A program made the position numbers and the translations under genes. Under the pieces are notes generated by a model. The model was not told where the DNA came from and made no database searches. It saw only the letters and a program-made list of their open reading frames with translations. Shown piece after piece: positions 1 to 64,000 of a stretch of 64,000 nt of DNA (its first letter is position 1; each line of letters opens with the position of its first letter). The DNA comes from Boothiomyces macroporosus (taxonomy: Eukaryota; Chytridiomycota; Chytridiomycetes; Rhizophydiales; Terramycetaceae). The stretch is taken from assembly GCA_027604185.1 (NCBI GenBank), contig JADGKB010000063.1, positions 1 to 64,000 of the forward strand, read 5' to 3'.

Positions 1-41
1 TGTTAATCGAGAGGTTGGTGGTTCAAGCCCACCTGGGAGCG
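1..41 (+). tRNA. tRNA-Asn(GTT), 3' part, cut by window edge
   Basis: The window opens at U33 of the anticodon loop: T, then anticodon GTT at 2-4. The 3' anticodon stem (7-11), a 5-nt variable loop (12-16) and a perfect five-pair T arm (17-21 with 29-33, loop TTCAAGC at 22-28) follow. The 3' acceptor strand is at 34-40 and the discriminator G at 41. A run of six T at 44-49 is a Pol III terminator. The 5' half lies outside the window, so an intron or D arm cannot be judged. Confidence 0.93.
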
Positions 42-497
42 AATTTTTTCTTCCAAGAAATTGGTTGTTTACAATTACTCAATTCGAAACTGCAATGCAC
101 TGGATGAATTGGCTCAATGTTTTTTCATTTTGTGCCAAATCTAATTGGATTTATCGAAAGGTTCTCACTGTATTTAGTGAGAATCTCCTTTTGCTATGAT
201 CTGTTCAAAGTTCAAAACGAGCCAAGCATGACGGATATAAAGTGCAAATGACTTCCGCACTGTTGAGCCCAGATGCTGGCTTGTGTTACCTTGCGACATT
301 TTTATCAGCTAAAAACGAAATGTCTTTAAGATCACTAAGCTAATTTTAAAATTAAAAACCCCAACCGGAAGCAGACTCTAACCTACATTCAATATTTGCT
401 TTTACTGCTCCTTTATCCTCTGCAATTGATGACAAATACGGCGCGTGTAATATTTAGAAAAAGGCAGGGACCAAAGAATTTTATCACTATTTACTCA
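42..497. other. Intergenic region upstream of the Zn2Cys6 gene
   Basis: It begins with the Pol III T-run at 44-49 after the tRNA. I see no open frame with coding character, no second tRNA and no repeat. It presumably holds the promoter and 5' UTR of the gene starting at 498. Confidence 0.5.
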
Positions 498-2122
498 ATG
501 GGAAAGAAAATAAGATATTCCTGTGATAATTGTGTGAAACTGGTATGTATTTGCTGATCTGTTAGAAGAGAAGATGTGATAAAAAAGAAATATGCAGTCA
601 CTGCAGCACTAAAAATATTAAATGCACATACACACAATTGGACGCTGTAGCTAAAACCTTGAACAAAGTAGAGAGCCGTATTCAGCAATTAGAGTTGAAC
701 TTGATGGTGTTCTACAACTATATTGAACAAAAGAAACCAAAGTTGTGCACCCCTCAAATGGAACTGCCTGCGACCCTGGAATCAGTGCTTTTCGAATCCA
801 AGCATGGGCAGCTGCTTACAGCAGCCTTCAAAAAGTTTCCATATCCACTATCTGTGGTTCCTGAAGTTTATTTGAGATCATCTGCAGATTTATTTTGGCC
901 CCTCGAATTTGCATTGTATGCTTATGGTGCTACTTTTATCGCAGATGAACTGGTTCCCCCAGGGCTACAAAATCGGATTGAATTGGCGGAACTGTTTATA
1001 CAAAAGTCCCAAACTTTTAAATTTGAAAACGACCACTTGAATGTTCTCACGCTGTGCATAATTGGCCAAGTATTATTTCGTAACATTCGATTAAATCTAG
1101 ATTTAGATCAGAAGGAATCTATGCTAATACACATAAAGTTTGCCATAGAAACTGCCAAATCGATTGGTCTGAACACTGAAGCAGGAATAGCAAAACTATC
1201 CCATTTTGATTATGAGAAGGAGAATCTACGAAGGATCTGGTGGCTACTATACTGCAATTTCGCGCAAGCACCTAATTCATTCGGCGAAACAATTATTTCA
1301 GACTGTGATCACATGTTATTTTTACCCTCTGATAATTTCTATTTTGAAAATGCTGGGCCAGATGACTATTATGGCATAGACCTAATGGCTTTCGCGGAAT
1401 GGTATACACCCAATACCACCATAAAATCCCTGCAAGCTAACCGGATCATTCTGAAAAAAATAATGGTAAAAACCCACCATTATTTTTACCTGGAGCTTGG
1501 TGGAGATCGTCAAGCTTGTTACGCTGCGGGTTGCATAAATGCATCACTCAACGACTGGTCTGATAATTTATTGCCCACATTAATAACACATATCACGAAA
1601 ATTCAAAAGCAACAGGCCATTGAATTAGATCAACCATGGTTTGCTCTTTACATTGCAATGTTGTACAACACTTGTAGGGTCAACCTGGTTATCCCAAACT
1701 TTATCAAAAATGTAATTAAAGGCAAGAACGTGGTACGGTTAATGTACTTTAAAGAGGGCATGGAAGCAGCGATCAACAATTCAAAACTGATTGCTCTTAT
1801 TGTAAATTTTAACACAGATGTAGATTATTTATCTCCCACATTGCTAATATGCTTATTTCATTGCGCGTTCTTTTTGCAGTGCTGTAGTAAGATTGTCCAG
1901 AGTACGAACATTGAAACCTCGTATCTGTTACATATGGATGGATTAAGGCTGTTTGGGGTCGCATTTCAAAAGTTTAATCGACTCTACAACATTCTCGTGT
2001 CAATGCAAACCATGACGCTTCTTGATTCAACAATCTTTTATGGCATGTTCAAACGTAGAAAGATGGATGAAACCATGGACAAACAAGTCCCAAACAATTT
2101 CGAAAATTTTACTTGTATTTAA
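498..2122 (+). CDS. Zn2Cys6 transcription factor with fungal-specific middle region
   Basis: Predicted 533-residue nuclear DNA-binding regulator. The first exon plus second exon give a perfect zinc cluster with cysteines at residues 9, 12, 19, 25, 28 and 35 (C-x2-C-x6-C-x5-C-x2-C-x6-C). A short linker and coiled stretch (residues about 40-60) follow, then a long helical region typical of the fungal-specific transcription factor domain, including an RRIWWLLY motif. One 23-nt intron (543-565) splits the zinc cluster between the second and third cysteine; without removing it the cluster is destroyed. ATG 498 is the first in frame and directly precedes the cluster. The target genes cannot be inferred. 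Convergent with RRN3, 48 bases away. Confidence 0.88.
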
Positions 2123-2170
2123 AAAATATTATATTATTTCCATTGTACTCTAGTGATATCGCATTATAAT

Positions 2171-4073
2171 CTAGTAATGATCATTTCCAAATGAGTGTGA
2201 ATGCGACATGGAATATGAATATCTTTCATCTAAAGACATTCCCTTTAATGAATTTTCCAAGTCAGAGTCAGTTACACCATCGCTGGCAATATCAGATTCA
2301 TCTTCTCCATCCCATTCTTGATATATTTTTGATATCGTCAACTTGCACTGGGGTAAAACTAGCGGATCGAATGGGAAAAATGACTCCAGCCTCGATACTA
2401 TGCTCAATTCCTGTGATTTTGTTTGGGACTGAATGGATTCAATTGATGTGTTTGATCTAGATGCCGAAGCATTTATCAGAGGGTAACAGTACATGATATT
2501 CAAATGATGTGCGATTTTCGCAAATTCTTGAACGATGGCTTCAGAGCAAACCTAAAGTCAGATGATAATTACCCTAAGTGGACTAAATTTCGAAAGCAAC
2601 ACCCTCTGAAAGTCAGACAGCTCTGGAGGGAAGGCTCCCGAAGTAGTTCTATCTTCCACAATCATAATTTGTTTCCATCTAAAACAGAATATATATAGAA
2701 TTGCCTGCACTGAGGAATATAAAACGCCAAATCGGTCGACCTATGTTAGTGCTAACCTAACCTGTAACTGCCCGACTAGTTCATGTTCATAGCTATCAAT
2801 ATAGGACTGACACAGTTGGTTCAATAACTTTAGGCAATGTTTTACTGACACTACCCCAACGTGTTTTGCTCTGGCAATGAAGCTTCCCAAATACGAAGCG
2901 GCAGATTCTCGTAATACCGAGGAAGAAGATACATTTAGCAAGTGAGTGACGAGCAATCCCATAAATTCTTCTGGATATTCCGGAATTAATGAGGAAGTGT
3001 AAAAAACAATAAACTGGGCAGATCTTAGCTTGTGGGTAGGCAGCATAATTTTATCGAATGAACTCAGAATTCCAAAAAATGTTTCGTTCAATAAATTTTG
3101 ATCATCGAGTTTTTTGATATTTGATATGTAGGATATAGCCAGTTGCATGACGGTATCTAACTTTGTAATCATTACTTTATAATCAGAAGTAATAATCTGA
3201 GAGCTTGCATCAGAGTCTGAATCACTGTCTTCTGATTGTACATTATGCTCCACCTCAAAATCATCCATTGCAAACACATTTTCGTTTTCCAGCTCGTCTT
3301 CAATGTCTTCAATTTGAATATCAATCTAAAAATCAGTAATAGTTACATCCATCTGTACTACAAGATCAATAATTATTTCCATCAGCTGAACTCTAATCAC
3401 TGGGGCATATTCTGCAATCGAAAGCAAACTTTTTACATAAAATGAAATGCTCGACAATGGTTCGGACTTGTGCGGGACAGATTTGGAAAGTATAGGTAGA
3501 ATGAATGATGGTCCAGCGGGAATAAGACGTAGTATTTTAGCCAATGCAGAATGGATTTGCTCAAATAGGATGGATAATGGAATGTTTGGATATTTCTTTT
3601 GACCTTGATGTGAATATGACCGTACCTGTTCTGATATATTGAACAATGGTCTGAGTAACTGGAACCACATAGGAAGACTGGGCGGATACAATGTTTTGAA
3701 CTAGGTGTAAATACATGCTGATAAAATTCTGCTCTTGATCCAACCAATCCATCTGTAATATTGCATTCACCAATGATTGCATTTTATGGTTAAGTGAGGA
3801 AACAAACAATGAAAGCGCTTGCACGAGTAGCTTGACTTGCAGTTTAGAAATCCGTTGAGGAGAAGTCGGCGACTGTGAAATAATGTGTAATAATTCGTTG
3901 TACGGCTGTTCGTTGCCCTTTCGTTATGCTTCAAATACCTTTGTTTTTTCCTGAAAGACATTGGCAAGGTATTTGGTCATGGAATCATAGTCTTTGGGAA
4001 AGTCTTCCCTTTCCGTTGCTGGTAATGAAAACCGCACATTCTTTAATTCGCTGTCCATTGGAATTCCTAACAT
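2171..4073 (-). CDS. RRN3: RNA polymerase I initiation factor RRN3 (TIF-IA)
   Basis: Links RNA polymerase I to the core factor at rDNA promoters. The spliced protein is 598 residues, the normal family size. Recognisable blocks are LPTHKLRSAQFIVFY, the SAASYLGSFIARAKHVG block in mid-protein, and the C-terminal LESFFPFDPLVL with an acidic, Ser-rich tail. An acidic Ser/Asp/Glu loop (EDIEDELENEN to DSDSDAS) sits where the family has its regulatory acidic insertion. Introns at 3918-3938, 3604-3625, 3326-3346, 2741-2761 and 2552-2572 (21, 22, 21, 21, 21 nt); all junctions keep frame and total coding length is divisible by three. Start chosen at 4073; the in-frame ATG at 4058 is an alternative. Confidence 0.93.
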
Positions 4074-4350
4074 GAAATCCAAGTGAAAGGTTGAAAAAAA
4101 ATTATCGCCGAAAATTTCAAATTGACCTCTGGATGAAACCTATAGGTGAAACAAGCTCTCGATCACTTTGAAAAACTTGTGGGGCGATCCCTTTCAAGTA
4201 CCAGCATGCTCTTATCCAGAGTGTAGACACATGTCCGGAAATTCAGGACATTTAGCTCAATGGGAATGTTTACTTGAGTGGATTATAAACATACGATGGT
4301 GGTCATCCTGAGATTTGACGTCACTGCGATAATTTTCCTACTCCTTTGAA

Positions 4351-5934
4351 ATGCAGGATGATCCACTTTTCCCATGGAAGAAGCATTCGGGCTTCAAAAA
4401 AGGCCTTTTGACAGACATTGTGATGGGGGATGAGCATATGTCGAAAAGCAAATACGAAACTACAATGAATTCAGATTACGTTCCGAAGCGAATATCAAAT
4501 AATCAAAAAATTGCAGGAAGATCCTCTGGCTTTGTAATTTCAGATCCTAGTCAAAAGCACATATCCTTTGGAGATGGTAATTTGGTTTCAAGCGAGCATC
4601 AAGAGAGCGTGACTGAAAGTGCCTACAAAGCGCCAGATGTAGACTATCTGAAAAAAGGTTGTTAAAGATCTAAATTAGACTCTAAATTGCCAACAGAGAC
4701 CTCGATTCGCCTTGCGCATCATTCTAAGCCTTTAACCGCAACTGCTGCTGCCCATGTTGGGCAACAGACACGTCAAGATCTGCCTATTGATGACCACTTC
4801 TTTAAACTGTTTACAACAACAACTGAAAAGGCATATAGGGTTCATAATGATGACTCCAAATACCCTCGACAGATATTTGGAGGGAGGAAGTCCCAGTTGG
4901 TCTTTGGTGATCAAAGTAGCCAGTTATCGTACAACACCACTCAAAGCACGTCCTTTGTAAAACACAGCCAATCAGATTTTGGACCGCATGCAAAGTATAA
5001 ACCCAAAATAACTGATATTTTCAGCACTAAACACGAGATTACTCCCCGCTCCCATTTCACCACAACCCTTAGTTCTACATATCAAGGAAAACAGATTCCC
5101 CCTGAAGATAGACAATATGTGCCTAATGTATCTCAAAAGAATGGCTCTAGCCATATTCACTTTGGACAGGATGCTTATGAAGTAGAAAATGATTTATCAG
5201 TTACAAAATCAGATTTCTCTTTCAAAAAGCTTGATTCTCCCGTAAAAAGCATTAAATCTGGTAAACCAGAGGGTATTTTGAAAGCAATGGCGCCCTCTAC
5301 AGAATTGAACATGAAGTCCTATTCAGAAGCATGCTACAAGCCCCCAGTAATAACAAATAAAGCTGCTGCAGGACTTCCCACTCAATGCTTTGGACGGAAT
5401 CCTTGCGAACCTCTTACACTAGAGCACACTTTTCATTCGGCCGTGCCTACTGGTGATCAGCTTTACTTTGATTTCGCACATGCCAATACTACGTCAAAAG
5501 GAGATTTCAAAGAATACACACTTACTAGTCCTCCTTCGCACCCACCATTGGGATACAATATCACCAAATCTAAAGTGTTTGCAAAAGATACTGAATGCAC
5601 TACTGACTATGTAACAAGCTCACATAGCGAGTTCATCCCATACACTTCCACAGAAGCCAAACTTACCAGAGGAATCCCAATAAATCCATACAGGACATCG
5701 CACCGCATAGGTTCGGATGATACCTTTGATGTTCGAACTGCTCACCAAGACGATTTCAAAAACCCAAAAATCAATTGCAAAAGACTGCCAAAGTTACCCC
5801 ATCTAGCGCAGGTAAATAAGCTGTTCCCACTGGCCAAAGATCAAATGAAAAAGTATGAAACCACAATGGAGGAGTACTATGGTGTGAGGAAAGGACTGTA
5901 CTTTAACAAGGATGGAACAGTTGCTACTAAATAG
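4351..5934 (+). CDS. SAXO/TEX45-like axonemal microtubule repeat protein
   Basis: Predicted 520-residue protein of low-complexity extended character, Pro/Thr/Ser/Lys rich, built of degenerate repeats with Ser-x-x-(H/Q)-x-x-FG and Y-x-T-T cores (for example SSHIHFGQD, SQLVFGDQS, KHISFGDGN, KYETTM near both ends). Such repeats are seen in stabilizer-of-axonemal-microtubule and TEX45 type microtubule inner or associated proteins of flagella; the assignment rests on this pattern only. One 21-nt intron at 4658-4678. No transmembrane segment or signal peptide. It shares a 277-base divergent region with RRN3 and ends 29 bases from VMA7 in convergent orientation. It could be another flagellar protein with similar repeats. 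Confidence 0.6.
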
Positions 5935-5963
5935 TTGAATAAAAATCCTGTTTATTAATTTCT

Positions 5964-6359
5964 TCATCCATCGCCAAACAATTTTGAAATTCTTTTCAGC
6001 ACAGAGTCTTTAGCTGGATCATAAGGGTGATCTTTTGAAGGTATTTCCAACACTGTAGGAAAAGCTTGTTCATAACTGTCAATCATTGGCCTTATCATCT
6101 CCGCGACCTAGATCAGAAACCACGTACATGCTGATTAACCAATACAATCGCTATATCTTTACGAGTTGTAAACGTTTCAAAAGCCTCTTCAATTTTTGCA
6201 AGTGGTGTTTCTTGTTAAGTAAGACTTACTTGCATCCACTACCAAGAAGTTTGTTTGTTGTTTGGTATCGGTATGTCCTATTCCTGCGAGTAATAGTCCT
6301 GTGACTGAATCTTCGTCTCCTATTACGGCCATGTAGATTCTCTCCTTTTGAGATGCCAT
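5964..6359 (-). CDS. VMA7: V-type H+-ATPase subunit F
   Basis: Stalk subunit F of the V1 sector of the vacuolar proton pump. The spliced product is 118 residues, exactly the yeast length. It starts [20 protein letters not shown], followed by NFLVVDAKTPL, the [19 protein letters not shown] block and the C-terminal [18 protein letters not shown], all hallmarks of the family. Two introns: 6211-6229 (19 nt, among the shortest in the window) and 6108-6127 (20 nt). Start and stop codons sit 37 and 29 bases from the neighbouring coding regions. Confidence 0.97.
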
Positions 6360-6396
6360 TTAAAAAAGTCAAAGATAATATTAAAAATTACTTATA

Positions 6397-7106
6397 TTAG
6401 GAGCTAATCGCTATAATAGCCAAGATAACAAGCACTACAATGAGAATGATGATTGTGACTTGCTGCTTGATATCCGAATTGGCCTTGATGAAATCCTTCA
6501 TCCTCTTCATACCATCCTGGAGCCTGTTTTGAGTCGCATCAACGTGGTCTTCAACTTCGCCCAGTAGTCTACCTAAGAAACGAAATACCTAGTTTGATCC
6601 TCCAATTCATCCCCCATAACCCGGCCAATTTCCTTCATATTTCTGATTGTAACAGCGACTTCATCCATTTGCTTGTCTTGCGATTGCATTATCTGTTGCT
6701 GCATCATCTGTTCATTTTCAATCATTCCAGCTCTCGATTTCTTTTCGGCTTGCGGTTGCGACTGTTTCTCCACCAGTCTTGATTTTAGCTCTTCAACTGT
6801 TCTGCGGGAATTGGAAACGAATTGTTTTCTTTCGTCAATTTCTCTCCTGTCCAATTTGAAGCGAGAAGGGTTTCCTTGTACAATCTCTATTAGTAACAAG
6901 TACTTTAATCGTATCATCCAATTCATCCAAGTCTGCATTAATGTTTTGGAGTCTGTCGCGGATATCGTTATTGAACCGCTTCTGGTCTTTTTCAGGTGTG
7001 GAATTTCGCTGTTGGAATAGTTGCTGGACTTGCGCAAGTGATTGTTCTACTTCTCTGGAATTAATTGAAAAAACCTCTTTACAATGTTGAAAGGGTCGTC
7101 AGCCAT
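6397..7106 (-). CDS. TLG1: Syntaxin-6/Tlg1-like Qc-SNARE
   Basis: 216-residue tail-anchored t-SNARE of the trans-Golgi/endosome. N-terminal MADDPFNIVK and a three-helix region with NPSRFKLDRREIDERKQFV match the syntaxin-6 N-terminal domain. The SNARE motif carries the zero-layer glutamine in ELEDQTRLLGE and ends in QDGMKRMKDFI. A C-terminal hydrophobic anchor of about 20 residues (IIILIVVLVILAIIAI) follows directly. Introns: 7055-7074 (20), 6885-6903 (19) and 6569-6588 (20). In the last two an earlier AG (giving 17 or 16 nt) would break the frame and is not used. Confidence 0.93.
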
Positions 7107-7193
7107 TTGAATTTCACGAAAAGTTTCAAAGCGCGATTCCAAACCAAATTCCAATAATAGAAATATTTCAATTTTGATGGCATTCATACTAGT

Positions 7194-8031
7194 TTATTTG
7201 CCTTTATAGTATTCAACAAAGTTGTCAATCAACACTGGCCATGCCCCTTCACTATCATGGTCCGCAAAGTCATCAGCGCTGGTGAATACAAAATCCCAAA
7301 AGAGATTCCAAGTGTCTTTGCTGATTGCCTTGCCTTTATGATTTGCCTTGTTAGTTATTGAGTACCTCAAGGAATTCTAGCCATGCGTCCATGTGCTTGA
7401 ATTTGGAACCAATCAACAAATGCCAAAATGCAATTGCTGTCTCATAACCTAGAATAAGATAAATCCAACTTAGATTCTTTTGTCCTTCGTTCTTTCCGAA
7501 AACAAATGTGAATTGATAGATTTGTTTTCCTGTAGTTTCATTCTCTAATTCTTCCCGCAACTGTGGTATTTTATCCTTGAGCTGCTCGATATTTACAACC
7601 TCTAATTAGAACGAATTACTCCCAATTCTTTACATCCTTCCGCAAATCCGTCCCTAGTGAACTCGCACATATTTTTGCATTTCATATGCCAGGCAAGGGC
7701 AACCAATACCACATCGGAAGGATCTAATCCAAGATCATCTAGATGAACAAAAATTACTGCAGAGTTGCTCAGTGCCATCCACGCCAATTATGTCTTCGTC
7801 TTGATCTTCATCAGCAACAAATACCTTTGTATTTTTCAAAGAATTCATTAATTTCCTTCAGATCGAGCTTCTTGTTGTTTGGGTTTCTGAAAAATGAGTT
7901 GACAGCATTTTGGAGGTGCCAGTTGTTCTTTACAAGAAACGTTTTTGCGTTATCCTTTCTTTGTTTAATATATGAGATTACGTAGCAGAGGTAATTTCCA
8001 TGAATTGTTCAATCTTTTGTTTCTGACTCAT
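7194..8031 (-). CDS. DCN1: DCN1-like cullin neddylation protein
   Basis: Scaffold E3 that promotes NEDD8 transfer to cullins. The spliced 238-residue protein has an N-terminal UBA-like segment (QKIEQFMEITSAT to LQNAVNSFF, residues about 5-45) and the PONY/DCUN1 domain: IGVDGTEQLCNDLGLDP, VLVALAWHMKC, ETAIAFWHLL and the C-terminal GAWPVLIDNFVEYY. Six introns in a short gene: 7959-7981 (23), 7806-7824 (19), 7739-7757 (19), 7600-7619 (20), 7449-7469 (21), 7347-7365 (19). For intron 2 a 25-nt alternative ending at the next AG would also stay in frame. The 21-nt intron 7449-7469 has no in-frame stop if retained. The start codon faces MGM1 with 53 bases between the ATGs. Confidence 0.95.
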
Positions 8032-8084
8032 TATTGATTTGGAAACTTTTTCGTTCCCCAGCCACTCCTTGATGAATCAAAGTA

Positions 8085-10540
8085 ATGCGGCTAAAAAGTT
8101 GGAAAATGTTCTTTAAACGAGCAAGGAACGGGTTTCACTACCAGCAACGGAGAAATGCCGCCTTCATTCCTAGGACAGTCATGACCCTCATACGTTTACC
8201 TATAGCAGCCGCAGGTGCTGGAATGGGTGTGACGGCATACATGCATTACAAAGTGTCTGAAGCTACAAAAGACATGGTTCCTGATTGGATGAAGAAATCA
8301 TTTGAAAATGCAAACAAATATTTTGAATCTTTGGATTTTAATGGAAGCGTTCAAGAGGCTCAAGGGCAAATTTCAAACACTGTTGAAAAAATATTGGAAA
8401 ACAAAAAGAAACCTGGAAAGCAGCCAGAGAGTGTCACCATAGTCAAAGATGAAGAAGAGAAAAAGTACGATATTCCAGTCATTCACCAGGCCAAAATTGA
8501 TGATAACCACTTGATGGGATTGACCCGCAAATTGATAGAAATCCGCAATTTGCTAAAGTCTGTTGATACCTCCACTTCCGCACTTACCTTACCATCAATT
8601 GTTGTTGTTGGGTCGCAATCATCTGGCAAATCATCTGTGCTGGAAGCCATTGTTGGACACGAATTCTTGCCAAAGTACTTTTAGCTAATTCTAGAGGAGC
8701 AAACATGGTTACGAGAAGACCAATTGAGCTAACTTTGATCCATACACCAGATGCTGACAAGGAGTATTCAGAATTCCCTCAATTGCAACTAGGAAAAATT
8801 ACTTCGTTTGAAAAAGTTCAAAAAACTCTTACGGACTTGAATCTAGCTGTTTCTGATGAGGAGTGCGTATCTCATTCTCCTATTGAACTGAAAATTTACT
8901 CTCCTTATGTCCCTGACCTTACAATGGTGGATTTACCAGGTTTCATTCAAGTCTCTACTAAAAATCAACCACGAGCACTCAAGCAAAAGATTATTGATCT
9001 GTGTGAAAAATACATTGCAGAGCCAAACGTAATTCTTGCGGTGTCTGCAGCTGACGTTGATCTTGCAAACTCAGAAGGTAAGAAGGTCTAACAGTTAGCT
9101 CTAAGAGCTAGTAGAAGGGTGGATCCCCTTGGATTGAGAACTATTGGTGTTATAACAAAGATGGACTTGGTAGAACCTGCATTGGGAGTTTCAATGTTGA
9201 ACGTAATTTATTACTAATGCTAGAATCAAGATTTCCCATTAAGCTTGGGCTATATTGGTGTGGTAAACAAGCCTGGCACTGGCAAGTCTGCCGCCATGAT
9301 TCGATCTGAGAATGCATTTTTCAAAAAGAACCCAGAATACGATCCTTCTCAAGTGGGTTCTACCACTCTCAGAAGAAGGTTGATGGAGGTGTTGGAAAGT
9401 CATATGGGTCGTTCTTTGCACCATATTGCTGACGCCGTTGAAACTGAGCTGGATGATGCTCGCTACCAATTCAAAGTATTATACAACGACCTCAGAATCA
9501 CCCCTGAAAGCTATGTTGCCGAATGCATGGATGCACTAAAACACAAATTTAAGGATTTCACCAAGCAATTTGATAAGCCAAGTGTAAGAGAAAACATCAG
9601 AGTTATGCTGGAAAGGCGTATGATTGATATTATTTCTGATTTGTATTGGAAAGATGACCGGATCGCAGTGTTGCCAAAAGATTGTACTAACGAAGAGAAT
9701 GGGTTGTGGGATGCTAGAGTTAGCCAAGCTTCTGCGCAGTTAACTCGATCGGGTGTCGGAAAGGCTTCTGTTCAACTTATTGTTGATTCAATTGGGTCCA
9801 AGCTGGATGAAATTACTTCAGTTGAGCCTTGGAGCTTCCACGAATCTGCCAGAAAACAAGTGATTCAACATGCTACAGACTTACTTCGCTCTAAATTCCA
9901 CGTCACTGTCGCTCAAGTCGAAAATACAATCAAGCCATACAAATTTGAAGTAGATGCCACTGAATTGGAATGGAAAGACGGCCAAAGAAGAACAGTCGAA
10001 ACATTACAAAACCAACTGAACGAAAGCCAGCAGAAATTACAAGGAATAAAAGCCAACATCGGCCGTAGAAAGTTGAGACATGCCATCAAATATGTCAACT
10101 ATTTGGACGACGCACTTAAATCAAATCCAAACTTAGAGGTGCCTGATGCACCATTCCCAGCACCAGTATTAGCACAAGCGCGACAAGCCATTCACTCCCA
10201 AGCCGAAATTAGTATATTGCACCAACGTATAGCTGCAGTAAAATCTAGGCAATGTAGTTCCTTGCAGAACAAGGCATGCTGCCCCGAAGTATTCTTGTCT
10301 GTTGTTTCTGAAAAGCTTGCTTCAACTGCGGTGATGTTTATCTACATTGAGCTTCTGAACGACTTTTTCTACCAACTTCCTAGAGAAATTGACAGCAAAA
10401 TGTACTACTCACTTGGAAAGGAAGAAATATTAAAATTCTGCAAAGAGAACCCTGGTATAGAGCAGCACTTGAAAGTACAAGAAAGAAAAAACACACTAGA
10501 ACTTGTCGCCTCGAAACTCAGAGAAATCAATCGCAAATAA
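8085..10540 (+). CDS. MGM1: Mitochondrial dynamin-like GTPase Mgm1/OPA1
   Basis: Inner-membrane fusion GTPase, 797 residues. A basic N-terminus ([17 protein letters not shown]) looks like a mitochondrial presequence, followed by a hydrophobic segment ([19 protein letters not shown]). The GTPase domain shows the P-loop GSQSSGKSS, switch region NMVTRRP, VDLPG, and TKMD; the middle and effector regions continue to the C-terminus (FYQLPREID). Introns 8675-8694 (20), 9078-9098 (21) and 9203-9223 (21). In the second, the AG at 17 nt leads to a stop and the next AG restores ANSEALRAS, a conserved block. Probably processed in the intermembrane space as in yeast, but no cleavage site is assigned. Confidence 0.95.
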
Positions 10541-10607
10541 ACTGTTTTTATTACCACTGTCCTGTTTCACTTGCTTTGAAGGTCCCCAGTTTTACCTTTT
10601 TTCAAGA

Positions 10608-11390
10608 ATGTCAAAGGAAGAAAATGGCTCTGGATGTTGTGTAATGCTATTGAAACTTGTAGAAGCATTCTTGAATTCTAATAATAAGGAAGAGCCTGCA
10701 CAACCTTCTGTTGTTGCAGTCAACACAGAACAAGCACCAACGAATCAAATGCATACTGAAATTCCATTGACTCAAAAACCTCCTGCAAACTTACCAACTG
10801 TCCAAAAACCACATGCTACTGACTCTCCCAAACCAACAAAACCCCAAGGGCATCATGTAGACGATGAAACTATAGTTGCCAAAGCAGAAGAACTTCGGGC
10901 TAAAGCTAAAACTTTGGCAGCAGAGAGAGGAGAGTTGTATGAAAAATCTCAAAGGGCATGGAACTCTAATGAAAAAGATAAGGCCAAGGAGTATTCGGAT
11001 TTGGCAAAGGAAAAAGGAGCACTGATGGAAAAGGCAAACAGAGAAGCCTCTGATTTGTTCTTTAAAGCAAAGAACGGCGGAAGGCCATTTACAGAAATTG
11101 ATTTGCACGGCCAGTTTGTGAACGAAGCCATCCGCATTACGGATGCGAAAATCAATGAATGCAAAGAAAAGGGTGTAAATGAATTAACAATCATTGTTGG
11201 CAAGGGCCTACACAGTATCGACGGAGTCGCAAAAATCAAGCCTGCAATCATAGAGCTGTTGAACAAGCACAACATCAATGCAAAGGTTGGGGAGCCTAAT
11301 CCTGGTTGTATTACCATTCAGCTGGACAAACCAAGGTCTAGAGCTGTTGGCGACCAGCAAGATATTGTCAATCAATGTCCAATTCAATAA
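10608..11390 (+). CDS. DUF1771 + Smr domain protein
   Basis: 260 residues in one exon. A Pro/Gln-rich linker (residues about 25-90) is followed by a helical DUF1771 domain (AEELRAKAKTLAAERGELYE to ANREASDLFF) and a C-terminal Smr domain with the diagnostic EIDLHGQFVNEAI and the GKGLHSIDG loop. Smr domains bind or nick nucleic acid; in eukaryotes related proteins act in mRNA surveillance (Cue2/N4BP2 type). The usual CUE domain is not visible, so the exact role is open. The start is taken at ATG 10608, since the frame opens upstream only over the 3' end of MGM1, which stops 67 bases before. Confidence 0.9.
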   Translation: MSKEENGSGCCVMLLKLVEAFLNSNNKEEPAQPSVVAVNTEQAPTNQMHTEIPLTQKPPANLPTVQKPHATDSPKPTKPQGHHVDDETIVAKAEELRAKAKTLAAERGELYEKSQRAWNSNEKDKAKEYSDLAKEKGALMEKANREASDLFFKAKNGGRPFTEIDLHGQFVNEAIRITDAKINECKEKGVNELTIIVGKGLHSIDGVAKIKPAIIELLNKHNINAKVGEPNPGCITIQLDKPRSRAVGDQQDIVNQCPIQ

Positions 11391-11492
11391 ATAAGGAGTC
11401 CATTTTTACTTGCCAATTGATGTGCGATAACATTAGCCACACCAATCAGGTGTTTTCTGAGTTGGATTAAGCTTTGAAAACCTTCCGCAAAA

Positions 11493-11892
11493 ATGGGTCT
11501 GGTCCACAAACAATACCTTGATTGCAATTCAAAGGAGAGAGTCTTTGCCTGTTCAGAATGTAAAACGCATCTCACTACAAATGACGAAATTATATCCAAG
11601 GTATTCGATTACTAATCAGAATTTTCGGGGTCAACATGGAACCGCATATTTGTTCAACACTGTGTAACCGATTGCTAATTTCAGCATAAATGTATTTACA
11701 GGCAGTCCTGAAGAACGGAAAATGACAACCGGGCTTCATGTCGTGAGAGACTTGTACTGTACCTCCTGCCAGACTTTGATAGGATGGAAATATGTAAGAG
11801 AGAATTAAACAAAGGATAAAGCATATGTCAGTTCCGAAAAATATAAACAGGGGAGGTATATTTTAGAAAGGTGCTTAATTTATGAAGTATAA
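11493..11892 (+). CDS. Yippee-like zinc-binding protein
   Basis: 112-residue Yippee/YPEL protein. Zinc ligands are two CxxC pairs, CSECKTH near residue 20 and CTSCQTLIGWKY near residue 78. The conserved framework EERKMTTGLHVVRDLYC and SSEKYKQGRYILER is intact. Family members localise to nucleus and centrosome/spindle and scaffold ubiquitin ligase complexes in some lineages; the role here is unknown. Three introns: 11601-11619 (19), 11664-11684 (21), 11794-11814 (21); more than a seventh of this short gene is intron. Confidence 0.96.
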
Positions 11893-11994
11893 AACGCACT
11901 GCGATGTATACTATCTTTCCCTTGTAATTAAAATATATTGGTAATAATTATAATTTTTGATCTGATTGATCTTGACGCGAAAACTACTTGGACT

Positions 11995-13095
11995 ATGAGT
12001 CAACAACCAAGACTGCTCAAAAGGAAATTCAACAAGGCGAAAAAAGGCATCCAAGCGGTAAGTTTGGGATTAAAAAAGATTGTCTTGGCAAGCGCTTCCC
12101 TGACAGCACCTGCTGTACCTTCGTTATTTTCGTGGTTACCAATAGGACAACTGAAACAGTTCTTTACAAAAAGTAGCCCTCCTACAAGCGCTACTGTTAC
12201 TCAAACTAAACGTTCACAGAGTGTTTGCGTATTACCAACCAAAAGAGATGATTTGGACTTTATGAACGATGACGACTTTGCAGATTTTGAAGCTGAATGT
12301 GCTCAAATAGAAGCAAATCGTTCTGGATTGATATTAGAGACAGAGTTGAATGGCTCTGCGACCCAGGATCAGAGATATTTAGCTTTAGGAACAAGACAAG
12401 CACTACCAACACGCACCCAACCACAACACAGGCTTAAACCTAGAAGAATACAATCAGCCCCTTGTGTAGCACTCTCCCAGCTATCTCCTGAACTATTGGA
12501 CGAGCTTGACACTTGGGGAGTAGATGAGTTTACTTTGAATGAAGAATGGATAGTTCCGCAGATTAAAGTAAAAGCTGAAAAAGAAAGTGGCTACAACCCA
12601 GTAGAAACTTGGGATAATGATTTTGAAGTTGAGGACGATGAAGTTGAAATTCCCCAACATCTATATAATCTACAAACCAAATGCAAAAGTGATATCATAC
12701 AAATGAAGAAGTTTGCACTGCATTTGGAAGGAAAGTAACGATTAACAGTAGATCTTAAACTTATATATGACCGTGCCCTTGAATTTGAAAAAGGGGTGAG
12801 AGTACAATATCCAGAAGAGGTGAATGGTATTCGAGTGGAGCTTGGGGTTGCGTTTAAACAAATTGATGCACTAAAAGTACTATCAGACTTTAAAGAAGAT
12901 GGTTCTGGGCCAAAATTAACTAAAGAAGACATGCAGGTATTGTCAAACATGGTTGGCGGGTTCCCAGACATTGCCAGCAATGATACCTTAATGTTTGGTG
13001 AAGACATTCTAAATATTCTCCTTGAACAGGTTGCTCCACTCAAGAGGATATTGGTAGATTATGTTAAAGATTTAAGAAGTTTGATAACCTTCTAA
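11995..13095 (+). CDS. Unrecognised protein with acidic linker; one splice junction unresolved
   Basis: About 360 residues, not matched to a family. The N-terminus is basic (RLLKRKFNKAKKG), the middle has an acidic patch (DDLDFMNDDDFADFEAECA) and a second acidic stretch EVEDDEVEIP, and the C-terminal 100 residues look helical (YPEEVNGIRVELG, LMFGEDILNILLEQV). A 21-nt segment at 12061-12081 has all intron marks but is in frame and stop-free. Around 12735 the frame hits TAA inside an intron-like GTAACGATTAACAG; both AGs (14 and 17 nt) fail to rejoin the clearly coding frame that resumes by 12749. Either the junction is unusual, a base is wrong, or a longer intron (60 or 66 nt) is used. ATG 11995 is the first ATG. 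Confidence 0.6.
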
Positions 13096-13122
13096 ATAAA
13101 GTATTAATATGGTTTATTGCAG

Positions 13123-16100
13123 TTAAATCTCTAAAATATCAGACCACCACGCTTCTGAAGTGAGTACCGGTGGAGTAATCACAGCTGGTTTAAGTGGGTC
13201 GTCATCAGCTAATGCCGCAGTAAGTCTAGCAGCAATATCATTAAGCGGATCCAATTTCGGAGGATTAAAGATTTCATTCATATGAAGCTTCATCAGGTCC
13301 ATGATTGCCTTGAATTGCAACTGGATTCTTTTAGCAAGATCCATATAACCCTGAGAAATCAATGTGTGTAATTGCAAAGAAATGTCAACTAAAGTTAAAA
13401 GGTAATTACTTGACAATAGATTCACTTTTTCCACAGCGCTTTTCAAAGCCTTCATCAAGAATTCATCCTCAAAGAAAATATCTTTACCAGCAGCTCTCTT
13501 TCTAGCCAATTTCCTACGCGCTCTGCCAGTTTTCCCAGTCTTTGTCGAAGCACCTGTCATCCCGGTTAAGAAGGTATAGTTTGTACGGCCAGTGCGTGCA
13601 GTGTTTCCAGTCATTTGGGTTGTTGCCATTGATGCCGTGTCAGAAAACATATCAATATTGTCCAATCTTTCATCAATTTCCCCCTGAATTTCTAAATTAA
13701 TCTAACGCTACCAATTTTCTTTGTTTTTTCAATTCGCACTTGTCTTAATCGAATAGTTTGTTTTTCAAATGTTTCGTAAATCTCTTTCAACTCTTGCAAG
13801 AATGCGTTTCCATGGGACAAGATAGCGGGCTGAATAACTTTTTTCACTAGATGAGAATGCGATGTTTTCTGTGCAAGTAGTATGGCATCAGTATAATAAC
13901 CACCTGCGACCAAAGTTTCGATGCTTAGAACAGGGTCATTCAAATATTCGGCATAGATGGTGGAAGCTTCTTTATGCTTTCGGATTTCTAACAATCCTTC
14001 AATCAACTCTTTAGCATAAGAATCAATTTGATAATTCAGAGCGAGTGCTGCAGTTAATGCCTCTTTCCATTTTAACGCAAGCATATACGCCGATAGGGCA
14101 TTTTCAGTATCACCAGCTAATGTATAAAGGGTAGCAGATTCTTCAAAGCGTCTCGAGTCAAATAAGCTTGTAGCAAATGCTTTTACGATTGTCAAATACT
14201 GTGGAGTACCATTTTCATATAAGAATAGGGCATTTTGGTACAAATCATGCTTTTGAATATACTTTAATAGCTCTTCAAATCTTTCATCCCCACACATTGC
14301 AAGATGCTTTAATGCCTTTACTTTCTTTCCAAGATGGTCATCAATCGAAAATTTCTGGTAATTGGACTCCATTTTTTGCAAATTACTCAAAAATGGTAAA
14401 TACTCTCTGGGATCCTATTGTGAAAAGAAAAATACTTTGTGAGAATGCTGTGCTACCATCAAAACCAATGAAAAGTCGTACATACCAAGTGCAACATCAA
14501 ATAACTTATTTACATCGACAAGGAAGATAAGATATTTCAAGGCTGTGTCAGCAGAATCGACTGATTGTTCAACTTACTAAGTAATAATTTACCTTTGATC
14601 TGAAGTATTCTAGCCATTGCATCTTCCAAAGCTGGAGGAGATTTTTTAGCGTCCGTTGTTAGGATTGAAAAACAGTAAAAGTCTTTGTCAACCTTTTCAA
14701 GAGAGGATCGGATAACATCACATATTGTGTTGATTTTAGATTTAAAATCAAATTCCGTTCTAAATTAAAAAACAGTTACGGTTGAGGGCGGGATTTAGCA
14801 GGATACATTGTTTTTGTAATGTCTTCGTTGCGCAGACCAGATATTAAAAGATTCAAGAAATCTGGGTCCTTAATTTGACGAACAATTTCATCAATGTAAG
14901 ATATAAATTGGTGGACATCATGATCGACTAAAATATTCATATCAATGCGATTCCGTCTACAACTAATAAAAGCGGTCTTGTAATCTTTCCTGTCATTAAA
15001 CGTCTATTACATTTCAATTGAACTTCTTACACTTGAAAGAACTAGTGCTCGTGGAGCAATAGTTTCCAGATTTCCTCGAGGCATCTGCAACACCAAATGA
15101 GTATGGAATGGGATTGTCAAAACAATCTTTGCTCCCAATTCGATACTTCTACTTTTTTCATTGAATCCAGTGCTGTCCTCCTCTTTCGGTGGAAAATTGA
15201 ATTCTAAATTAACGACTCTATACCTTCTGCAGATTTATGAACTGACAAGAATTTAACAACATGTTCGAGAGTGGAAATGATCAAAAATTCATTGTGCAAT
15301 GCAAATGAAGTGCAGTCAATAGCAAGAACATCAGTGTTGGCAAAAAGTTTGTTGCGTTCGGTAAGACCAATATACAAAATTTGTGATTCTTCAGCATTTG
15401 GGCCAACTCTAGCTGCTTCAACCCAGGGACAAAATTGGGGCAATTTGGTTCTACGTACGGTATACCATTCTGACTCGTGCGATAAAATCTGGAATATATC
15501 GCCACCTAAAGTTTCAAAGGATAGTAATTCCAAAGATGGGTTGTGTATCAATTTACCAATCGCGAGATTCTGCTGTGGCAATGTAACATTTGAGATGGAG
15601 ATGATATCACTGTTTTCAAACTCCAAAATCAATATTTCATCGGTTGCCTTCGTCACATTGTATACTAGTGCTGCAATTCTATTTTCATTGATCCACGAAA
15701 TCTGCCGACATGGTAGACCCAATTTCATCAAGCTGTGGATTAATGCAAACAAACCTCAAGGTCGCTTTTTTTGTAATCTTTTCTGAGGCTTCAGTGAGAT
15801 CCTCGTACAATGTTATTTCATTCTCCGAAAGTACAGCCATACATTCCTTTGCAAAATAGGAATACGCAACATGCTTGACGTTTGAGGTCAATTCTATCTT
15901 TGAATGTGACATTGGTGGAGGAACGTTTCTTGTTTTAAATGGAGTCAACAACAAGTTTGCTTGCATAAATTAACAATTACCTCCATCAATAACTGCGACA
16001 GTACCACTATTTTCGGGGGATAAAAGCGAGCCTCGAAGTACCTCGCGTGAAAAAGTGAAAGTGAACAACTTTGAATCTAAGGTAAAAAACATAATACTCG

Positions 16101-17154
16101 CAGTTAAACCATGAATTAATAGTGGCATTTCAGAGTCCCAAAGCAACTGGATAAATCTTTCGTCGCTGCCTAATACAATTTCATATTTCAGATACCAATA
16201 ATAGTTGCTGCTCCCCCAAAATTGTACAGCGTGCTTTAGTTTGTCTCCCTCTTTATATTCCATTCTAATTGCAAGGATTGAAGAATCAGAATTCCATTGT
16301 AAATCATAAACAACAATATCCTGATTGCGCAAAGAAAATTCACCATGACGAAGACCGTTCTTTTCAAAGAAAACCACATCATGTTTGTTTGGAAGCACTT
16401 GAGTTGAAGCAATCAAATTCCCTGAAGGCCTCCAAGAGAGGGATTGCTCCAAATTGGCGACATTTTCACTGGTATGCTGCAAATTTCCATCCCTGTTGTA
16501 TACTCTCAAAACCCTTTTAGATTCTTTGGCATTCGCTGTTGAAACAACAAAATAATTCCCGTCTCCTCTCCATGAAATCCTGGGATATAAATCATCGTTG
16601 TTTGATAATCCAGTTGTATTATCAGTCTTCTTTGCTGCGGATTTTCCTATTGCTCCATGGAATTGTGTTTCTTTCTTTCCCCACCCAACATTTACTTGAA
16701 CGGCTAAAGTTAGCATTACTTACCTTCACCATATTCGTCTACTTCCACAGGGAATTCGGCAACGATTTGAAAATCTTTGGTCATCTCAATCAATGATCCC
16801 ATTTCTAATAAAAAACAAGTTACCAGTAATAATTACTACCAACTCCGAATCAGGACTCCATTCCATTGCCAAAATTCCAGCGTCAACAACACCAACTTGC
16901 TCTGCACTTCCATTTTGTAATAAATATATATCACCAGCCCGAAGTCCAACGCAAATGGCATCAAGCTCGATAATATAGTTGAACGAAATGATATTTGAAC
17001 CGAGGAACGATCCTACCAAACCGGCATTGTTGGAAATCAATACTTCACCATTGTCTTCCTTTGCGTAATAAATTTCCCCGGTATCAGGGTTTAGAGTGAA
17101 TACATCACAACTGGTCGAAAATTCCTTTTGGTTCAACAACAGAAGTGATTCCAT
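13123..17154 (-). CDS. ELP1: Elongator complex protein 1
   Basis: Scaffold of the Elongator complex, which modifies wobble uridines of tRNAs. About 1269 residues, the family length. N-terminal WD40 region includes [15 protein letters not shown]; the TPR-like C-terminal half has [46 protein letters not shown] and [20 protein letters not shown]; near the end lies the basic tRNA-binding/NLS stretch [14 protein letters not shown]. Ten introns: 16805-16823, 16704-16723, 15960-15980, 15733-15754, 15204-15223, 15004-15030 (27 nt), 14760-14779, 14561-14592 (32 nt; a 17-nt choice at 14561-14577 also keeps frame), 14415-14435, 13692-13711. The start codon is only 37 bases from that of LSM7 on the other strand. 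Confidence 0.96.
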
Positions 17155-17191
17155 TTTTTTGAAAGAAAAAACAAAAAAATTCAATCTCTAA

Positions 17192-17605
17192 ATGGACAAG
17201 AAACGAGAAGGACAAAGGGGCAAATCAGCACAAAGAGGCGGACATAGTAACAGAGGAAAAGGCGGCAAATCAAATGAGCCAGTGAAAAAGAAGGAAAATA
17301 TCCTGGATCTGTCAAAGTATACCGACAAGAAAATCATTGTGAAATACCAAGGAGGCAGACAAGGTAATCGGAGATTAAAGTAGTTGTAGGAATTCTGAAA
17401 GGCTACGATTTACTTCAGAATCTGGTGCTTGACGAGACATTCGAGTATGTGCGAGGTAACTACGCTCTAATCAGATATCAATGATCCATCGCAATATACT
17501 GATGAGTTGAGAGAATTGGGTCTTGTGGTTACCAGAGGAACTGCTATTATATTAATTTCCCCGTATGATGGACAAGAGGATATCGCGAATCCCTTCCAAG
17601 AATAA
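17192..17605 (+). CDS. LSM7: U6 snRNA-associated Sm-like protein LSm7
   Basis: Subunit of the LSm2-8 (U6 snRNP) and LSm1-7 (mRNA decay) rings. 124 residues: Sm1 motif ENILDLSKYTDKKIIVKYQGG, then GILKGYDLLQNLVLDE, and Sm2 motif LGLVVTRGTAIILISP. Before the Sm fold there is a roughly 30-residue Arg/Gly/Lys-rich extension (REGQRGKSAQRGG) longer than in yeast or human LSm7. Introns 17364-17383 (20) and 17456-17474 (19). The first has tandem acceptors AAAG and TAG three bases apart; the distal one gives the family spacing between GGR and GILKG. Confidence 0.96.
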
Positions 17606-17619
17606 AATACACCTCAATT

Positions 17620-19819
17620 CTAGTTTATTAAGTCCTCAATCAGCTCCCAATTGTCTTTATGAAATACCTGTAGCCAAGAGCAGTAGTCATCCCAGTGTTC
17701 AAATACACTCTTTGTGTGATCCAAGACGAGAGGAGTGATGGGCTCCAGTAGGACTTTCTTGCAGCGTTTCAACAACGTTAGTTGCATCATGCATAATTCA
17801 GGACTTGATGTTAGAAATCCATTACTTTTTAAATGCATTTATAGTGCTCTCTAGTGAGAGCAACCACTGATGGAGAATGATAAACGCTGGATCTACCTTT
17901 TGCATGATTTGAGGACTGAGCAAACGATCAATAATATTCAGAATATTCTTTTTAGAGGTGTCCGAATATGAATGGTTCCAAAAACTCTGGTTTTAGGATT
18001 ATGTACCTGAATCAATACTACTGTCTCGTTTGTTACTGCTGATTCCAGTCTGCAAGAATGGAAGAGTAACTCCAAGTCTTTAGGGTCAGGTTTCTGCTTT
18101 TCATCAGTAAGTCGAGACAAGCAGGCGAATATCCCCTCTGAATTTTCAATGCAGCAGACGTTGGATTTCATTAGCTGTTCAAGATTGTATTGTCGCTCTC
18201 TTTCAATCTTTTCTGTAATTATATCTCGCAAAAAGTACTCTGCGTAGGTTGATTGCACTCCACCACACACTTCAAGCGCGTTTTTAATAAAGTTGATTTG
18301 GTTTGTGTAAAAAGGGAATAGTCGGTATACATCTGACTTGGTATATATAGTCAAGTAATTTGCATTGCCAAGGTCATTCTTTGCCCCACTAATCTTCATA
18401 TCTGATCCAATTGGCTGAAAATAGTAATGCTTTATGGATTTCAACTGGATTTGTATGCACAAATCCCATATTTCATTCTGCTCCAGCTCTATTGCTCGAC
18501 TAGCCAACGCTAATGGAACACCATACCAAAGTATTTCTGATGTAGTAATTTGGAATTTCCCGCTGAAATCGGAGGCAAACACCCCCAAATCCTGAAATTC
18601 CGCGGAATTAGTCTCAACTAGCCGGTTAAGAATTGGGTCCACTTCAACCCAAATATTCTTTATCTCTAATAGTAATGATTCTTCAGAATCCTCATCCTTT
18701 GATCCAGTGTTCAGCTGTTCTCCCAGAGCGAATATCTAATTAAAAAATATTTACCGACATGTCGGACCCAAATCTCCCAATTTCCGGGATATTTTTTTCA
18801 TCAGTCTTGAATATATTTCTCTCTTGCTTTTCGTTCTTCTTTTTGGTTAGCATCTAAGCATTAGAAAACCCTGACCTGCATCAAAGGTGAAGTGTTAACT
18901 GTTGCCTGTAGTTTTGGCGGCTCTTCAAAAGAAGACTTTGTCTCAACTCGGGATAGATTATACTGTAGATTCCTACATGCATCATGGAGCCCAGAAAATG
19001 GATCTGGATCGAAAATTGCCAGGATACGTTCAACTAAATAGTTTAATGATATCAAAAATGCGTTGGACAACTTTGCTTGGCAAATATTCTCTATAGTCAA
19101 GTATACCAACCATCCAGGATTCTGATATATTTTTCGGCCTTCATTTTCATTGCTTTAATTACTGGATTGGTGATGATACTTTCATCCCCATTCAGAGTAA
19201 TTTGAAGCGCTAAAAATCTCTTGACATTGTCGTTAATTGCTTTACATATATGGGCAATAACATCACTGGATGCACGTGGATTACGCATTAGATGCTTGAT
19301 ATGTGTAATTGTTTCTTCTGACGGAGAATTGTAGGGAAGCAAGAATATGTTCTACGATTCAACGTATATTTACCTCCCAAGCAAGATGAAACTCTGAGAA
19401 TATCCCGCTTGAAGAGTTGCAATCCTCCGTTATTAGTTTTCCGTCAAATATTTGAAGCCAAGAAGTAATATCTACCATACACATTTGGATCCTGTCATAT
19501 AATGGTTCCAAGTCCAGGCAAGACCCAATAAGGTCAACTAGTGCAGTTGCCTCATCCGTGTTTACAAGTAATAGCTTTTCTCTCAGCTTTCTGATTGTCC
19601 AAAAGCATAATATTCTAATGTAGAGATAGTTGGATTGCAAAAGTTTAGTTTACATTTACAGATATAGGTCGAGAAGACTTGAAAGACACCTTGAACCAAG
19701 AAAGTGCTTTTGTTAGCTCAACATTATTGCTATTCTGCCCATCTATATATTTTTGAAGTAGCTGCGTTAGTATATAGTTCTACTTTGCAAAATGAGTAGT
19801 ATGTTTGATGGTGAATCAT
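17620..19819 (-). CDS. Unrecognised alpha-helical protein, eight mini-introns
   Basis: About 676 residues, all-helical in appearance with many Leu/Ile heptad-like stretches (KLREKLLLVNTDEATALVDL, LISLNYLVERILAIF, IIDRLLSPQIMQKVDP); a charged central linker (LTKKKNEKQERN to KDEDSEESLLLE). No signal peptide, no membrane segment and no motif that I can name; a HEAT-like or tethering-complex subunit is conceivable. Introns: 19762-19783, 19638-19659, 19352-19373, 19091-19110, 18854-18875, 18736-18754, 17988-18007, 17804-17825 (22, 22, 22, 20, 22, 19, 20, 22 nt). The second must end in TG to reach the next open frame. Coding length is divisible by three. It lies 34 bases downstream of the desaturase stop, same strand, and converges on LSM7 (14-base gap). 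Confidence 0.7.
19638..19659 (-). other. Candidate GT-TG intron (22 nt)
   Basis: In the helical unknown gene the upstream exon (ending RPIS) and the downstream frame starting QSNYLYIRILC join in frame only if the intron ends at TTTTG, just after an ACTAAAC branch-like site. The only nearby AG, 45 nt from the donor, leads to a frame that stops. A 16-nt variant with the same TG end is also possible. The protein family is unknown, so this case rests on frame alone. Confidence 0.5.
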
Positions 19820-19853
19820 GAACGCGAAAAGAGTAACAACGATTATATATTTC

Positions 19854-20962
19854 TTAATTGCTTTTTGCGTGACGTTTTACACGGCTGTACGGAGAAATAT
19901 GTGGGAACAGAATAAAGTTTACGATAGTCATAGGCCATGACTTTACTTGAGGAAGGTCATTGTAGAATTCAGGAGCAATTTTTCGTACAAGAGGGAGTCT
20001 GGACCCAGGAATGCGAGGGAAATCATGATGCTCGTTGTGATAACCTACGTTGTAAGCCAAGAGGTTAAGTGGGCCGTAGTAAGAATAAGTTTCGTATCCT
20101 TCAACAAAAACATAGTGTTCAGCGATAAAGTGGCCAGCCATTGGATGAAGAGAGCCGCTCAATACTGTGCAAGTAAGGAAGTAGTAAAATGGATTGGGAC
20201 CCCATGCCCAGATCATCAAGAACATTGCAGAGAATTGGAAAGCCCAATTTGCAAAGTGCCAAAAAGTAAATGTTTGGAGTCTTACTAACATTGGTCGTAA
20301 AGCAGAGTTAATCAATAGTTACCATAAAACAAGATTTGGAAGATGCAGAAGAATAACTTTCCAAGAGTAGATTGGAACAAGATCCCTTCAATTTTGGTTG
20401 GCAGGTCAGTATCCACACCGTCAACCCCTTGCAAAGTGTGGTGCTCCATATGGTAGCCCCTGAAAGCAGTACAGTATGGAATACCAATTGGAAGATTGGC
20501 AAAGAATCCTAGCAGTCTGTTATGGAGTGGCTTCTTGAAAGCTAAAAAATGAGAAATTTCATGAATAGCCAAAAATAAAGAATGGGTAATAGTAGCTCCA
20601 AATACATATGCGAGAATCTACATTTAGTATTAATATACCCAGTATTGAGCAGTCCACATTTTATCCTTCAAGTAGTAGGCAAGAGCAAACTGTGCAGACA
20701 CTAAAAACAACACAGAGTATTTGGTCTTTGGGCAATGACCGTACAGTTCCTGGATTTGAGGATACTTTTGTAAAATAATTTTTCTTCTAGTTCGGTGAGG
20801 TTCGTCTGAAGTTTCATCCCAACGAAAGTCCTGTTTAGGGGCTGGAAAGCCTTTGTCTCCCTTCTTCAATGGAGGGTAAGAGCCGGAAAACGGTTTGTTG
20901 TTAGTAGACAAGCTTTCAAACTGTTCCAACAATTCTTTTTCCCTGTTCTCGCTTGTCAACAT
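19854..20962 (-). CDS. DES1: Sphingolipid delta-4 desaturase (dihydroceramide desaturase)
   Basis: Membrane di-iron enzyme that inserts the 4,5-trans double bond of dihydroceramide in the ER. 355 residues. The lipid-desaturase N-terminus includes DFRWDETSDEPHRTRRK and the three histidine boxes are present: AIHEISH, YHMEHH and YNVGYHNEHHDFP. Further family blocks: GVDGVDTDLPTK, SGSLHPMAGHFIAEHYVF and ETYSYYGPLN. Several hydrophobic segments match the four-helix topology. Introns 20628-20648 (21, GT-AG) and 20303-20322 (20, ending TG). The second junction is fixed by the conserved FYALRPM block; a GT-AG reading (38 nt) would delete ALRPML. C-terminus is Lys/His rich. Confidence 0.96.
20303..20322 (-). 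other. GT-TG intron (20 nt) in the desaturase
   Basis: The intron starts GTAACTATT and ends GATTAACTCTG. Removing exactly these 20 bases gives ILFYALRPMLVRLQ, matching the conserved FYALRP block of delta-4 desaturases. The next AG is 18 bases further; it stays in frame but removes six conserved residues. The same 11-base end occurs in the intron at 36043-36062. Confidence 0.8.
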
Positions 20963-21260
20963 TTTTAAAGGAGTGAAAAGATTTTTGCTTTTTGATCAAA
21001 CAAGCGAGAGTTGATTCAAAATGAATCAATCGTAACTATGGAATAATTCTAATAAACACGATCTATCAGATTTGGATTAGACGCTAGGATCTAATTGAAT
21101 GAATATGTATGAAAATTCTTGGTTTCGGTTTATTCCATATCGGCATAAGCGGCCCTATCGCCGCTGTTATTTTCCAAACTGATATTCACATCGTTTGCTA
21201 GCTGTTGCACAGTGGTGCTGACAATGGGAAATTTTCAACAAAAATCTTCCACTCAACATA

Positions 21261-22602
21261 ATGAAATACTGGGGACTGAAAATAACTAAAAAATTATCAA
21301 CAGTTAATGATGACTAACTGAAGAGCGCATTCAATCCAGCGGTAGCAAAATCGGTGGATATCACCTTTAGCGATGGAGTAAAGTCCCAATTGTAAGCTGG
21401 AATTAATAAAAGTCATGGAATTTGGTTAAGAGACCACTGCAAATGCAAGGAATGCTTTCACCCGGTTACGAAACAAAGGCTGGTAAGAACTAGCGACATT
21501 CCGTTGGATATTTCACCAATTAAGGTTGAAAAGTTAGACGCGCAAGTGCACATTCACTGTAATTGTAACTAACACAGGGCAAGACAATCATCAAAGCATA
21601 TTTCAATTAGATTGGCTAAGAGAAAATGCCTATGCTCCTAAATTAGCAGAGAAGAAGGATCCTCCTAAAATATTATGGGGTACATTGGGATTAAACCAGG
21701 CGCAAACCTTGCAAATGAACTGCCTGTGACCAAATATGATGAAGTATCAAATTTTAATACAGGTAATGGGTAGCGAAGATGGTTTGAAAGCATGGCTACT
21801 GAATGTCGAAAAATATGGAATTGGATTCGTGGATGGAGTGCCAATTTCATCAGAGGTACTTTGTTCTGATAATAGAAAACGAACCAACTTGCCAACCGTA
21901 TTTCTTTTATAAAGAAAACCCATTACGGTGAATTTTGGGACTTTACTTCAAACCTTGCGCATGGAGACACAGCGTACACCACCATCGCCTTACCAGCTCA
22001 CACTGACACAACGTAATCTTTTACTAATAGTAGATATTTTTCTGAGCCAATGGGGTAATATTTGTTAATCTAGTCTTCAGTTTTTCCATTTGGTTGAGCA
22101 CCGTGGAGAGGGAGGGGAATCCCTCTATGTGGATGGCTTTAATGTAGCCAAGCAGCTAAAAGATCAACATCCGTGGGCATATGAAGCTTTGTCAAGAATA
22201 AGAATCTCCGCACACTGTGCTGGAGATGAGGATACCTTTATCCAGCCCACACCTTTAACTTTTCCTATTCTAAATCTTGATGGCAACGGTAAGAAATAGA
22301 TTTACTCAGGGAAAATATATCAAATCCGGTACAATGACAATGACAGATCGACACTCAGCCTACCACCCAAAGACACAGTTTTATTCTACGCTGCACTTAG
22401 GGAATGGCACAAGCTTGTGCATTTAAAAGAAAATGAATTTTGGATCAAACTCAAAGGCGGGAGAGCGGTGGTGATGGATAACTGGCGAGTTATGCACGGC
22501 CGCTCAGCGTTCAATGGGTACAGAAGGATGCTCGGCAGCTATCATGGATACGATGACTTTCAGAGCAAATTGAAATTACTAAAAAAATCAACTTACAATT
22601 AA
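21261..22602 (+). CDS. TMLHE: Trimethyllysine dioxygenase, carnitine biosynthesis
   Basis: Fe(II)/2-oxoglutarate enzyme that hydroxylates N6-trimethyllysine, first step of carnitine synthesis. 386 residues. N-terminal DUF971-like zinc region HGIWLRDHCKCKECFHP; catalytic double-stranded beta-helix with ALPAHTDTTYFSEP (metal HxD), GGESLYVDGF, and the distal His with Arg in MDNWRVMHGR plus SAFNGYRR. A basic N-terminus suggests import into mitochondria. Nine introns: 21303-21323, 21392-21412, 21559-21577, 21680-21699, 21744-21762, 21856-21875, 22013-22033, 22055-22073, 22289-22309 (19-21 nt). The exon between introns 7 and 8 is only 21 nt. Gamma-butyrobetaine dioxygenase is a close relative, but the NWRVMHGR end fits trimethyllysine dioxygenase better. 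Confidence 0.9.
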
Positions 22603-22691
22603 TAAATCCAGTTTAAATTGAAATGTATCCAAACAATATATTTTCCTTGAAATAAAACATTGAGCCGTACTGCAAGTAAAATAAAAAGAAA

Positions 22692-22994
22692 TTAAGCTTC
22701 GTTAAGTTCACGAAGACGACGGATAGTTGAACGAACAGTTGCAGCAGCAGTGGTTCCTACAGCCCATGCACCTCCAGCTAAAACTTTTCTGCATCCCTTG
22801 CATTTCCAGATACCTACAGCTTCACGTTTAACTGCATCTTTTCCACAGAAAGTGCAAGTATATTTTGCGTGTTGTGTAATTTCCATCTTCTTTACTTGTT
22901 TACGAAGAGAAGCACCATAACGGGTACCGTATTTACCAACAACTCCGACCTTCTTTGTTCTTTTCTAGTTATTAATTCGTCAACTTACAGCCAT
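22692..22994 (-). CDS. RPL43: 60S ribosomal protein eL43 (L37a)
   Basis: 92 residues, exact family length. [19 protein letters not shown] is followed by the C4 zinc finger [19 protein letters not shown] with [12 protein letters not shown] and the usual C-terminus [13 protein letters not shown]. One 24-nt intron (22965-22988) follows a first coding exon of just two codons (ATG GCT), the arrangement common in ribosomal protein genes. Codon use is visibly more regular (GGT, GCT, CGT) than in neighbours, as expected for high expression. Confidence 0.98.
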
Positions 22995-23399
22995 TTTTTT
23001 GAAAAGTAAAAAAAGTAGGAATCCAGCTTGACTTCAAGATTTTTTTTCGAGCCCTGTGAGCCAGTTAAATTCTCCGTGATCACGTGACCTTCCCTACTTA
23101 CACCTTTGACCTGTAAAATTAACATCCAATTGAGTGTATCGAGCACCAAAGTTCCTTTTAAATTATTTTTAGATCTCCAGTACTTTGGAGATTTTACTGT
23201 TCAAAACAAGTCTGTTGGTGGTTGATGAAATTTATGAAAAGACATTATTATCCTGTTTTTAACAGGTTGAATCATATCCTAGTGAGTGGAACAATCATCT
23301 CTGTCCAAGTTCATTGTGCGCATTATGACAGGGGACAATGACACCGGATTTCTAAATTTCTTTAAATTTGACCTTATGCTTTCTCACTTTTCCACAAAA
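22995..23399. other. Divergent promoter region between RPL43 and guanylate kinase
   Basis: Holds the 5' UTRs of both genes. In-frame ATGs at 23325 and 23376 would extend guanylate kinase N-terminally by 25 or 8 residues. A short open stretch from ATG 23227 (about 38 codons) has no recognisable similarity. I see no repeat or RNA gene. Confidence 0.45.
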
Positions 23400-24036
23400 A
23401 TGCTTTCCAAGGATGTTCAACCAATTGTTTTATGTGGACCATCAGGGGCTGGAAAATCAACGCTTTTAAAGAAATTATTTGCAGATTATCCTTCAGATTA
23501 CGGGTTTAGCATTTCCCGTAATATTTATTAATTTTAGACACTTCTCGCAAACCAAGACCAGGCGAAACTGATGGCGTGCACTACCACTACAGAGAAAGAG
23601 AAGAAATACTCGATATGATTTCAAAAGGCCTATTTATAGAGAGTGCAGAATTTTCTGGAAATATTTATGGAACTTCATTTGAATCAGTCAAGCAAATTCT
23701 TTCCCAAGGAAAGAATGTAATCTTGGATATAGAAATGCAAGGAGTCAAGCAGCTACAACAGAAGATGAAGACCCAACCAGAGTTAATTGGGTCCAAGATA
23801 TTGTATATCTTCATCGCACCCCCATCAATTGCGGATTTGGAAAAACGATTAAAGGTTACTTGAACTAATTCAAGGGACGAGGTACTGAAACTGAAGAATC
23901 ATTGAAGCAAAGATTAGAAACTGCCAAAGGGGAACTTAAATGGGGATTGGAGCCAGGCAACGTGGATTATGTAATAACCAACACTGAAGTTGACAAGGCC
24001 TATAATGAATTACTGGTGATTCTTGGGCATCAATAA
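23400..24036 (+). CDS. GUK1: Guanylate kinase
   Basis: Phosphorylates GMP to GDP with ATP. 198 residues from ATG 23400 (yeast 187). P-loop [22 protein letters not shown]-binding [73 protein letters not shown] with the lid arginines. Introns 23518-23537 and 23855-23874 (20 nt each) restore the family sequence exactly. In-frame ATGs at 23325 and 23376 give longer starts; 23400 is preferred because it lies just before the fold. The stop is 19 bases before the next gene's ATG on the same strand. Confidence 0.95.
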
Positions 24037-24055
24037 AGTTGTCGAATTTTTTTAA

Positions 24056-24859
24056 ATGACACCAATCGTCAAAAAGAGAAAAGTAACTCTCAAACTAATC
24101 AAAAGTCTGAGGAAGAAAAGGCTGACTGGAATTCAACGGATCCTGAACATCCTGTCAATATAATCCCAGAGTTGTGCAGGTTATTTTACACCCTGGGTTG
24201 GGTTACAGGTACAGGTGGTGGGATATCAATCAAGAAAGAGTACTCATTATTAATTTAGTGACTATTACTATATTGCTCCTTCTGGAGTACAGAAAGAAAG
24301 AATCGAACCATATCATTTATTCATTCTGAACAAGGAAAAAGAAGTTGTTCATTCCCCACCAAAGGAATTGAAATTCAACCCATCTCAATGCACACCATTG
24401 TTCTTCAATGCTTATGATATGAGAAATGCAGGCGCATGTATTCATACTCATTCTCAAAACGCTGTTATGGCAACATTGTTGTGGCCAGGGAAAGAATTCG
24501 TTATAACTCACCAGGAAATGATAAAGGGGATCCGCAAAGGATCTACAGATGCATATCACAAATACTATGACAAAATTACAGTTCCTATAATAGAAAATAC
24601 TGCAGAAGAACGTGATTTAAAAGATCGAATGGCCCAAGCAATGAAAGACTATCCGTTAGCAAATGCTGTTTTGGTAAGAAGACATGGTGTGTATGTATGG
24701 GGGGATACTTGGCAGAAAGGTAATTGGAATGTAATTTGAGCAAAGTGCATGAATGAATGCTACGATTATCTATTTGAAATTGCAGTGAAAATGAAGTCTG
24801 CTGGCATGGATCCAGAAGAGATTCCTGCTGATAGTGAGTATGCACACCATCATCATTAA
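24056..24859 (+). CDS. MDE1: Methylthioribulose-1-phosphate dehydratase (methionine salvage)
   Basis: Zinc-dependent class II aldolase-fold enzyme converting methylthioribulose 1-P to diketo-methylthiopentyl 1-P. 246 residues. [45 protein letters not shown], zinc histidines in [11 protein letters not shown], and [16 protein letters not shown] with the third His are all present. Introns 24083-24105 (23), 24240-24258 (19) and 24720-24740 (21). The natural C-terminus ends in four histidines. The 5' UTR can be at most 19 nt unless it overlaps the end of guanylate kinase. Confidence 0.95.
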
Positions 24860-24926
24860 GAAATAAATCATTTATTCCACAATTGCACTACGGATACTCT
24901 ACAAAATTGATTTGGGGGTATTCTGA

Positions 24927-26617
24927 TCAAAGGACACTTTTGGTAACAATGCCTGTGTTGGGTATGACACCTTGTTTTTCGGTGTTTGTCTGTTTGGTAT
25001 CTAGTTTGTTTGTGGAGCTTTCAGTATAAGGTTCGCTGTCTAGCTTTTGACGGTTTTCAGAAGAGAAAATCCTATCCCAATACCTCAGTATTAATTCCAG
25101 GATGTTTTCATAGGCGTTCAAGCACAGATCCTCTTCCAAAATCATTTGTCTGATATCTTCCATACCTACTTGATTCCAACCAAAAAGATCTACTATAGCA
25201 TTATGTTTATCGATTAAATCTTGCTTCGTTTCAGGATCTTCTTTCGATTTCTTGAGAAGCAACTCTCCCACAATAGCGTTTTTTCTTTTTTTGACCTTTG
25301 GTGGATTAGACGCATTGGATGCTTCTACCAGTGATGGTTTTAAGCCAGATTGAATTAATTCTTTACATGAATCTGCTATTCCTTCCTGATTATCTGAAGG
25401 ACCAATTTTTGATCGAATCACATTGAAATCTGAATTTAAGGATTCCACATTCAGGAATGATTCCTTAGTGTCTCCAATAATATTATTTTCATCAATCTGT
25501 TCACTGTGGACCAAATTTTGCTTATCTGCAGCAGTTTCGACATTATTTGTATTGGGAACTTCTAATTTGGCATTATTTTCAATTTCCGAAACTGGTACCT
25601 TTTCTTGCTCCTCCAATTTCAATTGTACAGCAACTTTTTTAGCTGCGAAAAGTCTTTCCAATCGGGCCATCTCTTCTTGTAGTAATTTTTCTGCCTCTAT
25701 TTTTTCCAGTCTACTCTGTTCTTCTTTCTGTTTATCCTCCTTAATCCTCCTTAATTCCTCATCTTCTTCATCTTCCCAAAAGAATATTTGTCGAATTGCT
25801 AGTTTCGGGGCAATGTATACATCTCCTGTTATCGGCATTGGTGCCTTAAATAATAAATTTCCAAATAAGTGAGCAATACCATGGCATAACTTCAAAGGGC
25901 CACCAATTGACTCACTGCACACTCCTACTATTCTAAAAATTAAGAAATATTACCTTTTCATATGGCCCGTGAAAGCCTTCATATATATGAATGGCCGATG
26001 ATCGAGCAATTGAATTTTTTGGGTAATCAGTAAAATGTGCTCTTCATCTGACAGTTGTAGGTCATGCATTTGCGCATATAGGTCCTTTACCAAATCATCT
26101 GGTACAATTTCATCGAAAATATCTCTCATTTGAACAAACAAATTCCAAATTAATTGCAACAAATCTTCCCATGGATAACGAGCAATATCTCTAGCTAAAG
26201 TGTCATGGTCTAAATTTCCAAGTCTTGCAAGAGCATCAGCTTCTAAATTCATTTGTCTCTCAAGTAATGTTTCGAAATCTTTAAAGAATGGATTATTGTG
26301 CTCCTCTTCCATATCTTCCTCAGTTTCATTTACAGCTTATTTAGAATACCAATACCTTTTTGGTTCTTTCTCCTTCCTACTGGAACTAATACTTTATAAG
26401 GGAGTTTCATTGCTTTGGCTACTAACCGCTGATATGACTCTGGGAGAAATACCTGTTCTGCCATTGCTGGTGTTGGCATACTGTATAAAAGTATTGAATC
26501 TGCATAATCACCGACTTTTACATTGTAATTAATTGGTCTCCTCATTTCCGGTGCGATTGACATTATATCATCAAAATTCACGTCTTCACCAAGTAAAGAG
26601 GTCAAAGCAGATATCAT
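24927..26617 (-). CDS. Unrecognised protein; possible divergent RhoGAP-like region plus coiled coil
   Basis: 549 residues. N-terminal 100 residues unknown (ending YKVLVPVGRRKNQK); residues about 100-250 are helical with DEIVPDDLVKDLY, MKAFTGHMKRIVGVCSES and GIAHLFGNLLF spaced somewhat like the helices of a RhoGAP domain, but a clear arginine finger is not seen, so this is a guess. Then an acidic/basic coiled coil (EELRRIKEDKQKEEQSRLEK) and a Ser/Asn-rich disordered tail with a basic patch KVKKRKN. Introns 26336-26355 (20) and 25933-25953 (21). Same strand as the next gene; gap 18 bases. Confidence 0.6.
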
Positions 26618-26635
26618 GTGTTCTAAGTTAATGGA

Positions 26636-28837
26636 TTAATTACGGTTCATCTCTCCATTCAAGTATCTCGCCTGCAGAGTCCTAAATAGATTTTCATCCA
26701 CATCATTAAATGATTCAAATCTTTGCTTGATATAATGAAAACGCTCTGACTGTAAAGTTGTATGTTCTAGAGATTTTTCTGAAATATCTGTTTTTGTATC
26801 TCCACGTTTTTTCTTGGGTTTCTTGGAGCTTTTCATAATTTTCAGACCTATGTCAAAACTACTGGCATCAGATTCAAAGCTGTCACTAGAATTACAAGTG
26901 ATATCAGATTCAAAGCTACCATCATGGTCACGCTTAATTCTTTTTTCAATCTTCGGTCTTCCAGTTATATCCTGTACGTGATTCATTGAAATGCTTCTGG
27001 TCGGACTTTGTAGGATATTTTGACTTGTTGTTCCTCGAATAGAAGTCACAATTTCAAATTCGTTGTCCAACTTACGAATATTATTGTCGTCAATTCCTTT
27101 TCTTTCACATACAATTTTTCTAGATCGGTGTGCAAAAGCCTTCCTTGGTGGTGGTGCGTATATATTTTCTATGGTATCATACAATTCGTTTTCCAATTTC
27201 TTAATTCCATCTTTTGAAATGCAGAAACCTTGAACTTGCTTTTGTTGAGAAGCACTCGCTTCAAACCTATGCGGCGTATAATGGTAGTAGCCCACGAGTT
27301 TGTTTGAAATACGTGCTTGTTTTTCCAGACTTCTCAGTTTAATTTTTGGGCGTGACACATCTTTTCGCTTAGGTGTTCTTTCCTCCAATATAATTGGATT
27401 TTTAGGGTGAAATTTTTCTTTATCAATTAAATAGTCTGAATCTTGAAAATAGTGGTCGTACTCGTGATTAACTACTGGTGGAAGTTTTGCAGGCTTTACT
27501 TCAAAAGGTGGTGGGTCAGATATACTTTGAGGTTCTTGAACAATGCTTTGAGTTGGCTCAGTAATTGCATTCATCTGAGTGCTTTGTTTGATTGGAATAT
27601 TGACAGGCTGAAGATCAAGTTCAGTGAATGATTGAAATTGGGTAGTTGGCGCGTTTACTCCAAGGGTTCCCCGTTCTTTCGTTTGTTCATTCATTATAGC
27701 AAAAGTTGAGTTTTTAATATCTTTATCTTCCACAGGGATCACTTCATACTTTTTTAGATTTGACCTAACCGATTTATCCGAGTTTGAATCTTGCATTTGA
27801 CTTTTTTCGCTTGTTTCTACTACCCCAGTTTTTGAAAATTTATCTTCACTTAAGTGATCTTGCTCCTCTTGGTATATCAACTTTACACAGGTCAGCCGAC
27901 TTAACCTATTGAGTTCATCAAAGCTTTCACTTTGAGAAATTTCCAACTTTTTTTCTTCAATTGGACTTAGGTAAGAATGCTGAATAAATATATCTGCATT
28001 CAAGGGACTTTGGTCGTTGTCGTGATTATATAATAGTTTTCTTTTTTCTCTTTTGCTGACGTCCGATTCTAATTTTGAACTCTCCTCGGTGAATGGTATT
28101 TTGTAATTTAGTAATATAGCTTCAGCATTGGAATTCACTTCAATAACTTTCAGTTTGTTAACTTTCTTTTCAAGAAGTGGTGTATATGCAGTCAGTAGAG
28201 TGTTTTTTAGATTAAATTGAGGATCTTTCACTTCACATACACCCATATTTTGAATATTTGAACTACTATCAAAGATATCCCCGTCCTCATTAGTTGGAGA
28301 AGCATCTAGTGAATCAAAGTCTTTTGAGAATTTTTCTTTTCTAAGACCTGTCTTCTTGTGCAATTTGAAATCTACAGTATGTTCCTGCCGTTTTGTCGCT
28401 GCTAACCTTATTAAATTGTCATTCCCTTGTGGCAAATATATTACATCTTCTGATCGAACTTTTGCTACTGCATTGCTTGTCAATGTTAGAGGCTTGTTGA
28501 TAGGGTGCAAATCGCGTTTCCTCCCTACAGATTTCAAATTTTTAATCTTTTTCTTGTATTTCGGGTCATTTTTGGAAACAGAACTATGAATATCATTAAG
28601 ATATTTTAGCTCTCCAGCATCGCCCATTCCTTTGCCTGCTACCACGGATAACTTGTCAAGTTCAAAACGCTTTGCTTTGAGGAATTCATAATCAATTTGT
28701 GGATAATTGCCTGCAGTACATGGTTTTTTAACAGTATTTACATTAATTTCTTTGCAATGACTTTTTGTAAATATTGGGGGAATTGGCAATTCAATATTCC
28801 AGTGCCTTTTAATTGGTGAGTTTAAATCACAAGTCAT
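26636..28837 (-). CDS. Large disordered protein of unknown function
   Basis: 733 residues in a single exon. Mostly polar, Lys/Ser/Asp-rich and probably disordered. One ordered-looking island near residues 510-590 (VGYYHYTPHRFEASASQQKQ, GIKKLENELYDTIENIY, APPPRKAFAHRSRK). C-terminal region has KKPKKKRGDTK and HYIKQRFESFNDVDENLF. No signal peptide, no membrane segment, no motif that I recognise. It is one of the few long genes here without any mini-intron. The single uninterrupted 2.2-kb frame makes the gene itself certain. Confidence 0.75.
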   Translation of the reverse strand: MTCDLNSPIKRHWNIELPIPPIFTKSHCKEINVNTVKKPCTAGNYPQIDYEFLKAKRFELDKLSVVAGKGMGDAGELKYLNDIHSSVSKNDPKYKKKIKNLKSVGRKRDLHPINKPLTLTSNAVAKVRSEDVIYLPQGNDNLIRLAATKRQEHTVDFKLHKKTGLRKEKFSKDFDSLDASPTNEDGDIFDSSSNIQNMGVCEVKDPQFNLKNTLLTAYTPLLEKKVNKLKVIEVNSNAEAILLNYKIPFTEESSKLESDVSKREKRKLLYNHDNDQSPLNADIFIQHSYLSPIEEKKLEISQSESFDELNRLSRLTCVKLIYQEEQDHLSEDKFSKTGVVETSEKSQMQDSNSDKSVRSNLKKYEVIPVEDKDIKNSTFAIMNEQTKERGTLGVNAPTTQFQSFTELDLQPVNIPIKQSTQMNAITEPTQSIVQEPQSISDPPPFEVKPAKLPPVVNHEYDHYFQDSDYLIDKEKFHPKNPIILEERTPKRKDVSRPKIKLRSLEKQARISNKLVGYYHYTPHRFEASASQQKQVQGFCISKDGIKKLENELYDTIENIYAPPPRKAFAHRSRKIVCERKGIDDNNIRKLDNEFEIVTSIRGTTSQNILQSPTRSISMNHVQDITGRPKIEKRIKRDHDGSFESDITCNSSDSFESDASSFDIGLKIMKSSKKPKKKRGDTKTDISEKSLEHTTLQSERFHYIKQRFESFNDVDENLFRTLQARYLNGEMNRN

Positions 28838-29255
28838 TATATGGTTTCAAGCTTATCAATATTTTATGAATTTCGATCTTTGGATTTGTGTTTTAATAAT
28901 AATGGCTTGAGCAACATCCATGACTAAATTTCATGGATAAACTCTTGCAAAATTTTGTTTGCACCACAGAATGCCTTTCAAAAGTCCGCAGTCAGGATTG
29001 ATAAATTAGTTAATTGTTGCTATAGTTTATGCAAGTTGTAAAGATTATTCCAGTCATGTAACGAAAAAGAACTAATTCGTTATAGACTATAAATGGCATT
29101 TATATGAGATTGCCTTTCACCTCAATAATACTCTTTGTTTTGCATATACTGCAACTACCACTGAATTGTTGGTATGTTGCCACCAATGTCACTAACCCTA
29201 GTTTAGGGTTACAACATAAAAATGTTAAATTTTCCATTTTCTCATCGCAAACAAA
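28838..29255. other. Divergent upstream region with an inverted TTAGGG-type element
   Basis: 418 bases between the 733-residue gene and QCR6. The only striking sequence is the perfect inverted repeat at 29193-29211. A few short open stretches have no coding character. Confidence 0.5.
29193..29211. promoter_or_regulatory. Inverted telobox-like element
   Basis: TAACCCTA, three bases, TAGGGTTA: a perfect 8-bp inverted repeat made of two telomere-like TTAGGG cores, 45 bases before the QCR6 start codon. TTAGGG-binding factors of the Tbf1 type regulate ribosomal and other promoters in several fungi; that this element works so is an inference. Confidence 0.5.
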
Positions 29256-29528
29256 ATGAGTGAAATTGTAGACCAAAAACCAATCATTGAAGAAGGTTAA
29301 AAGAAATTAATTCAGAATGCAAGGAAAGTCATCACTGTCACCCATTCAATGAAAAATTAGCAAAATGCACAGCTAGAGTTGAAGGAGGAGATGCTGGAGA
29401 AGAAACTTGCGTAGAAGAATTTATGGACTTAATGGTAATCGATAACTAACGATAGGAATGCGTAGATCACTGTGTAAGTATTATGATTGATATAGGCTGC
29501 ACCAAAGTTGTTTTCCAAATTAAAATAA
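29256..29528 (+). CDS. QCR6: Cytochrome bc1 complex hinge subunit (Qcr6/UQCRH)
   Basis: 69-residue acidic hinge protein of respiratory complex III. After splicing it reads CKESHHCHPFNEKLAKCTAR, GEETCVEEFMDLMECVDHC and the C-terminus AAPKLFSKLK, with the paired cysteines that form the family's disulfides. Three introns in 273 bases: 29296-29315 (20), 29435-29455 (21), 29474-29495 (22); one internal exon is only 18 nt (six codons, 29456-29473). Without splicing no frame longer than about 40 codons exists, so such genes are easily missed. Convergent with SNF4, 20 bases between stops. Confidence 0.96.
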
Positions 29529-29548
29529 ACCAGGAATCAATATTTACT

Positions 29549-30582
29549 TTATTTTAACTCTACAACGTATTTCAAAATATCAGTCAAGGATAGCATCCCT
29601 TTCAACTTTTTTCCATCCAGAATTACAAATCGCCTGACAGTGTTATTTCGAATTGTTTCCATTAGTTGTCCGAAAGTATCTTGCATCTGACATGTGTGAA
29701 TTCCGGCAAAGTCCTATTGATTAGAGCAGCATGTACCATATTTCTGTATGATAGGGCTTCCTTAATGGTCATTTGCAAGTTATACAGTGGGCCATCTTTT
29801 GCCAAGAGCTACAGTTAGTTGATGAATACCAAGGCGTCATATTTTTCGTAAACATTGACAACATTTCCTAGGTTAGTACAATCGCACCCTCTTCATCAAC
29901 CACAGGGACTGATGAAATTTTTTGCTTGATGAAGATATTTAAAATATCAATCAGCAAATTATCATATTTTGCGGTAATCAGATTGTCAAATGTCCCGACT
30001 TTCATTTCTTTAAGAGTAACATTCATTATTGTTTGCGATGATTCCTGGGTTAAGGCTTCTTACTGTAGTTGATATATATCGCAGTATTTTACTCTGCGTT
30101 AACACCGAAATGATAGTGTCTGAGCAAACTCCTGCTTCAAGAATTGGCAATCGATGCAATTGACTCTAAATGTCAATGTAACTTTACTTCAATGAGCAGT
30201 TTGCTAGCATGATACAGCGTATCTGATGAACTGACTATAAGACTGGAGGAAGGTAAGGAGTTCAAGACATCTCTTTCCAGATCTATTGTTAAGTAACTCA
30301 ACCTCGCAGATTTTGAATGGTAAGGCTTTCCACTTGTTGTAGCGCCTCTTCGAGCGTTGACTGTTCATAATAGTGTAATATGAGTTGAATGAAATCCGTC
30401 ACAGTCAACATTCCCACATATACTTGTTTCTTGCTGTCCCAAACTGGCGCACTTTGAACATTGTGTTGTAGCAGTGCTGCCAGAGCCTTTTTGACCAACA
30501 GGGTGGAATCAAATACAATCATTTTGAACGAATTTGGCAGAATGTCATAACAAGTGTGTTGCTCCAATATATTTTTTGGCAT
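29549..30582 (-). CDS. SNF4: AMPK/SNF1 gamma subunit
   Basis: Nucleotide-sensing gamma subunit of the SNF1/AMPK kinase: four CBS motifs in 302 residues. HTCYDILPNSFKMIVFDSTL, SAPVWDSKKQVYVGMLTVTD (CBS1), LHRLPILEAG and IISVLTQSKILRYI (CBS2), ISSVPVVDEEGNVVNVYEKY (CBS3), VRRFVILDGKKLKGMLSLTD (CBS4). Introns 30283-30302, 30166-30187, 30045-30063, 29868-29887, 29809-29829, 29714-29736 (20, 22, 19, 20, 21, 23 nt); the fourth starts GTGCG. Every junction restores a conserved CBS segment. The start codon lies 11 bases from that of the DUF4272 gene on the plus strand. Confidence 0.95.
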
Positions 30583-30593
30583 TTTGAATTCCA

Positions 30594-31387
30594 ATGAGTT
30601 TGATCAAGAGAAGTTTGCGGAGTGTAAAAACAAGGTGTTTCATCAACAAATTAATATTGGAGCGATCATTGCTCGAAACGGATAATGAAGAATTCAAGAA
30701 TGGCGAAGAGCGGTTCACCCAACTTCAAGGGCTTGTGCAAAACACGATTTCAGGATACAAGTCTTTGTTTACACAAAAGGAATTGAAATTATTGGGAAAG
30801 GGTTACAAGGAGTGGAATGAAGTTGAAAAGGCGGAATCAGCTAAAAGATGGGAGTCGATGTGTGCCCTGTATTCTTCATTGGGTCTGGTGAAGCCCCAAC
30901 CACTGGACAAGAAACTAAACTTGAAGGAAGTGTTATTGGTTTACAACCGCCTTCCTGCAAAGGATAGTGTTGATGCTCACATTGATTGCTTTGATGGTAA
31001 ACTGATGGATGAATCAAACTTCAAAATCCAGGTCCAAAAGACGGAAATATATTATTATAGGTTCTCCAATCTAATATTAGAGCTCAGTTGCATGAAGTGT
31101 ACACTGCGTTAAATAATTCCAAAAATGACCCGAGGTACAACAAAGCAGTTCAAGAAAATAGACAAATGATAGCTGGGCTGGTTGATTTTGCAAAATCAAA
31201 CAACCTCCTTGCTGCCTCAAATATTGTGGATAACGATATTGTTATTGATGGCGAAAAATACGAAGATATTAATCAAGAAAAGTTTGGACAGCTTTATAAT
31301 GCAGCCGAATATCGATTATCTGCGTATAACTGGATATGCGGTAACGATTGGGATTTTGATGAATTTGTTCCATTTATTACATTATAA
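30594..31387 (+). CDS. DUF4272-like protein, probably mitochondrial
   Basis: 257 residues. A basic, Ser/Leu-rich N-terminus (MSLIKRSLRSVKTRCF) looks like a mitochondrial presequence. The body resembles DUF4272 proteins: AKRWESMCALYSSLGLVKP, a YYYRAQLHEVYTAL helix and the C-terminal ERH/ALNWL-type motif, here AAEYRLSAYNWICGNDWDFD. The function of the family is unknown. One 20-nt intron at 31061-31080. The coding end overlaps that of the DHX57-like gene by six bases. Confidence 0.72.
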
Positions 31388-34300
31388 TAAAGAATCATCC
31401 AACAGCGATAGACATAATTTACCTACTGAAGAGGCAGCGAGATCAAAATCTGGATCTGTAATCTTTTGCAGCAAAGACAGATCTAACAGCTTTCGAATGC
31501 CTAGAATAAGTGAAGATATTCGTGGAAATGCTTGAAAACGAACATTATCAATTGCTAAAGCTCTTCCTCCGTGAATCATTTCAACTTTGCCCCCTAATAG
31601 CAACAAGGAGTTGTTTGGCACAACTGAGCAGTCTCGTAAAAAGACTTTGGTAGTGGCCACTTTTGAAGAGTAAACAAGCACGTTCTCATCATAATTTTGT
31701 TCTGTAAAGAGACTGGAACTTGGATGTATAAAAAGTCTGCCTACCAATGAGTAGTAAATTACCGCTCTCTTTATCAAAGAATTGAATTTCTTTTGATTTG
31801 ATTTCGATTGCAACTGAACCTTGCGCAGTAGAGTCGTACAGTTGCTTCGGCAATTTTATCGTACATACGTTTGGATACAGCCCAGCTAGGACAATAGATT
31901 TAACTATCTTTGGGTTTTTGGAATTCGTATTAAGAACTTCCCATTTATCAGCCGATACGTAGTTCAAATCACGTAAAATATCAACAAATTGCTTTCGCAA
32001 CTCTTGGATGGATTGCATGGTTGTCATAGAAATATAGTATGATTCGCAAAACTTGTATTTTTCTCCCTTGCCTTTCAGCTTTGCCCATTCATCAAATGCG
32101 CTCACCACCATCAGATGGTCGCTTTTCTGAGTAGCAAATTTCCGTTGCACTTGAGCTGCTTCCTCACGTTTGTCCATAGGGCTGTTAAAAGGACTCTATA
32201 AAGTAAACTTTGGAATACCTTTCCGGATAAACTTGCGGCAATGGTAAGAATGGGGTCGACACAATTGAAAATCGAACTGTAAATTAGCATTTTAGCTATT
32301 TTTACGTCTGCAGGAATTTTCGATACGTGTCTCCCTAAAGCTGTGAGTTGGCCTTGTTCATTTAGAGCTTTAAGATTTTCTAGCAATTCAATAGCGGCTT
32401 GTACGTTTAGTTTTGCAGGTGGGCTTAATGCTTTACCAAGAAAATCAACCACATCATTAATACCCATTGATTTAATCTGCAAACAAAGTTGTTCCAACGG
32501 AAGTCGGAGAATTTCTGGCTCCGAGTTGGCAATCATATATTTCTTTTCATAGTAGCTAGAATAAAGCTTGTACACTATCCCTGGCTGAACTCTTCCAGCT
32601 CTACCTCTTCTTTGTTTACAAGCAGCTTTGGAAGCCCAAATTTCTTGAAGAGATAGGACATTGTTGATCAGTTTCATTTCCTTTACTCTACCAGTATCAA
32701 TTACAAACACCACATCGTCGCTAACAATCAAAAGAAAATTACATTGTAACAGAGGTTTCAGCAATATTTGTAGCAACCACAACTTTTCTGATACCCGGCT
32801 CAACCTTTTTAAATACTTTGGATTGCTCAACGCTAGTCAAGTTGGAATGTAATGGGAATATTTTCAACATTTTAGCCAGGTGCAATAGATCGCCATTAAT
32901 TCTGTCAATGCAACGCTTGATCTCCATGATCCCTAGGATTAATGCAGCTTACCAGGCAAGAAGATCAAGATGGCCCCACTTTCATTGTTGTCGCAAATGT
33001 ATTTAACTGTTGCGGATATCAAACCATAGTCAATTTTGAATGCTGGGTCCCTCTCTACTTTAACCAGCTTTTTAACTGAAATCCTTTCAGATAGGTTGTC
33101 AAATATTTTTTGGAACTCTTCGTTATCACTGTCTGACTTATTTCCCGAGCCTTTTATATTTCCAGATAAATTTTCAGGTATGTGTCCTGTATTAGCTAAT
33201 ATTGTTTCCAGATATACATTTTGCACTGGGTGGGTAAATCCGGGAATTTGAAGGTAGCTGCAATTAAAGTAACTACTTATAGTATCCGCATCAATTGTGG
33301 CACTCATTAGTATTACTTTCAAGTCCTTTCGACGGACCATTAAATCCTTTAGCAATACTAATAGAAAATCGCTCTCAACTAATCTAAGTAAAAATCTTAC
33401 CTCCTCTTTCATGAACCTCATCCACAATTACATGGGACACATTTGCTAATTCTGGGTCTTCCTGAATCATTCTAAGCAACACACCGGTTGTACAAAACAA
33501 AAGCTTGGTGTTTGAACTCTGTTTAGATTCCCCTCTTATCGAATAACCTATTTGGTTTCCAACTTTATCTATTCTTTCACTTGCAACCCTATCAGCCAAT
33601 GCCATTGCGCTAATTCTTCTTGGCTGGGTACAGATGATATTACAAGTTGCTCCCAAACCAGAAGAAATAAGATCATCCAAAATAAATTGCCCAAGCTGAG
33701 TGGATTTACCACAGCCGGTCTCACCACAAATAACGAGTGCTTGTGCACATTCCAATGCTTTGCAAATCTCCTCCTTGAACAAATACGAAGGCAATTTCTT
33801 TCTAATATCCAACATAGACAAATAATCTGGATTGCTCTGTTTTAAGCTAAATTCTTCTAATAGTTTCCTGTTTTCCGCTGAAATGTCTTTTCCTTTAATA
33901 GTACGATTAACTCGCTTCTTTGTAGATGCATCATCTTTGACTTCAAATACAAGCGATTTTGTTTTAGGGTAGAGATCGGCAAGTAGTGGAGGGTTGCGCA
34001 ACACTTTGACGGCATGCTCTTCAATTGAAGAGATAATACTGTAAATTAATGGAGCGCCAAGCTGGCTCACAATGTCATTCATCACATTTTTCATAATTCC
34101 AAGACGTATGTATGCAGGCAACTTTTCTTGGTTGGCGAAAATAATCCCTGGACTATGATAGGGATATTTTGAGGAATTTGAAATATAAATTTCTACGCTA
34201 CCAGTGAGTTCGAGATCAAATGAAAACATTACACCATTGTCATTCTCTACAAAACAAACTTGTTCAGAAAAAATTGATTCTAGCACTTGAATTTCCTCTT

Positions 34301-35364
34301 GAATAGTCTCTTTTAGTGAAATATGATCTCCAACCTCCAACTGATGGAGGTTTTGTGATATCAAATTCAAACATAATGCAGAAATCGTCATGTATTCATC
34401 CATGTTATTATCCTCCAAATGTTTCAAACAGACTGATTTGGGGAGTCCAGTCCGCATTAACCTTTTCAAAGCATATTCGCGAGCTAGCGATTCTGCAGTA
34501 TGATTGGACATTGAAAGAGATTTAGTATCTGTCAAACGCATATCCAAAGGCAAATCATCTTCTGGGACATGAATACACAACCAATCTACGGCAGAAGCGA
34601 CATCTGAGCGATAGGTAAGTGCTTCATTAACATGGGCTTCTCTGAATCCCTTCTTTAACAACACTTTTTTCACATAGTTAATATCCATTGATGAGTTGTC
34701 TTCTTTAGTAGGAAGAGAATGCTCCAAATTGGAGCGGATTAATATTTCCAATTTTTCTCGAAGCTCTTTGTTTATGTGCAATTGAGGATAAGCGCTCCAA
34801 GGTTCAATGGGTGTGGTTGAAGTTTCCGGTGCTGGAATACTTGTTACTGGTTTAAATGGATCCGGGGAGTATTCATACGCTACTGTATCCTTATCACACT
34901 CCCTTTTATATCCTTCATACTTTTGCCACAGCTCTCTCTGGGAAGGAGGCAGCAGATTTGAAATATTCAGGTGTGACTTTATCCGATGAAGAGTGTAAGT
35001 GGCACACGAATGCTTTGCGAGTTGTTGTGAGGGATAGAATTCATTCTTTGGCGTGAATTTGATCTTGTCTATCTGTGAGGTTTTCTTGTTTCTTTTCCCC
35101 AAAGTAATTGTGCAAGAGTATCCTTTGGCTTTTTGCTCCTAGTTATTAGCCCAGAGGTACAAATTGATATTCAGGCTTCTCCCACTGCTCTTTTTGACAG
35201 TGCTCGTTTAACAGTACTGCTGGAAGTTTCCCTGTCCAATTCCCAAACAGTTGTTGGCGGATTGGCATTTGCGGCTCTGGTGTTGGTTCTGCCTGCCCTT
35301 TAGATTTCTTGTCCTTTTTATTATCTGCAGGTTTAACTTCCATTTTCTTTTCCTTTTTGCCCAT
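31382..35364 (-). CDS. DHX57: DHX57-like DExH-box RNA helicase (UBA-RWD-DExH)
   Basis: 1283 residues. N-terminus [20 protein letters not shown] is typical of the DHX57/YLR419W group; a UBA-like segment ([19 protein letters not shown], about residues 225-265) and an RWD domain (about 345-450) precede the helicase. Motifs: GETGCGKST (I), DEVHER (II, DEVH), SATIDAD (III), [19 protein letters not shown] (V) and QRRGRAGR (VI), then HA2/OB-fold. Introns 35139-35160, 33379-33400, 32933-32952, 32721-32742, 32196-32218, 31741-31762 (22, 22, 20, 22, 23, 22 nt). Start at ATG 35364: a separate small frame there joins across the first intron, giving the complete N-terminus. Confidence 0.92.
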
Positions 35365-35474
35365 GATATTTTTATATTTTTTTTGGAAGCACAAACTGAC
35401 TCTTTGGACACGTCAGTTTGTGCCAGAAGTATTCAATTAATGGTATTCAGAAATATTGGATTAATTGTATTTTA

Positions 35475-37359
35475 TTAGAATTGGCCATCAAAGCCCATGA
35501 ATCCAGTCAGCAGGAATAGTGGAAAGTACGGCTTTTTTTCAAGCTGTGAACACCAGTTCCATGCACTAGTTAATCTTCCATCAATACAGCTTCCAGCGTC
35601 AAAAAAGTTATCCGCACCGCTACCATCAAAGGCATGTCTGAAAAAGTCGCACAGAATAGCTTTTTTAGCAGTTTCATGAGAGTGGAATGCATCCTCCACA
35701 TATCTTCCAAGTGATGGTTGATTTAGAGTGTCAATTTTTTGGAGTGTGTTCACAATCGGTAGTAAGATTCTATAAATTTGAGTATATTTGTCAATGAACA
35801 TCAATGCATTTGGAACATTATGATCCCCCAAATGAATAACCGAAGACCCAACCCAAGAGCCTACTTTTTGCTGAGCGCGGTGCAGAATGGTGTGCATCAT
35901 TCTACTAACTCTTGGAGCAGCTTGAAATTAATAAAAGAATTACCTTGCACTCGATTCAATCCTTGGCCAGTGTCTCTCAATCTGTAATAATTTGATTCTT
36001 CCAGCAAGTCGTCTTCTGCGAATGTCCACAACTTGAACATATCAGAGTTAATCATTACTTACCATGCAAAACCTCTCTCCAAAGAGACAGAGATTGAAGT
36101 ACATATTGATACTGCTTTTCATGTCCATGTGATAATCTAGCACCTTCTCGTCCTGCTTGAATAGCCAAAGAAAAGTCCTTTTCGTATGATTTGGGATCAA
36201 AATACTTTTTCAAGTAGTAAATCATTTTTTCGCACGGATCTCGATTAGTCCTACATTAGAGGAATGTACCTCAAAAATGAATTGTTATCACCAATCGAGT
36301 ACAAGCATTGGCGAATAATTTCAGGGTCCAGACCTTGTCTTCCATATTTCTTTGCCAGGTATTCAATAGCCTTTTCTTTCTTTCTAATTTCTGCCTGAAC
36401 TTCGTTTCTCTTTTTCCCTTCGTCGATAATTTCCATTGTTGCGATTTCAATTAATTCGTCTTTTAGTACATCCAATCCTCCTTTTGCTTCCAAAGTATTG
36501 AACACTGTTTTGATTGGCTTTACGCACTGGAAAGAGAGCATTTCCTGTACTTCTCTGATCTGGGAATCCTGCAAGAGATAAACCAGCTTTCCATAAGTAG
36601 ATCTCATCTTTTCGGGGTTCATGATTTTATGTCTTCTCCCTAGTTCGAAAATATCTTGAAAGAATTCCGCATTGGTTTCAAAATCCCTGTCTTTGAATAG
36701 TTCCTGTCCAGCGTTATAATCAGCAGCAAGCACCAAGCCGGAAAGAATAGAACACAATTCCTTAATTTGCATTACAATGCGCTTGCTTTTGCTTCCATAA
36801 ACAATCACGTCAATCTTGTCTGTATATTCACATACATTCAATCCAGCTTCCAATAATCTGAGATATTTTCTTTCTTCATATGTCAAACGCAATGGGATAA
36901 ACTTTGATCTTTCCACAAAATCACTTACAGTCGCTGAGCCTCTAGGAATTTGATTCAAAAAATCTTCCGCTGTTTCAGTGTCGTTCAGTTCATTCAACGA
37001 AGTACCTGAGCTTGATTTCTTTGAACTGAATACTCGCATAATACTTGCTTTTAAGGATTTCTTTTCTTCTGTTTCAACAGGTTTTAGTCTTTTGACAGTG
37101 TGCTTTGTCCTGGTTCCTTTCCTATGCTGACCTGCAAAACATACCTCGCAATAGTCTATGTGAAATAGAATATACCATCAGTGCATTGTTCGCAAAATAC
37201 TACCGCTGGTTGGTCAGTACATTCAACGCAATAACCTTGAACGGTTTTTGTTTCTTGCATCTCTTCATCATTACTCACTTGAATTTCTTGAACTTGGCCG
37301 TTCATTATGGAATCCAAATTAACTCTGGAATTATTTTGTTCCTTGTCTTTTTGAACCAT
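35475..37359 (-). CDS. B-box zinc finger plus DUF2009 (UPF0652) protein
   Basis: 600 residues. N-terminal B-box: GYCVECTDQPAVVFCEQCTD, then DYCEVCFAGQHRKGTRTKH across the first intron. The DUF2009 region covers the rest: LAADYNAGQELFKDRDFETN, GRRHKIMNPEKMRSTYGKL, YSIGDNNSFLR, AEDDLLEESNYYRLRDTGQG, HLGDHNVPNALMFIDKYTQ. The family is conserved from protists to plants and fungi; its role is not known. Introns 37156-37175 (20), 36251-36269 (19), 36043-36062 (20, ending TG) and 35921-35943 (23). Confidence 0.9.
36043..36062 (-). other. GT-TG intron (20 nt) in the DUF2009 gene
   Basis: Starts GTAAGTAAT, ends GATTAACTCTG. Exact removal yields WREVLHDMFKLWTFAEDDLL, a strongly conserved DUF2009 block. 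The next AG (31 nt) gives a wrong frame. The 3' end is identical over 11 bases to that of the desaturase intron at 20303-20322. Confidence 0.8.
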
Positions 37360-37755
37360 TCAAGAAATCGCGAAACTTTTTTTTTCCAACCACCAATTGA
37401 TCAAAGAATCCCAATAACCAGGGTTCGAATTAGTCAAGTATCCAGCAGTATTCCTTTGAGGTCTAATTTTCAGAGTTCAAATTCTCTGGAGTGCTCATAT
37501 GACACTAGTTACTAGCAGTGTTCAACCGCATCGCCATGTTTAGATGAGTATCTGATAAGTAGCGCCGATCGTGTGAGTTCAGGCAACCAGTCTAATATTT
37601 TTCTTTTGCAATAAATAGCTGGGTAATAACCAACGATTATTTCATTTACAATTCACTTGCTTCCATAACTAAATTGTACTGCTTCATGTTTTGCGCTAAA
37701 TTGTCATCTTTGATGTTGTGTGGCTTCACGATTAAACACACCAAATTCTTTACAA
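37360..37755. other. Divergent intergenic region
   Basis: 396 bases between the DUF2009 and severin start codons. It contains a T-loop-like GGTTCGAATT around 37421 without the paired stem of a tRNA. No repeat or coding stretch seen; presumably the two promoters. Confidence 0.45.
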
Positions 37756-38921
37756 ATGAAACCACAAGTAGTCGGTAATCTTTTCTAATATCAGACTTTT
37801 CTGATAGCAACATTGCTAACCTTGGAACCGAGCTCGAAAAGAAAGTAAAGCTAAGTGCCGCTCAAACTGAAGAAGCGTGGAAAGATGTCGGAAAGCAAGA
37901 AGGATTGTGGGTATGGAGAATCGAAAACTTTAAAGTAATTCCAGTGCCTAAAGAAAGCTATGGATTGTTCTACGGTGGCGATTCCTACATTGTTTTGCAC
38001 GTAAATCAGTCTTTAATTTAGACTTATAAACTTCCTGATGGCCCAAAGTTGTACCATGATGTTCACTTTTGGCTCGGTCAAGAAACTACACAAGATGAAG
38101 CTGGTACTGCTGCCTACAAGACTGTGGAATTGGATGGTATTATTCTTCTAACATAGATTTCTTGTTGGGAATCCCAGTTCAACACAGAGAAGTACAAGGA
38201 TATGAAAGCCCATTGTTTGTTTCTTACTTTAAACAGTTGCGAGTGCTAAAAGGAGGAGTTGCTTCTGGCTTTAAGCATGTTGAAGAAAAGGAATACAAGA
38301 CAAGACTCTTGAGAATCAACGTTGAACAGAAAACCACTACTATTCGCGAAGTCCCACTAGGATTGAACTCTCTGAACAGAGGCGATGTCTTTGTAGTAGA
38401 TGCTGGCTTGACCATTATTCAATGGAATGGAAGCAAGAGCAATGGTCATGAAAAGAACAAAGCTATGGAATTTACTAGGGCTCTAGTTGGAGAAAGACCA
38501 AAAGCGAAAATCACTGTTTATGGTACTATTTGTTAATGTAGATGAAGGCGATACCGATGCAGGACCATTTTGGGCATTTATTGGAGAAAGAGGAACCGTC
38601 CCAGAAGAAAACAAAGTAGAAGAAAAGCCATTCAAAAAGCTTTTACTCTGTGTCTCTGATAGCACTGGTCCATTGAAAACCACTGTTGTTGCAACTGACA
38701 AATTCAAAAGGGACCAACTAAAGACCGAGGACGTGTTTATCCTTGATGTAGAAAACCAAGTATATGTCTGGATCGGAAAGGGAGCAACAAAGCAAGAAAA
38801 GAATGAAGGATTCAATATCGCAATCAAGTACTTGAATGAACAAGGAAGAAACAAAATCCCAATCTCTCGTATTCTTGAAGGCGGCGAAAATCAAGTATTC
38901 GAAGCTTACTTTGACAAATAA
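37756..38921 (+). CDS. Severin/fragmin-type gelsolin (three gelsolin repeats)
   Basis: 361 residues, the size of three-repeat severin, fragmin and CapG; calcium-regulated actin filament severing or capping in the cytosol. Repeat 1: [51 protein letters not shown]. Repeat 2: [20 protein letters not shown]. Repeat 3: [20 protein letters not shown], followed by [17 protein letters not shown]. Introns 37775-37794, 38001-38021, 38137-38156, 38523-38541 (20, 21, 20, 19 nt). The first exon encodes only six codons and one base. Gelsolin proteins are known from early-diverging fungi and other eukaryotes but are generally missing from Dikarya. Confidence 0.94.
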
Positions 38922-39011
38922 ATCTCGTTTTGAATTTTCAAAAATGTGTGTTCTGCTCTATATATTTTATTCAGAGATACCCTCCTTGTCTGGACAATAG
39001 AATTATAGTGT

Positions 39012-39076
39012 CTCGTGGTGCTGATAAGAAGATCCATACGTATTTAGATCCTCGTGGTGCTGATAAGAAGATCCAT
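39012..39076 (+). repeat. Two copies of a 26-bp direct repeat
   Basis: Identical 26-base copies beginning CTCGTGGTGCTGATAAGAAG at 39012-39037 and 39051-39076, 39 bases apart, in the short region between severin and BCD1. It may lie in the 5' UTR of BCD1, ending 31 bases before its ATG. Confidence 0.85.
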
Positions 39077-39107
39077 TTATCTTGTGTACAGAATTTATTT
39101 TTTTTTC

Positions 39108-39865
39108 ATGTCTTGCCAAATTCCAGAATGTGAAAATGAATCCAAATACAAGTGCCCAAAGTGCTTTTTTAGAACTTGTTCATTAGACTGTACAAAGAAA
39201 CATAAAGCGGATTGCTCAATGCAAAGAGAAAAAACAAATTACATTTCAAAGTCTAAAATGAATGTAAACACACTAACTAGTGATTACAGTTTCCTGATGG
39301 AAGTAGGGAGAATCAATGATAACGCAAAGCGATTTCCGAACGAAAAGAAAAAGGAATTCATGATCCGATTAGCTAATCAAAGAATGATTGACTTGAAACT
39401 GATGCCAGTTGGAATGCATAGACAGAAACTAAACAAAACGTTTTACAAGAAGGGATTTAATTGGACGATTGAAATAGTATTTAATAACCAGAAATATTAC
39501 AAGTTAAAGAGTGAAGAAACTGTGTTGCTTGACGTATTAAATGAAATGAATGCTGAATTGAAATCAAACGCAAAATATTTATATTTAAAACAAAAGGTAT
39601 TTTGATTCTAATTTAGAATGGCTTAATAGAACTGGACTTGGATCAAGATTTGAATTTCAATCTCAAAGCCACAGAGATTATAGAATTCCCAACTTTAATT
39701 TTATCAACTGTTGAATTAGGCTCCATTAGAAAGGACTTGTACTCTGACAAGCAATCTGAAATACAGACAGAATTAAAGTCGGAAAAGTCTGAAAACCAAA
39801 TACAAGCAGAAAAGTCTGAGTTGGAATCCGAAAGCAGCGCCGAAGATGGTGAATTATCCGAATAA
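39108..39865 (+). CDS. BCD1: HIT-type zinc finger protein, box C/D snoRNP assembly factor Bcd1
   Basis: 245 residues. N-terminal zf-HIT: CENESKYKCPKCFFRTCSLD followed by CTKKHKADC, eight Cys/His ligands. The rest has the Bcd1/ZNHIT6 pattern: KLMPVGMHRQKLNKTFYKK, a beta-rich WTIEIVFNNQKYYKL and the late IIEFPTLIL motif. C-terminal tail is a run of Ser/Glu/Lys repeats (LKSEKSENQIQAEKSELES), acidic. Bcd1 loads Nop58 and stabilises box C/D snoRNAs in the nucleus. One 20-nt intron at 39597-39616. Confidence 0.88.
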
Positions 39866-39980
39866 TATATTTATAGTTCAATGTTAAAAGCACCGCCTTT
39901 ACTCCTATAACCTTAAAATAAAGTAAACCTTAATTACTCGCAATTTTTCTAATTTGAAATCGCGATCTTTTTTTTCAAAA

Positions 39981-42900
39981 ATGACTTGGAAATCAAATCG
40001 TTTTAGAGAGTTGAATGAATTGATCGTAAAGTGCATCCAGAATAACGATCTCCAAAATAAGCAACTGCAGGAATTAAATCCAGAAGATTTGCAGTTCAAT
40101 AAACCCAAACCATTCCAAAAAGTAATTCTGGAAGGACAAGAAATCAAGGTATCTGAGCAGTATCTTCAAGGTATTTTTATTTTAACTATAAGGTTAAAAA
40201 ATATTAACATAGGTGTAACCAGAGTATCAAAGATGATTGAGAATGATGATATCAGTGAACTGTACAATTACAGTTTAGCAGACAACTCCTTTGGGAATGT
40301 ATCTCCTACAGAAATCTGCATCCTGATTAATTACATGGAAAGAGAGGCTTTACTGGTGATTATTGAAAATCTGGTCTTGTTCCAATTCAATTTCAAACCT
40401 CCAGTAGTTAATTTGATCAACACTCTGTTGGAAAACAGCAAAAAACTTGACGAACTGAAATTAAACGAAAATGAATCCACAAACCAGAAAAGAGATGAAC
40501 TTTTCAAATTGGGAATTACAGAACGGGAAATTGCTTTGCTGGAACAACGTTTAAAAAGAGAATCAAATTTGATTAAAATTCTACTTTTGAAAATCAAAAA
40601 GTTTGGATTCTCTATTGATGAAATCAGCTACATTTTAGACAAGATTACGGACGAATTCAAGTTTATTTTGATTTGTAATTTGAAGTTGGAACTTTCCTTA
40701 AAACCAAAGATGAAGGATCAACCGCTTTTACTTGCACTTGCAATCAGTACAGATGACAATGACCTCAAGAGACAGCTGAACATCAATTTCAACTATTTCC
40801 AAATTTATCTTCAAGAAAAAGAAGATGAATTGGAAAAAGAATTGCTGGAAAATTACAAGTTGATTTTATCAGAATTTATCACCAGTTATGTGTGTGTCTT
40901 TAAAAAGACATTTAGACAAATTATCGCTAGGGATCAGGACTTGTCGAATACTGATGCACCAGAGACTCAGTGGGAGCAATTATTGAATCTAATATCTGGC
41001 ATTTACAAAGACAGACCAGATTCAGCTATCCATTGGTGGACTGAAACTGATTTGTTCCAATTCATTAGATTGGCTGCAGATGTTTGGACTCCTAGGTTTC
41101 TGGTACTATTCCTAAAAACTATCTGCAGTTTAGCATCTGGTCAAATATGTGCTAATAACGTTCATCAAATTCTCAATCTGGACAATAATGGGCAATTTGG
41201 GAATATTACATGGGGAAATTTCTTTAGAACTTTAAACTCCTATTTAGAAAGATTAGGACAGAACGAAAATATGGAGTTATCCCCTACAGAAACATCTATT
41301 ATTCTTGTATTTTTAGATTTGGTAGGGACAGTTGTGAAATACTCTACCAGCTGCAGAAGAATTTTATGTGAAAATCAAAATTACCGTGCATTGGATACGC
41401 TATTTCTGCTATTGATCAAGAGGCTTCCAATCGATCTAAAAGCTGCACTTTTACATACTATCAGTTGTTTTTGCGAGCCTTCATTAGAATGGAGTGAAAA
41501 TTCTAGCCAGGTGTGGTACTTGTTGGAAACCTGTCAAATTATACCGCAAAAGGATCATTTAGGATTATTATTTGACATCAAGGAAATTGAAACTAGCCAG
41601 CAAACTTATCCAGAAACCTTAGCCTTTTTAAATCTCATTTGCAATTTAGTTCAGTGCAAATCTGCAAATATTTATGAAACGTTAGGGGAGCCAGAACGAT
41701 TGGGAGGAATAAGACCGTATCTGGCATTCATTATAGATGAAATATTTCTTAAAATTGACGAGAGACCATTTTCTGATGGAAAGGAGAGATGGAAAATATA
41801 CACCAAATGCTTGGAGATATTTAATCATTGTCTAGAGCAGTTTGAAATGGAATCTGTACTCGGTTATATCACTAATCCGATTCAAGATGCCGGAAACAAT
41901 GTTTCACCTTTACGAGTGTTGGGATTATCTCCAGGATTTGAAATAATAATCAGAGTACTATCTGGGTCAAAACTTGCCCAAAAGTTATTTGAAATTATCG
42001 AAACTGAAATTGGTTATTCGGCGATCAAGGAAGCAGTATATCAGGCATTGAAGATTGTTTACTACATGTTCAATACACACAAGACATTTTTGGAAGTTAT
42101 TTGTCCAGGAATCGTGGAGCACAAGGAAGCATTTATTGTTGGATTGCCTATATCGATGAGTGGTATTGATACTCTATTGGCATCCCAAACTGCAACTATC
42201 ACTAAAATTGCTACATTTGTAAATAGTGAAGATGAAATTTTGTGTTTGATTGCAATGTCAATCATCAATTTGCTTTCTCAAAGTCCTCTTTTCTCTGGTG
42301 TAGATTCCTATGATTCTCAAACCAACCGATTAGTTGGAATTATACAGTCTTCTGAATACAGTGACCAAATTCTTCAGGGATTCATTGATAGACTGTCAGT
42401 TGACGGGATTGAGAATAATAATCAAGAAAATTACCAGCAACCTACAGCAAGCGGCTACCATTTTGATATCTCAGCTTTTAGACATTCTTACAACCACTCG
42501 ATTCGACTTGTAATTCTCGACCTGTTAATTTGGAATGTTTCAATTCAAAGTTCATCAAACATTGCACATTTCCTACTTGGACTAAAGTCAAAGGCAAAAG
42601 AAATAGAGGCTCGATCCAAAGAAAATACATGTCTGTCGGTGATTGTCGGGCTATTAAACAACGAAGATTCAGATTCGATATATCTCACCCACCCACAACT
42701 AGCTGAAAAATGCCTCCATCTGATTTATTTGGTTTGCTTTGATCAAAAAACCAGCACTCAGGCACTCCGATTTCTTCGTAATGAATGTGATTTCTTTGCT
42801 AAACAAATATCTCTATTCAAGATGGTTGTCGACGATGACAATGTCGAAAATATTGATCTTCAAGTTAGTCGGTTACACCAATGTGCATGGCTTTTGCAGA

Positions 42901-45307
42901 TTCTGGCTTTGGAGCTCCATGTTACCGCTTTATCGGAACAAAGAGCAACAAGCCAAAGAATTATTGGATTGTTATTCAACATGTCCAGCATTAATGGGTT
43001 GATATGGAATTCTGAAGAGTACCCACATGAATATGAACAAATTTCAACAAAACTTGTGTCGATGTTGGATTCACTCAATTTTAGAGGAAGTCAAATGCCA
43101 ATAACTGATCTTTCACAAACTGTATTCAATGATTTTTCTTTGGCAGAGTTCATGAAAGCAGATGAACATGGAGCCGAAATTTTCAATGTATCTGCAATTT
43201 ATTTTGCGTTCTTGATGCGCATTGACTTTATGGAAAAGGCAGGATCGATTATCCAAGCTGGAGGAAGATTGGCTGCTCAGGAGCAAGCGTCTGAACTGTT
43301 AAATATCATCATTGAAAAGAACGATTTACAAAAACTTAATTATGCAAGATTCCATGTGTCCGAGGCTTGGTGTAAGCTAATAAGAATATCAGTAAAATGC
43401 TATTCTGATATTTTCCCAGCCGAATTACTTGAAAGAAGAATATTTGAAATATTGACAAAATTATTCAAGAAGGTCAATCATGATTCCAGTACTTTGTGTG
43501 TCGGTGCCGGTCCATCTCAGGTTGCAGTATCACTAATTTCACAATTACTCGCTGATAAAAAGTCTCGTTTAGTTATTGGTATCAAAGACAATTTTGCATT
43601 AGCTTCTCTGGATACTTTCCATTCGGATATTTTGAAAGGAATTTTAGCATGTATTACCAATGAATCATCTTCCACTGCAATCAGAGGAAATTACTACATT
43701 GCTTTAATCAGATTGATCACTTACATCAAACCAAACGCTGCAGCAGATGCAAGCCAGCCAAAGATAGCTGACGATGCGCTGTATCAAGCAGCATCGTTTA
43801 TCTTTAAAGAATCCAGCAATTTTTGGGAACATATTTGCAGAGATGCATCTGATTCGGAATATATTTGGCAAACTTTAGCTTTTACCGCACTTACGGAGCT
43901 TTGCGCACTAGGAAATTGGTACTACACGAATTCATTCCACTCCCCACATCCTATGCTTAGTTTCTTGTCTCATAGAAACTTTTTAGGTAATTATATCCAG
44001 ACCATTAAGCAAATCGATGATAAGCATCTATGTGATGTTATTTTGAACTCAAGTATCTATATTTTAATCCAGGGAATGATAATGACGTCAACCGCTATGT
44101 TTTTGAAACGAAAATGAGCTTCCTTAAAAGACTAGCCGAATCGAAAACTGGCGCGGAGGGTTTACTTGAACACAATTTGCTCGAAACTCTGACAGAATGC
44201 CGATATCTTGATCAAATTCCAAAATATGATGTAGGAAAGGATTCGATGTTTGAAGATAATTCAGTATTTTTGTACAATGGCATCATCAAACACACCTTTG
44301 AATTAGTTGTAATGACACTATCGCACTTTAGTTCGGAAAATGTCACTGTGGTAAAAAAGGCCATTAGTTTCCTACTAGCTCATCACGGCAGTATTCTAAC
44401 CTTGATCAAAAATTCTTGTGAATTTTTGAGTCTTTCCTCAATGAAACATTTGAAATTAATCACTGGACTATTTTCTTGGATTGGGCATCAACTGAACTTT
44501 ATTCACACACCAGTAATGATTTTTAATATTAGTTCCCTGGACCAGGACTAAATACCTTTTACTCAATTCTAACCCATGTATTGGAAACCTTTTCTGGCGC
44601 AAAATGGCATGCAAAAATCGAACCGGTAGAAGATGTTGAAAGGGTCAAGGACCATATTTACCTTCCGTTTTTTGTGGCAGGAACCAAAAGAACTGTTTTT
44701 GCTGAAGAAGTGCTCTACTTGTCTGAACAAATTTGCAGAAACATTCTTCTTTTCCTGCAAGTGAAACCAATTCCGCATACTTTGAAAACGCAACACAAAG
44801 GTACTAATTGTTAACATAGAATCACCTCTTGGCACTATTGTTTTCACATCTCTCTTGAGCTATAGTTCTGAGCAAATCATACACTTGGTAAACGAAATGA
44901 AGAATATCGAGAACAAAATTACCGAACTGGACCAAGTCCCAGTTGAAGAGATTAATGAAGTTTCAAGAATTGAGAATGAAAAGATTTTTGCTGAAGCAAG
45001 CTTGACAGCAAGACAGGAAATGTACAAGATCAAAATATCAGAATCAATGGTTTATGTGAAAAACAAAATTGGATTATTATTTAGTACTTTGGATTTAAGT
45101 GTAGATGTTGTTGAAATGTCTTGTATACTGTTGCTAAAGAATTTAAGAAATGGCAAAACTCAAGTTGACCCAACTCAAACTATTAGTGCTATTGAAAAAC
45201 TACAAACTTTAAATTTGGTAAGTCGAGAATAACTATAGAATTCATATATATCCGAGGACAGTATTGGACTACTGAAAATGGCGGGAAGACTTCTTGGACA
45301 ACAATAA
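39981..45307 (+). CDS. NUP192: Inner-ring nucleoporin Nup192/Nup205
   Basis: About 1734 residues of alpha-solenoid, the size of the family. Diagnostic segments: SPTEICILINYMEREALLVI, the TWGNFFRTLNSYLERLG block, AFLNLICNLVQ, VNRYVFETKMSFLKRLAESK, and a conserved C-terminus ending SEDSIGLLKMAGRLLGQQ. Introns: 40171-40212 (42 nt, or two of 22 and 20 nt), 44053-44072 (20), 44513-44532 (20), 44801-44819 (19) and 45218-45238 (21). The last intron sits before a 23-codon final exon that completes the known C-terminus. The start is ATG 39981. The first 3.8 kb contain only the one 42-nt gap; the introns cluster at the two ends. Confidence 0.93.
40171..40212 (+). other. Two abutting mini-introns or one 42-nt intron
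   Basis: 40171-40192 (22 nt: GT, TTTAAC, ends ATAAG) is followed with no exon by 40193-40212 (20 nt: GT, ATTAAC, ends ATAG). Removal of both joins YLQ to GVTRVSKM in frame. Removing only the first or only the second breaks the frame. The whole 42 bases are stop-free if retained in frame, so retention cannot be excluded. Confidence 0.5.
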
Positions 45308-45364
45308 ACAATGTCGTCTATAAGTGCATATTTATTATCATGAGTGTACAATACGATATTCAGA

Positions 45365-48300
45365 TTATTGTCCCTTTAATGCCTTCAATTCATTTCTTAG
45401 CATTTCTGCTTCATGCTGGGCATCGTCCAACTGCTCAAGCAAATCTACTCTAGTTGTCTTTAATTCCAGCAACATGACTTGCATGCGATTGAGCTCTTGA
45501 GCTTGTTCATCCTGATCAGCACCTGCTGTTCTTCTCATTTGAGATTTAGCCTCCTCGATTTCACGATCCTTGACTTCCAGTTTACGGTTTAATGTCGCAA
45601 TTTCCCCATTCAAGCTTCTTATCTCAGACTTGCAGTTATCCAACTCGATATCTTTCTGGTCTAATATTTTTCTGACATTCGAAGATTCAGAAGAGCCTGA
45701 CATCACCCCTTCAGTCAACTCTTTTTCTTTTTGTCGTAGCTATAGTTAAACGAAAAATACCTGACGTTTGACAGTAATCAATTCTTCATCCCTACTATCT
45801 GCCAACTTTCTATATCGGTCAACATCCCCATTAACATCCCGCAACAAACGCTGGACCCTTTCGAGCTGATCAGTTGTGTCGCCAACTGCGTCTTGGGCAC
45901 GATCCAAGTCCTTTAATAATTTCGTTTTTTGCTGCTCAAATTCTGCTTTAATTTGTTCGATATCCCCTTGTGAGTTTTGTAATTTAGCATTATTTTCCTC
46001 CAACAAGCGCTCCAATCCCTTTTCGTTATTTTCCAGCTCTAGGATACTGGCTTTAAGATTTGACATTTCTGCTTCATAATCAGTCCTTATTTTTTTCACT
46101 TCGATCTCATGGATTCCTTGAATTTCAAGTAATTCGCGAGATTTAATTTCTAATTTGCGGTTTCCGTCTTGAATCAATTGTTGGAATTGATCGATTTCGT
46201 CATGCAAGTTGTCGATAATATTTTCATAGTCCAATTTTTTGGTGTTCCATTCTTCTGCAACAACCTTAGCTTTTTGATTCATCAAGGCAATCTCTTTTTC
46301 TAAAACTTCAACTTGTTCCTGGATTTTTTCCTTTTCAGTAAAGAATTGTTGTCTTGCCACCACCAACGCTTCTTCTGCTTGCTCTAATCTGGCTTTAGAT
46401 TCAATTTGCTCTTTCTGGAATGACGATTTGAACCTCGTTTTCTCTAAATCTGCTAAAGCCGCCACTTCTTCCAATTCAGATTTATGCTGTTCAGCCAGTA
46501 GTTTCATTTTCTTTTCCAAAATTTGATTGGCTTCTTCTTGCCATAACGCTTTCGCAGTTTCCAATTCCCTATTCTGCTTCTTTGCTTTATCATCGTTTTC
46601 TCTGCTAATCTGCTCCCGGAAGTGCTGAATCGATCGCTCGTGATCATCTTTCAATCTGCTGATTTCACTTTCGTATTTATCCTTCAGTTTTTGCAGCTCA
46701 GTTTTCATGCTTGTGCGCAAATCTTCCATTTGCGCCTCATGAAGTTTAAAATCGGTATCTCTATCTGTTTGGAACTTGCTTATTTTCGCTGCTTGTTGGT
46801 CTGTTAATGCTTTAAGTTCCGCCAAAGAAGCTAATTTTCGTTGGGCATCTGCATAAGCATTAGATAGATCTTTATATTCCATTTCCAACCTTCTGAGTTC
46901 CTCCGTTTGCTTTCCAGACGACCTCATTGTATTTTCCATTTCTCTGTTGCTTTTAGTTTTAAGATTGGTCACAGTATCTTCCAAAATCGCAAGCTCCGTT
47001 TCAGAATTTTTCAGCTTTCTTTCGAGAATTTGATTGTTTTCAATCAGCATACCGAGCTTGTCATTTAAATTTGAAATTTTAAAGTCCGAGCGATTGATAC
47101 CTAAAAAGTCTTCAATATTCCTCTGCATATCTACAAGCTGCCTTTCTTGAATAGGATCAAGACCTGGACCCTTTTCCCTAAGTTTTCTCTCCAACTCTGC
47201 AACTTTAGCCTCCAAATTTCTGTCTGAATTGTCCATTCCCCTTCCTCGTCGTGATCGAGGTGAAGTAACACCGCGCGATCGAGAGAAACTATTATCTTCC
47301 TGGTCAGTGTCGTCATCGTTTCTTGAAGATCTAAGCTTCATTTCCAAGTCCTTGGATTTTTCAATTTCTTGTTCCAGCTTTAATTTCAGCTTTTCACGTT
47401 CCAAGACTGCTTCTTTTAGTTGCGCTCCCATCATGCTGTTCATTTGTTCATTTTCAGCCTGTTTTTTGTCGCCATTATTCTTTCTCCCGAGCATTCTGCT
47501 CAATGATGCATTGCTACCAGGAGTATTGTCCATCAATCTCCCGCCAGCTCTGGAAATCTCAACTTTGTTGGTTGCTTCTTCTAATTCTGACAGCAAATTA
47601 GCAATAGTACGGTCCTTTGATTGTATCAATTGTTGGTCCTGTTCTAGTTGTATCTGCAAATTAGCTTGTGAATTTTTGAGGGCAGCAAGCTCCTCTTTTA
47701 CATCTGTAAGCTCGGCTTTGCAGGTAGCATAATCAAGTTTGATTCGATTAAATTCAAGGGATGAAGGCTGTGAGCCGGAAGTTGATTTCACAGATTGCTT
47801 AACGGCATCCCGATCTTCTCTTGCCTTTCGTGCTTCCCTTTGAGAGTCAGCGGCTAGTTCTCTTAGTGGTTCCTGTTCAAACTCAAGTCTCGAAACCGTG
47901 GATTTAAGCACTTTCACCTGCGCTTCCAATTCTCGAACACGCTCTTCTGCAGATGCCAGCTTTTTCTTTGCTTCTTGATCAGGGCGTACTTTTAATGTGG
48001 GCGCTTCTGACATTTCTTGTTTAACCTCCTCGACTTTCCTAGCTATTAAGATAGACTTACCATCTTAAAGTTCCAGCAAGATGCTTTAATACACACCTTT
48101 CAGCTTCAATCAAATCGCCCACCGTAATCCATAAATCTAGCATTAATTATTATCAACCTTTAGAAATTTCATTCATTTTTCTATCGGATCTGCGTAATTG
48201 TTCCCTTGCCTCTGCAATTTGATTTTTATCATCAGCGTTAAATCGTATGATGTTTTCGGTGGCTTCTTTTACTTTGAACTCCAGCGACAGTTTGTTTTGA

Positions 48301-49197
48301 AGAGACGAAAAGGTATTGGTAATTTGTACAAGTCTTTTCTTCTGTTCCTGATATCTTTCAGGGTTTAAAATTGGAAACCCTAAATTCAAATGCCAAAGTA
48401 CCTTCAGCATCCACGCTTGCCTGACTAAGTAGGGAATATATTGTTGCAGGATCGGTCAGGTCTGGCATGGTACTGTCGTTGGTATAACTTGTTGCATTAT
48501 CCGTTTGATCATGATCATTGAATAGTGCGCCAATCTTGAACGAAACCGCTTTGCTTAAAAATCCAGAAGTAGTAGATGCCAATGAACCTCTCCTAGGTGT
48601 TGTTGGAGATACTTTTCCACTACTTATCTCCCTTCGTTCCTCGACCAACGTTCTAGGGCTGGAAATATCATCGCGTCGACTAGTCATTCTTTCAGAGTCG
48701 TCTCTACGTCTGGAATTGGAATCGGCACTTCTCATTGTGCTCCTGTCAAGGTTTCTTGGACTATCTGAGACATTTCGACGGTCTTCCCGTCTCCTTCGTG
48801 CTGAATTATCAATTGACTTGTTTTCACTAGCAGAAACTGACATGGGTGGATTATTGGCTTCCGTTATCCTTATCCTTTCATCAGTCGGTCTTCGCTAAAG
48901 TTATTTCGCCATTACAGTCCTCCCTTCAGACCTAGTTCTCACACGTTCCCGTTCCCGTCCATCAGTCGCCTCCGTTAATTGTCTCCTTTCTCTAGGAGCT
49001 CTTCTGGAAGAACTATTACTTAAAATATCAGCTAATTCTGAATTTAAATCATCCATAGAATTATTAGTGCTTTTCGTCGTCCTTTCCAAATTCGACGTTT
49101 CTTCCATCACGATTCCTCTTAAACTCGAATCCTGTGATTAATGCATGTATACTTCTGGAGCTTTCCTTGGTATTCTGCGCTGTCTTCTCTCAGCCAT
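45365..49197 (-). CDS. Long coiled-coil protein with basic N-terminus
   Basis: 1234 residues, not assigned to a family. Residues 1-190 are disordered and Arg/Ser-rich (ERRQRIPRK, SARRRREDRRN, many RD/SP pairs), suggesting phospho-regulation. A short helical domain follows (ERYQEQKKRLVQITNTFSSL to IEAERCVLKHLAGTLRWK), possibly HR1-like. From about residue 330 to the end it is an almost unbroken coiled coil with typical heptads (VRELEAQVKVLKSTVSRLEF, EQAEEALVVARQQFFTEKEK). Centrosomal, golgin and Rho-effector proteins look like this. Introns 49132-49152, 48895-48915, 48380-48401, 48137-48157, 48039-48060, 45740-45760 (21, 21, 22, 21, 22, 21 nt). Confidence 0.8.
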
Positions 49198-49302
49198 TTT
49201 TGAAAGGAATTTAAGGTTGAGGGAAAAAGCAATCAGTTGTCACAAAAGTCACAAAAAACCGAGCCCTACGAATTGGAACGTAAATAGAAAAGAACAATAT
49301 AT

Positions 49303-52300
49303 TTATTGTCTAGCTCCTTTCGGCATTCTTTTGTTGGAGTCATCTTCAAGTTCTTTTTGTTGATAATAGTGCGGAGCGACCTCCATCAGCCATTCGGGTT
49401 GGATATCAATACATTGGCGCATGAACTCTTTTGACGTAAGAACTAGTTCATAGTATAGCACCCACCGATGTAATTCACCATATAATGTGGATGAAGGATG
49501 AATAAGTACGGTTTGTTGACTTTTTATAGTCCGATACGAATCTCCAGACCTTTGTAATCTAGCAGTATTGTAAAAGAATCCAGCTGTAAGTGCCTTTTTG
49601 ATGGGTACAATGTTTGAGGGATCAGGGTTTGATAACAGCTGGACCTCAGTTCTTTCCATTAGTCCAATAAGCTGGTCCCGGACAGCTCTGGCACGATTCA
49701 TTGTACGATATTGTATAAAGTTTTCATAACACCACTGCATTGAATAATTGGTTTCAACCCAGGTGTCCCAAACCGCCAACAACGCAAAATGGTCTCCGCC
49801 TGGGCGATTGAACGACTTTCTAGCCTGGTCTGCCATTACTACCTTATCCTTTGGTCTATAGAACACACTGTTTCCAACCGAAAGCATCGCTATAATAGAA
49901 GCAATTTCTTCAGTGCAATGATACTTTTCTGCTGCGATAAGGGTTTTACTGAGCATAGGATCTGTTGGGAATTCTGCCATTCTTCGACCAAGCTTTGTAA
50001 GTTCTCCCCTATCATTCAACGCGCCTAGCGCGTAAAGCTGTTCCAATGACCGAATCAGAGTTTCCGCTGGAGGAGCATCCATGAAATCAAAGCTCATTAG
50101 ATCGTCAATCCCAAAAGATTTGAGTAACAGTACAACTGCACACATATTTGTTCTTTGAATTTCTGGAACTGTACTTTCTTCCAATTCATTTTGGTATGCC
50201 CATGCGGTATACAATCGGAAACATTTTCCTGGTCCAACCCTTCCAGCTCGTCCTTTTCTCTGGTTTGCTGAAGCCCTAGAGATCGGGACTACTACAAGTG
50301 ACTCCATCCCGGTTCGGGGGTTGTAATTATTCTGTTTACAAAATCCTGGGTCGATCACATACACTACACCATCAATGGTGATTGAAGTTTCAGCAATATT
50401 GGTTGACAAAACTACTTTTCGGGCTCCTTCTGGAGTGGGTTCAAAGATCTTGCCTTGTAAATCTGACGGTAAGTTGGCATAAATCTGACAAATTATCAGC
50501 TCTTTAATTTTGCTTCCTAGAGATTTACAGATTTGGGTCAGACTTTCGTGAACTTTTTCGATTTCCTCTTGCCCAGTCAAAAATAGCAAGATATCTCCTT
50601 TATCCTGTGTAATGTGGATTGTCATGATTGTGGTTATAGCAGCAGCGAGGTAATTTGCTTCAGGGTTAGCTGTGTGGTAAACTTCAACAGGGAACTTTCT
50701 CCCAGGTATATTAAAAATAGGAGCATCATCAAAGTATTCAGAAAACTTTTCAGCATCCATAGTGGCGCTGGATATTAGCAGTTTCAAATCCGGTCTAAAT
50801 CTGGCAATATCTTTGACCAGGCCAAAGAGTAAATCAGAATGCAATGATCGTTCGTGTGCTTCGTCGATAATAATACAGCTGTACGAACTTAAATCTGGCT
50901 CTGTTAAAAACTCTCTGAGCAACATTCCGTCAGTCATATATTTTATAATTGTCTTTTCAGAAGTGCAGTCTTCAAATCTAATGGAATACCCAACTTCAGC
51001 CCCTAGCTTTGTGCCAAATTCTTCTGCAACTCTTGCAGCAACAGACATTGCTGCTACTCTTCTAGGTTGTGTGCATCCAATCTTTTTCCCGTCTTTTGTG
51101 TATCCAGCTTCCGCCAAGTATTGTGGAATTTGTGTAGTCTTTCCAGACCCTGTTTCTCCAACGATAATCAATGTTTGAAACTTGTCAATTGCATCCAACA
51201 AGTCGTCCTTGAATTGATACATTGGGAGAGATTTACGTACTTCCATAATTGACATTTGTTTTTGCTGCGCTGCACTGATCTGAGGCACTGCTTCTTTATT
51301 TTGCATCTCCATCGCTTTTTGCATAATGAATTCAACCCGTTCTTTTTCATCAAAAACATATTCAAAGTCCATCTCATCTTGTGGCTTTTTTGCTTTACTT
51401 TGCTTGCCAATGTTTTTCTGAATTTGATTTTCTTCCCATTGGTCTTGCTCAGAAACAATTTTATCAGTTGGTTCTTCGTAGCGCCCATAAAGCACTGATT
51501 CCTGTTTCTTTTTATCCAGCTTTCCTTTTTCCGTTATGAAATCTTCAGGCATCACATATTCATCATTTTTATCCGCTAAAGATAATCTTTCTTCAGCCAA
51601 TCGAAGAATCATTCTCTTCATATCTAAAGCTTTGCGTTCTTTTTCAGTTAGCCGTTCTCCGTGGAACAAAAACTCTTCGTCCTTGATCTCCTGTCTCAAA
51701 AGTTTGATTTTATCCATTTCTCTCTTTTTAACATATTCGAATCGAGCGCGGTCCCTGATAGAGCCCATCATTTCCTTCCTCGCTTGTTTGTCATCAGCTA
51801 TAATTTTGCGCAGCCTGGCTTTTTCATCAACAACTTGCGATTTATCATTGTATTGTTTGCCTTCCAAGTCTCTCATTTTAATTCTTTCGTCCAATTCATC
51901 CCTTTCCCGAATATCCCTATCTCGTTCATCTTCTTCTGGTTCTTCTTCAGAGTAATATTCTTCCTCCGGCTCTTCCCAAGCCTTTTCCTTTTCTTTTAAA
52001 TCTTCCTTTCTAAACTTTCTTTTCTTGTTGGATTTTTTCAGTTCAAAGTTCTCTGGCTCTGCCTCTACCAAAGCAAACCGTTTGTTTTTTTCCAACAGCT
52101 TAATTTGCTCTATTTCCTGCTGCTTGCGATAGCTTTGTTCATTTGGATGGGGAAACTTGCTGTAAAGTTGATGAACAAAATCCTGGTTTTGGATATCGGC
52201 AACTTTTTGTAGCGTCTTCATCAAGTGCTCAGGGGACTTTGCTTTCTTTGCAGAAGCAACAAAATAATCTACGATTGTTTCCTCTGAGATTCCAGTCATT

Positions 52301-52347
52301 TTCATCAGGGAGTCATGAATCCAAGTTTTCAGCTGCTGGTTGTCCAT
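49303..52347 (-). CDS. PRP2: Spliceosomal DEAH-box helicase Prp2/DHX16
   Basis: ATP-dependent helicase that remodels the activated spliceosome before the first transesterification. 1014 residues in one exon. N-terminal [20 protein letters not shown] and a charged middle, then motifs [20 protein letters not shown] (I), [16 protein letters not shown] (Ia), [20 protein letters not shown] (II), [15 protein letters not shown] (III), [20 protein letters not shown] (V), [20 protein letters not shown] (VI), then HA2 and OB fold ([20 protein letters not shown]). The [12 protein letters not shown] motif before motif I is typical of Prp2. It carries no intron although it is itself a splicing factor. Confidence 0.95.
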
Positions 52348-52478
52348 GTGAGATCAACTAAAAATATCAAGAATATTTTCTCAACTGATTTTTGGATGGA
52401 CAGCCCCGACCTACCTTATTACTGAGAGGAATTTCAGTGGACAGCAGCAATATGAAAAAGCATTTTAAATAGTATATA

Positions 52479-55223
52479 TTACTTTGACTTTGCGGCAACA
52501 GAAGACTTTTGAGATGGTTGAAACATCTTGATCTTATCTTTGACTGAGCTAACCATTCTGGGAAGCGCCGCATCTCCACCAAGGTTCTCTATACTTCCAT
52601 TACTCTTTTCTTTTTCCACAGCGAATGCTTTTTTCATTGAATCTACCTTGCCTGTTGGTGCATGCTCATTCATGTAATACGATGGCCCAAACGAGCCCTG
52701 TTCATTTATCGTTGGCCTATCCCTATTACTTTTTGATGACCTCCTCTGCAGTTCTACTGGACGTCTCATTTGCTCTACCGAATGCTTTGCACTCTCTAAA
52801 TCCAGTTCATTATTTGGTTTTGCTTTAGTTCGCAAATATGACAGTCTTTCTTTCCTAGAGCCGTCTGTTGGTGTTTTCGGTGTCATGGGTGATCCAAGCA
52901 TTATGTGCTTGTTGGCTGCCTTCCATTGTTCAAATGATACTTGTGGTTGTTGCTCTTCCTCATTTTTCACAATTTCTATTCTTAATGGACTTCTAAGCTC
53001 TGATGTGCTTGACGTTTTTTGGGCCGCTTTCAGTGGGGTTTTGACAATCTCTGGCTCATAAACAATTTCTTTCTCTGGTAGTGTTACAGCTTGTTGGGTA
53101 TTTGGCTGTGGTATAGTAACAGGAGGAATGTCTGTTGTTTTTCTTTTCTCTTCTTCTCGCTGTAATTTATTGTTTTCCTTAAGAACTGTTGGAGTAGTTG
53201 TAGCTGCTGGTTCATTCTGTGCGCGGGATTTATCGTCGATTCGCACTTCAGTAGCCTTCAATTCATTACGAAGAAGAGGTTTACTTTCCTTTTCAGTCTT
53301 TAGTTGTATTGGCTGAGTCTGTTGCAATTTTGCACTTGTTTCTTCCTTTTTGACTGGAGTTGCTTCTGGCTTTGTAGAAACTGGTTTTGGTTCATCTTTC
53401 TTGTCGGTTTGGATAGCATTTTTGGACACTGGTGCATCTTTTAGTGGTTCCTTCACAGGAACGGCTTTCGCTGCAGTTTTTGTCTCTGCAATTGGTGCTG
53501 CTGCAGTCTGGGGCTCATATACTTCGCTTTTTGACTCTGATTTGACTTCAGGCTCTTCTTCATCATTTTGGTCTTCCTCCCTCTTTTGATGTCTCATTGA
53601 AGACTTCATTACTGATCCCATACGTTTTAGATTATCACTGAAAGATTTCTTTAATGGTGCCGACTCTTCTTTCTCTTGCTCCTCCTCCATCTCTTCTTCT
53701 TCAGACTCTTTAACTTCTTTAGGTGGATATTTCGCCAATAAATCTGTTTTAGCAAGAATTCTACCTTTGAATATCGCTTTGATTTCTTTTTGTTTGGATT
53801 CTAAAGCAACATCTTCAGGCAAATCATCATCATCATTGAGAGGAACTAGGTCAATAGGTCCGTCAAACACGTATATCCAGTTTTTGTTTGATTGATCCGC
53901 ATCAAATGCCGAGCCCTGGCATTTTCCCAAGAGATTGATTACTTCAATGTGCCCTTCTGCAGAAGCACAGTGAAGAGGGGTCCACCCTTCTTTATCCCTA
54001 ATATTTACAGCAGCATTCGTTCGCGTCAATAATATTTTCACAATTTCTAATCGCCCATGTGAGCAGGCTAAATGCAAAGGAGAGAGCCATTGTTGAGGTA
54101 GACACAAATTATTCACATCAAAAGTGGATTTTGTGGTTTCATTTGGTTTGATTCCCAAGCAGGCATATACCTGGTCAATACTTTCTTGAGACCCGTCTGA
54201 ATATTGGCATAAATGTAACAACAACACGCCTTTGTCGAATTTTACTGTCTTTTTTGGTTTCTTTTGCAGACTACTTTGAGAGCTGTCAGTTCTCGTTAGC
54301 GAATCTACTTTGAAAGGCTGATTGGAAACAGTTCCCGCCCTACTTCTTCTCGTTTTTGAAGATGCTGGTGATCGCCGTCCTGAATCTAAAGAAGAGCTTT
54401 TGGTGTGGCCCTTAACAACAGCTTCTTCCTCCTCAAGCTTCTTGGCCAGCAAAGACGGAGAACCATCCTGATTTCCTTTGGGAGTTTGAGGAGAAAGAAT
54501 TTGACTCCCTTGAGGGGATGCAGTTACAAGGTCTGTTAGCGTTGGACCATTCACGACGTTTTTTCTTTTTGCCCTGTCAACTAAAATTAACAATCAAGTA
54601 CTCTCTATAACAGTCTCAAAAACACTTCTGGTAATATCATCTCCAGCGCAATCGACTGGCTTGTATTTCCTGTTATTGCTCTTTCCAACTGCTGCCCCCA
54701 ATTCAATCATCATCTGAACCAAATCACTCATACCCATAAATGAAGCCAAATGCAAAGTTGTATTTCCATCTCCCCATATTCTTCCCATAAATTCAAACAA
54801 GATTTTTTTGGCATTGATTTCCTCAGTAAAATCATTTACAAACTGGAGAATATCCATTGCCAAATCTTCTTCTCCAAGAATGCACGCAATTTGAATAGCG
54901 TTAAGATTCTCCAAACTTTTGTTATATTGATATTACCTTTCTCCTAGCAGCTCGTCGGCATCTCGTATAACTTCAGGGTCGTGCGTGTAAAAATGGTCTT
55001 TATTTGGGTAAGTAGTAGTTAATAATATTTGCAAGATAGATGTAGATGATGGATAGTTTTGGAAAATGTTTAGTATAGCTACACGATTTCCTTCATTGAT
55101 ACTCGTAAAAATTGCCTTTTCTAACGCCGAAGAGTCTGTAACATCAAATCCTAGCAGTTGCGATAACTGCTCGTCATCCATTTGGACCAAATCAGTCGAA
55201 TTATTTTTGCGAATCGTTCCCAT
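52479..55223 (-). CDS. Ankyrin-repeat protein with long disordered tail
   Basis: About 900 residues. N-terminal half has ankyrin repeats: GDGNTTLHLASFMGMSDLVQ, then after a Ser/Pro-rich linker WLSPLHLACSHGRLEIVKIL and EGWTPLHCASAEGHIEVINL. The layout (ankyrin pairs separated by a basic KKPKKTVKFDKG segment, which resembles an RVxF-type KTVKFD motif) recalls PP1 regulatory subunits of the MYPT/PPP1R12 type; this is only a suggestion. C-terminal 450 residues are Lys/Glu/Pro/Thr-rich and disordered. Introns 54916-54936 and 54581-54601 (21 nt each). Start: ATG 55223 (MGTIRKNN) preferred; the in-frame ATG at 55334 would add 37 hydrophobic, poorly convincing residues. Confidence 0.82.
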
Positions 55224-55452
55224 CCAGACGCGCTTTTGTTTAGATGGAAAAGAATGTGTAAATAAAAAAGTAACTCCATACAGCTGTCTTGAATATGGAA
55301 TAATTAAATAAGCAAATGAACGCACGATGGCCATCAAATCTTTAGAGTGTCAGGGGCAATTTAATTGATTGACAACAGATGGCAAACTAAGCGATTCTAA
55401 AATTTCAAAAACTTTATTGTCGAATAATATTCTGGGATTCCGTAAAAGCATT

Positions 55453-55689
55453 CTAAATGACTGAGCAACAACCACCTCCTTGTGCTTGGAATGGGTCGTC
55501 TTTCTTGTCGACAGGACCCCATACTGATGGTAGTAAAGCATCCTTTGTAGATTTTACATATGCAATCAGCCTGTCGTTAATATTGTCTTACGTTTGTCCT
55601 GCTTCGGAAACTTTAATACGCGGTAATTCCAGTTGCTCCCTGAGTCTCTGGGTATGCTCCATTAGCTTTCGTAATTTTAGTTCAGACAT
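55453..55689 (-). CDS. STE18: Heterotrimeric G protein gamma subunit
   Basis: 71 residues. Helical [20 protein letters not shown], the [18 protein letters not shown] block and a C-terminal lipidation signal CCSVI: a CaaX farnesylation box preceded by a palmitoylatable cysteine. Pairs with a G-beta WD40 protein at the plasma membrane. One 21-nt intron (55571-55591) divides it; neither exon alone exceeds 39 codons, so the gene is invisible to simple frame searches. Confidence 0.93.
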
Positions 55690-55972
55690 TTCCCTAGGTT
55701 TTAGATTTCAAACTGTATTTTCAAAAAGGAAAAGCGAGGCGACAATCAATCAATGACGCAACTTCTAATCAGCCCTAGCCCTAGTAGCCAACTCCATTGT
55801 TTAAGAGAATACGACTCAATTTCAATTGTGAATACAGTCTGATTCCATGCATCCACCACAGAATAACCTTGCGAGATAGCCTTTTATGTGCATAAAATTG
55901 CGGCGCTAAATATTTCAAGGAACTGAGAGAATCAGACTAATACCAGAAAATAACGACAATTTATTTTCAAAA

Positions 55973-57234
55973 TCAAGCAAATGAAAAAGTACTCTTGCCC
56001 CCAGGGTTGTTTAAAACTCTTGAGCTTGGCCGATTAACAGTTTCTTCACTTCTTGCATTTGGATCACGGCGTCCAGTTCCAACAACCCTGACTGGTTCTA
56101 CTTCACCAAATGAAATTTGGCTTTGGTTGTTAGTAGGATTAATTTGCTTGCCGGTTCTAATCGCTTCGTTTGTATTTGAATCTTCTCCAATGGTGAACTG
56201 GGATCTGTTGTTCAAATCTTGGAATTGCTTGTGTCCAGGACGGTGAATGGTGTCATCATCTAAAGAAGAACGATTTGGATCCCTTCGGTTTACTTCCTTC
56301 TTTTGAATTGGCTCATCAGAGAAAATATCTGAGGATTTTGGTTTAAGAACTGGCTTTTTAGCTGCTTCTGGTTCAGGGCCAGTATTGAAAATGTCATTGG
56401 TCTTTCCTCCTGGTCTTGACAACACTCTTGATGAAGGTCTAAATGCGTCTTCTTCAGTCCCAAAAATATTTGACGTTTTGCCGCCTGGTCTTTCAATAAC
56501 TCTTGAAGAAGGTCTATATTAACAAATCCTAACCTAAACGAATTGTCATGTTGCAAAAAGTCTTGGGAAGGTGCATTTCTTTGAGGGTTCAGGCGAGGAT
56601 TTGTATCAACTTTCTCTGGAGATTCATTTTCAGCTTCTTGCACTTGATCCTTTAAAACCAAAGCAAGCTGTTGGACAGAGTTTACAATAGGTAAAGTGAC
56701 CTCAGATCCGTTAGCCTTGCAGTAAAGAGATCTTGGGAGAACAGAGATCTGTGATAAAACAGAGGCTTGGTCCCAATATACACGATATTGAGATACCTTG
56801 TCGCCTTCCAAAGCCATAATAGAGACCTGAGTGAAATTCAATTTACCAAAGATAGTTGAATCTCCTTCTTTGTAGCCTTGACTCCAGGCAAAAGCCAGTT
56901 AATTGTTTCAGAGTGAGAAACAGTCATAATGCTTTCCTCGACAATTTGGCTGCTGGTGATAATTTTGTTGATGATCTGGCAGTTACCCAAAAAATACCTT
57001 TTGGTTTGAGATCAAGTGGGATTGCTTGCTGTAGTCGGTCAATACTCTTTCAATTTCTGCCATTAATTTACGAGTACCTGCTTGGTTGGAAGCCAGGACA
57101 CCGGTTGGGACAAACAACAGAGTGGCATCAGTGGTGAACGATGAAGTCACATACTTGATGACAGATCCACCGTTTGAAACTGCTTTTTTAAAAGTTTCCA
57201 TCAAATCAAATTGCTGTTCAGGAAGTGAAATCAT
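55973..57234 (-). CDS. NTF2-like domain fused to Jupiter/HN1-type motifs
   Basis: 399 residues. Residues 1-150 look like an NTF2/SnoaL-like domain: SHSETINWLLPGVKATKKEI followed by QYRVYWDQASVLSQISVLP. Residues about 190-399 are disordered and carry three copies of the Jupiter/HN1 (JPT) motif: RPSSRVIERPGGKTSNIF, RPSSRVLSRPGGKTNDIF and RPSSRVLNNPGGKSTFSF. Degenerate copies (QFTIGED, QISFGEV) lie between. Jupiter proteins associate with microtubules. The fusion is inferred from one continuous spliced frame. Introns 56976-56997 (22), 56827-56846 (20) and 56514-56533 (20). Confidence 0.85.
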
Positions 57235-57336
57235 TAAGTTTTGAAAACTTTTTTTCGGACATGAAATACGTGAAAATTAGATCCTAATTATTCCAGCCAT
57301 TCAAATATAATACAGTTGGAATTTATTGTGAGAGCA

Positions 57337-60300
57337 TTAAATTTCAATAGATTGGACACTTGGCTTTTTGTAGTGACGCAGCTGTGCTCCCGGCTCTTGA
57401 GGTTTGAATGGAGAATGCTCACCGTATGGCTTTGGAATAGGAAGTTGCCCCAAACCAGTTGTTTCTGGAATATACGCATTTGGTCTTGGCTCAGCAGTGG
57501 TTTTGACTTTGCCATGAAGATAAAAGTCGTCTTCACTAATGGTTAATCAAAAGTACAGTTCAATAAACCTTCCATTTGCAATCCTTTCTCGCTTTTCTTT
57601 GAGGGCTTGAAGCTTGGCTTTTCTTTGCTGCCTCTTTCTTTCCTCTCTGATGAAATCCCCTTCAATCTGGTCGAGAGGAATATCCCCAGATTCCAGTCGG
57701 CTTTTAGCTTCATCGAGCAAACATTCCTGGATTAGTTTTGCCAGACCTTTTCTGAAGTTTCCCTGTACAAACTCATTGCCATTGCTTGATGCATAGCCAA
57801 CTCGGACACTTTCGCCATAGTTTTCTTTGTGATATTCTTGATTCGCTTTGTCAACTCATTGATTTCTGTTGTGGTGGTATGTGTCTCATCTTTTGAATCC
57901 ACAGTTTGCATTTTGAGCCTTTCCACCAAGGCACTAACCTCCTCCAAAATCAAATCTTTTTCCAAAATGCTTTCCTGATATTAAATTAGAGTACTTCTTG
58001 AATGGATAGTAGATTTTCTAATTTCTCAATTTTCTTTGTCAGCTCTTCTTGGGTTGGATCAACACCTCCCAAATTTCTGCACCGGTTCTCATCGCTAGGG
58101 TTTTCCATTTGTCCTCCAAGGGTAAGTGTGAGCTCCATTAGCTCTGTTTTTTTCTTGTCTAACTTGGCAATTTCCTTGTCCAATTCAGCAATGATAGGTT
58201 TCTTTTGCTTTTGTAATTCTAATTGCCTTTTTGATTCTGCGAGAATCAACTGTAGTTTTCTAATCTCATCATTTCTGTCGGCTAATGCTGCGGCGCCTTT
58301 TGACATTATTTCCTTTTTCACGTTGATTCTTTCATACAAGATGCACAGCTCATCGTTCCTATCAAGGAGATGTACACCAGCCATGTTTCTGTCTTTGACC
58401 GATTGTTCGTATCTAGCTTTTAATACTTGCATTTCTTCTTCAGCAGCATTAATATTGCTATTTAAGGCTTCGATCCTAGTTAGGCGATGTTCAATCTGAT
58501 CCCTTTTATCCCTGTATTGCAGCATCAATTTATTTGCCTCGTTCCTCAAAGAATCTCTTAGTGCATACGCTGCGCTGTTTTCCTGCCTTCTTCTCTATGG
58601 ATTAACTCTAATTACAGCTAAATCCCGATCTTTGTGTGCGATTTCATGGCGCAGAATTTCAATTTCATTCGTAAGGATTTTAATCTTTTCTTTCATTTCT
58701 GCTAGTCTCTGTGTTGATGAGTGTATCATATTGAGCTTTGTTAAATATCAGTTACATATTTGTTTCTTTCATTCTTTACTAGTTCGTAAAGAGCCATAAA
58801 CTCTTTGACTCTAGTTACTGTTTCATTGCATCTCTTTGCGGCATCAACTAGAGCAATATCTTGTGTTGCATTGTCGTTCTTTAAACTTCTTATCCGAACC
58901 TGTGCTCTTATTACTTCCCTAGACTGTAATTAGCCATTTAATACCCTCAAATCTTTTTCGAGTTTGATTTCTTCGACAGCCCTAGCGACCAAACTTGCCT
59001 CTTTAATTGCGGTATCTAGTTCTGCTTCCAACTTTTTGTTGACCATAAACTGTTCCTCAAGCTCTTCGCTTTCGGCTTTTTCTACACGATCCTGCTGAAG
59101 AAATTCGTAGGTAGACACGTCTATTGCTTGTCTCAGACGCTGCACTTCTTTTTTGTAATGCTTTTCATCATTTCTTATTGCTTCCAGCTGTCTTTGGAGG
59201 TCAATTCCGTGTTTAATTGTTGCTGGAGTAGATAGTTTAATATTGTTCACAGTTAGTTCCAATCTTCTGTATAATTTCAAAAAAGTATCTTTTTCTCGAA
59301 TTACACGAAGTACCAGATCATGTTCCCTTTTAATCTTGGTTACCAAAAAGTTACATCATATACATGCTTGCGAAGAGACAAATCCAGTCGCACTCTTTCG
59401 GCTCTTTGGAAAGCAAGCTGTTCCTTGGCGAGTTCATGCTCTTTGAAAATGTCATCCACCTGTCTCTCCATTTGAATGATCAACCCTCTCCTTTCCTCGT
59501 ACGCTGCAGATAGGCCAATTCGCATTTCTTCCAAATCCTTTTTCTTTTTACCAAGTCTTTCAATTTCCTTGTCTAACGAGGAGCTTATTGTTTGTTGTTT
59601 TAAATTTTCTGCAGTGAGCGAATTCATTGCATCTCGAAGAACTTCAATTTGTTTCAATATTTTAATTGGGGTTTCTGACGCTTTTACAAACGCAATAGAG
59701 TGTTTTTCCCTTTCGGCTTCTGCCCGCGACCTTTCTTGCATCACAATCTCGTAAGCTGCTTGCTTTTCCTCCATATCTTTTTGAAGATTTTCCACTTGCT
59801 GCCTTCGCTGAAGCAAATCAATCTTGTCTTAGTAAAAAATACTTTTAGTTCCTTTGTAGCGGCAATTAACTGAGGTTCAAGCATATCCGCTTTGTGTCTT
59901 CTGATTTCTTCAATGTCGTGAATGAGGTCCTGCTTTGTTTTTGATAATTCCTCAATATCTAGTTGCAGCTTTGATTCTCTGTCGATTGCCATATCGACTT
60001 CATTTTGAGCCTACATTACTACAGAGGTACTTTGAGCAATTCTCTTTTCAAATCCCCAATTTCTGCATTTCCTGTAAATTGAAGTGAAATCGCTCGATCT
60101 TTTTCTAAGCGCTGCATAGTCATATCCTGTAAAGTGTTTCTGAAGGTTTCAGACATCTCCTTTTCAAAAGCTGTCAGACTGAGCAAAAACCCGTGTAAAT
60201 CAATAAAAGCCTTCTTGTATTTGTTGATTCTAAATCAGTTGAAACAAACCTCTCTTCCGTAACATCTTTTTTCGTTTTTAACGCATCTAGAGCCTTATAT

Positions 60301-60456
60301 CCTGGAGAACTTTCAATATTGAATAGTCCAGAAAGATAATAGTCTCCCTGATGGTCCTCATCATCAATATCTAGAACTTGCGTCTCCGGTGCTTTGGAAT
60401 CTTTAAGCTTCGCGTCTTCCTCAGCTGCTATTAGTTTTCAAGTTACTTTCTGCCAT
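57337..60456 (-). CDS. CCDC146: CCDC146/MBO2 flagellar coiled-coil protein
   Basis: 965 residues, close to human CCDC146. N-terminal [20 protein letters not shown] and [12 protein letters not shown] match the conserved start; a coiled coil fills the middle; the C-terminus [24 protein letters not shown] and [19 protein letters not shown] is the family signature. Known roles are centriole/basal body and doublet microtubule functions. Eleven introns, all 19-21 nt: 60428-60446, 60230-60249, 60011-60030, 59823-59842, 59335-59354, 58924-58944, 58736-58755, 58595-58615, 57975-57994, 57727-57746, 57536-57556. The first coding exon has only ten bases. Strong evidence that the organism builds a flagellum or centriole. 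Confidence 0.92.
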
Positions 60457-60641
60457 GAAAAAGTAAAACAATCTTGACACCTCGCGAATATTATGATGTA
60501 ATAATGCTATATCGATAATTCAACTGTATTTATTTAAAGTAATAAATAGAATGTGTATATCCCGTCTTTCTTCTATAAAATTAACCGTAGCGGTTGGTTG
60601 TTCTGCTGACGTCAGTCTAGCAGGAAATATTCTTTTACAAA

Positions 60642-61386
60642 ATGTCTGAATTTGTTTCAACCGATACTTCATTGAATGCGAATGAATCAAAAAAGGGGTT
60701 TACATTCGGGAATACCGTCAAGAAGCTGTCAAAATTTATGAGTGGCAGCAAAGCTTCCTTGAATAAACCAGTCCATCAAGAAACTGATATATCCGAAGCG
60801 ACATTTAGGAACAGTGTTAAACGTATTCCTTCAGCAAAATTAAAAGGTATCACCACTTGGTTTAGCAAGGGCAAGTCTAAAGTCACTGAAAAAGAAAAGA
60901 ACGAAATTGAAAGAGAATCGACCGCTCGCACAAAAGTATACAAAACCGAAGGCATGTTTGAGGATAGAGAAAGCGAGCCTGTTGATCCAGAGTATTTAGA
61001 AAGCATGCAAAGGGAATACGCTTCGTCAGTAGAAGATGCAACATGGAAAGTTCCATTCCATGTAGGCAGCGCAGACATTTACACTTCACCAACAGTAGAG
61101 ATGCTTCCAAGGAGAGAAGATGCCAATGTAATTCCCCGACAACGTTCAGACTCATTGAAAAGAGCAGACTCTATTGATGAATTTCAAGGTAGACGCCAAG
61201 GCATTTACATTCCAACAACATTAAAAGAAGCAAAGGAGAACCCAACCAAATCCGCCTTTGACATAAACAGAGAACACATGGTTTCGTCCCAGGTAAAACA
61301 AACTAATACAGGATGACGCATTCAAAATATCTGATGCTGATCAGGTAGATGATCTCGTTTGTTTCGTAGAACATCCTGATTGTTGA
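60642..61386 (+). CDS. Unrecognised small basic protein
   Basis: 241 residues. The N-terminal half is Lys/Ser-rich with two similar pieces, FGNTVKKLSKFMSGSKASLN and FRNSVKRIPSAKLKGITTWF, ending SKGKSKVTEKEK. The middle is acidic (EDRESEPVDPEYLESM), then phosphorylatable-looking RQRSDSLKRADSIDEF. One 19-nt intron (61303-61321) adds a conserved-looking acidic last exon ending VEHPDC. No family recognised. The start codon is 185 bases from the CCDC146 start on the other strand. Confidence 0.65.
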
Positions 61387-61419
61387 TAAATTATACGTGT
61401 TAAAACTTTCGCGTTTATC

Positions 61420-61926
61420 ATGTTATTAAGAATACTAAAATACGAATTCAAAATTAAAGAATTGCTATCGCATCTAGTGTTAGTTGTACTTGTATTTACA
61501 AGTTACAGTTTTCTGTTTAAAGCGGCATTGACAGTTCAACCATCGGATTGGAATTCCTTACTTCCGCGGGTATATTTTGGAATCACTGGATGTAATTCTT
61601 ACAATGCATTAGGGTATTTAAACTATGATGAATTCGCCCCAGCTTGCCAGTTGTCATTCACTAATTTCACCACACTTCTATCTTTGTATAACATTGAAAT
61701 GACCAACGCAGAGGCTGAATTATTCTTTAATACACTGGATGTAAGTCAAAATAATATGCTATCATGGGGTGAGCTCAAGCTGGACTATATTGGCGACGGT
61801 AAAGGAGCGTTTAAATATTACTTGGATCGATGGATGCGCCTGCGTCATCAAGAGCTTGGGGGTGGATTGCAGCGTATTACAGATATAGATTACAACTACT
61901 ATGACAATAATTTCCAATCGCAATAA
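61420..61926 (+). CDS. Unrecognised protein with membrane segment and one EF-hand-like loop
   Basis: 168 residues, single exon. An N-terminal hydrophobic helix (HLVLVVLVFTSYSFLFKAAL, about 18-37) is a signal anchor or signal peptide. The rest is soluble with an EF-hand-like 12-residue loop DVSQNNMLSWGE (D, S, N, S, E at positions 1, 3, 5, 9, 12), preceded by a helix NAEAELFFNTL. Calcium binding is plausible but untested. The stop codon is one base from the end of the gene on the other strand. Confidence 0.65.
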   Translation: MLLRILKYEFKIKELLSHLVLVVLVFTSYSFLFKAALTVQPSDWNSLLPRVYFGITGCNSYNALGYLNYDEFAPACQLSFTNFTTLLSLYNIEMTNAEAELFFNTLDVSQNNMLSWGELKLDYIGDGKGAFKYYLDRWMRLRHQELGGGLQRITDIDYNYYDNNFQSQ

Positions 61927-61927
61927 A

Positions 61928-62185
61928 CTAGAATTTAATTTTATTGATTAAACCCAGAGTTACAGTCCAGCAGAAACAAGGAATAACAGTAATAATTACA
62001 AACAGGGCCTCAAGTGGGAGTAAAATGTTGAGGGGTTGAGTAGATCTATGGGTGGTAATGATCTGCGAATCTTTTATACAAGGAATATCTAATTGCGAAT
62101 TCAACGCATTGGTTCCGATCGCTAGTAGCTCATTTGCTTTTTCCGTAATCTCTTTGAATTTCTTGTTGAATTCTTCATCTTCCAT
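61928..62185 (-). CDS. Small tail-anchored-type membrane protein
   Basis: 85 residues, single exon: a charged helical N-terminus (EEFNKKFKEITEKANELLA) and one C-terminal hydrophobic segment (ILLPLEALFVIITVIPCFCW) followed by LINKIKF. This layout fits a tail-anchored or small organelle membrane protein. No family recognised; short, but the frame has a good ATG and a plausible topology. Confidence 0.5.
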   Translation of the reverse strand: MEDEEFNKKFKEITEKANELLAIGTNALNSQLDIPCIKDSQIITTHRSTQPLNILLPLEALFVIITVIPCFCWTVTLGLINKIKF

Positions 62186-62234
62186 TTTATCGCGTTGAAA
62201 ATCTTTGAAAACTATGGCCTTTTAAGGAATGATT

Positions 62235-62348
62235 AATTCACGAATAAATGCTCGTTGCTGTAAAAATCGTTGAATTCACGAATAAATGCTCGTTGCTGTA
62301 AAAATCGCTGAATTCACGAATAAATACTCGTTGCTGTAAAAATCGTTG
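62235..62348 (+). repeat. Three tandem copies of a 38-bp unit
   Basis: Units at 62235-62272, 62273-62310 and 62311-62348, each starting AATTCACGAATAAAT and containing GTTGCTGTAAAAATCG. They differ at only a few bases (G/A in the first third, T/C near the end). It sits 50 bases upstream of the ATG at 62185 on the minus strand. The gap 62349-62484 to the next gene shows nothing else. Confidence 0.92.
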
Positions 62349-62484
62349 AATGGCAAGATTCCAATCAACCGCCCCAAAGTACCCAAACAGCTATCTTTGC
62401 ATCACAAAAACAAAAACTACTTTGGCACAATTGACTGCACTTGGGTCTAGGTGAGTAGACAGAAGCAATGTATAGGCGTGTTTA

Positions 62485-63309
62485 TTAGAACAAATGAATG
62501 ATGAATGACTTTAACGAGTATGAGCAAGTCCAAAAGAAAGATCCCCAGTCAGACTTTTCACTAGTTCGATCTTGATTGGTGGTAATTAATATCCCGCAAG
62601 GCCTGACTGAAGTCTTTGGGTTTGCAGCATACACCCGCAATTCATAGTCAATCAGCGGCATGTAATCCAAACCACATACCCATCGAGTCTTGCCTTCCAA
62701 TCTAGTATGTTTACAATCTAATTTCTTTAATAATTCAATAACTTTAATATTGAATTGCGGAATCCCTGTTTCTACTAGGGCCAAGTCTTCAATTTCCCAT
62801 TCTATAACTTTGCTGCTCTTTGATTGGTTGTACAGGAATAACTGTAATCCAGTAATGAAAGAATGCGATCCGACAGAGTTATATTCTATTAAAAATTTGT
62901 CCAAAATATCCATAGCGGAGAAACCAGTGCTTATCGGATCCGCCTCTAGGGCTGTATTCAACTCTTGCAGCCTTCTATGTTGTCCTATATCGTGTACCCT
63001 CTTCCTCGTATCATTCTTTATCTTTACATAAGTTATAAAATCCTGAGGAAATATCATTTCGCCTTTTGAATCAAATCCAACAGACAAATAGTATTCAATG
63101 ATTTCCTGGTATTGACTGGTAGCTGGTAGAGGCAGGTGAAGATCCTCACGTTCAAAGTCCAAATATACCCTCGACTCTGCTGATTTGCAGGAATCGAATA
63201 GTGTAAAAAAATGGTGCAGCGAAGCTATTTCTGTTGGGTTATCCTGACATAGTTCGTAGAATTCCGTACAGAGGAGTTGAAACTTTTGCTTGTATTCCTG
63301 GCTGCTCAT
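62485..63309 (-). CDS. Unrecognised 274-residue protein
   Basis: Single exon. Mixed alpha/beta character without signal peptide or membrane segment: EYKQKFQLLCTEFYELCQDN at the start, AESRVYLDFEREDLHLPLPA, VKIKNDTRKRVHDIGQHRRL, and near the end LEGKTRWVCGLDYMPLIDYE. No motif that I can assign. The uninterrupted frame from ATG 63309 and balanced composition argue for a real gene. The last 20 residues (WTCSYSLKSFIIHL) may include read-through of an unrecognised intron. Confidence 0.65.
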   Translation of the reverse strand: MSSQEYKQKFQLLCTEFYELCQDNPTEIASLHHFFTLFDSCKSAESRVYLDFEREDLHLPLPATSQYQEIIEYYLSVGFDSKGEMIFPQDFITYVKIKNDTRKRVHDIGQHRRLQELNTALEADPISTGFSAMDILDKFLIEYNSVGSHSFITGLQLFLYNQSKSSKVIEWEIEDLALVETGIPQFNIKVIELLKKLDCKHTRLEGKTRWVCGLDYMPLIDYELRVYAANPKTSVRPCGILITTNQDRTSEKSDWGSFFWTCSYSLKSFIIHLF

Positions 63310-63756
63310 TTTTTGTGAAACAAAAATCTGCTTTTCAAAGGGTTAATTCAAATTTCGAAAGGATTCAAATTTCCAACTGATTTCGATTGAAACTATTTGG
63401 ATTGGATGGACTGGAATTCACAGTCATAACCACTCGTGAAAAGTTGGTTGTACAAATCATGACCGCATTTTGCCAGATTACACATACTATACAAGCAGAA
63501 ATTGTTGTTCACACGGGCTCGTTCAATTAGGATCGAACAGAGTTTGAGATTCTCTTTAACGTGATGGTGAATATCTTTGAATAACAGAAAAGATCTAAAG
63601 ATTCAGCTTTCCCCTAATTTCCCATTTACAAATCAGACCAAGAGAACTATTTTCGGTTTCTTGCGGACAATAAATTAAGTGGGCTTGGAGGTACCACTGT
63701 CAAATTTTGTAGATGATGACAGATAGCAATCTACTATAAATCTTGGAGATTATTCA
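63310..63756. other. Divergent intergenic region
   Basis: 447 bases. No coding stretch, tRNA or repeat recognised; presumably promoters of both flanking genes. Confidence 0.45.
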
Positions 63757-64000
63757 ATGCTTTTAATGATTTTTCCAATATTATTGGTACCTGTGCGATC
63801 TCAAACTGCCACTACATCTATATTTTCCAATAGTTCTAGTGTAACTTTGCAATGTTCCTCTAATGTAGTGACAGTAACGAACACGGTTGTAATTATGCCA
63901 ACTGTGGTTGGAAACCAAACTGATACAGTTCTAACCACCTTTACATTTTCATCAACTGGCACTGATATCAGTTTACCATCATTTACAACTGTCCCAATCT
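63757..64000 (+). CDS. Thr/Ser-rich secreted or cell-surface protein, 5' part
   Basis: Open from ATG 63757 to the window edge (81 codons). MLLMIFPILLVPVRS is a clear signal peptide; the mature part is dominated by Thr, Ser and Val (TVTNTVVIMPTVVGNQTDTV) with several N-x-S/T sites, like fungal cell-wall or adhesin stalks rich in O-glycans. The end is outside the window and introns cannot be judged. Confidence 0.6.
   Translation, partial: MLLMIFPILLVPVRSQTATTSIFSNSSSVTLQCSSNVVTVTNTVVIMPTVVGNQTDTVLTTFTFSSTGTDISLPSFTTVPI

Follow-up and report, generated by a model that had tools for sequence, protein, structure and literature searches.

Introns about as short as those described here are already known in ciliates, nucleomorphs and mikrocytids. 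In chlorarachniophyte nucleomorphs, they are given as 18–21 bp long, with >800 in ~300 genes, and 224 introns of 16–17 nt are reported from mikrocytids, reduced parasites with a reduced spliceosome (both in part of PMC10245619). The heterotrich ciliate Stentor coeruleus is credited with U2AF2 and with introns of 15–16 nt that have the branch A at nt 10–11 and a 5-nt tail (PMC9505925, in part), and Paramecium introns are put at ~25 nt (PMC5014332, in part). Among microsporidia, Encephalitozoon cuniculi has 37 introns of 22–76 nt according to part of PMC3629993.

Here, we describe the introns of Boothiomyces macroporosus (Chytridiomycota, Rhizophydiales), an intron-rich chytrid with a nuclear genome of 15.2 Mb. 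Protein comparisons placed the DNA in this species or a very close strain. From sequence, we conclude with high confidence that segments of 18–24 nt are genuine U2-type spliceosomal introns and the standard class of this fungus, and the class is probably standard across its family as well. These introns are very short and uniform like those of chlorarachniophyte nucleomorphs, but they belong to a fungal nuclear genome with ~23,000 introns (a crude extrapolation from a 264-kb sample) and not to a relic endosymbiont nucleus. With Stentor they share a fixed donor-to-branch distance, a 5-nt tail and a U2AF65 gene; compared with Stentor, the distance from donor to branch A is 4–5 nt longer, the YTRAY motif is clear, the range is 18–24 nt and there is an apparent second, longer class. 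Their narrow size range and conserved motifs resemble those of mikrocytids, whereas the host is a fungus with many introns that has identifiable U1, U2AF65 and SF1. As in Paramecium (in part of PMC5014332), ultrashort introns are the sole bulk class, but they are shorter, and the 21-nt introns, a length divisible by three (96/400), are not obviously depleted. The nearest short-intron case that we found among fungi and their kin is E. cuniculi, whose sizes overlap at 22–24 nt (PMC3629993, in part); that reduced parasite has few introns, whereas Boothiomyces has many, whose lengths peak sharply at 20 nt. The first-pass annotation knew of no fungus with such introns, a view that is right in that the host is fungal but has to be tempered for a microsporidian whose introns reach down to 22 nt. 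Limited literature searches found no chytrid introns this short.

Gene models were obtained with a gene finder that learned the intron motifs from the same sequence that it read, with an intron length limit of 200 nt and an imposed AG acceptor. The sample comprised 264 kb, including the window (the whole 64,000-nt stretch of DNA analyzed). Across the sample, 400 of 421 introns were 18–24 nt long, at a density of 2.1 introns per kb of coding sequence. In the window, 106 of 111 modeled introns measured 19–24 nt (19 nt, n = 18; 20 nt, n = 38; 21 nt, n = 31; 22 nt, n = 12; 23 nt, n = 5; 24 nt, n = 2), as expected from the initial observation that nearly all were of this size with a mode of 20–21 nt. 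Three further ultrashort introns lay outside the models (543–565, 7449–7469 and 16077–16097), for a total of 109, compared with the ~117 originally proposed. The last two are in-frame 21-nt introns that the models missed. Stop-free 21-nt introns are under-called by gene models, and a strict search of the exons for ultrashort introns that the models had overlooked gave no measure of this because it returned 1 sense and 10 antisense hits. Of the longer introns proposed at 27, 32 and 42 nt, only the 42-nt interval at 40171–40212 was recovered, as two introns that abut exactly (40171–40192, 22 nt, and 40193–40212, 20 nt) in one model and as a single 42-nt intron in a model with a flat length prior. 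Another five calls in the window were longer (63, 71, 136, 169 and 174 nt) but unconvincing as introns, and the 21 long calls from the whole sample were put aside as noise, save for 2 with clear signals.

We compared junctions with six solved proteins, and 23/24 were gap-free within a few residues. All junctions aligned without gaps in V-ATPase subunit F (5964–6359, minus strand; introns 6211–6229 and 6108–6127, 19 and 20 nt; 2/2 versus 7uw9_N), guanylate kinase (23325–24036, plus strand; 23518–23537 and 23855–23874, both 20 nt; 2/2 versus 1gky_A) and the AMPK gamma/SNF4 gene (29549–30522, minus strand; 30283–30302, 30166–30187, 30045–30063, 29868–29887, 29809–29829 and 29714–29736; 6/6 versus 2oox_G). 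The same held for all aligned junctions of a gamma-butyrobetaine dioxygenase-like gene (21261–22299, plus strand; 21303–21323, 21392–21412, 21559–21577, 21680–21699, 21744–21762, 21856–21875, 22013–22033 and 22055–22073; 7/7 versus 3ms5_A, the first of 8 lying outside the alignment) and of methylthioribulose-1-phosphate dehydratase (24056–24859, plus strand; 24083–24105, 24240–24258 and 24720–24740, 23, 19 and 21 nt; 2/2 versus 4m6r_A, the first of 3 lying outside). In the DCN1-like gene (7194–8031, minus strand; 7959–7981, 7806–7824, 7739–7757, 7600–7619 and 7347–7365, 23, 19, 19, 20 and 19 nt), four of five junctions were gap-free, one of them checked only up to the end of the alignment row, and the fifth, the one exception among the 24, had a one-residue gap; the missed in-frame intron 7449–7469 (21 nt) of this gene appears as a 7-residue insert relative to 8or2_F.

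The Elongator subunit gene ELP1 (13123–17154, minus strand) has 11 modeled introns (16805–16823, 16704–16723, 15960–15980, 15733–15754, 15204–15223, 14990–15010, 14760–14779, 14573–14592, 14415–14435, 13692–13711 and 13389–13409) plus the in-frame 16077–16097 (21 nt). Ten of the 11 modeled junctions were gap-free versus Globomyces. Against three close relatives the counts were 10, 8 and 8 of 11, and where gaps occurred, the relatives' public models had inserts or lacked stretches; against four more distant chytrids they were 10, 9, 9 and 9 of 11, and the tenth junction had 2–3 gap columns in all four rows. In the U2AF65 gene, five ultrashort introns must be removed to yield its known domains.

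Several other genes in the window could be named. The gene at 498–2122 (plus strand), which we take to encode a Zn2Cys6-type transcription factor, carries the 23-nt intron 543–565, giving the spliced product SCDNCVKL|KRRCDKKEICSHC; its long open reading frame matches Fungal_trans below the curated cut-off (E = 5.8e-4). An Mgm1/OPA1-like dynamin gene (8181–10540, plus strand; 8675–8694, 9078–9098 and 9203–9223, 20, 21 and 21 nt) shows the Pfam domains LIS_MGM1 and Dynamin_M in the final exon. Pfam domains were also found in the long open reading frames of a DHX29-type helicase gene (31382–35364, minus strand; 35139–35160, 33379–33400, 32933–32952, 32721–32742 and 32196–32218, 22, 22, 20, 22 and 23 nt; DHX29 domains) and an ankyrin-repeat gene (52479–55689, minus strand; 55571–55591, 54916–54936 and 54581–54601, all 21 nt; Ank). 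By eye, we recognized a putative gelsolin-like gene (37756–38921, plus strand; 37775–37794, 38001–38021, 38137–38156 and 38523–38541, 20, 21, 20 and 19 nt), a large, putative Nup192/205-like gene (39981–45232, plus strand; the abutting pair given above, 44053–44072, 44513–44532 and 44801–44819) and two coiled-coil genes, both on the minus strand, at 45365–49197 (49132–49152, 48895–48915, 48380–48401, 48137–48157, 48039–48060, 47587–47610 and 45740–45760) and 57337–60456 (60428–60446, 60230–60249, 60011–60030, 59823–59842, 59335–59354, 58924–58944, 58736–58755, 58595–58615, 57975–57994, 57727–57746 and 57536–57556).

The remaining gene models on the plus strand are 4351–5934 (intron 4658–4678, 21 nt), 17192–17605 (17364–17383 and 17456–17474; 20 and 19 nt), the small gene 29256–29528 (29296–29315, 29435–29455 and 29474–29495; 20, 21 and 22 nt; low coding score), 30594–31387 (31061–31080; 20 nt), 39219–39865 (39597–39616; 20 nt) and 60642–61926 (61293–61311; 19 nt). 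Those on the minus strand are 2171–4058 (3918–3938, 3604–3625, 3326–3346, 2741–2761 and 2552–2572; 21, 22, 21, 21 and 21 nt), 6397–7187 (7055–7074, 6885–6903 and 6569–6588; 20, 19 and 20 nt), 17938–19288 (19091–19110, 18854–18875 and 18736–18754; 20, 22 and 19 nt), 22692–22994 (22965–22988; 24 nt; low coding score), 24927–28837 (26623–26643, 26336–26355 and 25933–25953; 21, 20 and 21 nt), 35475–37359 (37156–37175, 36251–36269 and 35921–35943; 20, 19 and 23 nt) and 55973–57234 (57057–57077, 56976–56997, 56827–56846 and 56514–56533; 21, 22, 20 and 20 nt).

The class had been proposed to be genome-wide, and this holds for the 264-kb sample and for a genome-wide pattern search. The pattern GTAAGTN{0,30}CTAACN{1,6}AG had 112 matches; among the first 100 listed, 85 were 18–24 nt, 1 was 25–35 nt and 14 were 36–47 nt. 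With the shuffled donor GATAGT, there were 40 matches without such a profile (2 of 15–17 nt, 7 of 18–24 nt, 17 of 25–35 nt and 14 of 36–46 nt). Reversed patterns exceeded the patterns themselves (295 versus 112 for GTAAGT, 112 versus 58 in another search and likewise for the long pattern described below), so totals prove nothing alone and it is the length profile that discriminates. We judged the reversed control unfit, as the frequencies of a motif and of its reversal may diverge for unrelated reasons, and therefore used the shuffled donor. When motifs and lengths were simply counted in the raw window, the peak was visible but weak.

Intron anatomy agreed with the features first noted, a GT start (mostly GTA) and a CTAAC-like branch site near the 3' end. 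Among 400 introns from the learned-motif models, 395 began with GT and 5 with GC, 356 had A at position 3 and 307 contained YTRAY; the other 93 lacked a match, with near misses frequent among the 30 of these inspected. Where the motif was recognizable, the branch adenosine was nt 14–15 in 254/307 introns and lay 5–6 nt from the 3' end in 250/307. Donor information was 1.09 bits at +3 compared to 0.23, 0.08 and 0.21 at +4, +5 and +6. Genes for U1, U2 (two copies) and U6 snRNAs were found in the genome with standard pairing segments, as U2-type splicing would require, the U1 match falling just under the Rfam cut-off (68.8 versus 69.5 bits). The U2 branch-pairing segment GTAGTATCTGTTC is intact and standard, with GTAGTA in both copies, as is the U1 pairing segment ATACTTACCTG at the 5' end. 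Together with U2AF65 and SF1, whose genes were also found, these segments look ordinary as far as checked. Splicing would produce a lariat loop of 14–15 nt and a tail of 5–6 nt. If donor contacts cover nt 1–6 and U2 covers about nt 11–15, only 4–5 nt would be left between them, and the donor and branch site would therefore be recognized together as a compact unit, with few contacts past GTA, which the low donor information at +4 to +6 fits.

Only three longer introns had been noted at first; the longer introns include an apparent second class, marked by a 3' signal of its own, which is new in the present analysis. Introns of this class, of about 40–55 nt, are rare, have strong donors and often carry, upstream of the branch site, a GRRCAG whose complement in U2 lies immediately 3' to the branch-pairing segment; the range of 25–35 nt is nearly empty. 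A strict long-intron pattern gave 25 matches genome-wide (24 distinct), and malate dehydrogenase (a 52-nt intron) and tryptophanyl-tRNA synthetase (a 44-nt intron) aligned without gaps across their junctions of this class. Tentatively, we propose that one spliceosome uses two discrete geometries: a compact one, with the branch A 13–14 nt from the first base, and a spread-out one of ~40 nt and more that favors a 10–11-bp U2–branch duplex (GRRCAG + ACTAAY). Long introns, with their strong donor and often extended branch site, would pair GRRCAG with U2 beyond the usual segment and would probably be recognized in the ordinary spread-out way; lengths of 25–35 nt would be excluded because they exceed what the compact mode can take and fall short of what the ordinary one needs.

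It is also possible, though less likely than not, that there is a single intron class, with 40–55-nt introns as ordinary outliers and CAG as a leftover 3' splice site or a chance occurrence instead of a U2-pairing element. Only 25 strict-pattern candidates exist genome-wide, 15 of the 24 distinct matches lack CAG, and a CAG before the branch might be a former acceptor or an alternative one. However, CAG preceded the branch in 9/24 long matches compared to 1/23 decoys, and all 9 were among the 17 ending in YAG. The decoys were those of the 40 GATAGT matches that had a spacer ≥14, after removal of duplicates, of an alternative match at one site and of a decoy with a likely ultrashort intron. The 24 matches formed 97/144 pairs with U2 compared to 81.3 ± 3.9 after shuffling (0/5,000 shuffles reached 97), while the decoys showed no excess. 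An earlier test on 11 long introns gave 61/66 pairs (0/5,000 shuffles), but this set was biased, with 9 taken from 12 stretches picked by eye among the 25 matches and 2 picked by eye from the 21 gene-finder calls; the 24-match test is fairer for that reason. In the hand-picked 11, the excess peaked at windows 0–2 nt after GTAGTA, with a weaker excess on a T-rich stretch further on, which also argues for U2 pairing. Three of the 12 fetched candidates lacked gene context (12/18 pairs, reached by 298/5,000 shuffles), and intron removal raised the coding score in only 4/9 in-gene cases. Because the 14 listed GTAAGT matches of 36–47 nt equal the decoy's 14, the case for the long class is made by its signals and host genes and not by how many members it has. 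A pattern with ACAG before the branch (31 matches versus 19 for the reversed control) was rejected for counting, as some matches were ultrashort introns with a chance ACAG (for example, L036 and L041).

Returning to the ultrashort segments, it is very unlikely that they are not removed at all, being read through, bypassed, frameshifted over or artifacts of gene models in a compact, AT-rich genome. Retention would cause a frameshift in 294/400 and an in-frame stop in 81/400, leaving 23 with neither and 2 unscored at cut gene ends; moreover, homologues lack residues at the intron sites, and the branch position is fixed. A model with learned signals and a flat length prior yielded 332 introns, of which 224 were 17–24 nt (mode 20), with a thin, even tail of probably false long calls. 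The main mode was thus below 25 nt, and none of normal size appeared within the 200-nt limit, as in an ultrashort standard class. When the gene finder was run without splice motifs and with a flat prior of 14–200 nt, 42 of 85 GT..AG introns were 19–23 nt, compared to an average of 5.6 for 59 decoy dinucleotide pairs, none with such a peak and none above 16; the highest value, for TA..GA, is probably a one-base-shifted echo. In ELP1, the one gene compared, the public record does read two in-frame 21-nt segments as protein, and it removes 9/12 ultrashort introns. The spliceosomal reading thus draws on frame restoration, cross-junction homology, GT–AG (rarely GC–AG) ends, and a donor and branch consensus of U2 type, not U12 type, with predicted U2 pairing.

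Excision from DNA before transcription, as for ciliate internal eliminated sequences, the smallest of which in Paramecium are near this size, is extremely improbable, as it requires neither GT–AG ends nor a U2-pairing branch motif and we know of no germline/soma split in fungi.

If these readings are right, most introns of this intron-rich chytrid are near the minimum size, which is otherwise known from ciliates, from relic nuclei and from reduced parasites, and such introns are thereby decoupled from genome relics and parasitism. The minimum donor-to-branch distance would be testable in a fungus of a culturable group, with the rare longer class providing a built-in control within the same cell, making this a promising system for how the spliceosome handles introns seemingly too short. 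Software for gene prediction or read mapping fails on this genome if it sets the shortest allowed intron above 20 nt, and stop-free 21-nt introns can become false 7-residue inserts in public proteins, as in ELP1; one such insert was also seen in Terramyces ELP1.

Using a gene finder written for this analysis, which scores coding hexamers and charges the same cost for every intron length between 14 and 200 nt, we searched 264 kb of sequence, comprising the window and twenty 10-kb stretches of the same genome. With GT..AG as the sole requirement (no signal model and a flat length distribution), 85 introns were called, including 42 of 19–23 nt, compared to a mean of 5.6 and a maximum of 16 in this size range when the identical run was made with 59 other dinucleotide pairs. 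Learning donor and branch patterns while leaving length free yielded 332 introns, with 224 at 17–24 nt (mode 20) and the remainder in a thin, even tail. The final set, obtained with a length prior, contained 421 introns in 148 genes and 192 kb of coding sequence: 18 nt (n = 3), 19 nt (n = 69), 20 nt (n = 167), 21 nt (n = 96), 22 nt (n = 44), 23 nt (n = 14) and 24 nt (n = 7), none of 25–38 nt and 21 longer. The density of ultrashort introns (18–24 nt) in this sample was 2.1 per kb of coding sequence. The assembly comprises 216 contigs and 15.2 Mb (window G+C, 36–40%), and crude scaling from the 264-kb sample (1.7% of the total) would give ~23,000 ultrashort introns genome-wide. The first-pass annotation had proposed 19–24 nt as the usual intron size in the window; 106 of the 111 introns modelled there have this length, and the observation is right, if slightly understated.

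Protein homology was largely continuous across the predicted junctions. When six window proteins were compared to solved relatives, 23 of the 24 junctions in aligned parts had no gap close by (within a few residues), one of these being checked only as far as the end of its alignment row; the exception was a one-residue gap in a DCN1-like protein. For the Elongator subunit gene ELP1 (13123–17154, minus strand), 11 of whose 12 ultrashort introns are in the gene model, the alignment to Globomyces was gap-free at 10 of 11 junctions and those to three other, more distant chytrids at 9 of 11 each, with the tenth junction showing 2–3 gap columns in all four. Against three close relatives the counts were 10, 8 and 8 of 11, and these gaps correspond to inserts or stretches absent from the relatives' public models. 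Removal of five ultrashort introns from the gene for U2AF65, the reader of the pyrimidine tract in other eukaryotes, produced a match to solved U2AF65 chains across the RNA-binding domains; in a search of the unspliced genome, the same gene scored 230.7 bits against a family cut-off of 310.3 and contained four internal stops. Hypothetical retention of the 400 ultrashort introns would shift the frame in 294 cases and introduce an in-frame stop in 81, with neither effect in 23 and two unscored.

The ultrashort introns share a compact anatomy. An A occupies position 3 in 356 of 400; position 4 is A, C or T and is mostly followed by TT, with the usual G at +5 in only 73; donor information is 1.09 bits at +3 and 0.23, 0.08 and 0.21 bits at +4 to +6. 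A YTRAY branch motif was present in 307 introns, and among 30 listed of the 93 without it were many near misses (for example, GTAAC, TTCAY and CTAAA). The branch adenosine lies at nucleotide 14 or 15 in 254 of the 307 and is 5–6 nt from the 3' end in 250, which bears out the earlier description of a branch site too close to the 3' end to leave space for a pyrimidine tract. Among the spliceosomal components, U1 starts with ATACTTACCTG, both U2 copies contain GTAGTATCTGTTC and U6 contains ACAGAGA, each the standard form; U6 scored above and U1 just under the Rfam cut-off, and an SF1 helix-hairpin domain was found. The two U2 genes (contigs C80:60682–60874 and C178:9607–9797 of the assembly) share the branch-pairing segment and differ at some flanking bases on both sides.

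From this geometry and these snRNA segments we infer the following occupancy: nucleotides 1–6 would be held by U1 and then by U6, and approximately nucleotides 11–15 by U2, leaving 4–5 nt between them. Because the donor and branch helices in known early-complex structures are farther apart than such a short link permits, donor and branch site would be recognised jointly, pairing past GTA would be largely abandoned, and the donor-to-branch distance would set the lower length limit.

A probable second, rare class of longer introns emerged from pattern searches of the whole assembly. With free donor-to-branch spacing, GTAAGTN{0,30}CTAACN{1,6}AG gave 112 matches, and the 100 listed comprised 85 of 18–24 nt, one of 25–35 nt and 14 of 36–47 nt; the equal pattern with a shuffled donor (GATAGT) gave 40 matches and no short-length peak. 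A pattern with wider spacing found 25 long matches genome-wide, 24 of them distinct. The complete lists of two genome-wide searches, the wider-spacing one included, contained only two matches of 25–35 nt (26 and 32 nt). At this length, GTAAGT...CTAAC..AG is far rarer than its shuffled-donor counterpart (2 versus 17), as if avoided.

Twelve of the 25 long matches, picked by eye, were fetched, and nine lay within predicted genes whose reading frame continues across the junction, including those for a tryptophanyl-tRNA synthetase and, as named by eye, DnaJ-, NudC-, importin- and SSRP1-like proteins; intron removal raised the coding score in four of the nine. The gene finder also called two introns of similar appearance, one of 46 nt directly after the start codon of ribosomal protein S28 and one of 52 nt in mitochondrial malate dehydrogenase, both spotted by their ends among its 21 long calls. 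Introns of 41–54 nt with GTAAGT-like donors occur in the fetched stretches L045, L047–L050 and L053–L056 and at L015:9744–9789 (plus strand) and L027:1244–1295 (minus strand), and the majority have a GRRCAG-like element ahead of CTAAY (L054 is without CAG). Longer introns directly following ATG were seen in L033 (73 nt), L035 (the 46-nt intron of S28) and L042 (48 nt), where L033 and L042 encode small conserved proteins as judged by eye. Yeast ribosomal protein genes have their first introns in a similar position.

The long introns often carry CAG 1–3 bases ahead of CTAAY, and GRRCAG is complementary, counting G–U pairs, to U2 CUGUUC, one base past the branch-pairing GUAGUA. Pairing was in excess across all 24 distinct long matches (97/144 versus 81.3 ± 3.9 in shuffles, reached by 0 of 5000) and in the 17 ending in YAG (76/102 versus 59.7; 0 of 5000), compared to 21/42 versus 21.5 for the seven ending in RAG. 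The 23 shuffled-donor decoys showed no excess of U2 pairing (82/138 versus 83.9), and CAG was found in 9 of 24 long matches compared to 1 of 23 decoys. In 11 hand-picked long introns, the signal peaked at U2 windows just past GUAGUA and was in lesser excess over the T-rich bases that follow. We read this complementarity as a possible longer U2–branch helix which, together with the nearly empty 25–35 nt range, suggests that two splicing geometries may be at work, with the long introns few in number.

Public annotation was compared for one gene, ELP1. The public B. macroporosus model agrees with ours in splicing out 9 of its 12 ultrashort introns, departs from it at one, and keeps the in-frame, stop-free 21-nt introns at 16077–16097 and 13389–13409 (minus strand) as 7-residue inserts. 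Judged by eye from the alignment, our spliced protein is identical to B. macroporosus HK103_006150 except at two sites of disagreement between the public gene model and ours; Boothiomyces sp. JEL0838 shows scattered residue differences and has neither insert. Terramyces sp. JEL0728 carries the insert SNAFLTLG at the 13389–13409 site, and since this back-translates to a possible 21-nt intron of the form GTAAYGCNTTYYTAACNTTAG, the trait probably goes back at least as far as the family Terramycetaceae. The Prp2/DHX16 gene (49303–52347) is intronless, and the 621 residues searched are 100% identical to a Boothiomyces sp. JEL0838 protein; the other named top matches were chiefly chytrids, along with a few animal entries of unusual length, one of which ranked first by score at 70% identity. 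Together, the two proteins assign the window to B. macroporosus or a strain very close to it (Chytridiomycota, Rhizophydiales, Terramycetaceae).

Ultrashort introns as a kind are already known. In the closest known cases, lengths are given as 18–21 bp in nucleomorphs and 16–17 nt in mikrocytids (PMC10245619), 15–16 nt in heterotrich ciliates (PMC9505925) and ~25 nt in Paramecium (PMC5014332). Because Stentor is described there with a branch adenosine at nucleotide 10–11 of 15–16-nt introns and a 5-nt tail (PMC9505925), its tail agrees with that of Boothiomyces, but the Boothiomyces loop is 4–5 nt longer. The first-pass annotation knew of no fungus of this type, which needs qualifying given the 22–76 nt introns reported for the microsporidian E. 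cuniculi (PMC3629993), but holds for chytrids in the openly accessible literature searched (outside which most subscription papers lie), where none was named with introns this size among the matches listed. The intron passages of the Batrachochytrium and Synchytrium genome papers, and of those on sanchytrids, Aphelidium, Paramicrosporidium and single-cell zoosporic fungi, give no such lengths, and we provisionally regard chytrid ultrashort introns as undescribed. What appears to be new, judging from the genome sequence, is that they make up the bulk of the introns in an intron-rich fungus, accompanied by a probable second class with a different branch anatomy.

Two further arrangements were observed. 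At 40171–40212 (plus strand) of the window, ultrashort introns of 22 and 20 nt abut exactly with zero exon between them, and could represent either a single 42-nt intron or two removed stepwise (recursively). Elsewhere in the assembly, an intron string recurs at ~2-kb steps on contigs C143 (578, 2599 and 4620), C90 (30164 and 32235) and C181 (16362 and 18293), suggesting that these may be tandemly repeated genes.
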